Part shown: one piece after another, positions 1 to 64,000 of the stretch | How the letters are laid out: each line of letters starts with the position of its first letter | Numbering within the stretch: the stretch's first letter is position 1 | Assembly: GCF_014698755.1 (NCBI RefSeq) | Contig: NZ_JACJTO010000024.1 | Span: 1-64,000 of the forward strand | Source: Aphanizomenon flos-aquae FACHB-1287 | GTDB taxonomy: Bacteria > Cyanobacteriota > Cyanobacteriia > Cyanobacteriales > Nostocaceae | DNA: 64,000 nt | Direction of reading: 5' to 3' | The notes under the pieces: generated by a model | What the model was told of the DNA's origin: nothing | Seen by the model: the letters and a program-made list of their open reading frames with translations, nothing else | Database searches by the model: none | Translations under genes and position numbers: made by a program

Positions 1-113
<113 letters not shown>

Positions 114-266
114 TTTGAGTTTGCTTCGGCTCCGAAATTAATTAAAATCTCGAATCCTCTTTCTTAATTATCTTTACGACGAGGATTGGTTTAATCTATT
201 CTTTCAAAGTATTATTTTTTCTCGGTTCAGTTGCCGTGAGTTGTTTTCTCTCCCCGGCACTTATCT
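114..266 (-). other. 16S rRNA leader region
   Basis: This transcribed spacer lies between the promoter and mature 16S. It has no ORF. It should hold the 5' half of the RNase III processing stem, but the 3' half lies beyond the window, so pairing cannot be checked. The remaining bases up to proC (299-398) show nothing recognisable. Confidence 0.6.
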
Positions 267-295
267 AATATATCAATCCTTCCTTTTTCTGTCAA
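267..295 (-). promoter_or_regulatory. rRNA operon promoter
   Basis: On the minus strand a perfect -35 hexamer TTGACA (290-295) is separated by exactly 17 bp from a near-consensus -10 TATATT (267-272). It lies about 150 bp upstream of the 16S 5' end, and transcription would start near 260. The strength of the match and its position fit a housekeeping sigma-factor promoter for the rrn operon. No second promoter of similar quality is visible in 300-398. Confidence 0.85.
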
Positions 296-398
296 GGGGT
301 TTTTTAAAGTTTTTTTGGGTAGGGGGTGAATACAAACTCTATTTTCGTCTAAAAGCTTTATATAGATAGGGTTTTGATGAATTTGGTTATCATAAATA

Positions 399-1220
399 TC
401 ATCCATTCCCTAATTCTTGAGAGCGTTCTTTTGAGGCTTTGACGGCTTCAATGATGGCGGAACGAAAACCGGCTTTTTCTAGGGCACTGACACCAGCAAT
501 GGTTGTACCTCCGGGACTGGTAACTCTATCTTTAAGTTCGGCTGGGTGAATTTTTGTGTTTTGCAAAAGTGTGGCTGTTCCTAATACTGTTTGTACTGCT
601 AGTTGTTGAGCGATGGATCTTGATAGACCTACAGCGACTCCGCCATCGGCTAGGGCTTCGATCATCAATGCTACATAAGCTGGTCCACTACCAGATAATC
701 CTGTCACTGCATCCATGAGGGTTTCCGGGATTTCGACTACTTCGCCAACGGCGGTAAAAATTTGCTGTGCTATTTGTTGGTGATTAGCATTAGTATACGC
801 GCCTAAAGAAATTGCTGTTATACCTGCGCCTATTGTGGCGGGAGTGTTGGGCATGGCGCGAATTATAGGGATTTGGGGGAAGCTGGCTTCTAATTGTTTT
901 AAAGTTATACCCGCCAGTATAGAAATGATCAAGGGTGAATGCTCTATGGGGAGAATGGCTGCTAATTCTTGCGCGACGGTGGCAAATATTTGGGGTTTGA
1001 TTGCCAACATTACGGCTGTTTTGGCTTTGCTCAAGACTAGGCTATTGTCTGTTGTGACAGCTACGCTATATTTCTGCTCTAAATGGTTGCGGCGTTCAGC
1101 CTGGGGTTCACTGACGATGATTTCTGAGCCTTGATAAGTGCCACTGATAATAAGGCGGGATAATAGGGCTTCTCCCATTACCCCACCGCCAATTAAGCCA
1201 AATTTTATATTCATTTTCAT
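399..1220 (-). CDS. proC: pyrroline-5-carboxylate reductase
   Basis: ProC reduces 1-pyrroline-5-carboxylate to L-proline with NAD(P)H in the cytoplasm, the last step of proline synthesis. The 273-residue protein has the usual family length. It opens with the nucleotide-binding loop GLIGGGVMGEALL (residues ~8-20). It carries the C-terminal dimer signature GLSGSGPAYVALMIEALADG and the SPGGTTIAG segment typical of P5C reductases. Translation could begin at Met1 or Met3 (MKMN); nothing decides between them. It lies 51 bp downstream of sepF on the same strand and is probably co-transcribed with it. Its 3' end faces the rrn promoter region. Confidence 0.96.
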   Translation of the reverse strand: MKMNIKFGLIGGGVMGEALLSRLIISGTYQGSEIIVSEPQAERRNHLEQKYSVAVTTDNSLVLSKAKTAVMLAIKPQIFATVAQELAAILPIEHSPLIISILAGITLKQLEASFPQIPIIRAMPNTPATIGAGITAISLGAYTNANHQQIAQQIFTAVGEVVEIPETLMDAVTGLSGSGPAYVALMIEALADGGVAVGLSRSIAQQLAVQTVLGTATLLQNTKIHPAELKDRVTSPGGTTIAGVSALEKAGFRSAIIEAVKASKERSQELGNG

Positions 1221-1271
1221 TAGTCACTAGTTAGTGGTCAATTAATTATAGGAACTAATGACTAATTTGGT

Positions 1272-1868
1272 TTACTGTGCCATCCGAGTGGGTTCATTCC
1301 CCCAAGTGGCTGCGGCTGCTGCGGGACGAGCGGGACGAGCTTGGCTGATAGGTACTTCGTGGATTAAACCGCCCTGAGTGCTAACTTGCACGCAACTAGG
1401 AGTAAACAAGAAGATACTTTCACCAATTCTTTCTTGATGTCCATCTAAGGCATAAGTACCACCGGCTACAAAGTCAACTGCCCGTTGAGCTTGGTCGGGA
1501 TCCATAATTGTCAAGTTTAATACTACTGATTTACGTTCGCGCAGTGCTTGAATTGCCTGGGGCATTTCTTCAAATGTGCGAGGTTCTAGGACTAGAACTT
1601 CAGAGATTCCATTAATTGCGCCTGGCATACCAATAACATTACTCATAGGTTTGGATACTGTTGCAACTGCTTCTTCTGTACTGGTAGGTGGATTTTCCCG
1701 CCAACGCCGATTTGCAGGAGTGGTTTCCTGTGGGGCTGGTTGAGGGTTTTCTTGCTGATAGCTATTCTGATAATTATCTGCTGTATCAGCTTCTTCTTCG
1801 TAGTATTCGTATTCTACTTGCTCGTTTAAGCCAACAAAGTCTCTAAGTTTGGAAAATATATTACTCAT
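1272..1868 (-). CDS. sepF: cell division protein SepF
   Basis: SepF (DUF552; Cdv2 in cyanobacteria) links FtsZ filaments to the membrane and each other at the division site. The 198-residue protein begins with a short amphipathic helix ([14 protein letters not shown]) suited to membrane binding. An acidic and proline/glutamine-rich linker follows (~20-85), then the globular SepF domain (~92-165, including [22 protein letters not shown]). A good ribosome binding site (GGGAG, eight bases before the ATG) supports the start. It sits upstream of proC and downstream of pipX-pipY on the same strand. The 373-bp gap to pipY suggests its own promoter. Confidence 0.95.
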
Positions 1869-2241
1869 GTTGTATGCTCCCGGATTAAAATTACCCTAAT
1901 TTTCCTGGCTATCAGTTACATTTAAGTTTCTTCTAGGCAGCAGTGATGACTATATTAGATGTTTGATGTAGCAATTGTACTATTAATTTTCGTTTTTAGC
2001 ACAAACCATCAATCATTGACAGATATTATTTATGTTAATGCCAGCACATTAATGAATCTGTAACAATGAGATAAAATTGTAGCCTAATGATCATTAAAAA
2101 TAAAGGTGGTGAGACCCCCTGTTTTGGGATTCAGTATTACTTATGAAACTATTTTATTTTTTGACTATTATCAATAGTTGGTAAAATAAATTCGTGATCT
2201 ATTATCAATCATGCTGTCTAGCACAATGCCTACAGCTATAT
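1869..2241. other. intergenic region, sepF/pipY
   Basis: This AT-rich spacer has no convincing ORF. It holds the sepF ribosome binding site next to 1869 and presumably the sepF promoter, though no clean -35/-10 pair was found. No clear terminator hairpin for pipY is visible. Confidence 0.5.
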
Positions 2242-2910
2242 CTAAACTCTTTGACCAAATAAAATTGTGCCTAATCGTACCATGGTCGCTCCTGCCTGTA
2301 CTGCTAGTTGATAATCACCAGACATACCCATTGATAATTGCTGCATTGTAATATTTGCCCAATGTTGCGATTGGATAGTTTGTGCTAATTCATACGTACT
2401 ATTAAATACAGTTAAAATTTCTCTATCCGCCAATCCTTGCGGCGGAATTGTCATTAAACCTTGAATTTGTAAGTTCTGACATTGATTAAGTGCTTCTAAG
2501 TCAGCTAATAATTCTGAAACCATCCAACCATATTTATTCGCGTCGGAGAGAATTTTGACTTGTAAGCATATATTCGGAGTCACTTTTAGTTCTTGCGCTA
2601 GAGTGTTTAAACGTTGTGCAAGCGGTAAGTTATCAACGGAGTGAATCCATGAAAATAGTTCTAAGGCTTTTCTGGCCTTGTTGGTTTGTAGATGTCCTAT
2701 CAAGTGCCAGGTAATATCTGATAGATCTGATAACTCAATTTTTTTGCTGGTGGCTTCCTGGATGTGACTTTCGGCAAAATCACGAATTCCTGCGGTATAA
2801 GCTTCCCGCATTAATTCAGTAGATACTTTTTTTGTGACAGCAATCAACCTCACTGTAGATGGGAGTGAGGCGCGAATATTGCTAAGACTATCGCTAATTA
2901 AACTGCTCAT
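2242..2910 (-). CDS. pipY: PLP homeostasis protein PipY (YggS/PROSC family)
   Basis: This single-domain, fold-type III pyridoxal-phosphate-binding protein (COG0325) controls PLP and amino/keto acid balance and is not known to be an enzyme. Visible family segments are LIAVTKK, with the PLP lysine, near the N-terminus; WHLIGHLQTNKAR; and the C-terminal LSMGMSGDYQLAVQAGATMVRLGTILFG phosphate-binding region. The ATG at 2910 is preferred over an upstream ATG at 2922. It overlaps the pipX stop codon as ATGA (2907-2910), the usual sign of translational coupling. In cyanobacteria pipX and pipY form a conserved bicistronic operon tied to PII/NtcA nitrogen signalling. Confidence 0.95.
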   Translation of the reverse strand: MSSLISDSLSNIRASLPSTVRLIAVTKKVSTELMREAYTAGIRDFAESHIQEATSKKIELSDLSDITWHLIGHLQTNKARKALELFSWIHSVDNLPLAQRLNTLAQELKVTPNICLQVKILSDANKYGWMVSELLADLEALNQCQNLQIQGLMTIPPQGLADREILTVFNSTYELAQTIQSQHWANITMQQLSMGMSGDYQLAVQAGATMVRLGTILFGQRV

Positions 2911-3185
2911 TGGAATGTACACTGGAAAACATTTTGAAGCAGTTCGTACTCATGGGAGTTACCACTGCGGCGTAAAGTACGTAGGCGATTTTCCAGCACC
3001 ATTCTGGCTTCAGTCCGGCCAATCGACTGAAATTTCAGGACTTTAAGTTCAGTTGTTACTAGAAAAAATAAGCGTTGGGCGTAGAGTGTGGTAAACAGAT
3101 CCTGGTTCTCATCAACCATACAGATCCTATAGAGTAAACCCCAAGTTGGATGATTTATGTAAGTTTCTGAGCTTTCTGGATTCAT
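2907..3185 (-). CDS. pipX: PII-interacting protein PipX
   Basis: PipX is a small cyanobacterial co-activator that binds either PII (GlnB) or the transcription factor NtcA according to 2-oxoglutarate level. It also contacts PlmA. The 92-residue protein has the expected length and order: an N-terminal Tudor-like beta domain (HPTWGLLYRICMVDENQDLFTTLYAQRLFFLV), then two C-terminal helices (TEARMVLENRLRTLRRSG and EYELLQNVFQ). It is the first gene of the pipX-pipY pair, with a 4-bp ATGA overlap. The ribosome site is weak (AGGA two bases before the ATG). No GTA-N8-TAC NtcA box was seen in the 380 bp upstream. Confidence 0.95.
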   Translation of the reverse strand: MNPESSETYINHPTWGLLYRICMVDENQDLFTTLYAQRLFFLVTTELKVLKFQSIGRTEARMVLENRLRTLRRSGNSHEYELLQNVFQCTFQ

Positions 3186-3571
3186 TTCCTAGTCAAGGTT
3201 GGGAGTGTATATGGCCGGGGACGGTAACAAGCTTAAAAGCGATGAGGGTATAAGTTTGATGATAACTGGATGTTTTCATGTAACTGACAACCGCTATGGC
3301 TTGTTCTGCAACTAATCTTTTGAGGATAGTATACCCTTCCACTAGAATTTTTGTTGACAGTACGAAACTCACAATTGTTCTGGCGGTTTTTTGTGGGAAT
3401 ACTTTTTTGAGTCCGTGGTGTTGCACAGGCTTGTTTCTATCCTGCCACAATTATGTGCTAATGACGCAAAAATGGACATTTATCCGGCCGGCATACAGTA
3501 GGAGTTAGGAGGAGGGGTTATAAATAAGTAAAGAGGGATATTTTCCTGCTACCTCCTTGCCTTCTTACCTG
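3186..3571. other. intergenic region between the PKS island and pipX
   Basis: This 386-bp spacer has a base composition visibly richer in G and C than the island to its right. It carries short overlapping ORFs on both strands (for example 3193-3450 minus, 85 codons). None has a recognisable product or ribosome site. It must hold the pipX promoter and the end of the PKS transcript, but neither a clear promoter nor a hairpin-plus-T-run terminator is visible. Confidence 0.4.
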
Positions 3572-5431
3572 TTACCGATTTTTCAGGGAGGGAAAATTTT
3601 TACCACCTAGTTCAATTTGTCCGGTTAGGCAACCGTTTTTGAGCCTATTTACTAAATATTCTAAATCTTTAGCAATAAAGTTTGTCCCATGATCTGGTTC
3701 TATTAAGCTAATTAAGTTGACATCATTTATGATTTGATTACCTAAATCAGCAATTCCTAGAAAATTGAAAACTCCTGATTCATAAGTTCCACAAGGTACG
3801 GAGGGATTATTCATGCCAACGCAGTATTCATTTTCTTGAAACCAATGAAAATCAGGATAGCCATGAAAATGAACAATGGGTGCGCCATTGGCAATTATTT
3901 CGGGTGTGTATAAGGCGGTAGCGAGGCTAATAGCTAACATGACATAGATATCATAGGAAGGTTTGATATCTGTTTTGTTTGAGCTACTTCCTAATGGTAA
4001 TTGCAGATGTAATTTGTCTTGTAAACCAATACGCAGAATATCAGAATCAATATTTAAATTGGTTTTGTTTGCACCAGAACGGGAACTAACTAACCAAATG
4101 TCAGGGATTTGTTTAAATCTATTTTCTGCATTAATATTCAGTTTGATATAACGTCTACTTTGTTGATTTTGCCGAAGTTCATAACTACTAAATCCTGCGA
4201 CAGGTAATAAATTTTCCCATTCATCAATGGTAATTTCTGGTTTACCTACATAATGAGGAGGTTCGATATAAGCGACAAAACCATAAGATACTCCTGTTCT
4301 ACCATTAACAATGACATCAACTATATCTCGATGGGATTTTCTTTGAATAACTTCATCTAATTTAAATCCATTTGGAAATAAACCTGTTGATTCTAGATCT
4401 TGCCCTAATTTAATTAATTTATTGGCATAATTTGACAGATGAGGATTATATTTTCCTAGTTCAAAACGACTAATCAATAGTGGAGTAATTGGGACAAATA
4501 CTTTAGGTATAAATGATTTTAAGGCAAAGTCTTCAATTTCATTATGAAGAAACTTAGAATCAGATAGATTCATATTCAGAATAGAAAATTCTTCGTTAGA
4601 TACACCAATGACAATTTCTGAGAAGGTTTTAACTAGTGTATTTATGCCGATACGAATTTTTTCTGTATAGGGTGTAAGTGGACTAACAAATTGATTATCT
4701 ATGTTAGTCAGAGTTACTACTTGTGTATTAGTAGGATCTTCAACATATTTAGCGGCATGATCTTCAGCCCAGCTACTCAATTTAGCAATTTGAATAACGG
4801 ACATTTGTTGTTTTTCTTTTAGCCAATTATAAGATAATTTATACCAATTTTCAGCGATAATTATGCCTAATTTTCTTAACCATGAATTTGGTCTTTCTAC
4901 ATCTACAATAGCATCAATATCTGCTCTGACACTTTGGATTTTTAAAGATTTATGCCAGTTTAAAATGGGAATTTTAATGGTATGTTTTAATTCTGTTGTC
5001 GCTTCTTTCCAAGGAATTACTGTGACACCATGCTTTTGAAGATAGAAGATTAATTGTTGCCTAAATCTAACAATGACTTGATTATAATAATTATCTGGTA
5101 AAGGTCTAAAGCTAATTTTTAAGTTTTCAGCCATGAACTTAGGATTAATAATTGGTGGTTCATATCCTGTGGGTAATTCTCCAGAAAAGCCACCAATTAA
5201 TTTACCAATAGTTTGTAAACTAATGCCTTGAATTAAAGGTTCTTGGGCATAGTTATTAGTAACATTCATTTCCTGGATTAATGCTAAAATATCTTCTTTA
5301 TATGTGGCTATTTCTACTTGGATTTCTGGGGTAATTACTCCTTTGGGGGAACGAATATTCAGTTTGCTATTTTCTGACCAAAATAATACACCTTGTTGAG
5401 TGAGTTTTGCTAAAATTTCTGCTGCATTCAT
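3572..5431 (-). CDS. unrecognised PKS-cluster protein with TubC-like N-terminal docking domain
   Basis: This is the last gene of the PKS run, 619 residues, with a strong ribosome site (AGGAG, eight bases before the ATG) that fixes the start. Residues 1-55 (AEILAKLTQQGVLFWSENSKLNIRSPKG, then a helix ending DILALIQ) look like the TubC N-terminal docking domain, which holds NRPS/PKS partners together. The rest (~60-619) matches no family I know. It is soluble, with no clear membrane segment. It carries a histidine-rich motif HFHGYPDFHW (H521, H523, H529), a nearby CGTYESG stretch and a late EPDHGTNF motif that could bind metal or form an active site. Its position implies a role in tailoring, acceptor supply or release of the polyketide. 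That role is inferred from context only. Confidence 0.75.
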   Translation of the reverse strand: MNAAEILAKLTQQGVLFWSENSKLNIRSPKGVITPEIQVEIATYKEDILALIQEMNVTNNYAQEPLIQGISLQTIGKLIGGFSGELPTGYEPPIINPKFMAENLKISFRPLPDNYYNQVIVRFRQQLIFYLQKHGVTVIPWKEATTELKHTIKIPILNWHKSLKIQSVRADIDAIVDVERPNSWLRKLGIIIAENWYKLSYNWLKEKQQMSVIQIAKLSSWAEDHAAKYVEDPTNTQVVTLTNIDNQFVSPLTPYTEKIRIGINTLVKTFSEIVIGVSNEEFSILNMNLSDSKFLHNEIEDFALKSFIPKVFVPITPLLISRFELGKYNPHLSNYANKLIKLGQDLESTGLFPNGFKLDEVIQRKSHRDIVDVIVNGRTGVSYGFVAYIEPPHYVGKPEITIDEWENLLPVAGFSSYELRQNQQSRRYIKLNINAENRFKQIPDIWLVSSRSGANKTNLNIDSDILRIGLQDKLHLQLPLGSSSNKTDIKPSYDIYVMLAISLATALYTPEIIANGAPIVHFHGYPDFHWFQENEYCVGMNNPSVPCGTYESGVFNFLGIADLGNQIINDVNLISLIEPDHGTNFIAKDLEYLVNRLKNGCLTGQIELGGKNFPSLKNR

Positions 5432-5471
5432 GACAAAATCTCCTGTGTTTAAAAATAAGAACTTAGGAAAG

Positions 5472-5518
5472 AGGACACCTAGCTAAATTAGGGTTGTCCC
5501 AATCTGGCAAAGTGTCCT
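5472..5518. other. inverted repeat in the ACP/619-residue gene spacer
   Basis: AGGACAC (5472-5478) pairs with GTGTCCT (5512-5518) across 33 bases. It lies in the 141-bp gap between the ACP gene and the docking-domain gene. It could reduce read-through or stabilise mRNA ends, but it has no T-run and may mean nothing. Confidence 0.3.
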
Positions 5519-5572
5519 AATAATCAAGGAGGAAAAACTGGATTGTCAGTAATTAAACAGAATTTGTAGAGC

Positions 5573-5878
5573 TTATATCTGGATAATTTCTGACTGAGAA
5601 TTTTCTAATTCTTCAGATAGTCTGAGAGAAAGTTCTTCAATGGTGGGATAATACCAAAGGTGCATAAGTGATAATTTAAATCCCAAGAACTTTTCGGCTT
5701 TCCTAGCGATAATTATGGTTTGTGCTGAGTCTAAACCGTAACTATCGAGGGGTTTACGAATATTTATTTCTTCTGGATTAACTCCCAATAAGGAGGAAAT
5801 TTCTGAGACTAACCAAGCTTGAATTTTAGTAGTGTTATCTTGGTTATCAGGTTGATAATTAGAAAGATGATTATTCAT
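5573..5878 (-). CDS. free-standing acyl carrier protein
   Basis: This 101-residue phosphopantetheine-binding protein carries acyl chains as thioesters. A disordered, Asn/Gln-rich N-terminus (~1-18) precedes a four-helix carrier domain. The domain has the attachment motif SYGLDSAQT with serine 51, and LPTIEEL-type ends (YPTIEELSLRLSEEL). The GLDS-A form is typical of PKS/NRPS type carriers rather than of fatty-acid AcpP (DSLD). Its ATG directly follows the stop of the acyltransferase gene (TAAATG), so the two are translationally linked and likely work together. It may receive the finished chain from the PKS, or carry the acceptor or starter group. Confidence 0.9.
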   Translation of the reverse strand: MNNHLSNYQPDNQDNTTKIQAWLVSEISSLLGVNPEEINIRKPLDSYGLDSAQTIIIARKAEKFLGFKLSLMHLWYYPTIEELSLRLSEELENSQSEIIQI

Positions 5879-7219
5879 TTATGTTACCCCAGGTATTAAG
5901 CAATTAGGCGAAAATTTCATAATGTAATTGATACAATTATCTACGATTTTTTCCATGGTTTCTCGATGAAGTGAAGGTTGAGAAAATACAAAATTTAGGG
6001 TCATTTTTTCCTGAAAAGTAGCAGCATGAACAATAAACATTCCTGCGTATAAAGCATGAGAACCAACAAAACTAATTTCTTCTAGTTCTAATTGACCATA
6101 ACTATGAGGAATATTAATTTTACCAACATTAGAAATGGAAACTGTAGCGGATACTTGATTAGGAAATAACAAGGAGAAATTTATTAGTTGTTTAGCTATA
6201 AGTATCATTTGAAAAATTTCTCCTTGGTTAATTTTTTTATTAAGAGTTTGTTTAACTTTCCGCGCTAATTCCCAAAAACATATATTATTAGTAATTCTAT
6301 AAAATCCCATCAAAGATGCTGCTAAAACTGTCATATTTTCTTGACTAATTTCTGGTTGCAAATGTCTTCTTAAATCAAGATATGATAAACAACTAACTCG
6401 AATATTATCTTCATGGCTTTTAGTCAATTGTTTGGAGACTGTTAACATTAGTGCCGCACATAAAGCACTTTGTACTGTAGTATTTTCTTGTCGGCATTGC
6501 TGAATAAACTGCTGTGTTGATTCTTGATTAAGTTGTCTATGAATGATTTCGCAATGACGCTGAGAAATAGGAACATATTTTTCTACTCTTAAGGTTTTTA
6601 GTTGATTCCAGTATTTTTGAAAAGCGATATTTAATAATAAATAAATTCTACCTATCTTTCCTTTAAAACTATTTGTCCAAGTTGGTAATAGTTTTTCAAT
6701 GGGTGGAAGTGCTGCTAAGGTAGTGGCTACTGGAATAGATTTACCTTCAGTAATTCTTTGACAATAGGTTAAAATTTCTGAATGTAGTTTGATGCTTGAT
6801 AAACCGTCGGTAATAGCATGATGTGTAGTTGTGATCAGATAATTGATATTCCGCTGATTCAATATTTTTACAAGTACAACTCTTAGCAGATATTTACTAC
6901 TATCAATTAATTGATTCATTTCTGCATTGACGACTGCTTCCCATTCCTGACTTTCTCCAATATTAACAATTTGCAAAGGAAGTTTTCCTGTATCTATAGA
7001 CTGAAAATAGTAGGAATTTTTAGAATTAATAATGTGAGAATTAAGGGCAGGATGACGATATTGCAGAATATCTAAAGATTGCCTGAGAACTGTTTCTTGA
7101 AGATTTCCCTGAATACGGCTAATAGTAACTAAATTCCATGTTTTAGCTCGTTGATTCAGAATTTCCATTGTTTCTTCTAGCTGTCCTAATTTTCTATTTA
7201 TAGCCATATTTATTACCAT
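5879..7219 (-). CDS. condensation/PapA-like acyltransferase
   Basis: The protein (446 residues) belongs to the CoA-dependent acyltransferase / NRPS condensation superfamily. It has the catalytic HHxxxDG motif as HHAITDG (H133, H134, D138), near the expected place. An N-terminal half with paired short strands precedes the motif, and a C-terminal half contains FVFSQPSLHRETMEKIVDNCI. Stand-alone members such as mycobacterial PapA proteins move a polyketide acyl chain from a carrier protein onto an alcohol, making an ester. No thioesterase or thioester reductase is seen in this cluster, so it is a good candidate for chain release. It ends exactly where the ACP gene starts. Met1 or Met5 could be the start; neither has a strong ribosome site. 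Confidence 0.85.
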   Translation of the reverse strand: MVINMAINRKLGQLEETMEILNQRAKTWNLVTISRIQGNLQETVLRQSLDILQYRHPALNSHIINSKNSYYFQSIDTGKLPLQIVNIGESQEWEAVVNAEMNQLIDSSKYLLRVVLVKILNQRNINYLITTTHHAITDGLSSIKLHSEILTYCQRITEGKSIPVATTLAALPPIEKLLPTWTNSFKGKIGRIYLLLNIAFQKYWNQLKTLRVEKYVPISQRHCEIIHRQLNQESTQQFIQQCRQENTTVQSALCAALMLTVSKQLTKSHEDNIRVSCLSYLDLRRHLQPEISQENMTVLAASLMGFYRITNNICFWELARKVKQTLNKKINQGEIFQMILIAKQLINFSLLFPNQVSATVSISNVGKINIPHSYGQLELEEISFVGSHALYAGMFIVHAATFQEKMTLNFVFSQPSLHRETMEKIVDNCINYIMKFSPNCLIPGVT

Positions 7220-7291
7220 TTGCTAAATAAGAATTATTAAAATAGTTGGTAGTGAGGGATAAATCCCTCATTTACGATACTAAGGTGCTAA

Positions 7292-9016
7292 CTATAAACT
7301 TGGTTGTTTATTTAAGTTAGATACTGGATGATATTGACTAAATTCCTCTGGCATTTGTAAACCTTGGATTTTTAAATTTTGAACCCGATATAAATAAGCT
7401 GCACCTGTCATAATTTGATCGGCTATATCAACTACTCGGCGATTATTAATATCTGCCAAATAAGAGCCACGTACCCAATTATTAAAACTGCCCATTGCTG
7501 GTCCACACCAAATTTGATAATCAATTTCTCGACCTTTTTCTCCTGTGTTAGACCACCGAGAAGACAATCCTAAATACCAACGAAATATTAATGCCATTTT
7601 TATTTTAGGATTGTTAGTTGCTTTGCTTAATTTTTCTGGGTTGCGTTGGGATAAATAAGTAGATGTTTCTTGCCAAATTTCAGAAATTGTTTTTCGCAGA
7701 ATTTGTTTTTCTAATTTTTCTATTTCATCTGGAGGAATTTCTGCAATTGAATTATAATTTCTGTATAATTCCCATAGTTTTTGAGCGCGGAGAGGAAAAA
7801 GAGTTCCTCTTTTAAGAACTTGTAACTTTACTCCCATTTCAAACATATCAGCCGCTGGTGCCATCATTACATCAGTCATTTCTGCTTCAGATAGGAGCTT
7901 TTTTGTATATTCAGAAGTCCCAGCTTCAATGCAGGATTGATTAATAGAACCAGTGACAATATAAGCCGCACCCATCATGAAGGATGCTAGTGCTGATTGC
8001 GGTGTAGAAATTCCTCCAGCAACACCGATTCTTACAGGTTTTTCATAATTATATTTGCGTTGAATTTCATCTCTTAATTCTAAGATATAAGGTAATAAAC
8101 AAACCAAGGGACGATTATCTGTATGTCCTCCTGAATCTGCTTCTATGGTAATATCATCAGCCATAGGAATTTTTGCCGCAAGATTAGCTTGCAATTCGCT
8201 AATTAATCCTTGTTCAACTAATTGGGTCAGAATTTTTGTAGGTGCAGGTTGGAGGAATTTAGTGGCAATTTCTCGACGGGAAACTTTAGCGATAATTTTA
8301 TTGTTGATTTCAATTTGATTGGCTGAATTTAAACTTAATCCAGCAGCCCGATAGTAGACTATATTATCACTCAAATCTAAGAATGCAGAGGCTTCAATTA
8401 TTCTGACTTGATGCTGTAAATACAAATTAATTAAACGACGTTCGATAGCAGGTTCACTAGGACTATGAAGTAAGTTAAATGCATAGGATTTGTTATGTAA
8501 AGCTTGTTGAATTTTATGAATTGCTGATTCCACACGGGCAGGTAATAAACCTCCTGCACCAAAGGAACTTAAAATATTAGCTTTTCCTAGGGCAATTACC
8601 ATTTCTTCAGATGCAATACCCTGAGCCATTGCCCCAGTCATATATGCATATTTTGTGCCATAAAACTCTAGAAAATTTGGATCGCCTAATTGATGAAATT
8701 CGATAGCAGGAACAGTTAAAAGCATTTCTAACTTGTTACTTTTACCATTGGCACTATATGATAAACTACCTTTGTTGCTAATACCAATTTGTCCTTCTTT
8801 ATTCAGAATATAGCAAGGAAAATTTAAATTCATCAGTTTATTTTTAATATTTTCTGCATCAAAAGAGACGGTATTTAAATCACCTTGCCATGCTTGATAA
8901 TTATTATTCATTGTAGGGGAAAACTTGAGTTTTTGTTGATGTTTATTTGGCGTAATTTCTGAATTAAACACTTTATTTAACCTCTGATAATTGACTAGAG
9001 TATTGTAGGAAGGCAA
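7292..9016 (-). CDS. PfaD-family trans-acting enoyl reductase
   Basis: This FMN-dependent TIM-barrel protein of the PfaD / 2-nitropropane dioxygenase type works in trans on PUFA-synthase-like and trans-AT PKSs. It reduces the enoyl intermediate. Family features are TGAMAQGIASEEMVIALGKANILSSFGAGGL-type phosphate-binding loops (~125-160), EADSGGHTDNRPL (~290), and GVAGGISTPQSALASFMMGAAYIVTGS (~335-360). The tail resembles PfaD: IWCGPAMGSFNNWVRGSYL, near 500. The open frame starts with TTG at 9016. The first ATG is residue 36 (8911), and the true start is undecided. It lies between the two KS-bearing genes and the acyltransferase on one strand and supplies the reductive step missing from the main PKS. 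Confidence 0.93.
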   Translation of the reverse strand: MPSYNTLVNYQRLNKVFNSEITPNKHQQKLKFSPTMNNNYQAWQGDLNTVSFDAENIKNKLMNLNFPCYILNKEGQIGISNKGSLSYSANGKSNKLEMLLTVPAIEFHQLGDPNFLEFYGTKYAYMTGAMAQGIASEEMVIALGKANILSSFGAGGLLPARVESAIHKIQQALHNKSYAFNLLHSPSEPAIERRLINLYLQHQVRIIEASAFLDLSDNIVYYRAAGLSLNSANQIEINNKIIAKVSRREIATKFLQPAPTKILTQLVEQGLISELQANLAAKIPMADDITIEADSGGHTDNRPLVCLLPYILELRDEIQRKYNYEKPVRIGVAGGISTPQSALASFMMGAAYIVTGSINQSCIEAGTSEYTKKLLSEAEMTDVMMAPAADMFEMGVKLQVLKRGTLFPLRAQKLWELYRNYNSIAEIPPDEIEKLEKQILRKTISEIWQETSTYLSQRNPEKLSKATNNPKIKMALIFRWYLGLSSRWSNTGEKGREIDYQIWCGPAMGSFNNWVRGSYLADINNRRVVDIADQIMTGAAYLYRVQNLKIQGLQMPEEFSQYHPVSNLNKQPSL

Positions 9017-9059
9017 GATGCCTATCCCATAATTAATTCAAAGAAATTTCTGTTTATTT

Positions 9060-11744
9060 TTACTTTTCTATTTGCATGATCATTTTTTTGTAAAATTCTA
9101 ACTGCTGCTGAAGAAAGAGGCTAAGTTGTTGAAGTGATCTTTGTCGAGATTGTAATAAAAAGCTATGTGCTTTAGTCATACGGGCATTATTATTATTTAA
9201 ACTTTGATAATTAGGGATAGACTTTATTTTCTGTTCATAATTTAGTAAAGAATTATTTTGTAAAAATGACTGATTTTTGCAAGCAATATCTTGATTAATC
9301 TTGGTATTAGACGAAGAATATAAAGGTGATAGATCTAACTCAATTCGATGACTAAATAGCTTCGCCAATGCTTTGATAATAGAAGTATGATCATCTACAC
9401 CTCTTTTATTTAGAGACACTGTTAGATGTTCTTTATCTTTGAGAATTTCACTAATCCAACGACTACAATTACTACCAACACCAACTTCAATAAAGATTCT
9501 GATATTATCATTATAGACATGATTAACTAAGCGAGGAAAATCAAGTTGTTGACAAAGGGCTTTAGCGATATTTTTGCCAATTAAATGACTATCAATATTA
9601 ATGGGTAAATATTCGGCGGCAGAATAGAAAATTGTAGCTGAATTTGCTTGAGTGGGCAATGTATTAACTTTCACTAATTCATCATATTCAGATTGCATTG
9701 GTTCACAATGAATTACATGATTAATTGATGTGGAAAAAGCATCACATTTTAAGGTTTCAATGACTCTTTGACAAGCTTGGGTTTCACCAGCAATAACTAC
9801 TTCTTCGGGTGTATTAATTAAAGGCATATAAACCCAACTTTCATTTTTTAGAACTTCTTGAACTTTGGAAGGTGAGCATATTAAAATGTAATTACTCCAA
9901 AATTCTTCACTTTTACCTCCATGAATTAAAGGTAATCCCCAGTGGTGACGAACTGCATTTTTATGTCCAGATAACTGAGTTTTAAATAAAGGTGATGAGT
10001 TCAAATAATCGCTGGTACTTTTAAAACTAGTCCAGATGCCTTGGGCTAACATCATACTTGTTTCACCAAGGCTATAGCCAAAAGCATAGGGTGATTGAAT
10101 TTGAAAATAGTTTTTAAGAATTGCTGTCATTAATCCCGCAATACCAACTTCTGATTCTAGCATGGAAACGGGATCATCTATTAATGTTTGTTCTATGTTT
10201 TCTAGTTGTCTTCTTGATAATTTGTTGATGCTTCGAGGATAGAGAATTTTTTCAATGTTGTCGACTCGATTATAAACATTTTTAATGATTACATCATTAT
10301 GTAGTTGAGGAAAAAGACGAAAAATATTTCTTCCTAGTCCTATATAAGAAGTAAAAGAACCAGGATAAACAAAGGCAATATGACCTTTTTTACCTTGGGG
10401 ATTAACTGTAAAATAACTACCAAGAGGAGTTTGCCAATCTTTGCCAGTAGCGAAAGCAATTTTTACACCCTGAATTGCCCTTTCAATTTCTCGTTTTAAT
10501 TCCTCTGGATGTCGTGCAAGAATTGCTAAAGCGTAGGTTGATTTTTGATATTGCTGATATTTTTGGAAATAATCACTAGCAAGTTGTGATAGGGAGGAAA
10601 TATCTGTAATATTTTGTTGGAGTGCGGTAATTTGTGTTAATAAAGAAGAACTATTATCAGCGGCAATGGCAAATAAATAATAAGGCATTTCTGCTAAATA
10701 TTGACTATTACGTTCTATTTGGCTAATTTCTTCCGACAAAATTAAATGTCCATAAATATCATCTTCCTCTATCATATTTACCGCAGCAACTCTTTTAGTT
10801 GCACCAGGTTCTAAAAACCAAGGTTTTGATTCTACTGCTACATAAAAGGGACTTCCGTACCAAATCTCTGAGTGTTTAGGATTAGACCATTGGGGAACAC
10901 CGGGAATATAACGATGATATAAACAAAGTGCGGTTTTGATGAGGCTAAATATACCAGCGGTGGCTTCTGTATTGCCAATATTTGCTTTAACACTACCCAA
11001 GGCACAACTAAGATTTCTTTTCCCTGTCTGATAAGCCGATATTAAACCTTGGATTTCTGCTTTATCTGCATTGGGATTTCCACTAGCAACAACTTCTAAA
11101 TAACCAATATCTGAGGCTTTAATATTTGCTATTTGAAAAGCTTGTTGACAAGTTTGGGTAAGAGTTTCTGGGTGATTTAGAGAATGTTTTACAACACTCA
11201 AACTATCAATAATTGCATAAATACAATTATTTTGTTGCTTGGCTGTTTCATGCAGTTGTAATACTACTGCGGCTGCACCTGCTGTTTTAATTACATCCTT
11301 AGCATTCTCATCATAACTGAAAGTATATAGACCTGTATTAAGTTCTATTGAGTAATTTTTATCTATCCCCACAATTAAAACAGCTTCAACTTGCTGGGTA
11401 GTTAATAATTTTTGACTTATATCTAAAGCTGATAAAAGTGACTTTTCTTCAGTAAAAAATGCTAACTCAGCAGGAATATAATTAGCTAATTTTGCAGAAT
11501 TTTCCGTGGGAGAAATGATGATTAATGCTATTTTTGTGCTTGGTTGAATTTTAGCATCTACCAGTGCCGAATTGATCACTTCTCGACTTAATGGAGTTTG
11601 CTGATAATCTGAAGATGTAACTGAATTTTGTTTACCTTCATAAATCAGGCGTTCAAATTGATTTAATGTTGGTGAATTACTCACAAAACAATCCATACCA
11701 ACAATTGCTAACTTTTGATTTTGTGCGGTTAATTTCATGATCAT
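9060..11744 (-). CDS. degenerate ketosynthase plus acyltransferase subunit (HglC/chain-length-factor-like)
   Basis: The protein (894 residues) has a KS-like half (~10-345) and an AT-like half (~450-830). The KS fold is recognisable from VKANIGNTEATAGIFSLIKTAL, but catalytic residues are lost. No cysteine stands where the KS active site should be (near AFFTEEKSLLSAL, ~95-107). The HGTGT histidine is replaced (EVVASGNPNADKAE, ~217-230), and the GHT histidine has become Asn (GNT, 257-259). This half is therefore probably a chain-length-factor-type partner. The AT half keeps a nucleophile in GYSLGE (S558). A C-terminal helix (~855-890, HSFLLQSRQRSLQQLSLFLQ) may dock to the PKS. A GGAGA seven bases before Met3 (11738) makes that the likelier start. 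Confidence 0.85.
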   Translation of the reverse strand: MIMKLTAQNQKLAIVGMDCFVSNSPTLNQFERLIYEGKQNSVTSSDYQQTPLSREVINSALVDAKIQPSTKIALIIISPTENSAKLANYIPAELAFFTEEKSLLSALDISQKLLTTQQVEAVLIVGIDKNYSIELNTGLYTFSYDENAKDVIKTAGAAAVVLQLHETAKQQNNCIYAIIDSLSVVKHSLNHPETLTQTCQQAFQIANIKASDIGYLEVVASGNPNADKAEIQGLISAYQTGKRNLSCALGSVKANIGNTEATAGIFSLIKTALCLYHRYIPGVPQWSNPKHSEIWYGSPFYVAVESKPWFLEPGATKRVAAVNMIEEDDIYGHLILSEEISQIERNSQYLAEMPYYLFAIAADNSSSLLTQITALQQNITDISSLSQLASDYFQKYQQYQKSTYALAILARHPEELKREIERAIQGVKIAFATGKDWQTPLGSYFTVNPQGKKGHIAFVYPGSFTSYIGLGRNIFRLFPQLHNDVIIKNVYNRVDNIEKILYPRSINKLSRRQLENIEQTLIDDPVSMLESEVGIAGLMTAILKNYFQIQSPYAFGYSLGETSMMLAQGIWTSFKSTSDYLNSSPLFKTQLSGHKNAVRHHWGLPLIHGGKSEEFWSNYILICSPSKVQEVLKNESWVYMPLINTPEEVVIAGETQACQRVIETLKCDAFSTSINHVIHCEPMQSEYDELVKVNTLPTQANSATIFYSAAEYLPINIDSHLIGKNIAKALCQQLDFPRLVNHVYNDNIRIFIEVGVGSNCSRWISEILKDKEHLTVSLNKRGVDDHTSIIKALAKLFSHRIELDLSPLYSSSNTKINQDIACKNQSFLQNNSLLNYEQKIKSIPNYQSLNNNNARMTKAHSFLLQSRQRSLQQLSLFLQQQLEFYKKMIMQIEK

Positions 11745-11887
11745 TCTCCATTTTTTGGAACTGAACCTAATGATGTTTCTTGCAATTTCTCTTAGAGATT
11801 ATGCAGGGTAAGTAAAAAGGAGCAAAGGCGCAAAGTTTTAGAATTTTAATTTTCCCTGCGCCTCTGCGTCTCTGGGTGAAAAAATAT
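11745..11887. other. spacer with common cyanobacterial hairpin repeat
   Basis: This 143-bp gap lies inside the PKS gene run. It holds AAAGGCGCAAAG followed ~30 bases later by the CTGCGCCTCTGCGTCTCTGG phrase. That phrase turns up often between genes in filamentous cyanobacteria, and a related form is at 42334-42363. It may fold as a hairpin. No promoter was recognised. Confidence 0.45.
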
Positions 11888-14800
11888 CTAAGCTTTGGCT
11901 ATTGGTCTCGGTAAAATTGTTCCTTTTGCACCAATCATGCGATTGTAAATTTGTCCTTGGTGGTTATAGGTAATCACATTAGTAATTACTGATGATTCTG
12001 TTTTCGATTGCACTTCACAAGTAACATAAAATGTTTCCCCAAAGGGAACTTTTGCAAATTGTTCAAAGTTCTTTATTTCTGATGGTAAACAGCCAACTTG
12101 ATGAAAGTATTGTGTCCAAATCCAGAGGGAATGAATCTGGACATCTGATATGTAAGGATTGAATGTTTGGAATGTAAATTGTCCCTTTTGTTGTGCTGTT
12201 GGTTCTGTTAAGTAACATTCAATCGTGATCTGATTATGACTGATATTTAAAACTGATTTTACACCTTGAAAAGTGATTCCATGAAATAGGCTACAATCAT
12301 TTACTTGATACAATTCTTGATTAGTTTTTAGAAGTTCTTCATTTTGATTAAAATTCAGACTTCCATAACTGGGAGGTGTGGGAATTTCTCGTTTGAGAAT
12401 CAGATTGGTACTGAAATGATATCGGATTTTTCCGTCTGATGTCTTACTGCTAATTTTAGCAGCAAATTCTATTTCTTGATTGTGATGTTTCGCAAGTTCT
12501 TGAATTTCTAAAACATATTCATTTATTAAACTTTCATCAAAAACTATGCCCTTTAAAACTTTAAAATTCGTAGAACTAAAGGCTGTAAATCCAGGATAGA
12601 TTTGTTCACAAGCATTAGTCATCCATAATAACCCACAGGTAGCAGGAAGTACGGGACGACCTGCGATTACATGATCCTGCAAAAATGGGTTTTCTGCTAA
12701 TGTTAATTGGCGTTTAATGCGATAGGTTTTTAACTCATTAGATAAAGTTGTGGGAACATATATTAATGGACTACCAATCACTAATTGAACTGCGTCTTGA
12801 TTAGCGGTATTTAGTTCATCAATTAATATTTGTGTACCTGTTTCTACAGGAATAACCTCAATTCCTCTTTCCGCAAATGCTTTCTTTAATTCTGGTGATA
12901 CCATCCCACTTTCCCAAGGTCCCCAGTTAATAGCCATAACATGACAGTTAGGGCAATTATGCTTAATTAAATGGGCAGATTTGTTGAGGATTTCATTGGC
13001 TATGGCATAATCAGATTGTCCTACATTCCCATAAAATCCAACTACAGAAGAAAACAAAACCAAGTATTGCAATTGACTTGCTGGTACACACCGCAGGAGA
13101 TTTTCTAACCCTTTAACTTTGGCTGCATAAACATTTTCAAAATCTTGAATTGATTTTTTTTCAATGCGTTTATCAGCTAAGTTTCCTGCACCATGAATGA
13201 TGCCAGTTATCACCCCAAAACGTTCAATTACATCTGCCAGTTTTGATTCTAATAATACTGTATCGGTAATATCTACGCTCAGATATTCTGCTTTTCCTCC
13301 TGCTTTTTCAATGGCTTTAAGAGTATTTTGAATTTCTCGCTGTGAGGAAATAACCTGATACTTTTTCTGTACCATTATCGGTGTTGGTTTTTCCCCTTGG
13401 GCTTGGAAATTTTCTAAGATTCGCTGTTTTAATTCGGCTTCATTTTTGCAGTTTTCCGACCAAACTGGTTCGGGTTCTGCACTCGAACGCCCTAGAATAA
13501 TAAATTTACATTGATATTCTTGGGCGATTTTAATTACACATTGGGCTGTGATTCCTTTTGCACCACCACTTACTAAAAATACTTGATTTTTGGTAATTTT
13601 TCTTTGAGAATTATTAGTTGGTAATGGAGCGAAATCTGCGATTAAGTTAACTCTACCTTTGCGGCTATATCCTACTTCTTGAATTAACAAGTTTGGATCA
13701 TAAATTTCAGCGAGGATATGTTTTACTGATGTTTCTGGGTCTAAGTCTGGATTTAAGTCAAGAGAACGACAAAATACATTTTCCCATTCTTGATTAATAG
13801 TCTTAATAAGTCCAAATAATCCTCCAGCAATTGCACTAAAGTTATGGGTTTCTGCTAATCCAAATTCACCATCTAAATGTGCAACGTTAATAAAACAACT
13901 GCGTCCGAATTTTGAGGCTTTGTTCAGTGGTTCTTTTAGATATTTAGCGATTAAGAAGACATGAAGAAGAATAGATTTATCTACATTTAATGGTGTTGCT
14001 GGCTGGAGGTGAATAAATGCAGCTACAGTACCATAATTATCTGCAATTTGTTTTAAATGCTGTTCTAAAGTTTCTTCATTCCAATCAGTCAAAACTACTT
14101 TATTGATATCTTCATTCACGGTCGAATCGATACCTGGAAAACTTAAAACTACAGTTTTCCAACCCTTAGCTATTAAATTTGTTGCTAATTTATTAGTAAT
14201 ATCAGAACCGTCATCAGTTATTAATGCAATGTGGTTTTCAGAAGGTGAAAATTCTAAACTGTCAGGTGTGGGAAGTTGCTGTAATTTTGCAATACTGCGG
14301 CGAATATTTGGCTGGAATTTGGTTGTTGATATCTCTAATATTTCTTCAGTCAATAACTTAGTCACTCCCTGGGCTTGCTGCTGCATATAATTTGCAATTT
14401 CCCCCAAAGTTCTTAATTGTCCTAATTCTTCAGGGTTGGGTTTAGGTAAGTCGGGATATATTTCTAATAAACCCCCTAAAATTTCTACTCTTTTGATAGA
14501 ATCAATTCCTAAATCTGCTTCCATATCCATTGACAGTTCTAGCATTTCTACGGGATAACCTGTTTTTTCACTCACAATTGTCAAAAGAATATGACTTAGA
14601 TTTTCGGGAATTTCTATTACTGGTTTCTGTTCCTCAATTTCAGGTGGAGATATAATTAATTCTGGTTTGGGAACTTCTATTAATACCTCTGTGGTAGCAA
14701 TTGCTGTTGATATTTCTACCTGTTGATTTAAGATATCTGGAACTAAAGTTTGCATATATTCTGCAATTTGTTCCAAGGTTCTTAATTGTCCTAATTCTTC

Positions 14801-17800
14801 GGGGCTGGGTTTAGGTAAATCAGGATATATTTCTAATAAACCTCCTAAAATTTCTACTCGTTTAATAGAATCAATTCCTAAATCTGCTTCCATATCCATT
14901 GACAGTTCTAACATTTCTACAGGGTAGCCTGTTTTCTCACTGACAACGTTTAGCAGAGTTTTACTAAGGGTAGTTTTATCTATGTTAATTGGAATTTTGG
15001 GAATTATGGTAATGGTCTTTTGATCATTTTCTAATTCCTCTGGAACTTGGGGAGAGAAAATAGGTTCTTTAACTAAAAGATTAGCAGATTCAGGCTGATT
15101 TACGTAACTAATACCTCTATTTTCTGAAGTCAGTAAATGAAAATGTTGCTGGAGAAGTTGAAAATAATCATGGCTATATTCATGTTGATATTTAAGATAC
15201 TGTTCATGAATGCGAAGAGTATCGCCTTGATGATCATGAAACCGCATCATATTACGTTCAGAACTAGAAATTACTAATTGCTGATTTTGAGATTGATCTT
15301 CTGTAAGTTCACTATTTCCTAATAATGAATACTGTTGCTGCATTAATTGAGAAAATGTCTTTGTGTATTCTGTTTGATTGTGCAAAGATTGTTCATGAAC
15401 ATTAATAATATCCCGGTGTTGCTGACTAAATTCTGTGATGAAATTTTCTAAGCTGTGAATAACTTTTTCATAATTCTGCGGCTGAATTTTGATTTCTTCT
15501 AATTTACTATTAAGTGAATTAGTCGGTGTGTTGTCACCCTGTAATTCTTGTTTTCCATTAAATGAAGTTTGCGGTTTGTCGTTACCCTGTAATTCTTTAT
15601 TCCCATTAAATGAAGTTGGCGGTTTGTTGTTAACTGTTGGTTGGGGAGATATCACCTCCACATGATGACCATTTTCTAAAGCTTTTGCAAAGGCTTTTTG
15701 AGTTTTTTCGGTAATATTGGTACTATTTAACCGGACATTCAAAACTTTTTGTTGGGGAATTTCGGGAATTTTAGTGGCGACTTGATAGGGGTCTAAATTT
15801 TCCAAAGATAACCCAGCTACTTGTAATTGAATTATAGCTTCTCGAAGTGTGCAATCACTATTTTTAGTGTGATTTGCATTTAGGGCTATAGCTATGTGGG
15901 GTTTATCAGCTAAAATCTCTTTTACCAAATTGGTAAGGATATTTTTAGGACCAAATTCCACAAAACAATAACCACCAGCAGCATAGATATTTTCAATCTC
16001 CTGCTGAAATAATACCTGATTTAATAATTGTTCTTTGAGAATCTTCTGGATATCGTGAGGTTCTTGAGGATAACATCCACCTGTCACATTAGTATAAACA
16101 GGAATTTTTGCTTCATTGAAATTTACTTTTTCAACAGCTTGAGCAAAAGGTTTTTGAGCATGAGATACTAAGGGTGTATGAAATGCTGCGGAAACTCCTA
16201 ATAAAAAAGTAGAAAATCCTTGATTTTTGAGAATATCTTGAACTTGACTAATTTCCTTTTTCTTCCCAGCTAATACTATTTGATGCTGAGAATTTCTATT
16301 AGCAACTGCTACCAAAGGAAAGTTTTTAATTACTTCTGTTATTTGGTGAATATTCCCTTTAACGGCTAACATTCCCCCTGCATCAAAATCTGAATTTGCA
16401 GGTGTAGCCATGGCTTGTCCTCTAGCTTTTACTAAGAACAAATAATCCTCTTCACTTAATACACCCGCAGCCCACAAAGCCGTTAATTCACCAAAACTAT
16501 GACCAGCGACAAAATCGGGTTTAAAACCAGCTTGTTGCAATATTTTATATAAGCCCGCACTAAATACACCAATTGCCGGTTGTGCATATTCAGTTTTCTG
16601 CAATGTTGCTAACTGAATTTGCTTTTGTGCTTGATCAAAAATCGGCTGGGGGAATACTACGGTTGATAAGGGTTGTAACCCGTCTTCACACAATAGGCTA
16701 TCCATGTGCGTATATGTTTGGCGCAAACAGGGAAAATTTATTACTAACTCTCGTCCCATTTCTAAGTATTGTGAACCTTGTCCAGAAAACAAAGCCACAA
16801 CTTTACCCCTTGCGTCTATCCCTGCTTGACGGTAGTAAATCCCTTGAGGATGTTCCCATGATTCGGCTTCAGGCTTCTGTTTCAGCCCTTTAATCACAAT
16901 TTCCAGCAATTCCCCAGCTTGGGCTAAATCATTCGCTACAAAGCCAACTCTGGCATAATTAACGGGAATTTTGCCAATTTGAGACTCAGTAACTAATTGT
17001 TGATAGTGTTGTTCTTTACCATCAATCTGTAATTGTTGCTGGATTTGTTGACAACGAGATAACAACTCTGAAGCCGTAGGAGCAAATAGCAGCAACGATT
17101 GTGGAGTATGGTGTAAACGGTACGGGTGATGATGTTCATGTTCATATTCTTCCAAAACAACGTGATAATTTGTACCACCAAAGCCAAAGGCACTGACTCC
17201 CGCCCTTCTCGGTTGAGTGGGATGACTTATCCAGGGTCTAGTCTCCGTATTTAAGTAAAATGGTGAGTTCTCAATATTCAGTTTAGGATGGGGTTTACTG
17301 ACATTGATTGTCGGCGGTAAGACTTTGTGATGTAACGCTAAAGCCGCTTTAATTAGACTAGCAGCACCAGCAGCCGCTTTAGTGTGTCCAATTTGGGATT
17401 TAACAGTTCCCAAGGCAATATGCTGTTTTTTTGGGTTATTTTCGCCAAAAACGGTGGTAATAGACGTAAATTCTGTAGGATCTCCTACCATCGTTCCTGT
17501 ACCATGGGCTTCAATCAAACCTATACTGGCAGGTGATATTCCTGCTTCATTATATGCACGATGTAAAGCATTTATTTGTCCTTCGGGACGAGGTGCATAG
17601 ATACTTTTATACTTACCGTCGCTAGAACTGCCAACACCTTTGATGACTGCATAAATGCGATCGCCATCTCGTTGAGCGTCTTCTAGTCGCTTGAGTACCA
17701 GCATTCCCACGCCTTCACCTAACATCATCCCGTCAGCATCAGCATCAAAGGGTTTCACCTTATCCCCTGGAGAAACCGCCGGGGTTTTACTGAAGCACAT

Positions 17801-18670
17801 ATAGGCGAAAATTGAGTTATCCGTATCCACACCACCAGTTATCATCATGTCGGCGCGATGTTCCACTAACTCGCTAATAGCCATTCTCAGTGCGCCTAAA
17901 GAACTTGCACAAGCTGCATCTACTACGCAATTCATCCCGCCTAAATCTAGGCGATTAGCGATACGTCCAGAAATCACATTAGCTAACATTCCGGGGAAGG
18001 CGTTTTCTTCCCATTGCACATATCCACTTTTGATTTTTTCAATAATTTTTTGGCTATCTTCATCTGATAAACCACTATTTTTCAAAACTTTTTTCCAAAG
18101 AGGATCTTGCAATCTTGCACCCAAAGGAACAGCCAATTGTCTACCAATTGCTACTCCTAATACTACCCCTGTTCGTTCGTGATTAAATTGGCGAGATACA
18201 CCATAACCAGCATCTTCTATCGCCTCTTTTGCTACTACTAAACCCAGTAATTGAGAAATATCTGTCACCTCCAAAATATTAGGAGGTAAGCCAAATTTCA
18301 TGGGATTAAAATCAATATCTGGTAAAAAACCTCCTCGTTTACAATAGGTTTTATCTGGTGCTTTAGGATCGGGATCATAATAATCATCTATATGCCAACG
18401 GGAAGCAGGAACATCAGTAATACAATCCACTTTCTGAATAATATTTTCCCAGTATTCCTGTAAATTCTTCGCCTGAGGAAAGATAGAAGCCATACCAATA
18501 ATTGCTACATTAGTTGTTCGCAGTTTGGCATTAATTTCATTTTTCATCTTTGTGGTATCGGGCATATTTTTTTTCACCGTTATCATCTTGAGTACGGACT
18601 TTTCGCAGTTACTAATTTCAGATTGTAACCGTGCAAAATCAACTTCAAATTTAGAAGCAGCCATGATCAT
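11888..18670 (-). CDS. PfaA/HglE-type iterative polyketide synthase (KS-AT-ACP-ACP-KR-DH)
   Basis: The protein (2260 residues) is the core synthase. A ketosynthase spans ~50-510 with a full triad: Cys254 in DAACASS, His389 in EAHGTGT, His429 in GHTKAAAG. An acyltransferase follows at ~620-925 (GHSFGE, Ser725; AAFHTP). A linker (~1000-1210) holds a repeated TSFNGxxELQG phrase and two copies of a helical unit around HEQxL. Two almost identical acyl carrier domains follow (LGIDSIKR; Ser1268 and Ser1391). A ketoreductase (~1690-1950) has VSGGAKGITAQ, LFSSVVG and YAIANE. A C-terminal dehydratase-type domain (~1985-2250) has DHVIAGRPVLPAT. PfaA-like tandem ACPs and a PfaD partner suggest an iterative, highly reduced product. 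The gene begins ATGATCATG, so Met1 or Met3 may be used. Confidence 0.95.
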   Translation of the reverse strand: MIMAASKFEVDFARLQSEISNCEKSVLKMITVKKNMPDTTKMKNEINAKLRTTNVAIIGMASIFPQAKNLQEYWENIIQKVDCITDVPASRWHIDDYYDPDPKAPDKTYCKRGGFLPDIDFNPMKFGLPPNILEVTDISQLLGLVVAKEAIEDAGYGVSRQFNHERTGVVLGVAIGRQLAVPLGARLQDPLWKKVLKNSGLSDEDSQKIIEKIKSGYVQWEENAFPGMLANVISGRIANRLDLGGMNCVVDAACASSLGALRMAISELVEHRADMMITGGVDTDNSIFAYMCFSKTPAVSPGDKVKPFDADADGMMLGEGVGMLVLKRLEDAQRDGDRIYAVIKGVGSSSDGKYKSIYAPRPEGQINALHRAYNEAGISPASIGLIEAHGTGTMVGDPTEFTSITTVFGENNPKKQHIALGTVKSQIGHTKAAAGAASLIKAALALHHKVLPPTINVSKPHPKLNIENSPFYLNTETRPWISHPTQPRRAGVSAFGFGGTNYHVVLEEYEHEHHHPYRLHHTPQSLLLFAPTASELLSRCQQIQQQLQIDGKEQHYQQLVTESQIGKIPVNYARVGFVANDLAQAGELLEIVIKGLKQKPEAESWEHPQGIYYRQAGIDARGKVVALFSGQGSQYLEMGRELVINFPCLRQTYTHMDSLLCEDGLQPLSTVVFPQPIFDQAQKQIQLATLQKTEYAQPAIGVFSAGLYKILQQAGFKPDFVAGHSFGELTALWAAGVLSEEDYLFLVKARGQAMATPANSDFDAGGMLAVKGNIHQITEVIKNFPLVAVANRNSQHQIVLAGKKKEISQVQDILKNQGFSTFLLGVSAAFHTPLVSHAQKPFAQAVEKVNFNEAKIPVYTNVTGGCYPQEPHDIQKILKEQLLNQVLFQQEIENIYAAGGYCFVEFGPKNILTNLVKEILADKPHIAIALNANHTKNSDCTLREAIIQLQVAGLSLENLDPYQVATKIPEIPQQKVLNVRLNSTNITEKTQKAFAKALENGHHVEVISPQPTVNNKPPTSFNGNKELQGNDKPQTSFNGKQELQGDNTPTNSLNSKLEEIKIQPQNYEKVIHSLENFITEFSQQHRDIINVHEQSLHNQTEYTKTFSQLMQQQYSLLGNSELTEDQSQNQQLVISSSERNMMRFHDHQGDTLRIHEQYLKYQHEYSHDYFQLLQQHFHLLTSENRGISYVNQPESANLLVKEPIFSPQVPEELENDQKTITIIPKIPINIDKTTLSKTLLNVVSEKTGYPVEMLELSMDMEADLGIDSIKRVEILGGLLEIYPDLPKPSPEELGQLRTLEQIAEYMQTLVPDILNQQVEISTAIATTEVLIEVPKPELIISPPEIEEQKPVIEIPENLSHILLTIVSEKTGYPVEMLELSMDMEADLGIDSIKRVEILGGLLEIYPDLPKPNPEELGQLRTLGEIANYMQQQAQGVTKLLTEEILEISTTKFQPNIRRSIAKLQQLPTPDSLEFSPSENHIALITDDGSDITNKLATNLIAKGWKTVVLSFPGIDSTVNEDINKVVLTDWNEETLEQHLKQIADNYGTVAAFIHLQPATPLNVDKSILLHVFLIAKYLKEPLNKASKFGRSCFINVAHLDGEFGLAETHNFSAIAGGLFGLIKTINQEWENVFCRSLDLNPDLDPETSVKHILAEIYDPNLLIQEVGYSRKGRVNLIADFAPLPTNNSQRKITKNQVFLVSGGAKGITAQCVIKIAQEYQCKFIILGRSSAEPEPVWSENCKNEAELKQRILENFQAQGEKPTPIMVQKKYQVISSQREIQNTLKAIEKAGGKAEYLSVDITDTVLLESKLADVIERFGVITGIIHGAGNLADKRIEKKSIQDFENVYAAKVKGLENLLRCVPASQLQYLVLFSSVVGFYGNVGQSDYAIANEILNKSAHLIKHNCPNCHVMAINWGPWESGMVSPELKKAFAERGIEVIPVETGTQILIDELNTANQDAVQLVIGSPLIYVPTTLSNELKTYRIKRQLTLAENPFLQDHVIAGRPVLPATCGLLWMTNACEQIYPGFTAFSSTNFKVLKGIVFDESLINEYVLEIQELAKHHNQEIEFAAKISSKTSDGKIRYHFSTNLILKREIPTPPSYGSLNFNQNEELLKTNQELYQVNDCSLFHGITFQGVKSVLNISHNQITIECYLTEPTAQQKGQFTFQTFNPYISDVQIHSLWIWTQYFHQVGCLPSEIKNFEQFAKVPFGETFYVTCEVQSKTESSVITNVITYNHQGQIYNRMIGAKGTILPRPIAKA

Positions 18671-19536
18671 ATTTCACTTTTTTGATCGGGCAATATGCAA
18701 GTTGAAATGAGCTTTTTTAATTCAGTTAATTTCCGAAAATATGACTTTCACTTAGGTATAACCTAAGTAAATTTTTAATTTTCATCCTTAATGGTATTGA
18801 AATCTTTTTTTGGCATGAATTATTAATGAATACTGTGGCGGTCAAATATGAAATAGTCTGATTAATCCTGTAGCCTATAAATTAATTTCCGCCTATATTA
18901 ATCCTAGTCTAATGACAACCCCATGGCAACTCATAAGCAACTCACATCCAATTTTATAAAAATCTTGCAAATGTAAAATTGATGGAGTTATCAAATAAAT
19001 ATCTTACCTTGTCCAATACACTAATTATTATCTAAGTTTTAGCCATTTTGACAAAAGTTGTATAGAGATTGCATATTCTTAATTTCCACTTATTGAAAAC
19101 TTTATTTTACAATAGCTAAGAATAGAAAATCCTCTGAATACAAATAAATCTTAAATATATAATGATTGTTCATTAGTTTCTAATTCTAAATATTTAATTT
19201 TTGCATCTATCTCCAGAAATATTTTTTTGCTTTTGTAAAATTAGTCACTATTAAATATATCTAAGGAATTAAAAATATATTTTTTATCAATTTATCTCCT
19301 AAGTTTGAGATAATACAAAATTAGTAATCCTTGATCTATTTAAGGAATTGAGAATTTGATGCTTACAATTTTTGCGAATCCAAGATAGTACCATAAATAA
19401 GGTTTTATGAAACAATTCGTTGCATATAGGTTGAAATTCCTAAAAAATAAGTTTAATCTAAATTATTAAATCAGGGGAAATTTAGACTGAAAATTTAAAA
19501 CAGTCATTGAGCGTAAAATTAGTCAATTAAACGTTA
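18671..19536. promoter_or_regulatory. 866-bp divergent regulatory region of the PKS/exporter island
   Basis: This very AT-rich spacer sits between the leftward PKS run and the rightward small gene plus exporter. It has no ORF worth calling. It must hold promoters for both arms, and its length suggests complex control. I looked for GTA-N8-TAC NtcA sites and found none that is convincing. No strong TTGACA/TATAAT pair stands out either. Confidence 0.55.
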
Positions 19537-19923
19537 TTGCATTATCTGGCTTCTGCAATATTGGAATTACAAAAACTACAAGGAATTGCTGGCATGAGAC
19601 TATCTGAATTAGATCCACTCATCCCGCTGAATGAGTTACGAGAAGACCTCCTTAAATTACCAAAAGGTTATTCATTTTATGAAGATGAATTAGTAGATTT
19701 TCTATCACGGAGAAGATGGCCTGAAAGCAATCGCCGCATTGATAGAACAACATTCTGGCGGTGGCGTAATGATAACGCTATTGAACATCAAAAAATATTT
19801 AGTCGCTTAGACCTTCTCAAACTTTGCCAAATTTGTGATCATTACCGAGTAGACGGAACCCGCAGCGAATACTTGGCAATTATGCGGAAGAAGAAAGAGA
19901 AAGAGGTTGTACTAAATAAATAA
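19537..19923 (+). CDS. small unknown protein beside the PKS divergent promoter
   Basis: The frame encodes up to 128 residues from a TTG codon. The first ATG is residue 20 (19594), giving 109 residues. I do not recognise the family. It is soluble and has a basic, tryptophan-rich middle (SRRRWPESNRRIDRTTFWRWRN) that could be a DNA-binding helix pair. A helical C-terminus (RLDLLKLCQICDHYR, then a Lys/Glu-rich tail) follows. It is the first gene after the divergent spacer, in the same direction as the exporter genes, so it is a candidate local regulator. That role is inferred from position and charge only. It could also be an exporter or PKS accessory protein. Confidence 0.65.
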   Translation: MHYLASAILELQKLQGIAGMRLSELDPLIPLNELREDLLKLPKGYSFYEDELVDFLSRRRWPESNRRIDRTTFWRWRNDNAIEHQKIFSRLDLLKLCQICDHYRVDGTRSEYLAIMRKKKEKEVVLNK

Positions 19924-20243
19924 TTTTTTGATATTGGTAATCGGTAATAGTCATTAACTAATTGCCAATTACCTATCAAAATTTTAGTATTTGAGCATTT
20001 TATGTAATTTCCTGTTAATTAACCTCAGTAAATAATTTTTGTCATCAGAAATTTAAGTGTAGGTTTGAATAATCAAGTTTTCAAAACTAACAAAATTTTT
20101 GATAAATAGTATTTTTTTGGATATTGGATATTTATTATATCAGAGATAAGGTTATCAAGAGATGCTATCAAGTGTTATGGCTTTTCTGTCTCGTATTTAG
20201 AGTCAGTTATATTGTCATATTTCCTAATTTAAAAGACAAAATT

Positions 20244-21446
20244 ATGGTACACAAAGAAAAGCACTCATTAATAAAACCTATAAGTTTATTGCCGATAATG
20301 TTAGCAAGTGCTGGGGTTATAGCCACTAGTATACTATCTATTGATAGCCTTTTACATTTTTGGAAACCTTCTAAATCAGCCTCTCAAATATCTCCTATTC
20401 TCCCCAGTTTAGCACCTACAATTAATGCTGTTGCGGCTTTAGGACGTTTAGAACCTCAAGGAGAGGTGATTCGTCTTTCTGCACCTAATTCACAAACAGG
20501 AATCAGAGTTAATCAACTTTTGGTGAAAAAAGGAGACAAAATTCGTCAAGGACAAATAGTAGCAGTTCTTGATAGTTATATCCCTAATCTTGCAGTTTTA
20601 GAAAAAGCAAAACGACAAGTAGAAGTGAGTCAAGCGAACCTTGAGCAAGTAAAAGCAGGTGCGAAAGAAGGTGATATTTCGGCTCAAAAAGCCACAATTT
20701 CTCGTTTAGAAGCTGAATTACGAGGGTCAATTTCTACTCAAAAAGCTACAATTTCTCGTTTAGAAGCTGAACTAAAAAATTCAGAAACCGAAAATACACG
20801 ATATCAGAAATTATATCAAGATGGTGCTATTTCTGCTTCTGATACAGATACTAAAAAATTACGCAGGGATACTGTTCAAGAACAACTTAATGAAGCTAAT
20901 GCTAATCTAAAACGAACTGTAGAAACTTTAGAAAAACAGTTAAGTGAGTCTCAAGCTAGACTTACTAGTATTGCAGAAATTCGTCCTACAGATTTGCAAC
21001 TAGCACAAGCAAATGTCAAAAGTGCCATAGCATCTGTTCAACAAGCTCAAGCAGAACTAAATTTAAGTTCTATCCTTGCACCTATTAATGGTCAAGTGCT
21101 AAAAATTAATACTTGGCCAGGAGAAATAATTGGCAATAAGGGCATATTAGAATTAGGACAAACTCAACAAATGTATGTAGTTGCAGAAGTCTATGAAACT
21201 GATATTAAAAAAGTTCGTTTAGGTCAATCAGTAACTATCACTGGTGAAGCTTTTACAGGAACATTAAAAGGGACAGTTACAGATATTGGTTTACAAGTTG
21301 GTAGACAAAACATCTTCAATACTAATCCTGGTTCAGACACAGATAACAAAATAGTTAATGTAAAAATTCGCATTGATAACCCCGCAGATAATCAACGAGT
21401 TTCAAGCTTAACAAATTTACAGGTACAGGTACTTATTAAGATATAA
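20244..21446 (+). CDS. devB: DevB-type membrane fusion protein (HlyD family)
   Basis: This periplasmic adaptor of a DevBCA ABC exporter joins the inner-membrane permease to a TolC-like outer-membrane channel. In heterocyst-formers DevBCA exports glycolipids. From the ATG at 20244 the protein has 400 residues. The longer frame (from TTG at 20124) adds 40 residues of doubtful value. One N-terminal membrane helix (SLLPIMLASAGVIATSILSI) is followed by a lipoyl half (INQLLVKKGDKIRQGQIVAVLDS-type). A long coiled coil with a duplicated SxQKATISRLEAEL phrase comes next, then the second lipoyl half (ILAPINGQVLKINTWPGEIIG) and a beta-barrel domain. It lies 75 bp before devC. Confidence 0.92.
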   Translation: MVHKEKHSLIKPISLLPIMLASAGVIATSILSIDSLLHFWKPSKSASQISPILPSLAPTINAVAALGRLEPQGEVIRLSAPNSQTGIRVNQLLVKKGDKIRQGQIVAVLDSYIPNLAVLEKAKRQVEVSQANLEQVKAGAKEGDISAQKATISRLEAELRGSISTQKATISRLEAELKNSETENTRYQKLYQDGAISASDTDTKKLRRDTVQEQLNEANANLKRTVETLEKQLSESQARLTSIAEIRPTDLQLAQANVKSAIASVQQAQAELNLSSILAPINGQVLKINTWPGEIIGNKGILELGQTQQMYVVAEVYETDIKKVRLGQSVTITGEAFTGTLKGTVTDIGLQVGRQNIFNTNPGSDTDNKIVNVKIRIDNPADNQRVSSLTNLQVQVLIKI

Positions 21447-21521
21447 AACTGAACTATAATTTCGATGATTAATAAGATGTATTTAAAAAATTTAGTGCTT
21501 ATATAACCACAAGGAAAAAAC

Positions 21522-22697
21522 ATGATTTTAAATATACCTTTGCCTTGGCTACAATTGGTAAAACAAAAAGTACGCTTTTTTGTAGCATTAGCTGGTATTG
21601 CTTTTATTTCTGTTTTAATGTTTATGCAAATTGGGTTTCAAGATGCTCTTTATGCTAGTGCTACTCAAGTCCATAAACACCTGCGAGGTGATTTGTTTTT
21701 AATTAGCTCCCAATACAAATCTTTAACTTCTACTCAAAGCTTTCCTCGCAGTCGTTTACATCAAATATTAGGTTTTAACGGCACAGAATCTGTTGAACCT
21801 TTATATGTCCAATTTGCTAAACTCAAAAATCCCATTAATGGCCGCAAATATCCTATTTACATTCTAGGATTTGATCCGGTAAAATCTATCTTTAAATTAC
21901 CAGAAGTAGATCAAAATTTTCAATTACTAAAAATTCCTGATCAAGTATTTTTTGACCGCGCAGCCCGGCCAGAATTTGGACCAATTGCTGAATATTTTCA
22001 AAAAAATCAACCTATAGGTATGGAAATATTTAGTTATTTGGGAACTATTGGTTATAAGGTTAAAGTTAGTGGTTTATTTACTCTTGGACCTTCCTTTGGT
22101 GTGGATGGTAATTTAATAGTTAGTTCTTCTACTTTTTTTAATATCTTTCCAGAACATAGATCAAATCAAATAGATATAGGCTTAATTCATCTAAAACCTA
22201 ATGTTAACCCCCAAGCAATTCTCACAACTTTATCTAATAGTTTACCAAAGGATGTCACGGTAATGACACGCCAAGAATTTATTGACTTTGAAAAAAGCTA
22301 TTGGACATTAAGAACACCAATTGGATTTGTATTTAATTTAATGGTAATGATGGGTTTTGTTGTCGGTGTAATTGTCGTTTATCAAATCCTTTATAGTAAT
22401 ATATCAACTCATATTGTCCAATTTGCTACACTCAAAGCTATGGGATTTAGGAATAAATATCTTTTAAATGTCGTATTTCAACAAGCTGTAATTTTAGCTA
22501 TTTTGGGTTACATTCCCGGTTTTGCTATCTCTTTAGGACTATATGATATTGCTAAAAATGCAACTAAATTACCAATTGTTATGGATCTAAATAAGGGATT
22601 ATTAGTATTTATTTCTGTGATTGTTATGTGCTTAACTTCTGGTTTCTTTTCTACCAATAAACTACGTAAGGTAGATCCAGCGGAAATATTTAATTAA
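21522..22697 (+). CDS. devC: DevC-type ABC exporter permease
   Basis: This inner-membrane permease of the DevBCA exporter has 391 residues, a normal length for DevC. It shows the MacB/DevC plan: one N-terminal helix (~18-38), a large periplasmic domain (~45-265), then three C-terminal helices (~270-295, ~322-345 and ~362-380). The FATLKAMGFRNKYLLNVVFQQA segment between the last helices is the usual coupling region. A GGAAAA-type ribosome site precedes the ATG. It is followed after three bases by devA, so the two are co-translated. Its substrate cannot be read from sequence; the neighbouring PKS suggests a glycolipid-like molecule. Confidence 0.92.
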   Translation: MILNIPLPWLQLVKQKVRFFVALAGIAFISVLMFMQIGFQDALYASATQVHKHLRGDLFLISSQYKSLTSTQSFPRSRLHQILGFNGTESVEPLYVQFAKLKNPINGRKYPIYILGFDPVKSIFKLPEVDQNFQLLKIPDQVFFDRAARPEFGPIAEYFQKNQPIGMEIFSYLGTIGYKVKVSGLFTLGPSFGVDGNLIVSSSTFFNIFPEHRSNQIDIGLIHLKPNVNPQAILTTLSNSLPKDVTVMTRQEFIDFEKSYWTLRTPIGFVFNLMVMMGFVVGVIVVYQILYSNISTHIVQFATLKAMGFRNKYLLNVVFQQAVILAILGYIPGFAISLGLYDIAKNATKLPIVMDLNKGLLVFISVIVMCLTSGFFSTNKLRKVDPAEIFN

Positions 22698-22700
22698 CTC

Positions 22701-23402
22701 ATGATCCAATATTTACCTTCTCCTAATATTTTAGAAATCACAAATCTTAATCATTACTTTGGTCATAGTAAATTACTTACTCAGACTTTATTTGAGATTA
22801 ATTTGACTATCAAACCTGGAGAAATTGTGATTATGACTGGACCATCTGGTTCAGGAAAAACTACTTTATTAACATTAATTGGAGGTTTACGTTCTGTACA
22901 AGAGGGAAGTTTACAATTTAATGGACAGGAATTATTCGGCGCTAGTCGGGAAGAATTAGTACAGGTTCGTCGTCAAATTGGCTATATTTTTCAAGCGCAT
23001 AATTTATTAGATTTCCTCACAGCTATGCAAAATGTTCAAATGTCTTTGGAATTACAAAATGATATTTCTTCATGGGAATCTTATATCCAATCAGAAACAA
23101 TGCTCAATGCTGTAAAATTAGGAGATAGAATTAATTATTATCCTTCTGATCTTTCTGGAGGACAAAAACAACGGGTAGCTATTGCTCGCGCTCTAGTGAG
23201 TCATCCTAAGTTAGTATTAGCTGATGAACCTACGGCTGCTTTAGATAGTAAATCAGGACGAGATGTGGTTAATTTAATGCAGCAATTAGCAAAAGAACAA
23301 AATTGTACTATTTTAATTGTCACCCACGATAACCGGATTTTAGATATTGCTGACAGAATCATTACTATGGAAGATGGTCGTTTAATGCAGCAACTCACAT
23401 AG
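22701..23402 (+). CDS. devA: DevA-type ABC exporter ATPase
   Basis: This ATPase of the DevBCA exporter has 233 residues. It shows Walker A GPSGSGKTT (~47-55), a Q-loop (GYIFQAHNLLDFLTAMQNV), the signature LSGGQKQRVAIARAL, Walker B LVLADEPTAALD, and a switch histidine in IVTHD. These make it a complete, probably active subunit. Its ATG lies three bases after the devC stop. It is the last gene of the rightward arm of the island. A hairpin without a T-run follows at 23407-23431. Confidence 0.95.
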   Translation: MIQYLPSPNILEITNLNHYFGHSKLLTQTLFEINLTIKPGEIVIMTGPSGSGKTTLLTLIGGLRSVQEGSLQFNGQELFGASREELVQVRRQIGYIFQAHNLLDFLTAMQNVQMSLELQNDISSWESYIQSETMLNAVKLGDRINYYPSDLSGGQKQRVAIARALVSHPKLVLADEPTAALDSKSGRDVVNLMQQLAKEQNCTILIVTHDNRILDIADRIITMEDGRLMQQLT

Positions 23403-23406
23403 AGAT

Positions 23407-23431
23407 ATCTGACTGATCAAAAAAGTCAGAT
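23407..23431 (+). terminator. hairpin after devA
   Basis: ATCTGACT (23407-23414) pairs perfectly with AGTCAGAT (23424-23431) over a nine-base loop, directly after the devA stop. No clear T-run follows, so it may be an mRNA-end stabiliser or a weak terminator. It also sits just past the 3' end of the convergent nagB. Confidence 0.5.
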
Positions 23432-23451
23432 ACCTTCCTATGTCTAGTTAT

Positions 23452-24228
23452 TTAATAAGTTAATAAACTAGCTGAATTAGCATCTAAAAATAAAGTAGCT
23501 TGGGGTTGTTGACGTAAAATAGAAGCTGGACAATTAGTAGTAATATCTCCCGTCAACATAGTTTTAACTACCTCAGCTTTTCTGTTTGTTGGTGCTAAAC
23601 AAATTATTTTTTTAGCACTGCAAATCATGGGAATAGTTACAGTAAATGCGTATTGGGGAACATCTAGTAAATTAGCAAAATATCCTGTATTTACTTGTTG
23701 TTGACGGTTGACATTATCCAATTTAACAAGTTTAATTTTAGAGATGTCCTGAAAATTTGCCACTGCTGGATCATTAAATGCCAAATGTCCATTTTCTCCA
23801 ATACCTAAACAACATAAGTCTATCGGTTGATTTTCTAAAAGTTGAGCATAGCGATCGCACTCAGCTATTGGTTGTAATGTATCCCCTGTTATATAATAAA
23901 ATCTGTGAGGACATACCTTTTCTTCTACCCGTTCCCGTAAATAACGACGAAAACTCCCAGGATGATCTGATGCAATTCCCAAATATTCATCTAAATGAAA
24001 TAAAATTATCCGTGACCAATCTATTTCCCCTAACTCAATTAAAGCATCTAAAAATCGAATTTGGGAATTACCTGTAGCTAATAAAATTGCCACTTTATCC
24101 TGTTTATTGAGCAGATTTTGTAAATACTGATGTGTGATTTTAGCCACACTTTCCGACATTTCCGCTTCTGAATTGTAAATCTCCACCAACAAACGATCAA
24201 CATTAACAGACCTTCTAGATTTTATCAT
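23452..24228 (-). CDS. nagB: glucosamine-6-phosphate deaminase-family protein
   Basis: This 258-residue protein belongs to the NagB / 6-phosphogluconolactonase sugar-phosphate family. It shows LATGNSQIRFLDAL (phosphate loop), FHLDEYLGI and the GIGENGHLAFNDP signature of NagB, with the GHLAFNDP histidine and acid residues that open the sugar ring. NagB turns glucosamine-6-phosphate into fructose-6-phosphate and ammonia. The first loop reads ATGNSQ rather than the usual ATGSTP, so substrate preference may differ. It is convergent with devA. Whether it serves the neighbouring island's sugar chemistry is unknown; it may simply be a neighbour. Confidence 0.88.
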   Translation of the reverse strand: MIKSRRSVNVDRLLVEIYNSEAEMSESVAKITHQYLQNLLNKQDKVAILLATGNSQIRFLDALIELGEIDWSRIILFHLDEYLGIASDHPGSFRRYLRERVEEKVCPHRFYYITGDTLQPIAECDRYAQLLENQPIDLCCLGIGENGHLAFNDPAVANFQDISKIKLVKLDNVNRQQQVNTGYFANLLDVPQYAFTVTIPMICSAKKIICLAPTNRKAEVVKTMLTGDITTNCPASILRQQPQATLFLDANSASLLTY

Positions 24229-24271
24229 TTGTTACTCCCAATTACCCATATCAATCACCAATTACCAATTA

Positions 24272-24298
24272 TAAAAAAAGACAGGCAAAAAGCCTGTC
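24272..24298 (-). terminator. rho-independent terminator of petCA
   Basis: Read on the minus strand: GACAGGC, loop TTTTT, GCCTGTC, then TTTTTTT. The stem is a perfect 7 bp and the T-run spans 24273-24279. It lies 32 bp after the petA stop, so it should end the petC-petA transcript. Confidence 0.9.
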
Positions 24299-24329
24299 AA
24301 ATAACTGATAATTTAGCAAAGAATTTGCT

Positions 24330-25331
24330 TTAGAAATTCATTTCCGCAGCTTGGACTTTTTCTACTTGTTTCTTCTTGAGAACTAGCATTACTTGTGCCA
24401 ACATTACTAAACAGATAAAAGCAACTAACCATGCAACTCGAGAAGAGTCTTGTAAAACGATTTCTGCGTCTTTTTGACCAAAACCGCCAACATTGGGGTT
24501 ATTAGTCAAAGCATCACCAATTACTACTGCTTGTCCTTCAGTTACAACTAATTCAGGTCCCACAGGAACTGTATCAGTAACAACATCACCAGTTGCAGTT
24601 GTGATGCTAATCAGATTCTTCACATTACCGTCTTCATCTTCTGATTGAGCAATTTTGCTAATTGTACCGGCAACAGAAGCGTTGAATAGGTTATTATTGC
24701 TTTTTTCACCTGTGGGGTAAACTTGTCCACGTCCGCGATTACCGCCTACATGAACAGAGTATTTGCCAAAGTGGATATTTTTGTCTGTAGCGGGGTTAGG
24801 AGAAAGAACCGGGAAGACAATTTCTTGATATTCCTCACCGGGTAATGGACCAACAATAAAAACATTATCTGTTTCATCATTGTAAGGAGTGAATGTCATA
24901 TCACCCACTTCTTTCTTCATTTCTTCAGAAATACGGTCTTCTGGGGCAATCTTGAAGCCTTCGGGCAACATTAATACAGCACCAACATTTAAGCCCACCT
25001 TAGAACCATCAGCGCCCACTTGTTCCACACTAGGATCATAAGGAATTTTGACAACGGCTTTAAATACAGTATCAGGTAGCACAGATTGAGGAACTTCCAA
25101 TTCTGTGGGTTTAGCCGCTAGGTGACAGTTAGCGCAAACAATTCGGCCTGTAGCCTCGCGGGGGGTTGCAGGAGCGGTTTCCTGAGCCCAGAATGGATAG
25201 GCGGCAGCAGTTTGTGGTACGACTATATCGCTAGTGAAGAAAAAGGTAACAGTAGCGATCGCTATTAGCAATGTTTTGAACGTTGCTTTAGCAGTACGAG
25301 TTAACCTCGTAGGTGTAAGGGCATTTCTCAT
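24330..25331 (-). CDS. petA: apocytochrome f
   Basis: Cytochrome f is the c-type haem subunit of the cytochrome b6f complex and passes electrons from the Rieske protein to plastocyanin or cytochrome c6. The protein (333 residues) has a long signal peptide ending near AAAYPFWAQ; the mature N-terminal tyrosine is an axial haem ligand. The haem motif CANCH follows shortly after. The large lumenal domain ([17 protein letters not shown]) and one C-terminal membrane helix ([24 protein letters not shown]) complete it. It lies 117 bp downstream of petC on the same strand, the usual cyanobacterial petCA order, with a strong terminator after it. Confidence 0.98.
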
Positions 25332-25339
25332 CTCTATAA

Positions 25340-25395
25340 AGTCATTTGTCAGTGGTTATTGGTCAGTTGTCATTGGTCAGTTGTCAGTAGTCAAG
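25340..25395. repeat. short tandem repeats of the GTCAGTT/GTCATTG type
   Basis: In the petC-petA spacer, GTCATTTGTCAGTGG and GGTCAGTTGTCATTGGTCAGTTGTCAGTAGTC are degenerate heptamers in tandem. Such short repeats are common between genes of heterocyst-formers. Related phrases occur at 26250-26275 and 29150-29170. Confidence 0.6.
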
Positions 25396-25448
25396 AGTTG
25401 ATTAAAAGCCCTAGATTGTTGACTTGAGACTAATAACTTTTGCACTAT

Positions 25449-25988
25449 TTAAGCCCACCAAGCGGCATCCCCAGTGCGGAAATCGGTTTCTGTCCAAGGT
25501 GTTAACAGAATTTTGTCGTCTGTCACTTTTGCATGAGCCAGAGGTAAGGATTTGGGTGCAGGACCGCGAATTACTTTACCAGTAGCGTCATATTGTGAAC
25601 CATGACAAGGGCATTTAAACTTATTTTCAGCCACATTCCAAGGAACAACACAACCTAAGTGGGTACAAATAGCATTAATCCCGTAATCAGCGATCGCTTC
25701 TTTACTTTCCACTACAATATACGTAGGATCTCCCTTGAGTCCTTGCACCAAAGTGCGATCGCCTACATTATGGCCATCCAGAAATTGACTAACACTAACA
25801 TCATTACCCAATTCGTTTTTGGCTACTGTACCGCCACCAGCACCAACGGCCGCAGGAGGGATAAAGTAGTTAACAACAGGGTACAATGCACCCAAAGCCA
25901 CTCCGGTAACAGTCCCAAAAGTGAGCAGGTTCATAAACTGACGACGACCCATATCGGGAACGTCTGCTGATTCAGAAAATTGAGCCAT
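25449..25988 (-). CDS. petC: cytochrome b6f Rieske iron-sulfur protein
   Basis: This Rieske subunit carries electrons from plastoquinol to cytochrome f. It has 179 residues, the normal cyanobacterial length. An N-terminal [21 protein letters not shown] segment has a twin-arginine-like pair and the single membrane anchor. A glycine-rich hinge ([15 protein letters not shown]) follows, then the soluble [2Fe-2S] domain. The two cluster-binding boxes are intact: CTHLGC and CPCHGSQYD. The ending GDAAWWA is typical. It is the first gene of petC-petA. Confidence 0.98.
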
Positions 25989-26283
25989 AATCTCCGCGCT
26001 GTTTGTGTAATTTATTAATCATTTTGATAAGAGTACCAGCACTTGAGTAACTCTTATCTGAATCGAAACAATAACGCTCACAGCGATGCCATACTTCTTA
26101 GTTGCAAGACATAGTGAGCATCTTTTCTGTTAGCATTACATTTCTTTATATCCTTATCATACTGGAGTCACGGAACTTAATATCATAACTAAATGTAAAA
26201 TCTAGATAAGCCCAGGGAATAGGGAATAGGAGGAAACTTCTTAACAACGGACAATGGACAACTGACAACGGACTAAAATTGCT
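25989..26283. other. divergent spacer petC / DUF3067
   Basis: This 295-bp region separates the leftward petCA operon from the rightward DUF3067 gene and should hold both promoters. It also contains short GACAATGGACAACTGACAACGGAC-type repeats just before the DUF3067 start. No specific operator was identified. Confidence 0.45.
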
Positions 26284-26592
26284 ATGACCGGAAGGGAATT
26301 ACGTCAACTGTTGATTAATAAATGGGGACAAGCTTATGATCTCCAGTTTCGTCGCACCCAGGGGAAAATATTCCTACAAATCATGTGGAAATATTTTGGA
26401 CAAGTTTCTTTCCCCTTGAGTGAGACAGATTACCAAGATCATCTCGACAGCATTGCTAATTATTTAAACGCTTTAGGAGGAACACAACAAGTACAAACTT
26501 TTATTACCGAAACTAAAGAACGTCCACGTCTTGGCAAAGCAGTTAGCATCCCCCTGGATTTGGGTGAACGAGCATCAGAATGGATTGTTTAA
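26284..26592 (+). CDS. DUF3067 family protein
   Basis: This 102-residue protein belongs to a small family conserved in cyanobacteria and plastids, with no firmly known role that I can state. The sequence shows TGRELRQLLINKWGQAYDLQFRRTQGKIFLQIMWKYFGQVSFPLSE, the characteristic front half. A helix containing YLNALGG and a C-terminal RPRLGKAVSIPLDLG segment follow. There is no signal peptide or membrane helix. It is divergent from petC, an arrangement that may be meaningful for photosynthetic electron transport, but this is only context. Start is ATG. Confidence 0.88.
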   Translation: MTGRELRQLLINKWGQAYDLQFRRTQGKIFLQIMWKYFGQVSFPLSETDYQDHLDSIANYLNALGGTQQVQTFITETKERPRLGKAVSIPLDLGERASEWIV

Positions 26593-26857
26593 GAATTAGG
26601 CAATCGGCAATAGGTAACAGGTAATCAAATTTTACTCCTGACTCCCAACTGCCGATTTAGCGACCTGAAACTCAAGATATAAAAACATTAACGGTAAAAA
26701 ATCAGATTTCCGTTACTATTTACACTTATTGTACTAGGTCAACACGGTATTAATCAGGCTATGATTATGAGACGGTTTTAGAAGCCTAGAACAGTCCGGG
26801 TAAATTATGTTAATTTTTACGATAAGCTACGATAACACAGTGCAGGGGACGTAAGCT

Positions 26858-29143
26858 GTGCGAATTCCGCTCGATTATTACCGAATTCTAGGATTACCGT
26901 TGGCGGCCAATGAGGAACAATTGCGACAGGCATACAGCGATCGCATTGCCCAATTGCCACGACGGGAATATTCGATTACATCTATATCCTCTCGTAAGAG
27001 GCTGATTGAAGAAGCTTATATGGTCTTATTAGACACCGAAAAGCGCAAGTCCTATGATCAGCTTTATCTAGCTCACGTTTATACTCCTAATACAACTGCT
27101 GATCAAGTTCCACCGGAAACCCTACCAGATAGTAACTCCAAGGATCAAGATGCTCAAAGTCTCAGCATTGAAATCACCCCGGAGCAATTTATTGGCTCTT
27201 TGTTAATTCTCCAAGAGCTAGGAGAATATGAATTAGTATTAAAACTGGGTCGCCCGTACTTGGTTAATAAATCTAGTCCAGTTAACCTGAAAACAGATCA
27301 TTCTGTTACCCGGTCACAAATTCCCGATCACCCAGACTTACCAGATATTATCCTCACTGTCTCCCTAGCTTGTCTAGAACTAGGACGGGAAGAATGGCAG
27401 CAAGGTCACTATGAAAATGCAGCAGTATCTTTAGAAACGGGTGAAGAACTATTAGCGCGGGAAGGATTATTTCCCAGTGTCCGCGCCGAAATGACTGCTG
27501 ATCTTTACAAACTTCGCCCCTATCGCATTTTGGAACTATTGGCACTACCGCAAATAGAGATTCCCAAACGTCGGCAGGGGTTAGAACTATTACAGAGTAT
27601 CTTGGAAGACCGTGGTGGAATTGATGGAACTGGTAATGATCAATCTGGGTTGAATATAGATGATTTTTTACGATTTATCCAACAAATTCGCCATTATTTA
27701 ACAGTAGCGGAACAACATAAGCTCTTTGAATTAGAAAGTAAACGACCTTCGCCAGTTGCGATATATTTAGCAGTATACTCCTTAATTGCCAGAGGTTTTG
27801 CTCAACGCCAACCAGCTTTAATTCGCCAAGCCAAGCAAATGTTAATGCAATTAGGTAAACGCCAAGATGTGCACTTGGAACAATCCCTTTGTGCTTTGCT
27901 TATGGGACAAACGGAAGAATCTACCCGGGTTTTAGAACTAAGTCAAGAATATGAGGCCTTAGCTTTTATTCGGGAAAAATCCCAAGATTCACCAGATCTA
28001 TTACCCGGACTGTGTTTATATAGTGAACAATGGTTACAGCAAGAAGTATTCCCCCATTTTCGGGATTTGGCCAAACAGCAAGCCTCTTTAAGAGATTACT
28101 TTGCTGATAGACAAGTACAAGCTTATCTAGAATCTTTGCCCACTGATGCCCAAATCACTAATGAATGGGCTGCAATTAATCATCAATCCTTTCTCCAATC
28201 AGATCTTCATCATTTCCACTACCATACTAGTAACACCACACAAAAACAGGAACATGATCACCAACCAGCTAATCCTGAGTTACCAGTAACCCATTCTAGT
28301 CCTGAATCTGAATCTACCCAAGATTCCATACCCCGCTGGAATCGTCAACCAGCAAATAGAAGTGCGGGAAATCAAGCATCACAAATACCACCAACGGTAA
28401 CAACCCCCCACAAAAGACCACAGCCAAGCAATGGTCATTCAAGCCCCGCAACAAACCACCAGCCCCCTCGTAGAAGGCGCAAACCCCTTGCTAATAATCT
28501 TTTCCGGCGGTTTATAAGGTCTCAAACTAATTTTCTCAGTCGCCTAGATCCAAAGACACGCTTAGTATGGCTGGTTTTCTTTTTATTGGGAGGGGTATTA
28601 ATTTTTTCCCTACTAGTGTCAACAACTTTTAGCTTGGTAAAAAATATCTTCTTTCCCAGTCCATCATTAAGGGGACAACAGTTAGCAATAGAACTAAGTC
28701 AACCACCAATTCCTATTCCTGATCCTAATACTCAGGAGGAATTAAGCGACAAAGAACTGACAAAGGAGACAGCAAAGAAAGTAATTGAAACTTGGTTATC
28801 AGCAAAAACCGCAGCTTTAGGGCCAAATCATGACATTGATGCTTTAAATGAAATTTTAACGGGTAAGGTTTTATCCCAATGGCTTTCAGTAGCCCAGCAG
28901 GAACAAGAAAGTAACCGCTATCGTCATTATAAGCATAATGTAGAAATAGTAGCTATCTCTAAAAAAGGCATAGATGAAGATAATATATCAATAGACGCTA
29001 AAGTACAAGAAGTTACCAAGTTCTATCAAAATAGTCAGCAGAAAAAGTCCTCTGATGAAACATTGCGTGTTCGCTATGATTTGATTCATAAAGAAGGTAA
29101 ATGGCTAATTCTGCGAATGTCGGTAATTCACACATTTTTATGA
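26858..29143 (+). CDS. zipN: cell division protein ZipN/Ftn2 (ARC6 homologue)
   Basis: ZipN (Ftn2) organises the cyanobacterial divisome and anchors FtsZ; plant ARC6 is its plastid descendant. The 761-residue protein starts with a J-like domain (~4-70, DYYRILGLPLAANEEQLRQAYSDR) lacking the classic HPD. A long helical domain follows (~110-430). A low-complexity Pro/Gln/Ser/His linker spans ~445-555, and one membrane helix lies at ~570-590 (LVWLVFFLLGGVLIFSLL). The C-terminal IMS domain is at ~640-761. The start codon is GTG, supported by AGGGG nine bases upstream. It is monocistronic as far as can be seen. Together with sepF, the window carries two division genes. Confidence 0.95.
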   Translation: MRIPLDYYRILGLPLAANEEQLRQAYSDRIAQLPRREYSITSISSRKRLIEEAYMVLLDTEKRKSYDQLYLAHVYTPNTTADQVPPETLPDSNSKDQDAQSLSIEITPEQFIGSLLILQELGEYELVLKLGRPYLVNKSSPVNLKTDHSVTRSQIPDHPDLPDIILTVSLACLELGREEWQQGHYENAAVSLETGEELLAREGLFPSVRAEMTADLYKLRPYRILELLALPQIEIPKRRQGLELLQSILEDRGGIDGTGNDQSGLNIDDFLRFIQQIRHYLTVAEQHKLFELESKRPSPVAIYLAVYSLIARGFAQRQPALIRQAKQMLMQLGKRQDVHLEQSLCALLMGQTEESTRVLELSQEYEALAFIREKSQDSPDLLPGLCLYSEQWLQQEVFPHFRDLAKQQASLRDYFADRQVQAYLESLPTDAQITNEWAAINHQSFLQSDLHHFHYHTSNTTQKQEHDHQPANPELPVTHSSPESESTQDSIPRWNRQPANRSAGNQASQIPPTVTTPHKRPQPSNGHSSPATNHQPPRRRRKPLANNLFRRFIRSQTNFLSRLDPKTRLVWLVFFLLGGVLIFSLLVSTTFSLVKNIFFPSPSLRGQQLAIELSQPPIPIPDPNTQEELSDKELTKETAKKVIETWLSAKTAALGPNHDIDALNEILTGKVLSQWLSVAQQEQESNRYRHYKHNVEIVAISKKGIDEDNISIDAKVQEVTKFYQNSQQKKSSDETLRVRYDLIHKEGKWLILRMSVIHTFL

Positions 29144-29558
29144 TTGGTCTAGTGGTCAGTTGTTGGTTGTTAAATCTATTCCTATTTCTTATTTCTGACG
29201 ATAAATGTCATCAAATCTTGACACGAATTCCCTATTCAAAACCGTTATATTAAGATTTCATGACAAAACGATCCCCGCAACCCTGATAACTACGTAAAAT
29301 AGAGTAAAACCTATCTTTAGACCCCTTGATCCCTAGATAGTTTTACTGGTTAATATTTACTTAACAACCCCTCGCAATCCTCAAAGTAGGAATTGAGAGA
29401 GGTTGAGATATCAATAAAAAAAACAGACAGTAAACAAATTTAAAACTGGGTTTTGTCTAGGAGTCAGTAATAAAAAAATCTGGGTAGATGATATTTAATC
29501 AAACTCTTTTTAACCCGGGAAAAATAATTTACCTTGTAAACTACTGGAGTCCAAATTC
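29144..29558. other. intergenic region zipN / DUF4912
   Basis: The 415-bp spacer has no convincing ORF. It contains short GTGGTCAGTTGTTGG-type repeats near its start and presumably the promoter of the DUF4912 gene. A CTGGAG ribosome-like site sits next to the ATG at 29559. A TTGACA at 29218 has no properly spaced -10. Confidence 0.45.
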
Positions 29559-30806
29559 ATGGCAAAAGAACGCCCACCACTAGAAGAGATGACCCTAAGG
29601 CAATTACGCAAAGTTGCCAGTGAGTATTCCATATCTCGCTATAGCAGAATGCGTAAATCGCAGTTATTAGCATCAATTGAAGACGTTCAAAATAGTAAAT
29701 TCTCGCTCAGTTCATCCCCTAATTTGGAGGCACAAAAAACAGTGGAAGCAGCAAAATTTGAATTAGGTCAAGAAGATCTAACTGGTGGTTCTCTAGCTGA
29801 TGTTGATGAAGCACTAACGGATTTACCTGCAGGTTATGGTGATAGTCGGATTGTTCTATTACCCCGTGACCCTCAATGGGCTTATACTTATTGGGATATT
29901 CCTAACGACCATAAAGAAGCAATTCGTCGTCAAGGTGGACAAACCCTAGCATTGCGGATTTATGATGTTACCGACATTGATCTAGAATACCAAAGCCCCC
30001 ACAGTATTCAAGAATACCCTGCGGATGAACTAGCCAGAGAATGGTACTTGCCAATTCCCGTGAGCGATCGTGATTATGTGATAGATATCGGTTATCGCAC
30101 CGCTAATGGTGGTTGGCTAGTATTAGCGCGTTCCGCTAGGGTGCATATTCCCCCTGTTTATCCTTCTGATTGGATTGAAGATGTCTTTATCACTGTAGAT
30201 TTTGAAGAAGACCTACGTGCTAAGACCTACTATGAACTAGTTCCTCCAGCCAAAAAATTATCAATTATCGCTGCTGCGGCTGCTGGTGATGGGAACCCCA
30301 TTTATGAACAAATCTTTGATCTAGCGGAATCCGCTGAAGCTCAACGGGTAGCAGGTTCTCTATTCGGTTCTATGCAGCACGTTCCTGGTTCTGCTGCTCC
30401 TGAACAAGCTATCAGTTCCTATGTTTTCCCATCCGGTGTGGGTATGTGGGCTATTCCTACTGTATCTGGTTTAACTATGTCCGGTGTGGGAATGTCTGGT
30501 TTCTCTGCTTCCGCTGTTCCCACGCGTCCTCGCAAATTCTGGTTAGTTGCTGATGCTGAATTGATTGTTTACGGTGCAACTGAACCTGATGCCAATGTGA
30601 CTATTGGTGGTCGTCCCATTAAACTTAATTCTGATGGTACATTCCGCTTCCAAATGTCTTTCCAAGATGGTTTGATTGACTATCCAATTGTAGCTGTTGC
30701 GGCTGATGGTGAACAATCTCGTTCTATTCACATGAAGTTTGAGCGAGAAACCCCTTCACGTCATACTAATACTAAAGATGAAGCTGTTCTGGAATGGTTT
30801 GCATAA
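29559..30806 (+). CDS. DUF4912 protein with Rho-N/SAP-like head
   Basis: This 415-residue protein opens with a Rho N-terminal-type helical segment (~8-45, EEMTLRQLRKVASEYSISRYSRMRKSQLLASI), usually linked to nucleic-acid binding. A DUF4912 domain follows (~90-240, LLPRDPQWAYTYWDIPNDHKEA, then ALRIYDVTDIDLE). A Gly/Ser/Met-rich stretch spans ~275-325. A C-terminal part (FWLVADAELIVYGATEPDANVTIGGRPIKLNSDGTFRF) resembles a carbohydrate-binding or Ig-like beta fold. Proteins of this plan are common in cyanobacteria and have no proven role known to me. A strong terminator follows. There is no signal peptide. Confidence 0.85.
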   Translation: MAKERPPLEEMTLRQLRKVASEYSISRYSRMRKSQLLASIEDVQNSKFSLSSSPNLEAQKTVEAAKFELGQEDLTGGSLADVDEALTDLPAGYGDSRIVLLPRDPQWAYTYWDIPNDHKEAIRRQGGQTLALRIYDVTDIDLEYQSPHSIQEYPADELAREWYLPIPVSDRDYVIDIGYRTANGGWLVLARSARVHIPPVYPSDWIEDVFITVDFEEDLRAKTYYELVPPAKKLSIIAAAAAGDGNPIYEQIFDLAESAEAQRVAGSLFGSMQHVPGSAAPEQAISSYVFPSGVGMWAIPTVSGLTMSGVGMSGFSASAVPTRPRKFWLVADAELIVYGATEPDANVTIGGRPIKLNSDGTFRFQMSFQDGLIDYPIVAVAADGEQSRSIHMKFERETPSRHTNTKDEAVLEWFA

Positions 30807-30848
30807 TTGCTCTATCTGAAGATTAACTATAACTGCAACTGTTATTTT

Positions 30849-30882
30849 ACCCGCTATAGTATTGCTGTAGTGGGTTTTTTAT
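30849..30882 (+). terminator. rho-independent terminator after the DUF4912 gene
   Basis: ACCCGCTATAG pairs with CTGTAGTGGGT across the loop TATTG, with one imperfect position, and is followed by TTTTTTATT. It begins 43 bp after the stop codon on the plus strand. Confidence 0.88.
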
Positions 30883-30996
30883 TGAAAAAACAAACAACTT
30901 TAACAAACTTTATAAATTTTGGTATGGTGTAATTGGGGCTTTTATTTCGCGCAAAAATAGAAAATGTGCGGTTTTAAATTTGCACCAGTTTGTACT

Positions 30997-32178
30997 TTAA
31001 TTCAGAAACTCGGCAATTCTCTCTACAGCGGTTTTTAATATTTCTGGTTTTTGTACTAATGCGAAGCGAACGTATCCTTCTCCGAATTTACCAAAGCCGA
31101 TACCTGGAGAAGCTGCTACACCTGTTTTTTTAACTAATTCAGTGCAAAATTCCCTGGAATTATGACTCCATTCTGTAGGTAATTTTGCCCAAATATACAT
31201 TGTCGCTTCTGGTGCGGGAACGTTCCAGCCTATACTATGTAAGGCTTTTACAAAAGTGTCACGTCGTTGACGAAAAATGTTTAAAGATGATTTTATACCT
31301 TCTTGAGATCCGGTGAGGGCAGCGATCGCTCCGTTCAAAATTCCCAAATATTGATTAAAATCAATGCAGGCCTTGATTTGTTTGAGGGCTTGAATTAATT
31401 GTGGATTCCCAATTGCATAACCAATGCGGAAGCCACCCATATTATAAGACTTAGACAGGGTAAAAAATTCAATAGAAACGCTTTTTTCGGGGTCAGCTTG
31501 CAAAATCGAGGGGACTGGAGATTTTAGATTTGCGGTTTCCGTGAAAACTAAATCTACGTAGGGGAAATCATGGACAAGAACTATGTTATTTTTTTGACAA
31601 AAGGCTACAGCTTCTTGAAAAAAGGATAAAGGTGCGATCGCACTGGTAGGATTATGAGGATAACTTAAAACCATCAACCGTGACTGAGCTAAAACAGTGA
31701 CGGGAATATCACTAAAAACTGGTAAAAAATTATTCTCTGGTTTTAATGGCATAGGATAAATCTGACCATTAGCCAAGTATACCCCACCTGCATGAGAAGG
31801 ATATCCAGGATCTAATAATAACGCAAAATCGCCGGGATTCAGCACGGCTAGGGGTAAATGGGCTGTTCCCTCTTGAGAACCAATTAGGGGTAAAACTTCC
31901 GTTTCTGGGTTAACTGAGATACCAAATTTTTGTTCATACCATTGGGCCGCAGCTTGACGAAAATTTTGAGTACCACGAAATAATAAATAACCATGGGTGC
32001 TAGGATCATGGAGAGATTGAGCAATCGCTTCAATGACGTGATTCTCGACCGGTAAATCTGAAGAACCCAAGGACAAATCAATTAATTCTCTTCCAGCAGC
32101 CAAAGCTATGGTCTTGGCTGTATCCATGTCCGCAAATACATTAGATTTTAAAGGTTGTAACCGATTCGCAAATTGCAT
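30997..32178 (-). CDS. class I/II pyridoxal-phosphate aminotransferase (LL-DAP aminotransferase-like)
   Basis: This fold-type I PLP aminotransferase has 393 residues. It shows LIDLSLGSSDLP at the N-terminus, PLIGSQEGTAHLPLAVLNPGD, SYPHNPTSA (the NP-T substrate motif), HDFPYVDL, the PLP-lysine segment TLSKSYNMGGFRIGYAIG, and a late YVRFALV with the conserved carboxylate-binding arginine. It is closest in style to DapC/LL-diaminopimelate-aminotransferase-like enzymes annotated in cyanobacteria, but the exact substrate cannot be read from sequence. It lies 75 bp downstream of the thioredoxin gene on the same strand and may be co-transcribed. Confidence 0.9.
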   Translation of the reverse strand: MQFANRLQPLKSNVFADMDTAKTIALAAGRELIDLSLGSSDLPVENHVIEAIAQSLHDPSTHGYLLFRGTQNFRQAAAQWYEQKFGISVNPETEVLPLIGSQEGTAHLPLAVLNPGDFALLLDPGYPSHAGGVYLANGQIYPMPLKPENNFLPVFSDIPVTVLAQSRLMVLSYPHNPTSAIAPLSFFQEAVAFCQKNNIVLVHDFPYVDLVFTETANLKSPVPSILQADPEKSVSIEFFTLSKSYNMGGFRIGYAIGNPQLIQALKQIKACIDFNQYLGILNGAIAALTGSQEGIKSSLNIFRQRRDTFVKALHSIGWNVPAPEATMYIWAKLPTEWSHNSREFCTELVKKTGVAASPGIGFGKFGEGYVRFALVQKPEILKTAVERIAEFLN

Positions 32179-32253
32179 TTTAATGATTATTTATTGGTCG
32201 TTGGTCACGAGTGAGTAATCAAAAATTATGGAGTTTTGATTACTCACTGGTAA

Positions 32254-32598
32254 CTAGTTATTGATTAAATGCTTTCCTAAAAGACCGAGTAATTTATCTT
32301 TAGAAATTGCTCCTTCCGTAGATTCTAATACTTTTCCCCCTTTTAGCAACCTCAGAGCGGGAAGACCTTCTACTTGATATTGCTTAACAGTGACCGGATT
32401 AGGATCAGCTTCCATCTTAACAATTTTTAAATCGCTATAAGCTGTCGCAGCCGATTTAATCACGGGTGACATCAATTGACAAGGACCACACCAGGAAGCC
32501 CAAAAATATACTAATACAGGCTTCTCGGCTTTTAAAACTTCTGTTTCAAATTCAGCATCAGTGATAATAATTACACCATTTTCCATTGTATTCTCCAT
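32254..32598 (-). CDS. thioredoxin
   Basis: This 114-residue disulfide reductase has the unmodified active site WASWCGPCQLMSP (~34-46). The cis-proline segment EGLPALRLLKGGK is present in a full thioredoxin fold. It has no signal peptide and is therefore cytoplasmic. It belongs to the trx set that can be reduced by ferredoxin:thioredoxin reductase, whose catalytic subunit is encoded at 60941 in this window, or by NTR. The frame starts MENTMENG, so the second Met is also possible. Confidence 0.95.
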   Translation of the reverse strand: MENTMENGVIIITDAEFETEVLKAEKPVLVYFWASWCGPCQLMSPVIKSAATAYSDLKIVKMEADPNPVTVKQYQVEGLPALRLLKGGKVLESTEGAISKDKLLGLLGKHLINN

Positions 32599-32907
32599 AA
32601 ATTAGTATAAATTGCTGTTGATAAAGAAAGTATGAATTTATCGAGCTTCGCTAACACGCAGAGTCTCTCCAGGTGCGGAGAGTAAGAGTTAGACAAATCA
32701 ATTTTTTGATGTTCATACTCCGATTGTGCAACAGACACAAATTAATCAAGTTGGTTTATAAAATACTTTATCCCAATCTGAGAGTCAGTTGTGATCTGAT
32801 TTGGGATTTTAGATTGTTAAATATTGACTAATACACTTTTTGTCAAAATTAAGCAGAATCCCACAATTTTATATGTGGGATGATCTGAATTAATTTGTCT
32901 GTAAAAA
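32599..32907. other. intergenic region with several hairpins
   Basis: This 309-bp gap lies between vipp1 (its 3' end) and the thioredoxin gene. It holds three inverted repeats: CTCTCC...GGAGAG (~32664-32682), ATCCCAATC...GATTTGGGAT (~32770-32807), and ATCCCACA...TGTGGGAT (~32854-32881). The last lies 27 bp past the vipp1 stop and may end that transcript, though it lacks a T-run. Confidence 0.5.
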
Positions 32908-33687
32908 CTACATATTATCTAATTGTTTCCTAAGTGCTTCTAATTCAGCATCAACTGGTTGAATCGCTTTAGCTGTATTAGTTGGTTGTGCTGGAGTTGT
33001 AGTGCTTGGTTGTGCTGGAGGTAGTGTATTTTGTTTAGATCCTTCTATCAACATAGCTAATTCATCATCAATATCACTACTAGATTCTAATCTTGCAAAT
33101 TGGCTATTTAAATCTGTACTGACTAACTCGGATACAGCCTGAGATTTAGCTTCTTGCATTAATACTTTTTCTTCCATGCGCTCAAAAGCGGACATAGCAC
33201 TGTTGGTACTCATTCCGCTCACCATATTTCCCAATTGTTCTTGGGCTTTGGCTGCGGTAATTCGAGCTTTGAGCATTTCTTTCTTAGTTTTAGCTTCAGA
33301 AATTTTGCTCTCCAACTGTATTAAATTCTTTTTCAGACCTTCTACCTGAACGTTTTGTTGTTCTAGACTAGTTTTTAAAACTACACTTGTATCATTATAA
33401 GTTTTTTTGCGTTCTAAGGCTTGACGCGCTAGACTCTCATCACCTTTTTGAATAGCGAGTTGGGCGTTACGCTGCCATTTATTGACTTCATTCACAGCGT
33501 CTTGGTACTGTTTTTCAGTCCGTTTTTGAGATGCTATGGCTTGGGCTGCGCCTTGACGCAATTTTACCATGTCCTCTTGCATTTCCAAGAGGGCTTGTTC
33601 GAGCATTTTTTCTGGATCTTCGGCTTTACTGACTAAATCGTTGAGATTAGCACCAACTACCCGTTTAAGACGATCAAATAATCCCAT
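32908..33687 (-). CDS. vipp1: Vipp1/IM30 (PspA family) membrane-remodelling protein
   Basis: Vipp1 is an ESCRT-III-like protein that builds and protects thylakoid membranes. The 259-residue protein starts with the amphipathic helix MGLFDRLKRVVGANLNDLVSKAEDPEKML. A long, mostly helical coiled-coil PspA domain follows (~25-215). The C-terminal extension typical of Vipp1 but absent from PspA comes last: a Thr/Pro/Gln-rich linker and a final short helix, AELEALRKQLDNM. It is preceded on the same strand by a shorter paralogue at 33848-34558, probably from tandem duplication. Confidence 0.95.
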   Translation of the reverse strand: MGLFDRLKRVVGANLNDLVSKAEDPEKMLEQALLEMQEDMVKLRQGAAQAIASQKRTEKQYQDAVNEVNKWQRNAQLAIQKGDESLARQALERKKTYNDTSVVLKTSLEQQNVQVEGLKKNLIQLESKISEAKTKKEMLKARITAAKAQEQLGNMVSGMSTNSAMSAFERMEEKVLMQEAKSQAVSELVSTDLNSQFARLESSSDIDDELAMLIEGSKQNTLPPAQPSTTTPAQPTNTAKAIQPVDAELEALRKQLDNM

Positions 33688-33847
33688 AAATTTATTTTTC
33701 CTTTTGAGGTTTACACTCTTGGTTAGATAGTTAGCTTTCCTACTACTTAATAGCTACCGATGCTAATGTAGTTTTTCCTGGCTGAACTAGTATTTTTTTC
33801 TATTGTGAATCATCAACCTATCAATTAGCTATATTAACTAAGTAAAC

Positions 33848-34558
33848 TTATAGTTCGGATGTTTTGGGTAAATTCTGATCTGGTTGAGAATGTTTTCCTT
33901 GATCTAGCATATAATTTTTCATTGTTACCAGTTCTGTATCAATATCACTATGAGAATCTAAAGATGCAAATCGTTTTTCCAGATCATCACTACCCATTAT
34001 ACCAATAACTTCTGATTTTGCTTCTATCTGTAAAACTTTTTCCTCCATTCGTTCTAATGCACCCGAACTAGATATAGTAGAATTACCAGTCAAGATTTCT
34101 TGCAGCAAATAAGCAGCTTCTGCTGAACGGGCACGGGCAATATACATATCTTTTTTAGTTTTTACCTCAGCCAATTTTAACTCTAATATCTGCATATCTT
34201 GCTTCAATTTGGTGACTACATTTTTTTGCTGCTGAATTTGGTTGATTAAGGTTTTAGTGGTTTCTTGGTAGAATTTGCGTTTGCTGAGGGCTTCCCGTGC
34301 GAGTGATTCATTACCCTGCTGGAGGGCTAATTCAGCCTGACGATAATATTCTTGAGATTTAGACTCTCCGGCTGCTGCTTGGCGTTCTGTGCGCTTTTGG
34401 GTGGCAATGGCTTGAGCTACCCCCTGACGTAATTGTACCAAGTTATCTTGCATTTCTATGAAAGCTTTTTCCAGAATTGTTTCTGGGTCTTCTGCATTGG
34501 TGACTAAATTATTGAAATTAGCGCGAATCACCCGCAGAATACGGTTAATCAGTTCCAT
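33848..34558 (-). CDS. PspA/IM30-family paralogue
   Basis: This second PspA-family protein has 236 residues and shares the layout and many residues with the Vipp1 gene downstream (NAEDPETILEKAFIEMQDNLVQLRQGVAQAIATQKRTERQ). It ends without the Vipp1-type C-terminal helix, so it is more PspA-like. Differences are concentrated in the first helix (MELINRILRVIRANFNNLVT) and the tail. The 160-bp gap to vipp1 allows co-transcription. The pair could form mixed assemblies or split duties between stress response and thylakoid maintenance; this is inference. Confidence 0.9.
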   Translation of the reverse strand: MELINRILRVIRANFNNLVTNAEDPETILEKAFIEMQDNLVQLRQGVAQAIATQKRTERQAAAGESKSQEYYRQAELALQQGNESLAREALSKRKFYQETTKTLINQIQQQKNVVTKLKQDMQILELKLAEVKTKKDMYIARARSAEAAYLLQEILTGNSTISSSGALERMEEKVLQIEAKSEVIGIMGSDDLEKRFASLDSHSDIDTELVTMKNYMLDQGKHSQPDQNLPKTSEL

Positions 34559-34612
34559 TTTGGTTCTACCTTGACCATTTACCGGACTTTGAGGATTGCT
34601 TGATTGCTATCT

Positions 34613-34729
34613 TACAGCACTTCCCGGTGTTATGATGTACATATCTAGCGGGCAAGATGCCCGCCCCACAAGAGTTTCATGATTCAATTTTGTACCTTAT
34701 CTTTAGGTTTTTTGATCAGGGCTGCTGTA
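34613..34729 (+). mobile_element. MITE copy 1 (IS630/Tc1-like ends)
   Basis: The element starts TACAGCACTTCCCGGTG and ends GCTGCTGTA, giving TA-bounded inverted ends TACAGC/GCTGTA. It has the family core AGCGGGCAAGATGCCCGC and AAGAGTTT...TTTTGTACCTTATC. Its right end overlaps the last codons and stop of the SPOR-like gene. Four other copies lie in this window. Confidence 0.8.
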
Positions 34730-35837
34730 AGCGAGCTTTGATTCCTTTTGCCTGTAGTTCTTGCAATCTCCGCTTAATATCATCCTTGGTTTTCAGGGCA
34801 CCTAGATAAATAAATTTTTTGTTTGGTGATAAATAAGCATCAGGAACTAGTTGCTTTGCTGCTTTAAAAGCGTTATTACCTTGATTATCAGCAATAATGT
34901 AATAGTACCCATTGGCTGAGGGTTTAACATCTTCTGGAAGGGCTGACGGAATGGTTGTAGACTTTGGTAAAGGTGTGGAAAGAGTAGGAAGAGGGTAAAA
35001 GTTCGATAATGGAGTTATAGCTGGTTGAATAGCTGGAGGAGTTGGTATAATTTGGGAGGTAGGTTTAGCTTTAGGTGTTAAATCTACGACATCTTTAGGA
35101 TCTCTGACTTCTCGAAATTCTTGGGTTGCTAAATTAGGATATTTGGCTATGGGAGTATTTTGTACTTGGCTATTTGGTTGAGAATTTTTTTCTGTTACTT
35201 CCGTATTTTCCGCAGTTTTTGAGGAATTACTATTAATTAATTTATCAAAATTTAACTTAGGGAAATTTTGGGGATTGAAGACTACATAGCCTAAGGTTAA
35301 ACTTGACAGTAATAACAACAATATTGAACCAATACCCATAGGTGATAAGATTCTATCATGGGATTCGGGAGAACTAGGAGTTTGAGTTTGTGATGTTTCT
35401 GGTGTCAAACTCCGTAATAGTGCTTCACTAGATTCTAAATAATCATCTGGTGGTTTAGTGGAGTCATTTGCGGTGAAGAGGGTTTGATTTTCAAGGGGTT
35501 GAATTGTGGTGGGAACTATACTGCTACTGGATTTTTCTAAATTTACAGGGATAGGGGTTTCTTCTGTGGTCTCCGTGGTCAATAAGGGATTTTCTGGAGA
35601 AATAACTATGGGAGGAACTGTTGGTAGTTGAATATTCAACAGGTCTGTTTTCATCTGTTTAGCGTAATTTTTTACGCTTTCTGATGGTTGTTTTCTAGGA
35701 TTTTTGCGTGTGCGTCTATATCTGGTTAATTCTTGCTCTAATTGTACTTCTAAACTGGCCAGTGCTTGAGTCAAGACAGGGTTTAGGCCTCCTGTTGGGG
35801 AGGATTTTGCAGAATCTACAAGGGAATTTTGATTCAT
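34716..35837 (-). CDS. SPOR-like membrane protein
   Basis: This is a 373-residue bitopic membrane protein. A proline/threonine/serine-rich cytoplasmic part (~1-165) precedes one membrane helix (~170-188, IGSILLLLLSSLTLGYVVF). A low-complexity periplasmic linker (~195-300) then leads to a C-terminal SPOR-like domain (~305-370, GYYYIIADNQGNNAFKAAKQLVPDAYLSPNKKFIYLGALKTKDDIKRR). SPOR domains bind denuded peptidoglycan at division sites, so a role in cell-wall or septum work is likely but unproven. The final codons (LQQP and the TGA stop) lie inside the right end of MITE copy 1, so the insertion has probably rewritten the gene's end. Confidence 0.8.
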   Translation of the reverse strand: MNQNSLVDSAKSSPTGGLNPVLTQALASLEVQLEQELTRYRRTRKNPRKQPSESVKNYAKQMKTDLLNIQLPTVPPIVISPENPLLTTETTEETPIPVNLEKSSSSIVPTTIQPLENQTLFTANDSTKPPDDYLESSEALLRSLTPETSQTQTPSSPESHDRILSPMGIGSILLLLLSSLTLGYVVFNPQNFPKLNFDKLINSNSSKTAENTEVTEKNSQPNSQVQNTPIAKYPNLATQEFREVRDPKDVVDLTPKAKPTSQIIPTPPAIQPAITPLSNFYPLPTLSTPLPKSTTIPSALPEDVKPSANGYYYIIADNQGNNAFKAAKQLVPDAYLSPNKKFIYLGALKTKDDIKRRLQELQAKGIKARLQQP

Positions 35838-36006
35838 TGTTTAAGAGGGTGTCAGGGTAGATGATTAAATTATTTTTTAATGTAATATTAGACTAGCAAA
35901 AATTGTTTGTGAGTGTTCAGCTATTTTACTTAAGTTATTAGTTAGAAGTATAGCTGATAACAGGCCTTTTTTGTCTTAAAAGAGAACACGACAAAAATAC
36001 TCAAAT

Positions 36007-36552
36007 ATGTCTTTTAAATCAATTAATCAGGTTTTAGGAAATATTCAACGTTCAGAAATATGGCAAGAACAAGTATTTCCCCGGTTACTGAAGTGTTGGG
36101 TAGAGGTGGTGGGAACTCCGGTTGCTGATCAAACGCGTCCTTTATCAATTCAACGTGATGTAGTGTGGGTAGCAACTTCTAGCGCTGCTTGGTCACAAAA
36201 TTTGACTTTTGCACGGAAAAATATACTGAAGAAATTAAACAACCACTTATCTACGTCTTTGGTGGATATTCGATTTTCGACAGCGGAGTGGAAAAATTCA
36301 TCAAGAACGGAAACACAACCAACAGTTTCGGCCTCGGAACATCCTAGTTATGTAGCGGATGATCTGGCCCCTGAGAAGTTGGTAATACCTAATTTAGATA
36401 ATGCTCTGGGTACGTTTGAGAATTGGGCTAAGATGATGCAAATGCGATCACATTATCTGCCTTTATGTCCCCAATGTCAATGTCCTACCCCACCGGGTGA
36501 ACTTGAACGCTGGAATGTTTGTTCCCTTTGTGTGACTAAGCTGTTGGTTTAG
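36007..36552 (+). CDS. DUF721/DciA-like protein
   Basis: This 181-residue protein has an N-terminal DUF721 (DciA-type) domain (~5-95, including WVEVVGTPVADQTRPLSIQRDVVWVATSSAAWSQNLTFARKNILKKLN). In bacteria lacking DnaC, DciA helps load the replicative helicase DnaB. The cyanobacterial version adds a short zinc-binding tail: CPQCQCPTPPGELERWNVCSLC has two CxxC-type pairs (~159-177). It is divergent from the SPOR-like gene. Function by homology only. Confidence 0.85.
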   Translation: MSFKSINQVLGNIQRSEIWQEQVFPRLLKCWVEVVGTPVADQTRPLSIQRDVVWVATSSAAWSQNLTFARKNILKKLNNHLSTSLVDIRFSTAEWKNSSRTETQPTVSASEHPSYVADDLAPEKLVIPNLDNALGTFENWAKMMQMRSHYLPLCPQCQCPTPPGELERWNVCSLCVTKLLV

Positions 36553-36876
36553 ATAATCGGCCGTTAGTTCGGATGTTTAATTATTTAATACATTTGGACA
36601 TTAGGGACTGATTTTAAATCTATCCAAAGGATGATTTTTTAAGATTAGTAAATCTAAAGTAAATCTAAAATAAAACTTTTAATCTTGATCCCCAATAGGT
36701 TTTAGACAATATCAAGTATGTGGACACTCCGATAATCATTTACAAATATAACAAGAATCTAAAGACATAATAAAGTTTATTTAGGGCTAATAATTGCTAG
36801 AACCTATATCCAATCATGATTTTTTGCCTTTCATGCCTATTTTAGACGACAAGCCAGAAATATAAAATATATAGGT
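36553..36876. other. intergenic region
   Basis: This 324-bp AT-rich spacer holds short imperfect direct repeats (GTAAATCTAAAGTAAATCTAAAAT, ~36648-36670). I see no ORF, RNA or clear promoter motif. Confidence 0.4.
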
Positions 36877-37155
36877 GTGATAACTGGTCCTATGGTACTG
36901 GAAATGAAGGCTATGAAACTAATCAAGAGTTTAACATCTACCTGTCGTTGTTGTCGTTATTACCAACCACAAGGTCGCCGTGGTGGTATGTGTGAAAAAT
37001 TGAGCGCACCAGTACAAGGGGTTTGGAAGGCCTGTCCTTTTGCATTAGCAGCTTTTGTAACTTCTTGGGAAACTTTAGAAGGTTCTTATAATGCTTCACC
37101 AGTAGCTAGACCTGTTTTTGCAGCTAGTCAAACTATCCCATCTCAACCAATGTAG
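36877..37155 (+). CDS. small cysteine-rich cyanobacterial protein
   Basis: The frame opens with GTG at 36877. ATG codons at residues 6 (36892) and 10 are alternative starts, and 36892 seems more natural. The protein (up to 92 residues) has a compact cysteine cluster: STCRCCRYYQPQGRRGG, then MCEKLSAPVQG and KACPFAL. The C-x-CC...C...C pattern could bind zinc or an iron-sulfur cluster. The tail is low-complexity. I recognise this only as a type of small hypothetical protein common in cyanobacteria, with no known role. It is monocistronic. Confidence 0.65.
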   Translation: MITGPMVLEMKAMKLIKSLTSTCRCCRYYQPQGRRGGMCEKLSAPVQGVWKACPFALAAFVTSWETLEGSYNASPVARPVFAASQTIPSQPM

Positions 37156-37328
37156 ATCCTTTTGCGATTAGTTGGTTTTAATAGTTTTTAATAACGATTG
37201 CCATTCGATACTATCAGTAATAATTTGCCAAGTATTTTTGAAGCAAGCATGAAGAGATATAGCACAATCTAAACAAAAAAATCTTATAAAGCTTGCTAAA
37301 TATAAGAAATAAGGCTTATGTTTGAGTA

Positions 37329-37568
37329 TCATGGCAAAATATTCAATATTCCCCTGTTCTCTAAAGCTAAAAAACTTTTTACCTCACGAGCAGGGGAACT
37401 GCTATAGCAGGGAACAGGGAACAGGGTTGAAAGTCTTTTGGTGTATGGTTTTTTAGGTAAATATCGAGATAAACAAATAACATTTGCACTTAGAGATTCA
37501 AATTGATATTTTGTCCTAAATATCTGTTGTATTATTTTCTCTCGGAAATCGATTGAATATGCTTTCAT
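37329..37568 (-). pseudogene. remnant of an IS630-type transposase
   Basis: The first ~14 residues, MKAYSIDFREKIIQ, match the usual opening of IS630-family transposases. After that the frame loses resemblance and runs through what looks like a spacer, including a GGGAACAGGGAACAGGG repeat read backwards. Only the extreme 5' end of a transposase gene survives, so no functional protein is expected. It matters because the MITEs nearby have IS630-like ends. Confidence 0.6.
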
Positions 37569-37664
37569 AAAAAAATAATATTTTTATCTTTAGTATGCCT
37601 TCGGGAAGTGCTTTATATCGCTTAAATTATGAAAACAAAAACAAATCGCAAATATACGTAATTA

Positions 37665-37695
37665 GATCCCCAATCTTTTGAAGAAGTCGGGGGTC
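37665..37695. repeat. hairpin of the GATCCCC...GGGGTC family
   Basis: GATCCCC-type and GGGGGTC-type arms flank AATCTTTTGAAGAAGTC. The same family occurs after ppx (38440-38468) and after xth (48641-48669), where it sits as a terminator. This copy lies next to MITE copy 2. Confidence 0.65.
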
Positions 37696-37704
37696 TGTTA
37701 TATT

Positions 37705-37812
37705 TAGATCACTTCCCGGTGTTATGAGGTACATATCCAGCGGGCAATATGCTTGCACCACAAGAGTTTGATGATTCAAATTTGTACCTCATCTTCAGCG
37801 GAAAACGCTGTA
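37705..37812 (+). mobile_element. MITE copy 2
   Basis: The left end is altered (TAGATCACTTCCCGGTG instead of TACAGCACTTCC). The core AGCGGGCAATATGCTTGC and the right end GGAAAACGCTGTA are kept. It ends 7 bp past the ndhO stop, so ndhO transcripts run into it. Confidence 0.8.
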
Positions 37813-37818
37813 TGTTTG

Positions 37819-38034
37819 TTAAACGAACTCTTCCAACTGTTCCAACTTTAACCAGATATTTGGTGTTGGTACTTGTCCAAATTTCACCAAAGCATAATTA
37901 CCCTTAATATCTACAATTTCCCCCTGAGTTTCAAACAAATAACTAGGGAAACGAGAATCACTAGCTTGAGCTTCCAGGCTATTTTCTAGCTTCTCCCGAA
38001 TAGCTCGCACCATATTTCCTTTTTTCATGGCCAT
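37819..38034 (-). CDS. ndhO: NAD(P)H-quinone oxidoreductase subunit O
   Basis: NdhO is a small peripheral subunit of the cyanobacterial NDH-1 complex, which serves respiration and cyclic electron flow around photosystem I. The 71-residue protein is the normal size. It has [23 protein letters not shown], then [42 protein letters not shown], the conserved SH3-like beta fold. The gene stands alone between two MITE copies (37705-37812 and 38167-38281). Start is MAMKKG; Met1 or Met3. Confidence 0.96.
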
Positions 38035-38166
38035 AAATTCCCCTTATTCCATAATAAACGCTTTTACTGAAAATTTTATCTTGTCCGCAGACACAAAGGC
38101 ATAATTTTTCCTCAAAAAACATAACCGCTTACGTTTGTGGTCAGCGGTTCCGGAGAAAATTCTGAT

Positions 38167-38281
38167 AAATCACTTCCCGGTGTTATGAGGTACATATATA
38201 GCGGACAAAGCGGGTAAGATGCCCGCACCACAAGAGTTTGATGATTTAATTTTGTACCTTATCAGTGTGGAAAACGCTGTA
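38167..38281 (+). mobile_element. MITE copy 3
   Basis: It reads AATCACTTCCCGGTGTTATG at the left and GGAAAACGCTGTA at the right. The core carries a short duplication around AGCGGACAAAGCGGGTAAG. It lies upstream of ndhO, so ndhO is bracketed by two copies in the same orientation. The left TACAGC end is degenerate. Confidence 0.8.
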
Positions 38282-38439
38282 TTATGTTATTATTGCTTAG
38301 TTCTTCCTTATCAGCTTCAACATAACACATCCCGAAGCAATTGTCAACCCCCTAATTCTCATATCACCAGAAAAAGTTTTCCCACAATCTCATTTAAAAT
38401 ATCATAGCAATCTTCAATTAATTATGAAAAATAAGGAAT

Positions 38440-38468
38440 ATCCCCGACTTATCTAAGAAATCGGGGAT
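38440..38468 (-). terminator. hairpin terminator after ppx
   Basis: ATCCCCGA (38440-38447) pairs perfectly with TCGGGGAT (38461-38468) over a 13-base loop, just past the ppx stop on the minus strand. A T-rich stretch follows on that strand. The sequence belongs to the same hairpin family as 37665 and 48641. Confidence 0.7.
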
Positions 38469-38481
38469 CTAAATATATCAT

Positions 38482-40143
38482 TTATCTATTCATTAATATT
38501 GCCATAAATCTTAAACCAAACTCCTCTTCAAAAACTCCTTTTTTGTAATCTAAACTCCACATTTCCAAAGCACATTCATCATCAATTAATGATGGAAATA
38601 TGAACATCTTAAATTCCTTAAAATTGGGTAAATATTCACATTTAACATGAGAAATAGCACCTATTCGTCTTCTATCTAAAGCAACAGCTAACCTTAAAAT
38701 AGCACTAAGTTGATTAACCATTTGCCGATGTTCCTTGTGAAGTAAATTGCGATAGTTATCATGTTTTTTCTTCGGTGCAGATTTACGATGATAACGCGCT
38801 ATGTTTGCAATAATTTCGATCTCTGTTTCATTATAACCAAGTAATTCCCCATTTCTAATCAAGTAGTATGAATGTTTATGGTGCGATGAATGGCTAACAT
38901 AGTGACCACAATTATGTAAAATTGCCGCAGCCCATAATAACTTACGTTGATCTGTATTCCAATAGTGTAATTTTCCCTGAGTTTGGTCAAATATATTTAG
39001 CGCGAAAGCGGTAATACGCTCACTGTGTTCTAAGTTACTGTAGTATTTTTTGGCAGTTTTTAATACACTACGTTCTCTAACGGAAGTTTGAAACCGTAAT
39101 CTGTTATCAATGAAGCCATGAGCCAGCATCCAGTCTACGATTATTCCTTCTCGAAGCGCTCGCTCACAAACTGTTAAGGATTCCACCCCTAACAAGGTCA
39201 TAGCTTCCTGTAAAATTACTGCTCCTGCAAGTATCACTTCCGACCTTTTTTCCGGCATTCCTGGAATAGTGGCCCGTTCCACATTGGTCATCTTCCGTAA
39301 GCGAGTTACCCATATACGTAAATCTTGGAGGCTGAATTGATACCCATTCAGAGTAGAAGGAACAAGACCTAATTTTTCCCGAGCGTGAATAGTAGCAATG
39401 GTTTCTATTGTGCCAGATGTGCCGATTAACCGGGGAAATTCGCCGATTTTGAGTTTTTCTTGCACTTCTTCTACAGACCGCTCTAACATTCCCCTAGCGT
39501 AAGCCTGTAGGTACTTAAATTCAGTTTCGGTGATAGGATCAGAGTTGACCAGTTCTCCCGTTAAGCGGACTGCGCCAATTTTTGTACTGGTAAGACTCCG
39601 GGGTTCTTCACTGTCCCCTAAAATCAATTCTGTTGAACCACCACCAATGTCAATAATGATGTGTGGTTGGTGATTAAATTCCATCCCCGATAATACACCT
39701 AAATAGATGCGACGGGCTTCTTCTGGTCCAGAAATCAAGTCAACGCTTAAACCAAGTTCGGTTTCGATTTGGTGGAGAAATTCTTTACCATTGGGAGATT
39801 CACGGACGGCACTAGTAGCAACAGCGACAATACTATTTACTTCTAAGCTGTGGGCAAGAGTTTTGAATCTGCCTAAACAAGCGATCGCTTTAAGCATCAC
39901 TTCGGGTTTTAATTCACCAGTAATTAAATTGCGATCGCCTAATCGTACGGTTTCTTTTTCCCGCGCAATCATGGTAAAAGATGGTAAAGCGGCTTCAATT
40001 TTGACTATTACCATGTGTAAAGAATTTGTACCAATATCAATGGCTGCAATCATCTGGTTTTCCCGCACTGGTTGATTAAGTGGGTTTCTGTTGTCAACAG
40101 GGATTAAATTCAGCATCTGGATTATTGCTCGAAAGATAGACAA
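38482..40143 (-). CDS. ppx: Ppx/GppA exopolyphosphatase
   Basis: This enzyme hydrolyses polyphosphate ends and/or pppGpp. The 553-residue protein has an ASKHA-fold N-terminal half: IDIGTNSLHMVIV (~33-45, phosphate loop 1), VATSAVRESPNG, and IDIGGGSTELILG (~160, loop 2). A C-terminal HD-type helical domain (~345-500) includes AAILHNCGHYVSHSSHHKHSYYLI. The first ~25 residues (to NQMIAAIDIG) look like an extension, and a later Met may be the real start. It is followed by a hairpin terminator. Upstream lies the debris field that separates it from ubiA. Confidence 0.93.
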   Translation of the reverse strand: MSIFRAIIQMLNLIPVDNRNPLNQPVRENQMIAAIDIGTNSLHMVIVKIEAALPSFTMIAREKETVRLGDRNLITGELKPEVMLKAIACLGRFKTLAHSLEVNSIVAVATSAVRESPNGKEFLHQIETELGLSVDLISGPEEARRIYLGVLSGMEFNHQPHIIIDIGGGSTELILGDSEEPRSLTSTKIGAVRLTGELVNSDPITETEFKYLQAYARGMLERSVEEVQEKLKIGEFPRLIGTSGTIETIATIHAREKLGLVPSTLNGYQFSLQDLRIWVTRLRKMTNVERATIPGMPEKRSEVILAGAVILQEAMTLLGVESLTVCERALREGIIVDWMLAHGFIDNRLRFQTSVRERSVLKTAKKYYSNLEHSERITAFALNIFDQTQGKLHYWNTDQRKLLWAAAILHNCGHYVSHSSHHKHSYYLIRNGELLGYNETEIEIIANIARYHRKSAPKKKHDNYRNLLHKEHRQMVNQLSAILRLAVALDRRRIGAISHVKCEYLPNFKEFKMFIFPSLIDDECALEMWSLDYKKGVFEEEFGLRFMAILMNR

Positions 40144-40335
40144 AAATACGGTCTTGAGGTCTCCCCATTTTCAAAATATATTAATTACATTGATGGAGAC
40201 CATAAATTAGCTAACTGTTACAAATTTCACAAAAATTCTGTCCAATCCGTATTTTTAATTGTTAACTATAGAAAAAACTCAATCCCATTGGGAATATTAA
40301 CCTAACGATGATCATGTTCTGATTTATTTTCAATA

Positions 40336-40589
40336 TACCCGATTGTTAGTGGCTAATGAAATTATGGTGTAATCAAGGTATTATTTACAACTATTGAATA
40401 TGTTTAAACCGAAAAAAACTAATCAATAACCATTATGGCTGACAATTATCCGACTGTTGCGATGGAATAAACCCGAAGGTAGATTAATTCTCATCATTCC
40501 CGCATTGTGGTCCGTATTTTTGGCTGCTGCAGGTAAACCACCATTACCCCTGGTAGTATCGCTACTAGTGCGGCTGGGTGTTAAGTCAT
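40336..40589 (+). pseudogene. truncated copy of the ubiA 5' end
   Basis: This stretch repeats the upstream and first ~200 bases of the intact ubiA gene (42378-42650) in the same orientation at high identity. The shared upstream phrase is AATGAAATTATGGT. The ATG at 40400 is kept. An in-frame TAA follows at 40427, where ubiA has CAA. About 19 bases are missing after CCATTACCCCT, and homology then stops at GGCTGGGTG where a kinase fragment begins. It cannot make a UbiA protein. A duplication followed by deletion is the simplest history. Confidence 0.88.
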
Positions 40590-40844
40590 GAATTTGCTGA
40601 TACTTTAAATAAAATGATTTGTGAGGATTATACAAAACGCTTTCAAAACGCCAAGGAAGCCTTACAAGCATTAACAAGAAATCAACTAACTCCACCTCCA
40701 GCACCTTTAATTCCCTGGAAATTAATTCTTGGCACCATTTCAGGAATCATCATTATTATCGGTGTAGTTATGGCTGTCATGCCCATATTACCCAAATCTA
40801 ATGATCAACTAATAGCTGATGGTAAAGCCAAATCAGGACATTAG
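40578..40844 (+). pseudogene. C-terminal fragment of a serine/threonine protein kinase
   Basis: The frame reads DTLNKMICEDYTKRFQNAKEALQAL, the usual end of cyanobacterial Ser/Thr kinase domains (last helix with the conserved arginine). A proline-rich link (QLTPPPAPLIPWK) and one membrane helix (LILGTISGIIIIIGVVMAVM) follow. The catalytic lobe, ATP-binding loop and HRD/DFG motifs are all missing; the frame begins at the breakpoint with the truncated ubiA copy. It is a relic of a membrane-anchored kinase, not a working gene. Confidence 0.75.
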
Positions 40845-40847
40845 CCA

Positions 40848-40985
40848 GCCAATAAAGCCAGGGAATAAATTCCTTGTCTAAAAACTAAAGTCGGTTGAAA
40901 GCGACTGAATGGAAGAATGTTTTAGTCCGTTTTAACGGACTTCTGCTATTAGCCGGGGAATTGATTCCCTGACGGGTTATGAAAC
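40848..40985. repeat. multi-hairpin intergenic repeat
   Basis: It consists of nested inverted repeats: GCCAGGGAATAAATTCC... near 40855 against GGGGAATTGATTCCCTGAC near 40958; GTCGGTTGAAAGCGAC; and the perfect AGTCCGTTTTAACGGACT. Elements of this style are dispersed in filamentous cyanobacterial genomes and may be non-autonomous mobile DNA. Only one copy occurs in this window. Confidence 0.6.
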
Positions 40986-41036
40986 CAACCGAAAATTAAC
41001 CAATTACCAAATTATCAAATACCAGGAGTACCATCT

Positions 41037-41567
41037 ATGAAATTACACAAATTATCCCATTTATTATTCTTCTTTATCCTCTTATTTCCCGCTTCTGGGA
41101 TTATTATCATTGGTTGTAGTTCTTCCGTATTCGCACGCAAACCAGGGACTTTATCAGAATCAAAATTAAATGATATTCAACAGGGGATGAGTGGAGGAGC
41201 AATTATTAATGAAAAAGGTTATTTAGTGGGGATAAATAGTAAAATTGCTCACCCGGTTTTACAAACTGATTTTCGCTATTTACAAAGTGAACAACCTAAT
41301 GAGAAAACATTAAAGGAATGGGGTAATTATAGTTGGGGTATTGCGATTAATTTAGGAGATAAAGCTGGTGCGATTAAACATTATACTCAAGCTATCCCCA
41401 TTAATCCTCAAGATGCCGAAGCCTACTACAACCGGGGAAATGCTAAATCTAAATCAGGAGATAAAGCTGGTGCGATTAAAGATTTAGAAACTGCAAAACA
41501 ACTATTTCAACAACAAGGTAATACACAAAATGCTCAACAAGTACAAGAAATATTGAATAAATTGTAG
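41037..41567 (+). pseudogene. internally deleted trypsin-like protease/TPR protein
   Basis: The 176-residue frame has a signal-peptide-like N-terminus (LLFFFILLFPASGIIIIGCSSSVFA, with a possible lipobox near Cys27). A short piece of a trypsin-like domain around the serine (QQGMSGGAIINEKGYLVGI) follows, then about two TPR units (AIKHYTQAIPINPQDAEAYYNRGNAKSKSGDKAGAIKD). A normal cyanobacterial serine protease-TPR protein would have ~150 more residues carrying the catalytic His and Asp. Those are missing between ESKLNDI and QQGMSGG, and some TPRs are missing too. The frame is open but the protease cannot be active, so it is best seen as a decayed gene. Confidence 0.65.
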
Positions 41568-41751
41568 CTAAACTCCATCCATCTTGAAAACTTGAGTTTG
41601 CGCCATAGAAAAACTATAGGTTTCAACTTGGACGGGGTTTACCATTATCTTTATTTTACTTTCTATCCTCTACCCATACATTAACCAGCCCTAATCAAAA
41701 ACAATCAAACTAACACCACAACAAATTACCCTATCTGCTAACCGAGAACCA

Positions 41752-42105
41752 ATGGATAAACTAGAAAAATACCAGAATATTATCAAAAAAATATTGACTG
41801 AATATTACGAAATGACGAATAATCAAACTTCAAAAAAATGTGAATTTGAAGTTAGTGAACGTTTAGCTATTGATGAAACCAGAGATCAATATATTTGGTT
41901 TCGTTTTGGTTGGGAAGATAAAAAGCAAATACAGCATATTATCATTTATCTTACCATTAAAAACGGCAAAATTTGGGTAGAAGAAGATGCAACAGATTTA
42001 TGTATAGTCGATGATTTACTATCAGCAGGAATACCACAGAATGATATTGTTTTGGGTTTCCATCATCCCAGTAAAAGAGTTTTCACAGAATTTGCTACAA
42101 CTTGA
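41752..42105 (+). CDS. xisI: XisI-family protein
   Basis: This 117-residue protein belongs to the XisI family, named from the fdxN-element excision control factor of Anabaena. Typical stretches are MDKLEKYQNIIKKILTEYYE, the RDQYIWFRFGWEDKKQIQHIIIYLTIKNGKIWVEEDATD core, and DLLSAGIPQNDIVLGFHHPSKR. XisI proteins are usually encoded just after a XisH partner. No xisH is present here, so this copy is an orphan. It has its own terminator and sits in a region of gene fragments. Many XisH/XisI pairs occur away from fdxN elements, so an excision role should not be assumed. Confidence 0.92.
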   Translation: MDKLEKYQNIIKKILTEYYEMTNNQTSKKCEFEVSERLAIDETRDQYIWFRFGWEDKKQIQHIIIYLTIKNGKIWVEEDATDLCIVDDLLSAGIPQNDIVLGFHHPSKRVFTEFATT

Positions 42106-42124
42106 AATAATGAGAATATTGTAG

Positions 42125-42155
42125 GGGTTTAGCAATGCTAAACCCTTATTTTTAT
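42125..42155 (+). terminator. rho-independent terminator after xisI
   Basis: GGGTTTAGC, loop AAT, GCTAAACCC: a perfect 9-bp stem (42125-42145) followed by TTATTTTTAT. It begins 20 bp past the xisI stop. Confidence 0.9.
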
Positions 42156-42190
42156 GTTATATTAGTTTAATATTCAAATTGAAAAAACCT

Positions 42191-42307
42191 ATGCGTAAAC
42201 AAACCATTGAATATACATCACCATTAGATACCTTAGTTGCCGTTACCAAACGACCAAGTATATATGAAAATCAACAAAAAATGGATTCTGAAGAATTTTT
42301 CCATTAA
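42191..42307 (+). pseudogene. truncated antitoxin-like stub
   Basis: The 38-residue frame reads MRKQTIEYTSPLDTLVAVTKR, then PSIYENQQKMDSEEFFH and a stop. This looks like the first half of small cyanobacterial antitoxin-type proteins (TIEYxSPLDxLVAVxKRLxxYENxxxMxSEEFF), which normally continue another ~40 residues. No toxin gene follows. The stub lies 138 bp before the intact ubiA. Assignment rests on recall of the family pattern. Confidence 0.5.
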
Positions 42308-42445
42308 TATAACTGTGAACATCTCTTATTTTCCTACCTCTGTGTCCTCTGTGCCTCCGTGGTTCGTTTTTATTTTTAAAATACCCGATTGTTTGTAGCC
42401 AATGAAATTATGGTCTAATCAAGGTATTATTTACAATCATCGGAT

Positions 42446-43324
42446 ATGTTTAAAACACCAAAAACCAACCGACAACCATTATGGCTAATAATTATCCGAC
42501 TATTGCGGTGGAATAAACCCGAAGGTAGATTAATTCTCATGATTCCCGCATTGTGGGCCGTGTTTTTGGCTGCTGCGGGTAAACCACCATTACCCCTAGT
42601 GGGAGTGATTATTGTCGGTAGTATCGCTACCAGTGCGGCAGGGTGCGTAGTTAATGATTTATGGGATAGAGATATTGATCCACAAGTAGAGAGGACACGC
42701 GATCGCCCGCTTGCATCTCGCGCCCTTTCCGTTCAAATTGGTATAGTGGTGGGGATAGTCGCCCTAGTCTGTGCTGCTGTAATGGCCTTTTATCTTAACC
42801 GGTTAAGCTTCTGGTTGTCAGTGGCCGCAGTTCCCGTTATCGTCCTGTATCCCGGCGCAAAACGGGTATTTCCTGTACCTCAATTGGTACTTTCCATAGC
42901 TTGGGGTTTTGCGGTGTTAATCAGTTGGAGTGCAGTTACCGCTAATATTACAGCACCCACTTGGTTACTTTGGGGCGCGACTGTACTATGGACCTTAGGA
43001 TTTGATACTATCTATGCAATGAGCGATCGCCAAGATGATCAACGCATTGGTATTAATTCTAGCGCGTTGTTTTTTGGTAAATATGCTCCTACAGCGATCG
43101 CTATATTCTTCATTGGTACTATTATACTTCTAGCTGGAGTAGGGTTATTAGTTAATTTAAATACCGCTTTTTGGATAACTTTAATACTGGCTAGTATGGG
43201 CTGGATTTGGCAAATTATCCGCTTACAAAAGCCAGAAATACCTAATTCTGCTTATGGGGAAATGTTTCGTCAAAATGTCTGGATTGGTTTTGTAATTTTA
43301 GCAGGAATGATTATTGGTTCTTAG
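42446..43324 (+). CDS. ubiA: 4-hydroxybenzoate polyprenyltransferase (UbiA family)
   Basis: This membrane enzyme attaches a polyprenyl chain to 4-hydroxybenzoate, in cyanobacteria the prenylation step of plastoquinone synthesis. The 292-residue protein has about eight or nine membrane helices and both aspartate-rich motifs: NDLWDRDIDPQVERTRDRPL (~70-88) and DRQDDQRIGINS (~193-204). They bind the prenyl diphosphate through magnesium. Length is normal. A damaged direct copy of its 5' end lies 2.05 kb upstream (40336-40589), so this is the surviving original or the intact partner of a duplication. Confidence 0.95.
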   Translation: MFKTPKTNRQPLWLIIIRLLRWNKPEGRLILMIPALWAVFLAAAGKPPLPLVGVIIVGSIATSAAGCVVNDLWDRDIDPQVERTRDRPLASRALSVQIGIVVGIVALVCAAVMAFYLNRLSFWLSVAAVPVIVLYPGAKRVFPVPQLVLSIAWGFAVLISWSAVTANITAPTWLLWGATVLWTLGFDTIYAMSDRQDDQRIGINSSALFFGKYAPTAIAIFFIGTIILLAGVGLLVNLNTAFWITLILASMGWIWQIIRLQKPEIPNSAYGEMFRQNVWIGFVILAGMIIGS

Positions 43325-43452
43325 TGAATTTGTAGTTAATTTCACAAAATCAAAATTTTCTTGTCAATCTAACCAAAGCTAGATTCAAAACTATCAGGAC
43401 TACTGTTTTAAAGGTTGGGATATTAATCTACAAGCTAGATGCAACCAACCTC

Positions 43453-44031
43453 ATGAAGCGATCTATTTTTGTTAAACTCGCTACAATAATTTTACTGTCT
43501 TTTGGTAGTTTTGGTCTAGTGATTGGTGGTTTTTGGATTAGTAAAGCTACTAGTAATAACAAACAATTACAGTTAATTACTGATATATCACAATATCCAG
43601 AAATCCGTAATCATAAATGGACTGATATTCAACAAATCCAACATTTTCCCGGACAAATTTCTAGTGATTCTCAAGTTTTACAAATGGCTTATGCTTCGGG
43701 AGTAATTCCGGGAAGTAGTTCTTTACAAATTCGGATCAAAGAACCACAAGTAAAGATTAAAAACCTCCTCAAGCAATACCAAAAAATTTCTCAACATCAA
43801 TACCAGGGAGGAAATACAAATAATCATATTAATCAACCCAACGGCGTACCAACAACGTTTTTTTATACTAGCGATTCAGAAATAGAAACCTTTCCTAGCA
43901 GTTATGAAATATTAGTATTAAAAGCCGAAGATAAAAGCCAACCTGGTTCTAAATGGAATCATGGTAATAGTCATGGAGTAGCCATTGATATTGCATCTTC
44001 AGAGATTGTTTATTGGGCAGAAAAATGGTAA
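43453..44031 (+). CDS. membrane-anchored or secreted unknown protein
   Basis: This 192-residue protein has one N-terminal hydrophobic segment (~8-30, LATIILLSFGSFGLVIGGFWI) and an otherwise soluble extracytoplasmic body. The body includes PEIRNHKWTDIQQIQHFPGQIS, a low-complexity Gln/Asn stretch (QHQYQGGNTNNHINQPNG), and a C-terminal LVLKAEDKSQPGSKWNHGNSHGVAIDIASSEIVYWAEKW. I recognise no domain. The hydrophobic segment has no obvious cleavage site, so it may be an anchor. It is monocistronic, between ubiA and a convergent unknown gene. Confidence 0.7.
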   Translation: MKRSIFVKLATIILLSFGSFGLVIGGFWISKATSNNKQLQLITDISQYPEIRNHKWTDIQQIQHFPGQISSDSQVLQMAYASGVIPGSSSLQIRIKEPQVKIKNLLKQYQKISQHQYQGGNTNNHINQPNGVPTTFFYTSDSEIETFPSSYEILVLKAEDKSQPGSKWNHGNSHGVAIDIASSEIVYWAEKW

Positions 44032-44099
44032 GTAGAGCTAACGAAAATTAAAAGAATCTAATCATCTTGAAAGTCCATCTAAATATCTAAATATTAAGT

Positions 44100-44537
44100 T
44101 CAAATTAGATCACTATTTCCTGACTGCAAATGCTTTAATGTCCTGTGCAAAAACTTACCCCATTCTGCTGCTAGGGGAACTTCTGTAAAGGGAACAAGAA
44201 TTGATTTAGGAGTAGTTAATAAAAACTCTAATTCGATTTTTCGACCTTGTAGGGGTGGATTTTCTATATCTACAGAATTACCATTTACTAAAAAGCGGAT
44301 TTCTTGAACATCTAATAAAGAAAAAGTTTCTAGTTCAATTGGTCCTTTCGTTGTAGGTTTTCCCCAAGTAATATCATCACCTTTTTGAGCTAATACTGCA
44401 TAAATATCATATTTAGCTCGTTCAAATTGTGCTGCCCAAATCTGATAAGCTTCAAGTTTTTGATATTCCTGTGAACCTTGCCACGCTAACCAGAAAAATG
44501 CGAATAACAAAGGCAACCATAAAAGACCACGTTCCAT
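44100..44537 (-). CDS. small membrane-anchored unknown protein
   Basis: This 145-residue protein has one N-terminal helix (LLWLPLLFAFFWLAWQG, ~5-21) rich in tryptophan. A coiled helix (SQEYQKLEAYQIWAAQFERAKYDIYAVLAQKGDD) and a beta-rich region follow (ELETFSLLDVQEIRFLVNG, then GRKIELEFLLT). I recognise it as a type of conserved cyanobacterial hypothetical protein, with no known role. It is convergent with the gene at 43453. Confidence 0.7.
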   Translation of the reverse strand: MERGLLWLPLLFAFFWLAWQGSQEYQKLEAYQIWAAQFERAKYDIYAVLAQKGDDITWGKPTTKGPIELETFSLLDVQEIRFLVNGNSVDIENPPLQGRKIELEFLLTTPKSILVPFTEVPLAAEWGKFLHRTLKHLQSGNSDLI

Positions 44538-44771
44538 AATAATTCGTCATTCCTCTTTTAGAAGAGCTTTGTTAACTTAATTAAAAAACAGGCAAAAAGA
44601 TAGAATTTGCTCTAAAATCTACCAAATACCATTTTATAATATACAACATGAATATAAAACGTAAGCAAAGCTACAAAATTTAATGTATTATAATGTCCAT
44701 AGATTCAGTAATTTGCAGCAATTCAACTACTTAATAGACAAATACCAAGTAATCCAGGGGAAAGAAACACA

Positions 44772-44925
44772 ATGAGTTTATACCACTTAATTTACAGTAG
44801 CTATGGAAAACCTGATTTAGGGTATCATGAACTTAAAGATATCATGGAAAAATCCTAGAAGAATAACCAATTAGAGGGAATTACAGGACTACTTTGCTAT
44901 GGTGATTCTGTCCAAGGCACAGAGA
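44772..44925 (+). pseudogene. broken BLUF-domain photoreceptor gene
   Basis: From the ATG at 44772 the frame reads MSLYHLIYSSYGKPDLGYH, then ELKDIMEKS and a TAG stop (44856-44858). Past the stop the same frame continues KNNQLEGITGLLCYGDSV. Together these match the start of BLUF (blue light, FAD-binding) domains, whose usual pattern is a YxSxA/S start, a helix, then NNxxxGITGLLLYxxGxFLQVLEG. After GDSV the match ends. A nonsense mutation and a 3' truncation have inactivated it. The rest of the ~450-bp gap (44538-44984) shows nothing else. Confidence 0.75.
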
Positions 44926-44984
44926 ATGCGGTTAGTATATTAATCAAGTGTAACTTTCACAAGGTATTAAAACTAACTAGAAAC

Positions 44985-45326
44985 ATGAACTACGAAATAG
45001 CACGTAAACTACTTATAGACCAAACCAACAGCCCAGATAATCCAGATACCCTGTTAAATCGTTTACAGCAAGGTAAACCCCCTGTTCCTGGTCAAATTAC
45101 TTCAACCCTGTTAGCGTTAAAAGTAGTATTTGAAGCCTCAAAAACAGATACCAGCTTAGACAGAGAACTCGCTTTTGCTTTATATCAATTGGCCGTAAAA
45201 GCCCAAAGGTTTTTTGCAGCGGGAAGAAAAGTAGGTGTAGACTGGCCACCTCTGCTTAATCAGGATTTAGTACGTATTTCCCTGGCGGCTGAAAGTATTT
45301 TTTCAGGAACGTGGCAGAAGTTATAA
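44985..45326 (+). CDS. small conserved cyanobacterial protein of unknown function
   Basis: This 113-residue, mostly helical, soluble protein has the front LLNRLQQGKPPVPGQITSTLLALKVVFEA, the middle DRELAFALYQLAVKAQRFFAAGRKVGVDWPPLL and the end RISLAAESIFSGTW. I know this type from many cyanobacterial genomes (sometimes mislabelled as dethiobiotin synthetase) but of no demonstrated role. It has no nucleotide-binding loop, so the biotin label should not be used. It lies just after the broken BLUF gene. Confidence 0.75.
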   Translation: MNYEIARKLLIDQTNSPDNPDTLLNRLQQGKPPVPGQITSTLLALKVVFEASKTDTSLDRELAFALYQLAVKAQRFFAAGRKVGVDWPPLLNQDLVRISLAAESIFSGTWQKL

Positions 45327-45337
45327 TGGAACATGAA

Positions 45338-45949
45338 TTAACGAGTCCTTAATTCAGCTTCTAATTTATTGGCATCAGCTTTGAGTAAAACTGTTATATT
45401 ACCAATAATGGCTTTTCCTTGTTTCGGTTGGGCGATTTCTAGCCAATAAGCGTAACGCTCTCCTACTCGCAGTTCTCCCTGTATAGCTTCCCTAAGTGGT
45501 ATTTTAGCTAACCGATCTGTATTAATCTCACTCTGGCTAGGATATTGATAGATAATTTGAGCCTCATCATAATCTTGATACACATCTAGATTATAAATTA
45601 TCCGCAAAGATTCTTGCAAACGCTTTGCTGTAATGCCATTAACAGCATCAAATATGGTTAGGCTTTCTGTGCGAATTGTCACCTTATCTTCAGTAAATAC
45701 TATCCTACCGGGAGGTAATATGGAGGCTTCAAAGGTAAATCTTTGAGCCGCTGTATCACTTTTTCTGACAGATAATCGTTCTCCTTGTTTTGGCTGTAGA
45801 GTCGGATGTGATCGAATCCATGATACCACATTTTTTGTACTTTCTCCAGGTAAGGCCTTTGCAGGAGAATCTATAAGTATTTCTACTGATACAAAAGGTA
45901 TTAGAGAACAAGATAAAATTAATAATTTCAGTAAAGATTGTTTAAGCAT
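45338..45949 (-). CDS. secreted unknown protein
   Basis: This 203-residue protein has a signal peptide (LLKLLILSCSLIPFVSVEILIDSPAKA, cleavage likely after the AKA near residue 32). The beta-rich body includes KNVVSWIRSHPTLQPKQGERLSVRKSDTAAQRFTFEASILPPGR, then IIYQYPSQSEI and a final IGNITVLLKADANKLEAELR. No domain is recognised. Its ATG lies three bases after the stop of the alcohol dehydrogenase gene, so the two are very likely in one operon, though no shared role is obvious. Confidence 0.75.
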   Translation of the reverse strand: MLKQSLLKLLILSCSLIPFVSVEILIDSPAKALPGESTKNVVSWIRSHPTLQPKQGERLSVRKSDTAAQRFTFEASILPPGRIVFTEDKVTIRTESLTIFDAVNGITAKRLQESLRIIYNLDVYQDYDEAQIIYQYPSQSEINTDRLAKIPLREAIQGELRVGERYAYWLEIAQPKQGKAIIGNITVLLKADANKLEAELRTR

Positions 45950-45952
45950 TTT

Positions 45953-46975
45953 TCAATTATACATCGCTACCTTAATTACTTTACGCGCCTTCATATCCAT
46001 AAATACCTGTTCTAAGTCCTGCAAAGGCCGCTGTTCACTAATGAGTAAGTCAAAAGGAATCTTACCACTAGCGATGAGTGATAAAGCCGCTCTTACAAAT
46101 TCTGGTGTATTATGAAATACTCCTTTGAGCGTAATTTCACTGTAATGCAATTGCTCAGTACAAACCGTAATTGTGGTATCTTTTGGACAACCGCCAAATA
46201 AATTGATAGTTGCACCAGGACGACCGCAAGCGATCGCAGTTTCCCAAACACTCGGTACACCAGTAGCTTCTATAACCACATCCGCGCCCCAGCCGTCTGT
46301 TAATTCCTTAACTAGGTTGGGAATATCCGTCAGTTGATGATAATTGAAAGTCTTTGCTGCGCCCAGCTTTTTACCAATTTCTAGCCGCTGGTTATTTCCA
46401 CCCCATAAAATCACCTCAGTATATTCCGATAAAACAGCTACAAACATTAAGCCGATAGCCCCATCACCCAAAACTACTACTCGATCATGAGGTTTAACGC
46501 CAGAACGGGCTACACCATGGAGCACACAAGCCAGAGGTTCAGTCATCGCCGCTAATACCGAGGGTAAAGAATCAGGAATTGGTAATAGATTATACTGAAC
46601 AATGGGGGCAGGAATTGGTATATATTCCGCAAATGTACCGTTATTCCATGTCAAATGAGGACATAAAGAATATTCTCGACGTTGACAAAAAAAACATTTC
46701 ATGCAGGGAGCAGAATTATTTGCTACCACGCGATCGCCAACGTGCCAATTAGTCACCCCCTTACCGACAGCAACAATCCGTCCCGCACCTTCGTGACCAA
46801 ACAGTGTTGGTGGTGTCAACATTTTAGCATGGCCACCACGTCGCCACACCTTCAAATCCGTACCACAAGTAGTGGCCGCTTCTACCTGAATCACCACCTC
46901 ACCGGGTTCGGGAGTGGGGTCAGGGACTTGTTCTAGACGTAAATCCTCTTGTCCGTAAAGTAGTGCTGCTAACAA
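45953..46975 (-). CDS. zinc-dependent alcohol dehydrogenase (MDR family)
   Basis: This medium-chain dehydrogenase has 340 residues. The catalytic-zinc segment is TTCGTDLKVWRRGGH...LFGHEGAGRIVAVGKGV (Cys37-type, His-Glu pair). The structural-zinc cysteines appear as CMKCFFCQRREYSLC. The NAD(P)-binding loop is VVLGDGAIGLMFVAVL. The sequence type resembles sorbitol/threonine/2-deoxy-scyllo-inosamine-like dehydrogenases, so the substrate is probably a polyol or sugar-derived alcohol, but this is open. It shares an operon with the secreted protein gene downstream. Confidence 0.9.
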   Translation of the reverse strand: MLAALLYGQEDLRLEQVPDPTPEPGEVVIQVEAATTCGTDLKVWRRGGHAKMLTPPTLFGHEGAGRIVAVGKGVTNWHVGDRVVANNSAPCMKCFFCQRREYSLCPHLTWNNGTFAEYIPIPAPIVQYNLLPIPDSLPSVLAAMTEPLACVLHGVARSGVKPHDRVVVLGDGAIGLMFVAVLSEYTEVILWGGNNQRLEIGKKLGAAKTFNYHQLTDIPNLVKELTDGWGADVVIEATGVPSVWETAIACGRPGATINLFGGCPKDTTITVCTEQLHYSEITLKGVFHNTPEFVRAALSLIASGKIPFDLLISEQRPLQDLEQVFMDMKARKVIKVAMYN

Positions 46976-47271
46976 AACTTTTCACCCATAAAAAAGAAGT
47001 AGGGGCGCAAAATACGCACCTGTGAATATAGCTTAAATCATGCTATCAAATTAAACAAGATTGTATACCATAGTATCATAATATAGCAATTCCTAGGCCA
47101 GTGATGTACAATAAGTTGGAATCAAACGCAGATGAACGCAGATGAACACAGATAATTTTATACCTCATTAGAATAGATATATTTTGGATTGAAAATTGGC
47201 CATGCCTAATTTTAACTAAATTTTGGGTATTTAGAAACTGGACAAAAATATTTGTAAATAGGGAGTTACTG
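46976..47271. other. intergenic region with AACGCAGATGAACGCAGATG repeat
   Basis: This 296-bp spacer contains the tandem phrase AACGCAGATGAACGCAGATG followed by AACACAGATAA at ~47128-47158. It is a repeat seen between genes in many cyanobacteria. Nothing else is recognised. Confidence 0.5.
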
Positions 47272-47469
47272 TTAAGAACTCAAAGCAGTTTGGGGTAAAA
47301 CTTCTTGATTACGGTTTTCTAACTGAGATAGTGAGTTAGATACATCATTTATACTTAAAAGTGGTACTTCCTGTCTACAGGAAACACAAAACCAATATAC
47401 TTCATGGTGACGAACATGACGCAGAATCGAACCACCGCAACAGGGACAGGTGTTAACTATGATACTCAT
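47272..47469 (-). CDS. small zinc-ribbon protein
   Basis: The protein (65 residues) starts at the ATG at 47469. A longer frame from a TTG at 47487 is rejected because AAGGAGG lies exactly seven bases before 47469, one of the best ribosome sites in the window. It has a zinc ribbon, NTCPCCGGSILRHVRHHEVYWFCVSCRQEVP (CxxC...CxxC), then a Ser/Gln/Asn-rich tail. Small cyanobacterial proteins of this form are common and often stress- or phage-related in context, but the role is unknown. It is divergent from xth across a 378-bp gap. Confidence 0.75.
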   Translation of the reverse strand: MSIIVNTCPCCGGSILRHVRHHEVYWFCVSCRQEVPLLSINDVSNSLSQLENRNQEVLPQTALSS

Positions 47470-47735
47470 ATAATATCCTCCTTCCAAAAAATTAAAAACG
47501 ATTATGTTAAAATTGATCTGGCTATTAAACCTATTAAAATTCCAGATTTATGCTTTAGTTAATGATGATCATTTTCTCTAGTTTTTGTTCCCCTATTTGC
47601 GATTCTCCAATTTAGAGAATTTGGTGGTGAAAAAACTATCAACAAATGTTAAATTCATGAGATCTTTAGACATTTATACAATTGGATTTTTCTATGAAAA
47701 CAATCAAAACTCATAAGAACATGATTAAACTATAA

Positions 47736-47751
47736 ACTAGTATATACTAGT
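47736..47751. promoter_or_regulatory. 16-bp perfect palindrome upstream of xth
   Basis: ACTAGTATATACTAGT is its own reverse complement. It lies ~97 bp before the xth ATG in the divergent spacer with the zinc-ribbon gene. A dimeric repressor could bind it; a second, looser TAGTGTATAT phrase follows. The role is a guess from symmetry and place. Confidence 0.35.
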
Positions 47752-47847
47752 GTATATCTTATTCATCTATCTTAGGGATCATAAATATCTAATTTTTATG
47801 AGATAATTAATTTACCTTTATTTAACAATTGTGTTGATAATTAACTA

Positions 47848-48630
47848 ATGAAAATTGCTACTTGGAATGTTAATTCTGTTCGGACACGTTTAGAACAGAT
47901 TATTAATTGGTTAACGGAAAATTATGTTGATGTTTTGTGTTTACAAGAAACTAAGGTTATAGATCATGATTTTCCTCGTATTGCGTTTGAAAGTTTAGGC
48001 TATTATCCGTATATTTCTGGACAAAAATCTTATAATGGGGTGGCTTTAATTAGTCGTCAACCTTTGACAGATGTAAATATAGGTTTTGGTTCTATTTTAC
48101 CAGATTTAGCATCATCATGGGATGAACAAAAACGGGTTATTTCTGGTATTTTTGAAGGGGTAAGAATTGTTAATCTTTATGTTCCTAATGGTTCATCTAT
48201 TGGTAGCGAAAAGTATGAATATAAGTTAAGCTGGTTAAAAATCTTGAGGGAATATTTACAGACGTTACTATTATTAAATCCTGACATTTCTCTGTGTGGT
48301 GATTTTAATATTGCTTTGGAAGATATAGATATTAATAGTCAAGTGAAGATAGCTAATCATATTATGGCATCTGAACAAGAACGTCAAGCTTTAAAAGATG
48401 TGATAAGTTTAGGTTTCGCAGATGCTTTTCGTAAATTTAACAGCGCGGGGGAAAATTATAGTTGGTGGGATTATCGCACCGCTGCTTTTAAACGTAATCT
48501 GGGTTGGAGAATAGATCATCATTATCTCACACCAAGTCTATATGAACGCGCTCAAAGTTGTATTATTGATATTGAACCCCGGAAATTAGTTCAACCAAGT
48601 GATCATACACCAGTAATTGTAGAATTTTAA
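47848..48630 (+). CDS. xth: exodeoxyribonuclease III
   Basis: ExoIII is an AP endonuclease and 3'-exonuclease used in base-excision repair. The 260-residue protein has the usual length and all endonuclease/exonuclease/phosphatase motifs: MKIATWNVNSVRTRL at the start, LQETKV (metal-binding Glu), NLYVPNG, CGDFNIALEDIDI, RIDHHYLTPSL and the terminal PSDHTPVIVEF with the catalytic Asp-His. Start is ATG without a strong ribosome site. It is followed by a hairpin terminator. Confidence 0.95.
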   Translation: MKIATWNVNSVRTRLEQIINWLTENYVDVLCLQETKVIDHDFPRIAFESLGYYPYISGQKSYNGVALISRQPLTDVNIGFGSILPDLASSWDEQKRVISGIFEGVRIVNLYVPNGSSIGSEKYEYKLSWLKILREYLQTLLLLNPDISLCGDFNIALEDIDINSQVKIANHIMASEQERQALKDVISLGFADAFRKFNSAGENYSWWDYRTAAFKRNLGWRIDHHYLTPSLYERAQSCIIDIEPRKLVQPSDHTPVIVEF

Positions 48631-48640
48631 CAAATTTTAG

Positions 48641-48680
48641 ATCCCCTACTCTTCTAAGAAGTCGGGGATATTATTTTTCA
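48641..48680 (+). terminator. rho-independent terminator after xth
   Basis: ATCCCC (48641-48646) and GGGGAT (48664-48669) pair, helped by inner CTTCTAAGAAG symmetry, and TATTATTTTT follows. It starts 10 bp past the xth stop. It belongs to the hairpin family also seen at 37665 and 38440, and it may also end the convergent 48682 gene. Confidence 0.8.
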
Positions 48681-48681
48681 A

Positions 48682-49983
48682 TTATCTACCTAATAATAAA
48701 CCCCTGAAGAAGTAAACCACATTTATTAATATCTGTTCTATCCATAATATAATCTGATCTAACCACTCAAGAATTTGCTCTAATGGGTGTTTTTCATAAC
48801 CTAATGATGTAGCAGAAATATCAATCCAATCAGGCTGAAAATTAAATTCTTGGCTAGTTTGACTATCTATTTCTAGAAATTCTTCATTTTCAGAAATTGG
48901 CGGTTTCTGACCTATTTTCCGAAGAATTACAGGTAATCCCCATTTTAGTTGAATTTGGGGTAATTTACTAACATCATGATCATCAAATAATTCCCCGGTA
49001 TTGGTTTGATTATCACTAAATAAATCATTCCATGTTAACCAATTATCTTCTAAGGAATCACTAACATCTAAGGAATTATTTGACGATTGTGGTTGTTCTC
49101 CAACAAAGTTTGATTTAATTTGATAATTATTTTTTCCTCCCAAAAAGTAATTTATCACCGCTGTCATTAAATCAGAAATCTGTAGTTTTTGGGATTTTAA
49201 ATCATCGTGATTTACTCCTAACTCCTGAAACTGACTTTGGAAATTATTGATAATTTTCTGACTGCGTTCTTGTGCGGGGACTAAAGCTGTATTTTCTAAG
49301 TCAGCAACTAATTTATCTAGAAATCCAAAAGGTTTAATAGGATGAAGATAAGATTTTTGTGCTATCATGGAATCCTCACTAGTCAACTTATTCAAAAGAT
49401 GATCAATTTTCGGCAATAATTCTTTTTGCTGATGAGAAATTACTCGTAAAGAATACTGATATTCGCTAACTTCGCTATTAATTCTATCTGCTAATTTGGC
49501 GTTTTGCTGGGGAGTGAAAATATCAAAAATGCGATTATCAGCACTGACTAATACTAAATTACGGGTTTGCAATTCTATAGCAATTCCTTGTACTTTTGGT
49601 ATATACTGTTGAAGAGTATTTTCTGAAGTTGGAAAATCCCGCTTAAGAAAAATTTTCTCCCACAAAAATCCTAAAAATGTCAAAGGATTTGTTTTTTGAG
49701 AAATCGGTAAGTCAGCATCTCCAGGAGGAAGATTTTTGACTATATTTAAAATAACTTGAATTGGTCCATCACTAGCAGGAGGCGTTATTGAATGTAATTG
49801 TTTTCCCGTTTCATTTTGTGGCAATAATTGGTACAGTGGATAAAGTAGAGAACCTATACCCAACTGAGTAACAACTTGCAAATTTTTGATGGTGTTTTCC
49901 AATGTTCTTGTCAACCACCGAGAATGCTGGTAGACAAAGTTAAAGAGTTTGCTTTGATAACGATTTGAAGAATCGGAAGACAT
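48682..49983 (-). CDS. cyanobacterial protein of unknown function
   Basis: This 433-residue protein has no domain I can name. It is mainly helical and polar. The front (YQHSRWLTRTLENTIKNLQVVTQLGIGSLLYPLYQLL) may touch membranes. A middle segment reads GIAIELQTRNLVLVSADNRIFDIFTPQQNAKLADRI, and an acidic, Asn/Ser-rich stretch (~280-340) is likely disordered. The C-terminal ~45 residues (LEQILEWLDQIILWIEQILINVVYFFRGLLLGR) are amphipathic to hydrophobic and could anchor it. It is convergent with xth and divergent from the mannosidase gene. Confidence 0.7.
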   Translation of the reverse strand: MSSDSSNRYQSKLFNFVYQHSRWLTRTLENTIKNLQVVTQLGIGSLLYPLYQLLPQNETGKQLHSITPPASDGPIQVILNIVKNLPPGDADLPISQKTNPLTFLGFLWEKIFLKRDFPTSENTLQQYIPKVQGIAIELQTRNLVLVSADNRIFDIFTPQQNAKLADRINSEVSEYQYSLRVISHQQKELLPKIDHLLNKLTSEDSMIAQKSYLHPIKPFGFLDKLVADLENTALVPAQERSQKIINNFQSQFQELGVNHDDLKSQKLQISDLMTAVINYFLGGKNNYQIKSNFVGEQPQSSNNSLDVSDSLEDNWLTWNDLFSDNQTNTGELFDDHDVSKLPQIQLKWGLPVILRKIGQKPPISENEEFLEIDSQTSQEFNFQPDWIDISATSLGYEKHPLEQILEWLDQIILWIEQILINVVYFFRGLLLGR

Positions 49984-50079
49984 GGTAATTATGTGTAAGT
50001 TGTCGCTTTAGTTGTTGAGACTCCCAGCAAATTGCTAAATTTCGTCAGTGTCAATTATTTATATTATTTTATCGGAAAT

Positions 50080-53000
50080 ATGACTCTTCCTGTACCCTCA
50101 TTCAATACCAAATCTATATCCACAGCAATTGCTAATTTACGCAGTTGTTGTCAAGTTGATATCCAGTCAAACTGGCAATATCAGGAAACCGACGGGGTAA
50201 TTAGTGATTTTATCCCATTAAGTGTCACCAATTGGCCACCTGTGCAGCTAAATGAAAAAGCCCATATTTCTTGGCAAGGGGGAAATCAGGTATTATGGTT
50301 AGGGCAGAAATTTTCCGTACCTGAGAATTTACACAATTTTCCTGTCACAGGTTTGTCCTTGCGCTTGGCTTTGGTATGGTGGGCAGACTTGGCAGAAGTA
50401 TATATTAATGGTAAGCTAGTGTTAACCGGTGATTTGTTTGACTCTTCACCGCGAGTCTTGCTAAGTCCAAGGGTCAGACCTGGTGAAGATTTTACCATAG
50501 TTTTGCGGTTAGTGAGTCCAGGACATGATCAAGGGGCATTAATGCAATCAGTGGCAATTTTTGAATCAATAGATTATAATAGTCCTGACCCTGGTTTTAT
50601 TGCCGATGAATTAGCGGTTGTGGAAATTCTTTTAGAAAACTTCGCACCAGAGAAATTACCAGATTTAGCTGGGGAAGTTGAGAAAGTTACAAATCACAAC
50701 GCGAAAAATCAAGACTGGAAAACCTATCTGCTTAATTTCCGACAAACCTATCTGGGTTTATCTGAATTTATCAGAGACCAAAAATATAAAATCCATTTAT
50801 TAGGTCATGCACATTTAGATCTAGCATGGTTATGGCCTGTGGAGGAAACTTGGAAAGCAGCACAGAACACCTTTGAGTCAGTTTTAAAACTTCAACAAGA
50901 TTTTCCCGAATTGATTTTCTGTCACACCACTCCAGCGTTATATGCTTGGGTAGAAGAAAATCGTCCTGACCTGTTTCGAGCAATTCAAAATCAAGTAAAA
51001 GCCGGAAAATGGGAAGTTTTAGGCGGTTTTTGGGTCGAACCGGATTTAAATTTAATTGCTGGTGAGTCTATAGTTCGTCAATTATTATATGGACAAAGGT
51101 ATTTTCTCCACAAGTTTGGGAAAATATCTACTGTGGTTTGGGTTCCCGATACCTTTGGTTTTTGTGCGACCTTACCTCAATTTTTCGTAAATGCGGGAAT
51201 TGAGTTTTTTGTCACCCAAAAGCTGCGCTGGAATGATACAACCAAATTTGATTATAGCTTATTTTTTTGGAGATCGCTTGATGGTAGTCAAATATTAAGT
51301 TTTATGTCTGCACCTATCGGCGAAACCATTGAACCTGTTAGAATGGCCAAGTGCGCCTGTGAGTGGAAAAATCAAACAGGGTTACAAAATTCTCTTTGGC
51401 TTCCTGGTGTTGGTGATCATGGTGGTGGTCCAACTCGTGATATGCTAGAAACTGGAAGACGTTGGGAAAGTTCACCAATTTTTCCCAAGTTAGAATTTAC
51501 AACTGCGGAAAAATATCTCCAGCAGATAAAGTCCCCAAGTCAAAATTTACCAGTTTGGGAAGACGAACTTTATTTAGAATTTCACCGAGGATGTTATACT
51601 ACCCACGGAGACCAAAAACGCTGGAATAGACAATCTGAACATTTATTATATAGTGCTGAATTATTTGCAACATTAGCAAATATCCTTTCTGGTGCAGAAT
51701 TTCCCCAAATAGAAATAGAAACCGCGTGGAAAAAAGTTTTATTTAACCAGTTTCACGATATTTTACCTGGTTCTTCCATTACCCAAGTTTACGAAGACGC
51801 AAGACCCGAATGGGAAACAGTGGAAAAAATAGGCAGGAAAATATTAGAAGATTCATTAACAGCGATCGCATCTAAGATCAGTTTACCACAAATTCCCAAT
51901 TTTGAGAATATCCCCATCATAATTTTTAACTCTCTCAACTGGGAACGTTCGCAAGTTGTCACCATTGACCTAGGAAAAATCATCACAGAAGATTATCCCT
52001 TATGGAAAATTACTGATAGTGCAGGTAGAGAGATTATATCACAAAACTGTGAAAATTCAACTTTATTATTTTTCGCAACCGTCCCATCTGTAGGTTACAG
52101 TATTTTTTGGCTTTCTCCGTCTTCTTCCCCAGGAAAAAAATTCCCGAAAAATTGGACTTTAGAAAATGAATATTTGCAAATACAAGTTAACCCAGAAACC
52201 GGAGATTTAACCAGTGTTTTTGACAAAATCCAGCAACGAGAAATTTTAAACGGTGCGGGAAACCAACTCCAAGCTTTTACCGACAGCGGCCAATATTGGG
52301 ACGCTTGGAATATTGACCCCAATTATAACACAAAACCTCTACCTGCAACCATATTAAAATTAATTGCCTGGCAAGAATATGGAGAAATTCAACAACGTTT
52401 GCGGGTAGTGCGTCAACTGGGAAAATCGGAATTTTGTCAAGATTACATTTTGGAAGTTGGTTCACCAATATTGAAAATAGCTAATACTGTAAATTGGCAA
52501 GAAAATCAAGTATTAGTTAAAACAGCCTTTCCTCTCAATCTTCAAGGAGAATTTGCTACTTATGAAATTCCCTGCGGTGCTATTCGTCGTCCAACAAACC
52601 CCCAAACTCCCGCAGAAAAGGCAAAATGGGAAGTTCCCGCTTTACATTGGGCAGATTTAACCACAGATACAGACATCGGAAAATACGGAGTTAGCCTTCT
52701 CAATGATTGTAAATATGGTTACGATGCCCAACCCAGTCAATTACGTCTGACTTTACTGAGAAGTTCCCACTGGCCAGACTCCCAAGCTGATAGAGGAATA
52801 CAGGAATTTACCTATAGCTTATATCCTCATTTGGGTAGTTGGGAAGAAGCAGAAACTGTGAAACGGGGTTATGAGTTAAATGTACCTTTACAAATATTAA
52901 TAAATCCCGCAAATTATCAATCTAATTTGTCTGGTTGTGAAAGTGAAAGTTTTCTAGATTTATCAGCAGATAATTTGATTTTAATGGCGCTCAAACCTAG

Positions 53001-53187
53001 TGAAGATAGTCCAGAAAAATATATTCTTCGCTTTTATGAATGTCATGGAAAGACAACAATTTTATCTTTAGAAAGTCAGGTTTTAAGTTTAGGAGAACCA
53101 TTGGATTTATTAGAGAATCGTATTCAATTAGAGAAAAATATTCAACCTTGGAAAATTGCTACATTTGCAGTTTTTCCGCGCAGGTAA
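50080..53187 (+). CDS. alpha-mannosidase, glycoside hydrolase family 38
   Basis: This GH38 retaining alpha-mannosidase is about 1035 residues from the ATG at 50080; a longer frame starts with TTG at 50032. An N-terminal beta domain resembles a sugar-binding fold (residues ~1-210). The catalytic domain then shows HAHLDLAWLWPVEET (zinc His/Asp), HTTPALYAWVEENRPDL and WVPDTFGFCATLPQ, where the Asp is the usual nucleophile. The middle domain (FHRGCYTTHGDQKRWNRQSE) and the long C-terminal beta region follow. It likely trims mannosides from polysaccharide or glycoprotein. There is no signal peptide, so it is cytoplasmic. MITE copy 4 follows 12 bp after the stop. Confidence 0.93.
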   Translation: MTLPVPSFNTKSISTAIANLRSCCQVDIQSNWQYQETDGVISDFIPLSVTNWPPVQLNEKAHISWQGGNQVLWLGQKFSVPENLHNFPVTGLSLRLALVWWADLAEVYINGKLVLTGDLFDSSPRVLLSPRVRPGEDFTIVLRLVSPGHDQGALMQSVAIFESIDYNSPDPGFIADELAVVEILLENFAPEKLPDLAGEVEKVTNHNAKNQDWKTYLLNFRQTYLGLSEFIRDQKYKIHLLGHAHLDLAWLWPVEETWKAAQNTFESVLKLQQDFPELIFCHTTPALYAWVEENRPDLFRAIQNQVKAGKWEVLGGFWVEPDLNLIAGESIVRQLLYGQRYFLHKFGKISTVVWVPDTFGFCATLPQFFVNAGIEFFVTQKLRWNDTTKFDYSLFFWRSLDGSQILSFMSAPIGETIEPVRMAKCACEWKNQTGLQNSLWLPGVGDHGGGPTRDMLETGRRWESSPIFPKLEFTTAEKYLQQIKSPSQNLPVWEDELYLEFHRGCYTTHGDQKRWNRQSEHLLYSAELFATLANILSGAEFPQIEIETAWKKVLFNQFHDILPGSSITQVYEDARPEWETVEKIGRKILEDSLTAIASKISLPQIPNFENIPIIIFNSLNWERSQVVTIDLGKIITEDYPLWKITDSAGREIISQNCENSTLLFFATVPSVGYSIFWLSPSSSPGKKFPKNWTLENEYLQIQVNPETGDLTSVFDKIQQREILNGAGNQLQAFTDSGQYWDAWNIDPNYNTKPLPATILKLIAWQEYGEIQQRLRVVRQLGKSEFCQDYILEVGSPILKIANTVNWQENQVLVKTAFPLNLQGEFATYEIPCGAIRRPTNPQTPAEKAKWEVPALHWADLTTDTDIGKYGVSLLNDCKYGYDAQPSQLRLTLLRSSHWPDSQADRGIQEFTYSLYPHLGSWEEAETVKRGYELNVPLQILINPANYQSNLSGCESESFLDLSADNLILMALKPSEDSPEKYILRFYECHGKTTILSLESQVLSLGEPLDLLENRIQLEKNIQPWKIATFAVFPRR

Positions 53188-53199
53188 TTTCTCTTAATT

Positions 53200-53306
53200 T
53201 ACAGCACTTACCAGTGTTATTAGTTACATATCTAGCGGGCAAGATGCCCGCACCACAAGAGTTTTATGGTTCAACTTTATACCTTATTGGAGGGGAAAAC
53301 TCTGTA
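53200..53306 (+). mobile_element. MITE copy 4
   Basis: It starts TACAGCACTTACCAGTG and ends GGGGAAAACTCTGTA, 107 bp, with core TAGCGGGCAAGATGCCCGC. Inverted TACAG/CTGTA ends bound by TA fit an IS630/Tc1-type target. It lies just after the alpha-mannosidase stop. Confidence 0.82.
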
Positions 53307-53449
53307 TATCGTTTCCCAGTCTGATAAAGTACACACCAATTTATTCCCTACTATAAAACCAATCTGTATAAAGAAAAGTAAAATTGCCTTTTTCCTCTTG
53401 CCTTTTACTTCTTGTCTTGCTATAATGGCAATTATTAAGGCTAACCTAC

Positions 53450-54817
53450 TTATCTTCCCAATTTATTAGGGATTCCTTCACAACCACCGGGAATTGTTTG
53501 TCTAGTCTTTTCTCCACACCAAGCACAGCAATAGTAACGGGTAGAGTCAGACATTCTTTGAGCGTTAGTAAAATCGGCATTTTCAATTACTGCTCCGGTG
53601 TGTTTTCCTGTTTGATAGTTGGGAGGTTCAGTGCGACTGCGGGGAGAAGCCTGTTCTAGTAAACCATAAAAAAAGCGCGCTCCGTTTAAATCAGCATTGC
53701 TCAGATTAGCATCATATAAGATTGTTCGGGAAAGGTTGGCCTTGACTAAATCACAACTGCTAAGATTAGCACGAATGAGATTGGCTTCACTTAAATCCGT
53801 CCACCGCAAATCATTATCGGCTAAATCTGCACCTGCTAACATTACACCTAAATCAATAACCCGTACTCCTTCTAAAAGATCTTCAGCATAACCACCACTA
53901 CCATCTAGTATAGCTCTTCCTAGTCGCCGATCGCGTTGCAGGGGAGAAAGTAATTTAGAACGGGAGAGAAATCGCAGAATTTTGGCTTTACCACTACCAT
54001 CTACACTACTAAATATAGCAGCAGTACGTCCTTCAGCGATCGCTCTTTCCTGTGGCCAATCTTCCAATAACCCTTCTTCATCTAATACTAGGTCGGAAAT
54101 TCCCTGAAAGTAAGAATCTATGGTTTGTTGTTGGGTAATAATATTTTGCTGTACAGTCAGTGAGTTTTGTTGAATAGTCAGATCTTTAGAAATTACATAT
54201 TGTCGCCAGGCCACATAAACGGCGATAATGGCAATGGCAATTTGTCCTAATGCTCCAAACCATTCTGCTAATGTACCAGAAGCATCCCAGTTAATTCTCA
54301 TTCCCCAACGCAGTAAAGCACTACCCAAATTAGTAAATCTAAATAGACCAATTATGGCTACTATTATTCCTATTAAACCAATAAATACGTTTCTATCTTG
54401 GGGTGAAAACCACTCTTGAATAATATCTCGTAACCACGGAAACAGGATAAACAGTGATAATACTAAGGTGGACACAGTTCCCACAATTCCCAGAAATGAG
54501 TTATTTATGACAATACCCGCTACAGTTGCGATAATCGCTAAACTCGTAAATAATAAAATTCTTGGGGTGATAGCAGTTTTTAGTCTGGAATTGCTCTCCA
54601 CAATCAAAGCAGTCCCTTTAATTATATTTGTCGTCAGGGACAATTGCTCAAGTATTTGTTTTTTTCCCAGTCCTTCCGTCAGCAATAATTGATCATTACC
54701 ACTAATTACCAATTTATCTTCCTGATTTATTTCTGAGTTAGATGAGTCAGGTGTAATAGTCATAGTTTTTTTATTCTTATCCCCCCATCTTATAAGCTCA
54801 ATAGCTGTAAAAAACAT
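53450..54817 (-). CDS. pentapeptide-repeat membrane protein
   Basis: This 455-residue protein has several N-terminal membrane helices (~85-235, including ILLFTSLAIIATVAGIVI, VFIGLIGIIVAIIGLF and IAIIAVYVAW). A cytoplasmic helical region with a coiled stretch of Gln/Thr repeats (TIQQNSLTVQQNIITQQQ) follows. Pentapeptide repeats of the A(D/N)Lxx type come next (~335-395, ADLADNDLRWTDLSEANLIRANLSS). The C-terminus has a possible zinc site, YYCCAWCGEKTRQTIPGGC. Start may be Met1 or Met19 (54763). Such proteins are common in cyanobacteria with no settled role. Confidence 0.85.
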   Translation of the reverse strand: MFFTAIELIRWGDKNKKTMTITPDSSNSEINQEDKLVISGNDQLLLTEGLGKKQILEQLSLTTNIIKGTALIVESNSRLKTAITPRILLFTSLAIIATVAGIVINNSFLGIVGTVSTLVLSLFILFPWLRDIIQEWFSPQDRNVFIGLIGIIVAIIGLFRFTNLGSALLRWGMRINWDASGTLAEWFGALGQIAIAIIAVYVAWRQYVISKDLTIQQNSLTVQQNIITQQQTIDSYFQGISDLVLDEEGLLEDWPQERAIAEGRTAAIFSSVDGSGKAKILRFLSRSKLLSPLQRDRRLGRAILDGSGGYAEDLLEGVRVIDLGVMLAGADLADNDLRWTDLSEANLIRANLSSCDLVKANLSRTILYDANLSNADLNGARFFYGLLEQASPRSRTEPPNYQTGKHTGAVIENADFTNAQRMSDSTRYYCCAWCGEKTRQTIPGGCEGIPNKLGR

Positions 54818-55158
54818 TTATATTAACAGCATTATTATAGTTCTCACCTCCCGTAAATGGGTTGGTAAGAAAATTTTCTGCCTCTAGAAGCAACAGGCAA
54901 ACAATTGTACCACAGATCATTTAGAATTTTTATGTGGCATATTATCAACTTTGATCCACATACAAGTTTATACTTAGGAATCATTGATTTATTGAGTATG
55001 GGTATGGTATAATTTCCTCAACTTATGAAAACCCTATCCCAATCTTCATCTTTAGTTCACACAATCAAAAAACGATTAATACTAATTTAGTTGATTTTGA
55101 TACGACTTTGAACGTTCCATCAGTTTTAGGATACTTATATGATTTTTGTAGGTGCAGT
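54818..55158. other. intergenic region, divergent
   Basis: This 341-bp spacer lies between the leftward pentapeptide gene and the rightward TPR lipoprotein and presumably holds both promoters. It contains a short in-frame extension of the lipoprotein frame (from 55108) that I exclude. No motif was identified. Confidence 0.4.
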
Positions 55159-55902
55159 ATGGTAGTTTGGCGACAATTAATTGCCTCTAGTTTAATCAGT
55201 TTTTTAGTGGTTGGCTGTAGTGATTTGGCAAATTCTGCGTCAGATAATTCCCAACAGGTCATTCAAGAAAGCAATGTTAATCAACTGATGACAGAAGTAC
55301 AAGATAGTCAAAAAGCCGAAAATTTATTATTGCAAGGTAATGGTTTATTAGATACCCATCATTATCAAGAAGCTTTAAACGTATACAATCAAGCCATAGC
55401 TCTTAAAACCGATAATGCTGAAACCTGGGTAAATCGAGGTAACGCTTTGATCGCTTTACAAAAATATCCAGAAGCTGTAGAATCTTATGACAAAGCCATT
55501 GCTATTCGTCCAAATAAAGATGAAGCTTGGTATAATCGTGGAAATGCTTTAACAGCTTTACAAAAGTACAAAGAAGCTATAAGATCCTATGATGAGTCCA
55601 TCGCTATTCACTCAAATAAACATGAAGCTTGGATTAACCGAGGAATTGCATTAACAAAATTACAACTCTATAAAGAGGCTTTAGCATCTTACAATCAAGC
55701 AATTACTATTCATCCTAATTTGGATAAAGCATATTATAACAAAGCTTGTAATTATGCTTTGCAAAATAATTTAGAATTAGCAATTGATAACCTCAAAAAA
55801 GCTATTGAGTTTGTACCTCAGAAATATCAAAATCTAGCGAAAACTGACCCGGATTTTGATAAAATTCGTGGTGAAAAGCGGTTTCAAGAATTATTACAAT
55901 AA
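55159..55902 (+). CDS. TPR-repeat lipoprotein
   Basis: This is a 247-residue lipoprotein if the ATG at 55159 is used. That start gives a clean signal peptide MVVWRQLIASSLISFLVVGC with a lipobox (LVVGC), whereas the longer frame from 55108 buries it. About four tetratricopeptide repeats follow (~55-200), with the repeated phrase NKDEAWYNRGNALTALQKYKEAIRSYDESIAI. The end is PQKYQNLAKTDPDFDKIRGEKRFQELL. It is probably a periplasmic scaffold. It lies 62 bp before rsmE and may be co-transcribed. Confidence 0.88.
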   Translation: MVVWRQLIASSLISFLVVGCSDLANSASDNSQQVIQESNVNQLMTEVQDSQKAENLLLQGNGLLDTHHYQEALNVYNQAIALKTDNAETWVNRGNALIALQKYPEAVESYDKAIAIRPNKDEAWYNRGNALTALQKYKEAIRSYDESIAIHSNKHEAWINRGIALTKLQLYKEALASYNQAITIHPNLDKAYYNKACNYALQNNLELAIDNLKKAIEFVPQKYQNLAKTDPDFDKIRGEKRFQELLQ

Positions 55903-55964
55903 TGTCAATTGCTTGAGGCAATTTTGTCAGAATTATCCCCCTTCTACTTCCCGCTCCCTCCTCT

Positions 55965-56669
55965 ATGTCACAACTTCAACGCATTACTATTCATACCCAT
56001 CAAATCCAAGCAACTCAACTTTTATTAACATCCCAACAACAACATTATTTGTTGCGGGTGTTGCGGTTACGAGATGGTGATCAATTTATTGCTATGGATG
56101 GTATGGGAGAATGGTTATTAGCGCAATTACAAGGGGAACAAGGAAAGATATTAGGATCACTTGCAGTCAAAATGGAATTACCCGTATCTATTACCTTAAT
56201 GATGGCCTTACCAAAAGGAAATGGATTTGATGAAGTTGTCCGGTGTTGTACGGAATTAGGGGTAACTTGTATTGCACCTGTTTTGAGCGATCGCAGCTTA
56301 TTAAATCCCAGTTCTCAAAAGCTAGAACGCTGGCGGCGCATAGCTTCAGAAGCCGCTGAACAATCAGAGCGTACCTTTGTTCCTACCATCTTAGATCCAG
56401 TTACTTTTAATACATTTTTAAATAAAGCTGTTGCCACTCACCGTTATATCTGCGAAGCCCGTGGTAATTATCCTCATTTAAAACAGGTAATAAACAACAC
56501 CACAAATGATATAATTATTGCCATTGGACCAGAGGGAGGGTGGACAAATCAAGAAATAGAAATGGCTGTAAAATTAGAATTTCAGCCCATTTCCTTGGGT
56601 CGTCGCATTCTCCGCGCAGTCACAGCCCCCATAGTGGCCATATCCTTAATAGGAGCAAATTTTGAATGA
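55965..56669 (+). CDS. rsmE: 16S rRNA m3U1498 methyltransferase RsmE
   Basis: RsmE methylates U1498 of 16S rRNA using SAM. The 234-residue protein belongs to the SPOUT superfamily. A small N-terminal PUA-like part (HYLLRVLRLRDGDQFIAMDG) leads to the knotted domain with ALPKGNGFDEVVRCCTELGV, RWRRIASEAAEQSER, IAIGPEGGWTNQEIE and LGRRILRAVTAPI. All conserved segments are present. Its stop overlaps the next gene's ATG by four bases (56666-56669), so it begins a tightly packed three-gene run. Confidence 0.95.
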   Translation: MSQLQRITIHTHQIQATQLLLTSQQQHYLLRVLRLRDGDQFIAMDGMGEWLLAQLQGEQGKILGSLAVKMELPVSITLMMALPKGNGFDEVVRCCTELGVTCIAPVLSDRSLLNPSSQKLERWRRIASEAAEQSERTFVPTILDPVTFNTFLNKAVATHRYICEARGNYPHLKQVINNTTNDIIIAIGPEGGWTNQEIEMAVKLEFQPISLGRRILRAVTAPIVAISLIGANFE

Positions 56670-57319
56670 CCTCCGGGAAACCATTAAAACAACATCTGAT
56701 TATTTTTACCCGCTACCCAGAACCAGGGAAAACAAAAACCCGGTTAATACCTGCTTTGGGTGAAGTTGAGGCGGCGAATTTGCAACAGCAAATGACTGAA
56801 TATACGATTTTTCAAGTTAAGGAACTGCAAAAAATAACTACAGTATCCGTAGAAGTACGGTTTACGGGTGGTGATTTGGAAAAAATGCAAAATTGGTTAG
56901 GAAATGATTTAAGATATCAACTTCAAGGTGAGGGAGATTTAGGTACAAGAATGAAGCGATCGCTAATTAATGCGTTTAGTCAAGGAGCGGAAAAAATTAT
57001 AATTATTGGTACAGATTGTCCCGATCTAAATCCGCAAATTTTAACAACCGCTTTTGAACAATTAAATGTTTTTAATCTTGTCCTTGGTCCAGCCCTTGAC
57101 GGTGGTTATTATTTAATTGGGTTACAACAACCAATAGCAAAATTATTTGCGAATATCCCCTGGGGAACTGCTCAAGTATTCTCAAAAACAGTAGAAATTG
57201 CTCAGAAATTAAATTTATCAATTGGCTATCTGCAACCCTTAGCAGATATTGATTGTCCAAAGGATCTTGAAAACCGGGACTTTTCCAATATAGGACAAAA
57301 TTTATGTACATTTAAATAA
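56666..57319 (+). CDS. DUF2064 / TIGR04282-family glycosyltransferase-like protein
   Basis: This 217-residue protein has a nucleotide-sugar transferase fold of the DUF2064 (TIGR04282) type. It shows LIIFTRYPEPGKTKTRLIPALG (nucleotide loop), IIIGTDCPDLNPQIL (Asp motif), LGPALDGGYYLIGL and LQPLADIDCPKDLENR. The substrate is unknown. Its ATG overlaps the rsmE stop, and the next gene's ATG directly follows its own TAA, so the three genes are translationally linked. Confidence 0.9.
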   Translation: MTSGKPLKQHLIIFTRYPEPGKTKTRLIPALGEVEAANLQQQMTEYTIFQVKELQKITTVSVEVRFTGGDLEKMQNWLGNDLRYQLQGEGDLGTRMKRSLINAFSQGAEKIIIIGTDCPDLNPQILTTAFEQLNVFNLVLGPALDGGYYLIGLQQPIAKLFANIPWGTAQVFSKTVEIAQKLNLSIGYLQPLADIDCPKDLENRDFSNIGQNLCTFK

Positions 57320-58150
57320 ATGAATATTATAAAATTTGATAGACTAACTGTCATCAGGCATTGTTCTAAATTTAATTGTCAAGAGACTATGTTGAAATTC
57401 CCTCAAAAATTTTTCGTATTAGGTTTACCAGTTCATATTCTCGAAAATTACCCAAACTGGTTGTTAGATTGTCTGAAACAAAGCCAAGGGACTCATGTAG
57501 TCACCCTCAACGCAGAAATGACCATGCAAGCGGAGCGGAATTTTCCCCTAGCTAAGATCATCAAAAACGCTGAATTAGTTATTCCCGATGGAGCAGGAGT
57601 TGCTTTATATTTAAAATATTTATTAGGGGAAAAAGTAAAACGTTTTCCGGGAATTGAATTAGCAGAAACCCTTTTACAAAAAATAGCTCAAGAACAAATG
57701 TCTACTTCAATATTTTTCTATGGAGGCGCACCAGGAGTAGCCGTAAAAGCAGCAGATTTATGGCAAAGAAAATTCCCTACTCTCAATATATTAGGCACAC
57801 ATTCTGGTTATCATTCATCAGCAGAGGAACAACAGTTATTACAAACTCTCAACCAACTACAGCCACAAGTGATATTTGTGGGTTTAGGAGTACCGCGTCA
57901 AGAATTATGGATTGCTAAACACCGTGATTTGTGTCCCCACTCAATTTGGATAGGTGTTGGTGGTAGTTTTGATATTTGGTCAGGAAGAAAAACTCGCGCT
58001 CCCCATTGGTTGGCTAATAATAACTTAGAATGGATGTATAGATTATATCAAGAACCCTGGCGTTGGCAACGGATGTTAGCCTTACCAGAGTTCGTTTTCA
58101 AGTCTTTTATTTATCGTTGGATTCCCGGAGGTATGCTCCCAAAACATTAA
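57320..58150 (+). CDS. WecB/TagA/CpsF-family glycosyltransferase
   Basis: This 276-residue enzyme of the WecB/TagA/CpsF family transfers an N-acetylated mannosamine-type or related sugar onto a lipid-linked acceptor. It shows VTLNAEMTMQAERN, PDGAGVALYLKYL, the SIFFYGGAPGVAVKAADLW loop, IFVGLGVPRQELWIAKHR and GVGGSFDIWSGRKTRAP. The C-terminal basic-hydrophobic tail is typical of membrane-associated members. Met24 (57389) is an alternative start closer to the family consensus. It likely takes part in surface polysaccharide synthesis. Confidence 0.92.
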   Translation: MNIIKFDRLTVIRHCSKFNCQETMLKFPQKFFVLGLPVHILENYPNWLLDCLKQSQGTHVVTLNAEMTMQAERNFPLAKIIKNAELVIPDGAGVALYLKYLLGEKVKRFPGIELAETLLQKIAQEQMSTSIFFYGGAPGVAVKAADLWQRKFPTLNILGTHSGYHSSAEEQQLLQTLNQLQPQVIFVGLGVPRQELWIAKHRDLCPHSIWIGVGGSFDIWSGRKTRAPHWLANNNLEWMYRLYQEPWRWQRMLALPEFVFKSFIYRWIPGGMLPKH

Positions 58151-58247
58151 ATTAATTTTGCTCCGTGGGTATATCAGGGGAAACGCATCTAAATTTTATT
58201 GACAAAATACTGTTTTAATGTATATATTGTGAATATTATGGTTATTT

Positions 58248-58353
58248 TACAGCCCTTTCCGGTGTTGCGAGGTAAATATCTAGGGGGCAAGATGCCCGCA
58301 CCACAGGAGTTCAGGGTTAAATTTTGTACATCATCATTGCGGAAAATACTGTA
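58248..58353 (+). mobile_element. MITE copy 5
   Basis: It starts TACAGCCCTTTCCGGTG and ends GGAAAATACTGTA, 106 bp, with core CTAGGGGGCAAGATGCCCGC and GGTAAATATC...TTTTGTACATC. It lies between two convergent genes and is the most diverged of the five copies in its left half. Confidence 0.8.
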
Positions 58354-58396
58354 TTGATCAGATGAGTTTCCCTTGGATAGATTATGATGCTTACAT

Positions 58397-59527
58397 TTAT
58401 ACTTTAATAAACCAACGTTTCTGATACATCAAAACAGCAACACCATACCAAAATAACAGGGTAACAAGTGCAAATAAAAATGAGCCGTTGAAATTTCCTG
58501 CCCAAGATGCAAAAATATTTTGATAAATCCAATTATAGATACTAATGGCATTTTCACCTGTACCAATTTTGGTTTTAGCTATGATTTTAATCAGGAATAC
58601 GGAAGCAACAAAAAGAGCAATTGCATTTAATCCCATTATCTCAAATGATTTACTCCAGCGTTTAATTAACCTCACTTCTATCAACTCATAACAAGCAGCT
58701 AATAACATTAATGCCCAACCAGTGGTAAATAGAACATAGGAACTTGTCCAGATTTTCTTATTAATGGGAAATGCCACATCCCAAATAATTGCAATTACCA
58801 AACAACACAAACCAAATAATACTAAATCCATGCTAGTTTGTGAAGTAGCCTGTTTTTTATCTTTGATCCATTGTCCTGTAAAATAACCGGCTAAAACGCT
58901 AACTATTGCCGGAATAGTGCTAAAAAGTCCTTCTGGATCTCCCATGAAATTAAACCCATCACCTTTATATAAATGTGCTTTGGGAATAATTAATCTGTCA
59001 ATAAATGCGCCAAAATTACCTTCTCGTGTCAGCACTCCTGCACCATAATCAGGAACTGGGATATACATCATTGTTAACCAATAAGCAACAAGTAATCCTC
59101 CTGCTAATAACCATTGACCTTTGCGAGGTAATTTTAAAACTATCAAAGATGCAAATAAGTAAGTTAAGGCAATTCGTTGTAATACTCCCATCCAGCGGAT
59201 ACTACTGAAATCAAAAGTCCAAACGCCTTGATTCCAAAAACCATTTAAGACTAAACCTAATATAAACAGAATAGCAGTCCGGCGTAAAATGCGTAAGTAA
59301 ACTGCTTGAGAAGGCTTGTTCCCAGTGGTATACTTTGATAGAGAAAAAGTCATTGCTACACCAACAATGAATAAAAACCAGGGAAATATCAAATCAGTGG
59401 GTGTACAACCGTGCCATTCAGCATGACTGAGGGGACGATAAACATCATCTGTAGCTCTGGCCATATTAGCGAGAATCATCGCTGCAATGGTAATACCACG
59501 AAACACATCAAGTGAAATTAGACGCAT
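58397..59527 (-). CDS. DUF5009 / heparan-alpha-glucosaminide N-acetyltransferase-like membrane protein
   Basis: This 376-residue membrane protein has about ten helices. It opens with RLISLDVFRGITIAAMILAN, the hallmark of the HGSNAT/YeiB-like acyltransferase group. HAEWHGCTPTDLIFPWFLFIVGVAMTFSL follows, with the conserved HxxWxG and DL-F-P-F residues. In animals the family acetylates a terminal glucosamine across the lysosomal membrane. Bacterial members are thought to modify cell-wall or surface sugars, but the substrate here is unknown. Confidence 0.88.
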   Translation of the reverse strand: MRLISLDVFRGITIAAMILANMARATDDVYRPLSHAEWHGCTPTDLIFPWFLFIVGVAMTFSLSKYTTGNKPSQAVYLRILRRTAILFILGLVLNGFWNQGVWTFDFSSIRWMGVLQRIALTYLFASLIVLKLPRKGQWLLAGGLLVAYWLTMMYIPVPDYGAGVLTREGNFGAFIDRLIIPKAHLYKGDGFNFMGDPEGLFSTIPAIVSVLAGYFTGQWIKDKKQATSQTSMDLVLFGLCCLVIAIIWDVAFPINKKIWTSSYVLFTTGWALMLLAACYELIEVRLIKRWSKSFEIMGLNAIALFVASVFLIKIIAKTKIGTGENAISIYNWIYQNIFASWAGNFNGSFLFALVTLLFWYGVAVLMYQKRWFIKV

Positions 59528-59723
59528 AGGCGGAATAAGTGATTTGAATTTGAGAATCTAACAGATAATTTTTCTAGAAACTTGGCAATATCACCGTCAT
59601 ATAAGTCAATGATGTTACTAACAACCACTTTAATTTTTAGCGGATTATTTCTATAGAGATAGCATAGTTCATATTGCCTCGGTCAGTGGTTAGTTGCCTT
59701 CCAAATTGAGTTAAAAAAGAAAT

Positions 59724-60899
59724 ATGAAAATTACCGACAAAATCAACGATTGGCTGGAAACCCACGCTTGTGCGCCCGCTTATAGCGGTTGGGTATTAGC
59801 GGGAATCTCTGTCTGTTATTTAGGAGCAGGGATTAATACCATGGCTGGCTGGCTATATGTTATTAGTGGAGTCAGTTTCGCGCTTTTGGGGTTATCAGCC
59901 TTTATGGCCCCGCGATCGCTTGTGGGTATAATTGTTAAACGTCGTCCTATTGCACCAGTCACCGTCGGTGATGATCTAAAAATTGAGATAGAAATTCAAA
60001 ATCAGAGAAAACAACCTGCAAATTTATTACAAATTAGAGACATTATCCCATTTATTTTTGGTCAGCCAGTCCAGCAAAATATTGAAACTATTCAACCACA
60101 GGATATTTACCACTGGATCTATTATCATCCCACACAACAGCGAGGCGTTTACCGTTGGCATAGAGCGGAATTAGCCACTGGTGCACCCTTGGGTTTATTT
60201 TGGTGTCGTCGTCCTCGAAAATGTGAAGCCAGAGCAATAGTTTATCCCACCGTCTTACCCCTCACCAATTGCCCCTTAATTGATAAAATCGGAGAAGATG
60301 ATAGTCAAAGAGGAGATCCCCGTGGTAAACCTTTACAAATAGCTACAGCAGGATTAGTGCGATCGCTGCGTCCCTACCGCATTGGTGATCCGACCCGGTT
60401 AATTCATTGGCGAACCAGTGCCCGTTATGGAGAATTACGAGTGCGGGAATTAGAAATAATTACCGCAGGACAAGAGATTATAATCGCCATAGATAGTTCC
60501 TTCAATTGGCAACAAGAATTATTTGAACAAGCTGTAATTACCGCCGCTTCCTTGTATTTTTATGCCCAAAAGCAAAAACTGCAAGTACAACTCTGGACAG
60601 CAGATTCAGGCTTAATTACAGGTAATATCTCAGTTCTAGAAACCTTAGCAGCCACCAACCCCAACGAAAAAAACAACTTACTACCAGATCACTGTCCGAT
60701 AATTTGGCTAACAGAAAACGCCCTCACCATATCTTCCTTACCCCTGGGTAGTCGTTGGCTACTCTGGCAAAATCTAGACTTATCTGCAGAAACCGTTATT
60801 AATCCAGAATATCCGGGAATCATCATCCAAAATCAACAAGAATTACAACCGCAATTACAAAAAACTCTGAGTTTGTTTAAAAATGATTTCTCTAACTGA
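59724..60899 (+). CDS. DUF58 domain protein
   Basis: This 391-residue protein has two N-terminal membrane helices (~20-65) and a DUF58 domain. The domain is marked by RSLRPYRIGDPTRLIHWRTSARYGELRVRELE (~215-245), followed by a von Willebrand-type fold (EIIIAIDSSFNWQQELFEQAVITAASL). DUF58 proteins usually sit with MoxR ATPases; no moxR gene is present here. The role is unknown. It ends two bases before the extended reading frame of ftrC. Confidence 0.85.
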   Translation: MKITDKINDWLETHACAPAYSGWVLAGISVCYLGAGINTMAGWLYVISGVSFALLGLSAFMAPRSLVGIIVKRRPIAPVTVGDDLKIEIEIQNQRKQPANLLQIRDIIPFIFGQPVQQNIETIQPQDIYHWIYYHPTQQRGVYRWHRAELATGAPLGLFWCRRPRKCEARAIVYPTVLPLTNCPLIDKIGEDDSQRGDPRGKPLQIATAGLVRSLRPYRIGDPTRLIHWRTSARYGELRVRELEIITAGQEIIIAIDSSFNWQQELFEQAVITAASLYFYAQKQKLQVQLWTADSGLITGNISVLETLAATNPNEKNNLLPDHCPIIWLTENALTISSLPLGSRWLLWQNLDLSAETVINPEYPGIIIQNQQELQPQLQKTLSLFKNDFSN

Positions 60900-60940
60900 C
60901 CGTGATGTACAATGCAAAGAAACATGAAAATTTATCAGCA

Positions 60941-61306
60941 ATGACTACACCAGAAGTAAATTTAAAATCTAGCGATAAAAGCCTAGAAGCAATGCGGCAT
61001 TTTTCCGAACAATATGCCAAACGGACGGGAACATACTTCTGTTCTGAATCTTCCGTAACCGCAGTTGTTATAGAAGGACTGGCCAAACATAAAGACGAAC
61101 TTGGCGCGCCTTTATGCCCTTGTCGCCATTATGATGATAAAGTGGCCGAAGTTAACGCCGCTTTTTGGAACTGTCCCTGCGTACCCATGCGCGAACGGAA
61201 AGAATGTCACTGTATGCTGTTCCTCACCGAGGATAATGATTTTGTCGGTGATAAACAAGAAATATCCATGGAAACCATTAAAGAAGCTCGGGATAGTATG
61301 GGATGA
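60941..61306 (+). CDS. ftrC: ferredoxin:thioredoxin reductase catalytic subunit
   Basis: FtrC carries the [4Fe-4S] cluster and redox-active disulfide that pass electrons from photosystem-I-reduced ferredoxin to thioredoxins, linking light to enzyme regulation. From the ATG at 60941 the protein has 121 residues. A longer GTG frame (60902) adds 13 residues. All cluster and disulfide cysteines are present: TYFCSESSV, APLCPCRHY, NCPCVPM and ECHCMLF. Its stop overlaps the DUF309 ATG (ATGA at 61303), so the two are coupled. Confidence 0.96.
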   Translation: MTTPEVNLKSSDKSLEAMRHFSEQYAKRTGTYFCSESSVTAVVIEGLAKHKDELGAPLCPCRHYDDKVAEVNAAFWNCPCVPMRERKECHCMLFLTEDNDFVGDKQEISMETIKEARDSMG

Positions 61307-61695
61307 ATGAAACCATGCCCGAAGAGTTTTGGCAAGGTATAAAACAGTTCAATATTGGACAGTTTTACGCTTGCCATGACATTCTCGAAGCACTCTGGAT
61401 TGATAGTATCGAACCAGATAAAACTTTTTATCAAGGGATTCTGCAAATTGCCGTAGGACTATATCATCTGGGTAATCATAACCGACGCGGAGCAATGATT
61501 CTTTTAGGAGAAGGTAGCAATCGTCTTCGGCGTTATCTACCCAGCTACGGCGGTATTCATGTAGAAGAATTATTAACTCAAAGTGTAGATTTACTGAAAA
61601 CACTACAACAACAAAGCCTCGAACCAACGACAAATACTGAATTAGGAGCAAATCAAACCTGGCTTTTACCCACTATTTCCCTGTCTGAACTATGA
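61303..61695 (+). CDS. DUF309 protein
   Basis: This 130-residue helical protein belongs to the DUF309 family. It shows EEFWQGIKQFNIGQFYACHDILEALWID, FYQGILQIAVGLYHLGNHNRRGAMILLGEGSNRLRRYLPSYGGI and a short tail. The conserved Glu, His, Asp and Arg could form an active site, but function is unknown. Its start codon overlaps the ftrC stop, which suggests the two are made together. Confidence 0.92.
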   Translation: MNETMPEEFWQGIKQFNIGQFYACHDILEALWIDSIEPDKTFYQGILQIAVGLYHLGNHNRRGAMILLGEGSNRLRRYLPSYGGIHVEELLTQSVDLLKTLQQQSLEPTTNTELGANQTWLLPTISLSEL

Positions 61696-61856
61696 TTTAT
61701 GAGATTTTAATGATTTGTAGAATTAATTTGATTGATCTTTTATAAATATGTCAGATTCGGTAAAAAGCAACAAATTTTTGTTAGTTATGATCACAGATCT
61801 TCAACCCGAAACTAAAGTTTAAAAAAACCGTCCATTTTGGCCATAGAACTAATATT

Positions 61857-62405
61857 TTGTGCCTCAGTTTCCTGGTCCCTATTGCTCCCTATAACCGTTC
61901 TCCAATTGCTATGATACCTCGCTATCAATTGCTAAAATCACAAATACACCGCTTAGGATTAGCCTTAGCACTGCCAATTTCCCTTTTATGTGTGGGAGGA
62001 TTGTCTACCCAATTGCCACCCGCTACAGCCCAATCAGGGGGAAATCGTCCCTTGACTATCCGCTCTGATACCCAAGAATATGACGCAAAAACCCAAGTAA
62101 TTACTGCCCGTGGTAATGTCCAAATGGTGTATCCGGCTCGCCAAATTCAAGCCACATCTGCTCAAGCTCAATACTTTAGTAAAGAAAAACGGATTGATTT
62201 CAGCGGTAATGTTTACATTTTACAACAGGGTAGCAATAGTATCCGTGCCGAAAAAGTTACTTATTTAATTAACGAAGGTAAATTTATTGCCTTACCAAAA
62301 TCTAATCGTCAGGTTGAATCTATATACATGGTAGAAGATTCTAATCCCAGTCAACAAACTAATAAACCAGCCCCAAAAACCCCAAATCTGAAGCGTTCTA
62401 ATTAG
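61857..62405 (+). CDS. lptA: LptA/OstA-like periplasmic LPS transport protein
   Basis: This periplasmic bridge protein is thought to carry lipopolysaccharide from the inner to the outer membrane. The frame of 182 residues is open from 61857. The ATG at residue 19 (61911) gives a cleaner signal peptide (LGLALALPISLLCVGGLSTQLPPATAQ). The beta-jellyroll repeats follow: RPLTIRSDTQEYDAKTQVITARGNVQMVYPARQIQATSAQAQYFSKEKRIDFSGNVYI. It heads an lptA-lptB-lptF/G run; lptB begins 27 bp later. Confidence 0.9.
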   Translation: MCLSFLVPIAPYNRSPIAMIPRYQLLKSQIHRLGLALALPISLLCVGGLSTQLPPATAQSGGNRPLTIRSDTQEYDAKTQVITARGNVQMVYPARQIQATSAQAQYFSKEKRIDFSGNVYILQQGSNSIRAEKVTYLINEGKFIALPKSNRQVESIYMVEDSNPSQQTNKPAPKTPNLKRSN

Positions 62406-62431
62406 TATCTACACCTGGACAAAATCTCATA

Positions 62432-63160
62432 GTGAAAATTGTTTTAGAAAATATTCACAAATCCTACGGTAAGCGATTAATTGTTAACCATGTTAGTCTT
62501 TCCGTGGCACAGGGAGAAGTTGTCGGGTTACTTGGTCCCAATGGTGCAGGTAAAACGACAACATTTTATATTGCCACAGGTTTGGAAAAACCCAATCATG
62601 GCAAAGTGTGGTTAGATAATTCCGACATTACTGATTTTCCCATGCACAAAAGGGCTAGATTAGGTATTGGTTATTTAGCTCAAGAACCCAGTGTATTTCG
62701 TCATCTTTCCGTGCAAGAAAATATTCTCCTAGTATTTGAACAAACTCAAGTTCCCAGAAGGGAATGGAGAAAACGACTACAGACTTTATTGCAGGAATTT
62801 CGCTTAGAAAAGGTAGCTAATAGTAAAGGGATTCAACTTTCTGGTGGTGAACGACGACGGACAGAATTAGCCAGAGCTTTAGCAGCAGGTAAAAATGGTC
62901 CAAAATTCCTGTTTTTAGATGAACCTTTTGCAGGAGTTGACCCTATTGCTGTGTCTGAAATTCAGGAAATTGTCGGTCAATTACGGAATCGCGGTATGGG
63001 CATTTTAATCACAGATCATAATGTCCGCGAAACCCTGTCTATTACAGATCGTGGTTATATCATGCGCGAGGGAGAAATTCTTGCTTTTGGTAATACCGAT
63101 GAACTTTATAATAATCCTTTGGTGCGACAATACTATTTAGGTGATAATTTCTCAATTTAA
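62432..63160 (+). CDS. lptB: LPS export ABC transporter ATPase LptB
   Basis: LptB powers lipopolysaccharide extraction from the inner membrane with LptF/LptG. The 242-residue protein starts with GTG (62432). It shows Walker A GPNGAGKTT, a Q-loop (YLAQEPSVFRHLSVQENI), the signature LSGGERRRTELARAL, Walker B FLFLDEPFAGVDP and a switch His (LITDHN). These match LptB rather than generic ABC ATPases, and the neighbours confirm it. Confidence 0.95.
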   Translation: MKIVLENIHKSYGKRLIVNHVSLSVAQGEVVGLLGPNGAGKTTTFYIATGLEKPNHGKVWLDNSDITDFPMHKRARLGIGYLAQEPSVFRHLSVQENILLVFEQTQVPRREWRKRLQTLLQEFRLEKVANSKGIQLSGGERRRTELARALAAGKNGPKFLFLDEPFAGVDPIAVSEIQEIVGQLRNRGMGILITDHNVRETLSITDRGYIMREGEILAFGNTDELYNNPLVRQYYLGDNFSI

Positions 63161-63214
63161 ATTCATTATAAATTGACGTTACTAAATTAACATCAGAAAT
63201 TGCCAAATATAATC

Positions 63215-64000
63215 ATGATATATAAACAGTTTAAACCTTTATTTAATTTATTTTCACCGTTTTCTTTATTTTCTTTTTCTATCATGGATCGCTATTTAGC
63301 GATGCAATTAATTTCACCATTTTTATTTGGTGTCGGTGCATTTACTTCTGTAGTTTTAGCAATTGATAGTTTATTTGAATTATTACGAAAAGTTGTAGAA
63401 TCTGGGCTACCACTCAATATCGCCCTAGAGATTTTCCTATTAAAGCTACCTTATGTCATGGTTTATTCTTTCCCCATGTCCACTTTGTTAGCTACTTTAA
63501 TGACCTATAGTCGCCTTTCTGGTGAAAGTGAATTAATTGCCTTACGTGGGTGTGGAGTGAGTGTTTATCGCATGGTTTTAACGGCTGTGGTATTAAGTTT
63601 TGGAGTCACTATTATGACTTATATATTTAATGAGCAAATTGCCCCCGCCGCCAATTATCAAGCCACTATTACCTTAGAACAAGCCCTCAAATCAGATAAA
63701 CCTTCCTTAAAACAACAAAATATTTACTATCCCGAATATCGAGAATTTCAAGAAGAAAATGGCAGCAAAAATAAAATACTTTCTCGCTTATTTTATGCTG
63801 ACCAATTTGATGGTAAAGCCATGAAAGGTTTAACAATTATAGATCGTTCTCGCTCTGGAGTTGATCAAATTGTTGTTTCCGAATCAGCTAAATGGAATAG
63901 TAAACAACAAGTTTGGGATTTTTACAATGGTACTATTTATTTAGTAGCAACCGATCGCTCTTATCGGAATATTTTACGATTTGAACATCAGCAATTACAA
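63215..64000 (+). CDS. LptF/LptG permease (partial)
   Basis: This permease of the YjgP/YjgQ family is cut by the window's right end; 262 codons are visible. After a short hydrophobic start, MDRYLAMQLISPFLFGVGAFTSVVLAIDSLFELLRKV begins at 63284, a likelier start than 63215. Helices two and three follow, including LPYVMVYSFPMSTLLATLMTYSRLSGESELIALRGCGVS, the coupling motif for LptB. The beta-jellyroll periplasmic part then starts. It comes 55 bp after lptB, in the usual cyanobacterial order. Confidence 0.93.
   Translation, partial: MIYKQFKPLFNLFSPFSLFSFSIMDRYLAMQLISPFLFGVGAFTSVVLAIDSLFELLRKVVESGLPLNIALEIFLLKLPYVMVYSFPMSTLLATLMTYSRLSGESELIALRGCGVSVYRMVLTAVVLSFGVTIMTYIFNEQIAPAANYQATITLEQALKSDKPSLKQQNIYYPEYREFQEENGSKNKILSRLFYADQFDGKAMKGLTIIDRSRSGVDQIVVSESAKWNSKQQVWDFYNGTIYLVATDRSYRNILRFEHQQLQ

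Follow-up and report, generated by a model that had tools for sequence, protein, structure and literature searches.

The window, a stretch of 64,000 nucleotides from Aphanizomenon flos-aquae FACHB-1287, carries a compact island of two divergent arms. All island genes were recovered by an ORF check, and Pfam and NCBIfam matches back their names, which confirms the layout given in the initial annotation, six minus-strand genes facing a small protein and DevB-DevC-DevA. The minus-strand arm holds an HglE/PfaA-type PKS (11888..18670, 2260 aa) with the domain order KS-AT-ACP-ACP-KR-DH, scoring 2224.8 bits against omega_3_PfaA (cut-off 1010.1), a KS-AT protein (9060..11744, 894 aa; pfaB_fam 165.9 bits, cut-off 144.3) and a PfaD/HglA-type enoyl reductase (7292..9016, 574 aa, listed start TTG; pfaD_fam 659.4 bits, cut-off 449.25). 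The KS-AT protein combines a CLF-like KS with a PfaB-type AT, and its KS is considered degenerate because the only ketosynthase family found by Pfam is the C-terminal Ketoacyl-synt_C (74.2 bits, residues 191-282). These are followed by a PapA-like acyltransferase (5879..7219, 446 aa) with the motif HHAITDG (PapA_C 77.6 bits, cut-off 30; Condensation 49.3), a free ACP (5573..5878, 101 aa; PP-binding 48.4 bits, cut-off 20.8) and a protein we call Dock (P0002, 3572..5431, 619 aa). On the plus strand lie a DevB/HgdB-type membrane-fusion protein (20124..21446; heterocyst_DevB 367 bits, cut-off 129), a DevC/HgdC-type permease (21522..22697; devC 446.3 bits, cut-off 290.35) and a DevA-type ATPase (22701..23402; heterocyst_DevA 374.1 bits, cut-off 295.8).

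The linkage of both arms was checked in other genomes, and the divergent DevB/DevC pair adjoined the PKS arm in all 44 with a readable upstream side. So constant a pairing goes far beyond what chance would give, and the island is real; this linkage and the profile matches bear out a PfaA/HglE-type lipid synthase with its own exporter. Within its own genome, the permease is closest to that of the full hgl island (61%), while four others reach 45-50%. The small protein between the arms (19594..19923, plus strand) probably starts at ATG 19594, giving 109 aa. It was found in 103 of 192 genomes and adjoined the island in 41 of 44; away from any island, however, it sat beside pgl in nine of 11 such stretches of other genomes. 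It is therefore a resident gene and not the island component it had been taken for, and a role as island regulator was dropped for the same reason.

The same genome also contains a full hgl island (C34) with HglB, a HetN-like SDR, glycosyltransferases and an epimerase. Compared with it, homologues of hgdC, hgdB, hglE, F, G, C and A are found in about five ORFs of the window island, with the single letters F/G/C/A assigned from domain content as our own reading. No HglB, HetN-type SDR or glycosyltransferase was found by Pfam among the ORFs scanned (399..29143), nor were the canonical markers HglT and HgdA, so that the claimed difference from the standard hgl locus holds for these neighbors. In a midpoint-rooted tree of the single gene PfaD, the window island grouped with the hgl-like islands, apart from hgl (split 97/93). 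A putative counterpart is all1649-all1643/HglE2 of PCC 7120, a lead that draws in part on one table of a FurA paper. The hgl-like islands were described in PNAS in 2025 as compact second islands of few ORFs with hgdCB and hglEAFGCA homologues, located beside a full hgl island and lacking HglB and a glycosyltransferase (PMC11804610). The authors found no HG tied to them and argue that they do not serve heterocytes or akinetes; an akinete former lacked the hgl-like island, and strains that had lost heterocytes kept it as their only island. The window island as a whole fits this description and is not new. An already described cluster was named in the initial annotation as a refuting finding, and this applies by half: the island kind is in print, but the main text of PMC11804610 never uses the words 'acyltransferase', 'docking' or 'aldolase'.

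The release end was first assigned to an ester-forming step. The HHxxxDG motif of PapA is intact in the window and kept in 51 of the 56 relatives extracted, and an ester product is therefore plausible. PapA need not be the releasing enzyme, however: of 110 strong Dock matches, 34 come without it, while every one of the 80 named loci has an ACP next to Dock. This free ACP resembles the N-terminal ACP of HglB itself (52% over 82 residues to the C34 protein, versus 24% over 80 to ACP1 of HglE) and ends in the tail ENSQSEIIQI. All 92 distinct ACPs linked to Dock have a short C-terminal tail of this kind and none of 16 other ACPs does, by a pattern that had been written post hoc, after the tails had been viewed. 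Judged by sequence, the free ACP is the predicted partner of Dock, and the pairing of tail and docking domain appears as a sequence rule.

The label 'docking-domain protein' describes only a small part of Dock. Residues 1 to approximately 56 of 619 form a beta-hairpin docking domain by profile (TubC_N 51.2 bits, cut-off 26) and fold match, and the rest is something else. The middle part (approximately 66-325) resembles CoaB/phosphopantothenoylcysteine synthetase, a weak lead that had no matches in a PDB profile search. The C-terminal part (approximately 328-612) has, in the predicted model, a class II aldolase fold without a sequence-family match, and the best among the fold matches listed include the DHAP-type aldolases FucA and RhuA. 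H521, H523 and H581 (HxH...H) are invariant, as is D494; their correspondence to FucA sites runs through a non-significant hhalign path, and we take the FucA residues to be the metal-binding HxH, the further H and an acidic residue. Neither Aldolase_II members from relatives (hhalign probability 0.35%) nor E. coli FucA/AraD/YgbL together with three MtnB-like proteins (0.6%) matched Dock, Pfam, searched up to E 10, gave nothing for the C-terminal region of the window Dock, and the PDB profile search returned no aldolase. The best matches of the latter, to an immunomodulatory protein (E 0.017 and 0.019), were taken as chance. Since there is no significant hhalign match, the aldolase claim is built on fold and motif order, and we therefore write that the domain has the fold, not that it belongs to the superfamily. 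Such a domain would probably be metal-dependent.

Related islands connect ACP-Dock with HglB. In five genomes (G033, G035, G100, G078 and G036), an hgl island of canonical type continues without a gap into ACP-Dock-SDR at the position of HglB, and G015 is a partial case. Stand-alone HglB was found in none of these six; G035 had no HglB match at all, and those of the others reached only 35-49% and lay inside ORFs of 1045-3077 aa. In principle, HglB-less islands might draw on the reductase domains of such large ORFs of PKS/NRPS size. On the PfaD tree, the label for HglB-replaced islands has to change at least twice, and Cylindrospermum sp. NIES-4074 (L086) groups with two HglB islands of its own genus (98/90), while the hgl-type Docks form one clade on the Dock tree (99/98). 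Together, the HglB-less hgl islands and the changes on the PfaD tree suggest that ACP-Dock is exchangeable with the HglB thioester reductase; in the window, it looks like such an alternative paired with PapA. Reverse swaps were seen at the same locus type, with HglB in G034 and PapA plus HglB in G016. The PfaD of the PapA islands L068, L070 and L072 groups beside the hgl clade, from which we conclude that the islands recombine. HglB and ACP-Dock also coexist in four named loci (L160, L163, L180 and L185, LEGE 06123 among them), and G040 has both along with PapA, so Dock is no plain equivalent of HglB. In 12 of the 80 named loci, Dock is followed by an SDR and MGDG-synthase-like glycosyltransferases. 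Two loci considered as modular-PKS clusters, L088 (equal to L173) and L090, were rejected as such, as they contain ACP-Dock-SDR without HglE. No SDR is linked to the window island, and the best SDR match in its genome reaches 39%; an aldehyde would therefore need an unlinked reductase here.

The explanation that best covers these data, with about even chances of being right as a whole, is an hgl-like lipid island in which ACP-Dock off-loading takes the place of HglB. According to family functions, HglE, the degenerate KS-AT and PfaD would work iteratively in the manner of a PUFA synthase to give a long, reduced acyl chain, which the small ACP, HglB-type but without the reductase, would take over. 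The C-terminal tail of this ACP would dock physically to the beta-hairpin domain of Dock, whose probably metal-dependent, aldolase-fold domain could then work on the acyl end carried by the ACP, in its beta-hydroxy or beta-keto form, and free the chain. In loci with a following SDR, this enzyme would reduce the carbonyl that is set free; in the window island, PapA would esterify the product, and the HgdB/HgdC/DevA-type pump would export it. More tentatively, ACP-Dock may be a new off-loading module of long-chain lipid synthases and modular PKSs, in which a tail-recruited, aldolase-fold enzyme cleaves or forms a C-C bond, for example by a non-reductive retro-aldol step, and which repeatedly replaced HglB even in genuine HG islands, feeding branches to esters (PapA), to alcohols (SDR) and to glycolipids (SDR together with an MGDG-synthase-like glycosyltransferase). 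The likeliest single reaction on the modeled fold, though doubtful when taken alone, would be a retro-aldol step that splits 3-hydroxyacyl-ACP into an aldehyde and acetyl-ACP.

Dock could also be no off-loader at all, with PapA or another enzyme moving the chain from ACP to an alcohol, and Dock either modifying the ACP-bound chain by epimerization, dehydration or decarboxylation or making the acceptor. Judging by the titles of the fold matches, the class II aldolase superfamily takes in epimerases, dehydratases, decarboxylases and oxygenases, and we presume that MtnB is counted in it as well. The intact window PapA and the islands with both HglB and Dock are consistent with such a role, but the Dock loci without PapA argue against PapA as releaser, and the HglB-less hgl islands end in ACP-Dock-SDR with neither HglB nor PapA, which leaves this reading rather improbable. 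A condensing Dock is likewise unlikely. Here, the enediolate of a triose phosphate (DHAP or another ketose) would attack the ACP-bound acyl or beta-keto chain and free a lipid whose head is a three-carbon polyol or resembles a butenolide, to be reduced by the SDR and decorated by PapA or a glycosyltransferase; the FucA and RhuA fold matches, the off-loading with DHAP in the gladiostatin PKS and the 12 loci with SDR and glycosyltransferases speak for it. Finally, the island could simply be a further hgl locus, making a variant of the envelope glycolipids of heterocysts or akinetes. It shares the core enzymes and exporter type, and PMC4390870 lists hglE2 of Anabaena PCC 7120, a putative ortholog of the window HglE, among heterocyst-specific genes affected by sigE. 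Yet the compact island is kept in G073 and G177 without HgdA and strong HglB and in G024 without HglB and canonical-type HglE, which together with PMC11804610 makes such a product very improbable; as a weaker point, the NtcA-type pattern GTAN8TAC is absent from the divergent region 18671-19593 (13 sites in the window, 11.15 expected).

If the off-loading by ACP-Dock is true, a release cassette swappable with HglB would explain how cyanobacteria obtain other lipids from the same synthase, and it would correct the view that heterocysts cannot make their glycolipids without a thioester reductase. Dock would then be a concrete protein for testing, and a strict ACP-tail/docking pairing would give lipid and polyketide engineers a ready-made recruitment part. 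While the island kind is known, we have not found the ACP-Dock release end described before, and no docked aldolase in such clusters appeared among the matches listed in a literature search that covered mainly non-subscription journals.

Among known systems, the canonical hgl island (PCC 7120 type; C34) shares HglE (54-58%), KS-AT (48-50%), PfaD (66%), DevC (61%) and DevB (47%) with the window island, which in contrast lacks HglB, a separate KS of the HglD type, the HgdA-type epimerase and glycosyltransferases and has PapA-ACP-Dock instead. The main text of PMC11804610 mentions neither PapA, the free ACP and Dock nor the resident small gene, all of which the window island has. PUFA synthases and hybrid PUFA-PKS-NRPS clusters (JACS Au 2026, PMC13291983) follow the same PfaA/PfaB/PfaD logic, but the window island has no NRPS module and a different release end. 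PapA5-type acyltransferases share PapA_C, Condensation and HHxxxDG with PapA, although the latter scores only 76.6 and 53.4 bits with the PapA5 models of NCBIfam, short of their curated cut-offs of 396 and 716. With class II aldolases and epimerases (FucA, RhuA, AraD, YgbL), Dock shares the fold and the order of HxH...H and KPSxD, and differs by the missing sequence-family match, the fused docking domain and a presumably ACP-bound substrate. C-C release with DHAP has a precedent in the AfsA-like domain of the gladiostatin PKS, which off-loads a 3-keto thioester by DHAP condensation, but this domain (PMC7756379) is of an unrelated family and built into the PKS chain. The beta-hairpin docking domains of the TubC, AerJ and Kj12 NRPSs (PMC6195595) correspond to Dock in their N-terminal fold and in a partner with a conserved C-terminal tail, whereas Dock has a small ACP for its partner and a protein of predicted aldolase fold for its cargo.

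All genes of the island at 3572-23402 were recovered, namely the six on the minus strand (HglE/PfaA-type PKS, degenerate KS-AT, PfaD, PapA, free ACP and the 619-aa docking-domain protein, here Dock, at 3572..5431) and the divergent small protein with DevBCA, and the family names of the initial annotation hold in Pfam and NCBIfam. The HglE translation contains DAACASS, HGTGT and GHTKAAAG, the active-site motifs of the KS, as well as GHSFGE of the AT and the GIDSIK motifs of two ACPs. PapA carries the active-site motif HHAITDG, and the sole KS match of the KS-AT protein in Pfam was the C-terminal KS family. The genome comprises 4.35 Mb in 85 contigs.

The initial annotation had proposed a search for the six-gene order next to devBCA in other genomes, and the linkage of a divergent DevB/DevC pair to the PKS arm recurs there. 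Stretches around Dock matches, with extensions, yielded 62 loci, and 44 were counted, one per genome; in each, the HglE N-terminus is more than 60% identical and 2.6 kb or more of upstream sequence is available. Excluded were 11 loci with short upstream sequence (10 of their genomes were counted via extension) and 7 that lack an HglE of this kind. DevB/DevC lay divergently within 6.5 kb in 44/44 genomes, including three (G034, G016, G001) in which Dock is, or may be, missing from the island, and 41 of them also have the small gene. In G067, the order is proC-sepF-yggS-pipX, approximately 0.9 kb, small gene and pgl, so the island arms flank a resident gene. The small protein (19594-19923) is 80-98% identical in relatives and adjoins pgl with or without the island; its sequence gives the impression of a DNA-binding protein.

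The free ACP is 52% identical to the HglB ACP over 82 residues vs 24% to the first HglE ACP over 80 residues. An acidic-hydrophobic C-terminal tail (e.g., SESEIFEI) was found in 92/92 distinct Dock-linked ACPs, free or ending a larger PKS, and in 0/16 other ACPs of those loci, a descriptive count, as the pattern was composed after viewing the tails at named loci. In a characterised NRPS, C-terminal tails are bound by beta-hairpin docking domains (PMC6195595). Judged by sequence, ACP and Dock form a pair.

Within the family set (192 genomes, including the window's), 110 strong Dock matches (at least 739 bits) occurred across 96 genomes, and 112 PapA matches (at least 300 bits) across 94. PapA lay within 10 kb of 76/110 strong Dock genes (76 genomes) and was absent there from 34. 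Phylum-wide, Dock was detected at 1e-20 in 26/292 sampled genomes, all of the window's order. The named loci (the best 80 of 143 relatives), among them records of Symploca, Xenococcaceae, Gloeocapsopsis crepidinum LEGE 06123, Aliterella, Acaryochloris, Hydrococcus and Myxosarcina, all have an ACP, accompanied by PfaD+PapA (33), PfaD+PapA+SDR (12), SDR+GT28 without PfaD (12), PfaD (6), PfaD+HglB (4), PapA (4), nothing else (3), SDR (3), PfaD+SDR (2) or PapA+SDR (1); absences of non-ACP genes are lower bounds since some contigs end early. ACP-Dock is the constant unit, with PapA, SDR and GT as exchangeable followers. ACP-Dock-SDR with one to several MGDG-synthase-like glycosyltransferases (L087, L091-L096, L177-L179, L182-L184, L186, L188, L189, L191, L193, L194) accompanies PKS genes that are not HglE-type (~30% identity), and these clusters may represent a glycolipid family yet to be described. 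Tandem PapA genes, two or three copies, were seen at L057, L058, L062, L064 and L078-L084, in some genomes after Dock and not ahead of the ACP, and HHxxxDG is absent from 5/56 extracted PapA relatives. At L073, L074, L167 and L175, ACP-Dock-PapA adjoins a DevB/DevC pair (42-44%) and a TetR-type gene, with no HglE nearby.

Exchange with HglB, the thioester reductase of canonical hgl islands, was seen in both directions. In G033, G035 and G100 (Cylindrospermum sp. NIES-4074), a canonical-type island (glycosyltransferases, HgdA, HgdB/C, HglE, KR-DH, KS, KS-AT, PfaD) continues into ACP-Dock-SDR; G078, its HglE broken by a contig end, and G036 share this from HglE on, and G015 partially. HglB-type matches at 1e-60 occurred in 189/192 family genomes. 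Those of G033, G100, G078, G036 and G015 are only 35-49% regions within ORFs of 1045-3077 aa, and G035 has none at 1e-30. Six further genomes miss a strong intact HglB: G175, where it is split on a small contig, and G001, G024, G073, G143 and G177, in which no Dock-type hgl island was demonstrated. Conversely, at the window's locus type, HglB replaces PapA-ACP-Dock in G034, while PapA+HglB stand in G016 and PapA+HglB+ACP+Dock in G040. In the latter (L289), PapA, a complete HglB, ACP and Dock are adjacent, possibly a swap intermediate. In G072 (Nostoc sp. TH1S01; L173/L286), ACP-Dock-SDR adjoins a HetN-like SDR (76%), with a strong HglB elsewhere.

In a PfaD tree of 70 rows, the hgl side contains 18 HglB islands and 6 of ACP-Dock-SDR type, and the window falls on the opposite side (97/93). 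The split is not clean, as PapA islands L068, L070 and L072 fall beside the hgl clade. G034 and G016 sit on long branches. NIES-4074 clusters, at 98/90, with two same-genus HglB islands, and the HglB/ACP-Dock-SDR label needs at least two changes. In the Dock tree, hgl-type Docks and two unlinked ACP-Dock-SDR clusters share a single clade (99/98), which suggests that the cassette moved between islands. Dock homologues (~53%) also reside on large plasmids of Nostoc sp. UHCC 0926 (NZ_CP117772.1) and Gloeothece verrucosa PCC 7822 (NC_014533.1), a possible transfer route.

Read most simply, ACP-Dock would off-load the chain, or finish it, through an aldolase-type centre acting at the beta-carbon, and the follower gene would determine whether an ester, alcohol or glycolipid results. 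Retro-aldol cleavage is the leading candidate for the chemistry; DHAP condensation, with a precedent in the AfsA-like domain of the gladiostatin PKS (PMC7756379), or decarboxylation may apply instead. Against release by Dock stand the absence of a sequence-level aldolase signal from Dock, the lack of a linked SDR in the window genome, and islands holding both HglB and Dock. HglB and ACP-Dock occur together in four named loci among the best 80 of 143, LEGE 06123 included, for which PMC11804610 reports C24 1,3-diols and their glycosides.

The same genome carries a complete hgl set on a second contig, with HglB (NAD_binding_4 + PP-binding), a HetN-like SDR, glycosyltransferases, an epimerase, a DUF2141 protein, HglE, separate KR-DH and KS proteins, KS-AT, PfaD, DevC and DevB. 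A Cas1 gene lies ~7 kb past its HetN-like gene (L097:19265-19963). The permease of the window island is 61% identical to this hgl permease vs 45-50% to four others of the genome. Saito and Awai are said to have found in 2020 that HG is not made by HglE2. The sole literature match for 'hgl-like' with cyanobacteria, PMC11804610 (PNAS 2025), describes a second island of many heterocytous strains with homologues of seven genes (hgdCB, hglEAFGCA) within five ORFs; its products are perhaps other than HG and are probably neither akinete nor heterocyte lipids. The initial annotation proposed a lipid-ester island distinct from hgl. The island fits the published hgl-like kind. Its release end, in contrast, represents a variant for which no description was found in the literature, and is open to test. 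As a whole, an hgl-like lipid island with an ACP-Dock off-loading end replacing HglB is our best explanation, to which we give an even chance.
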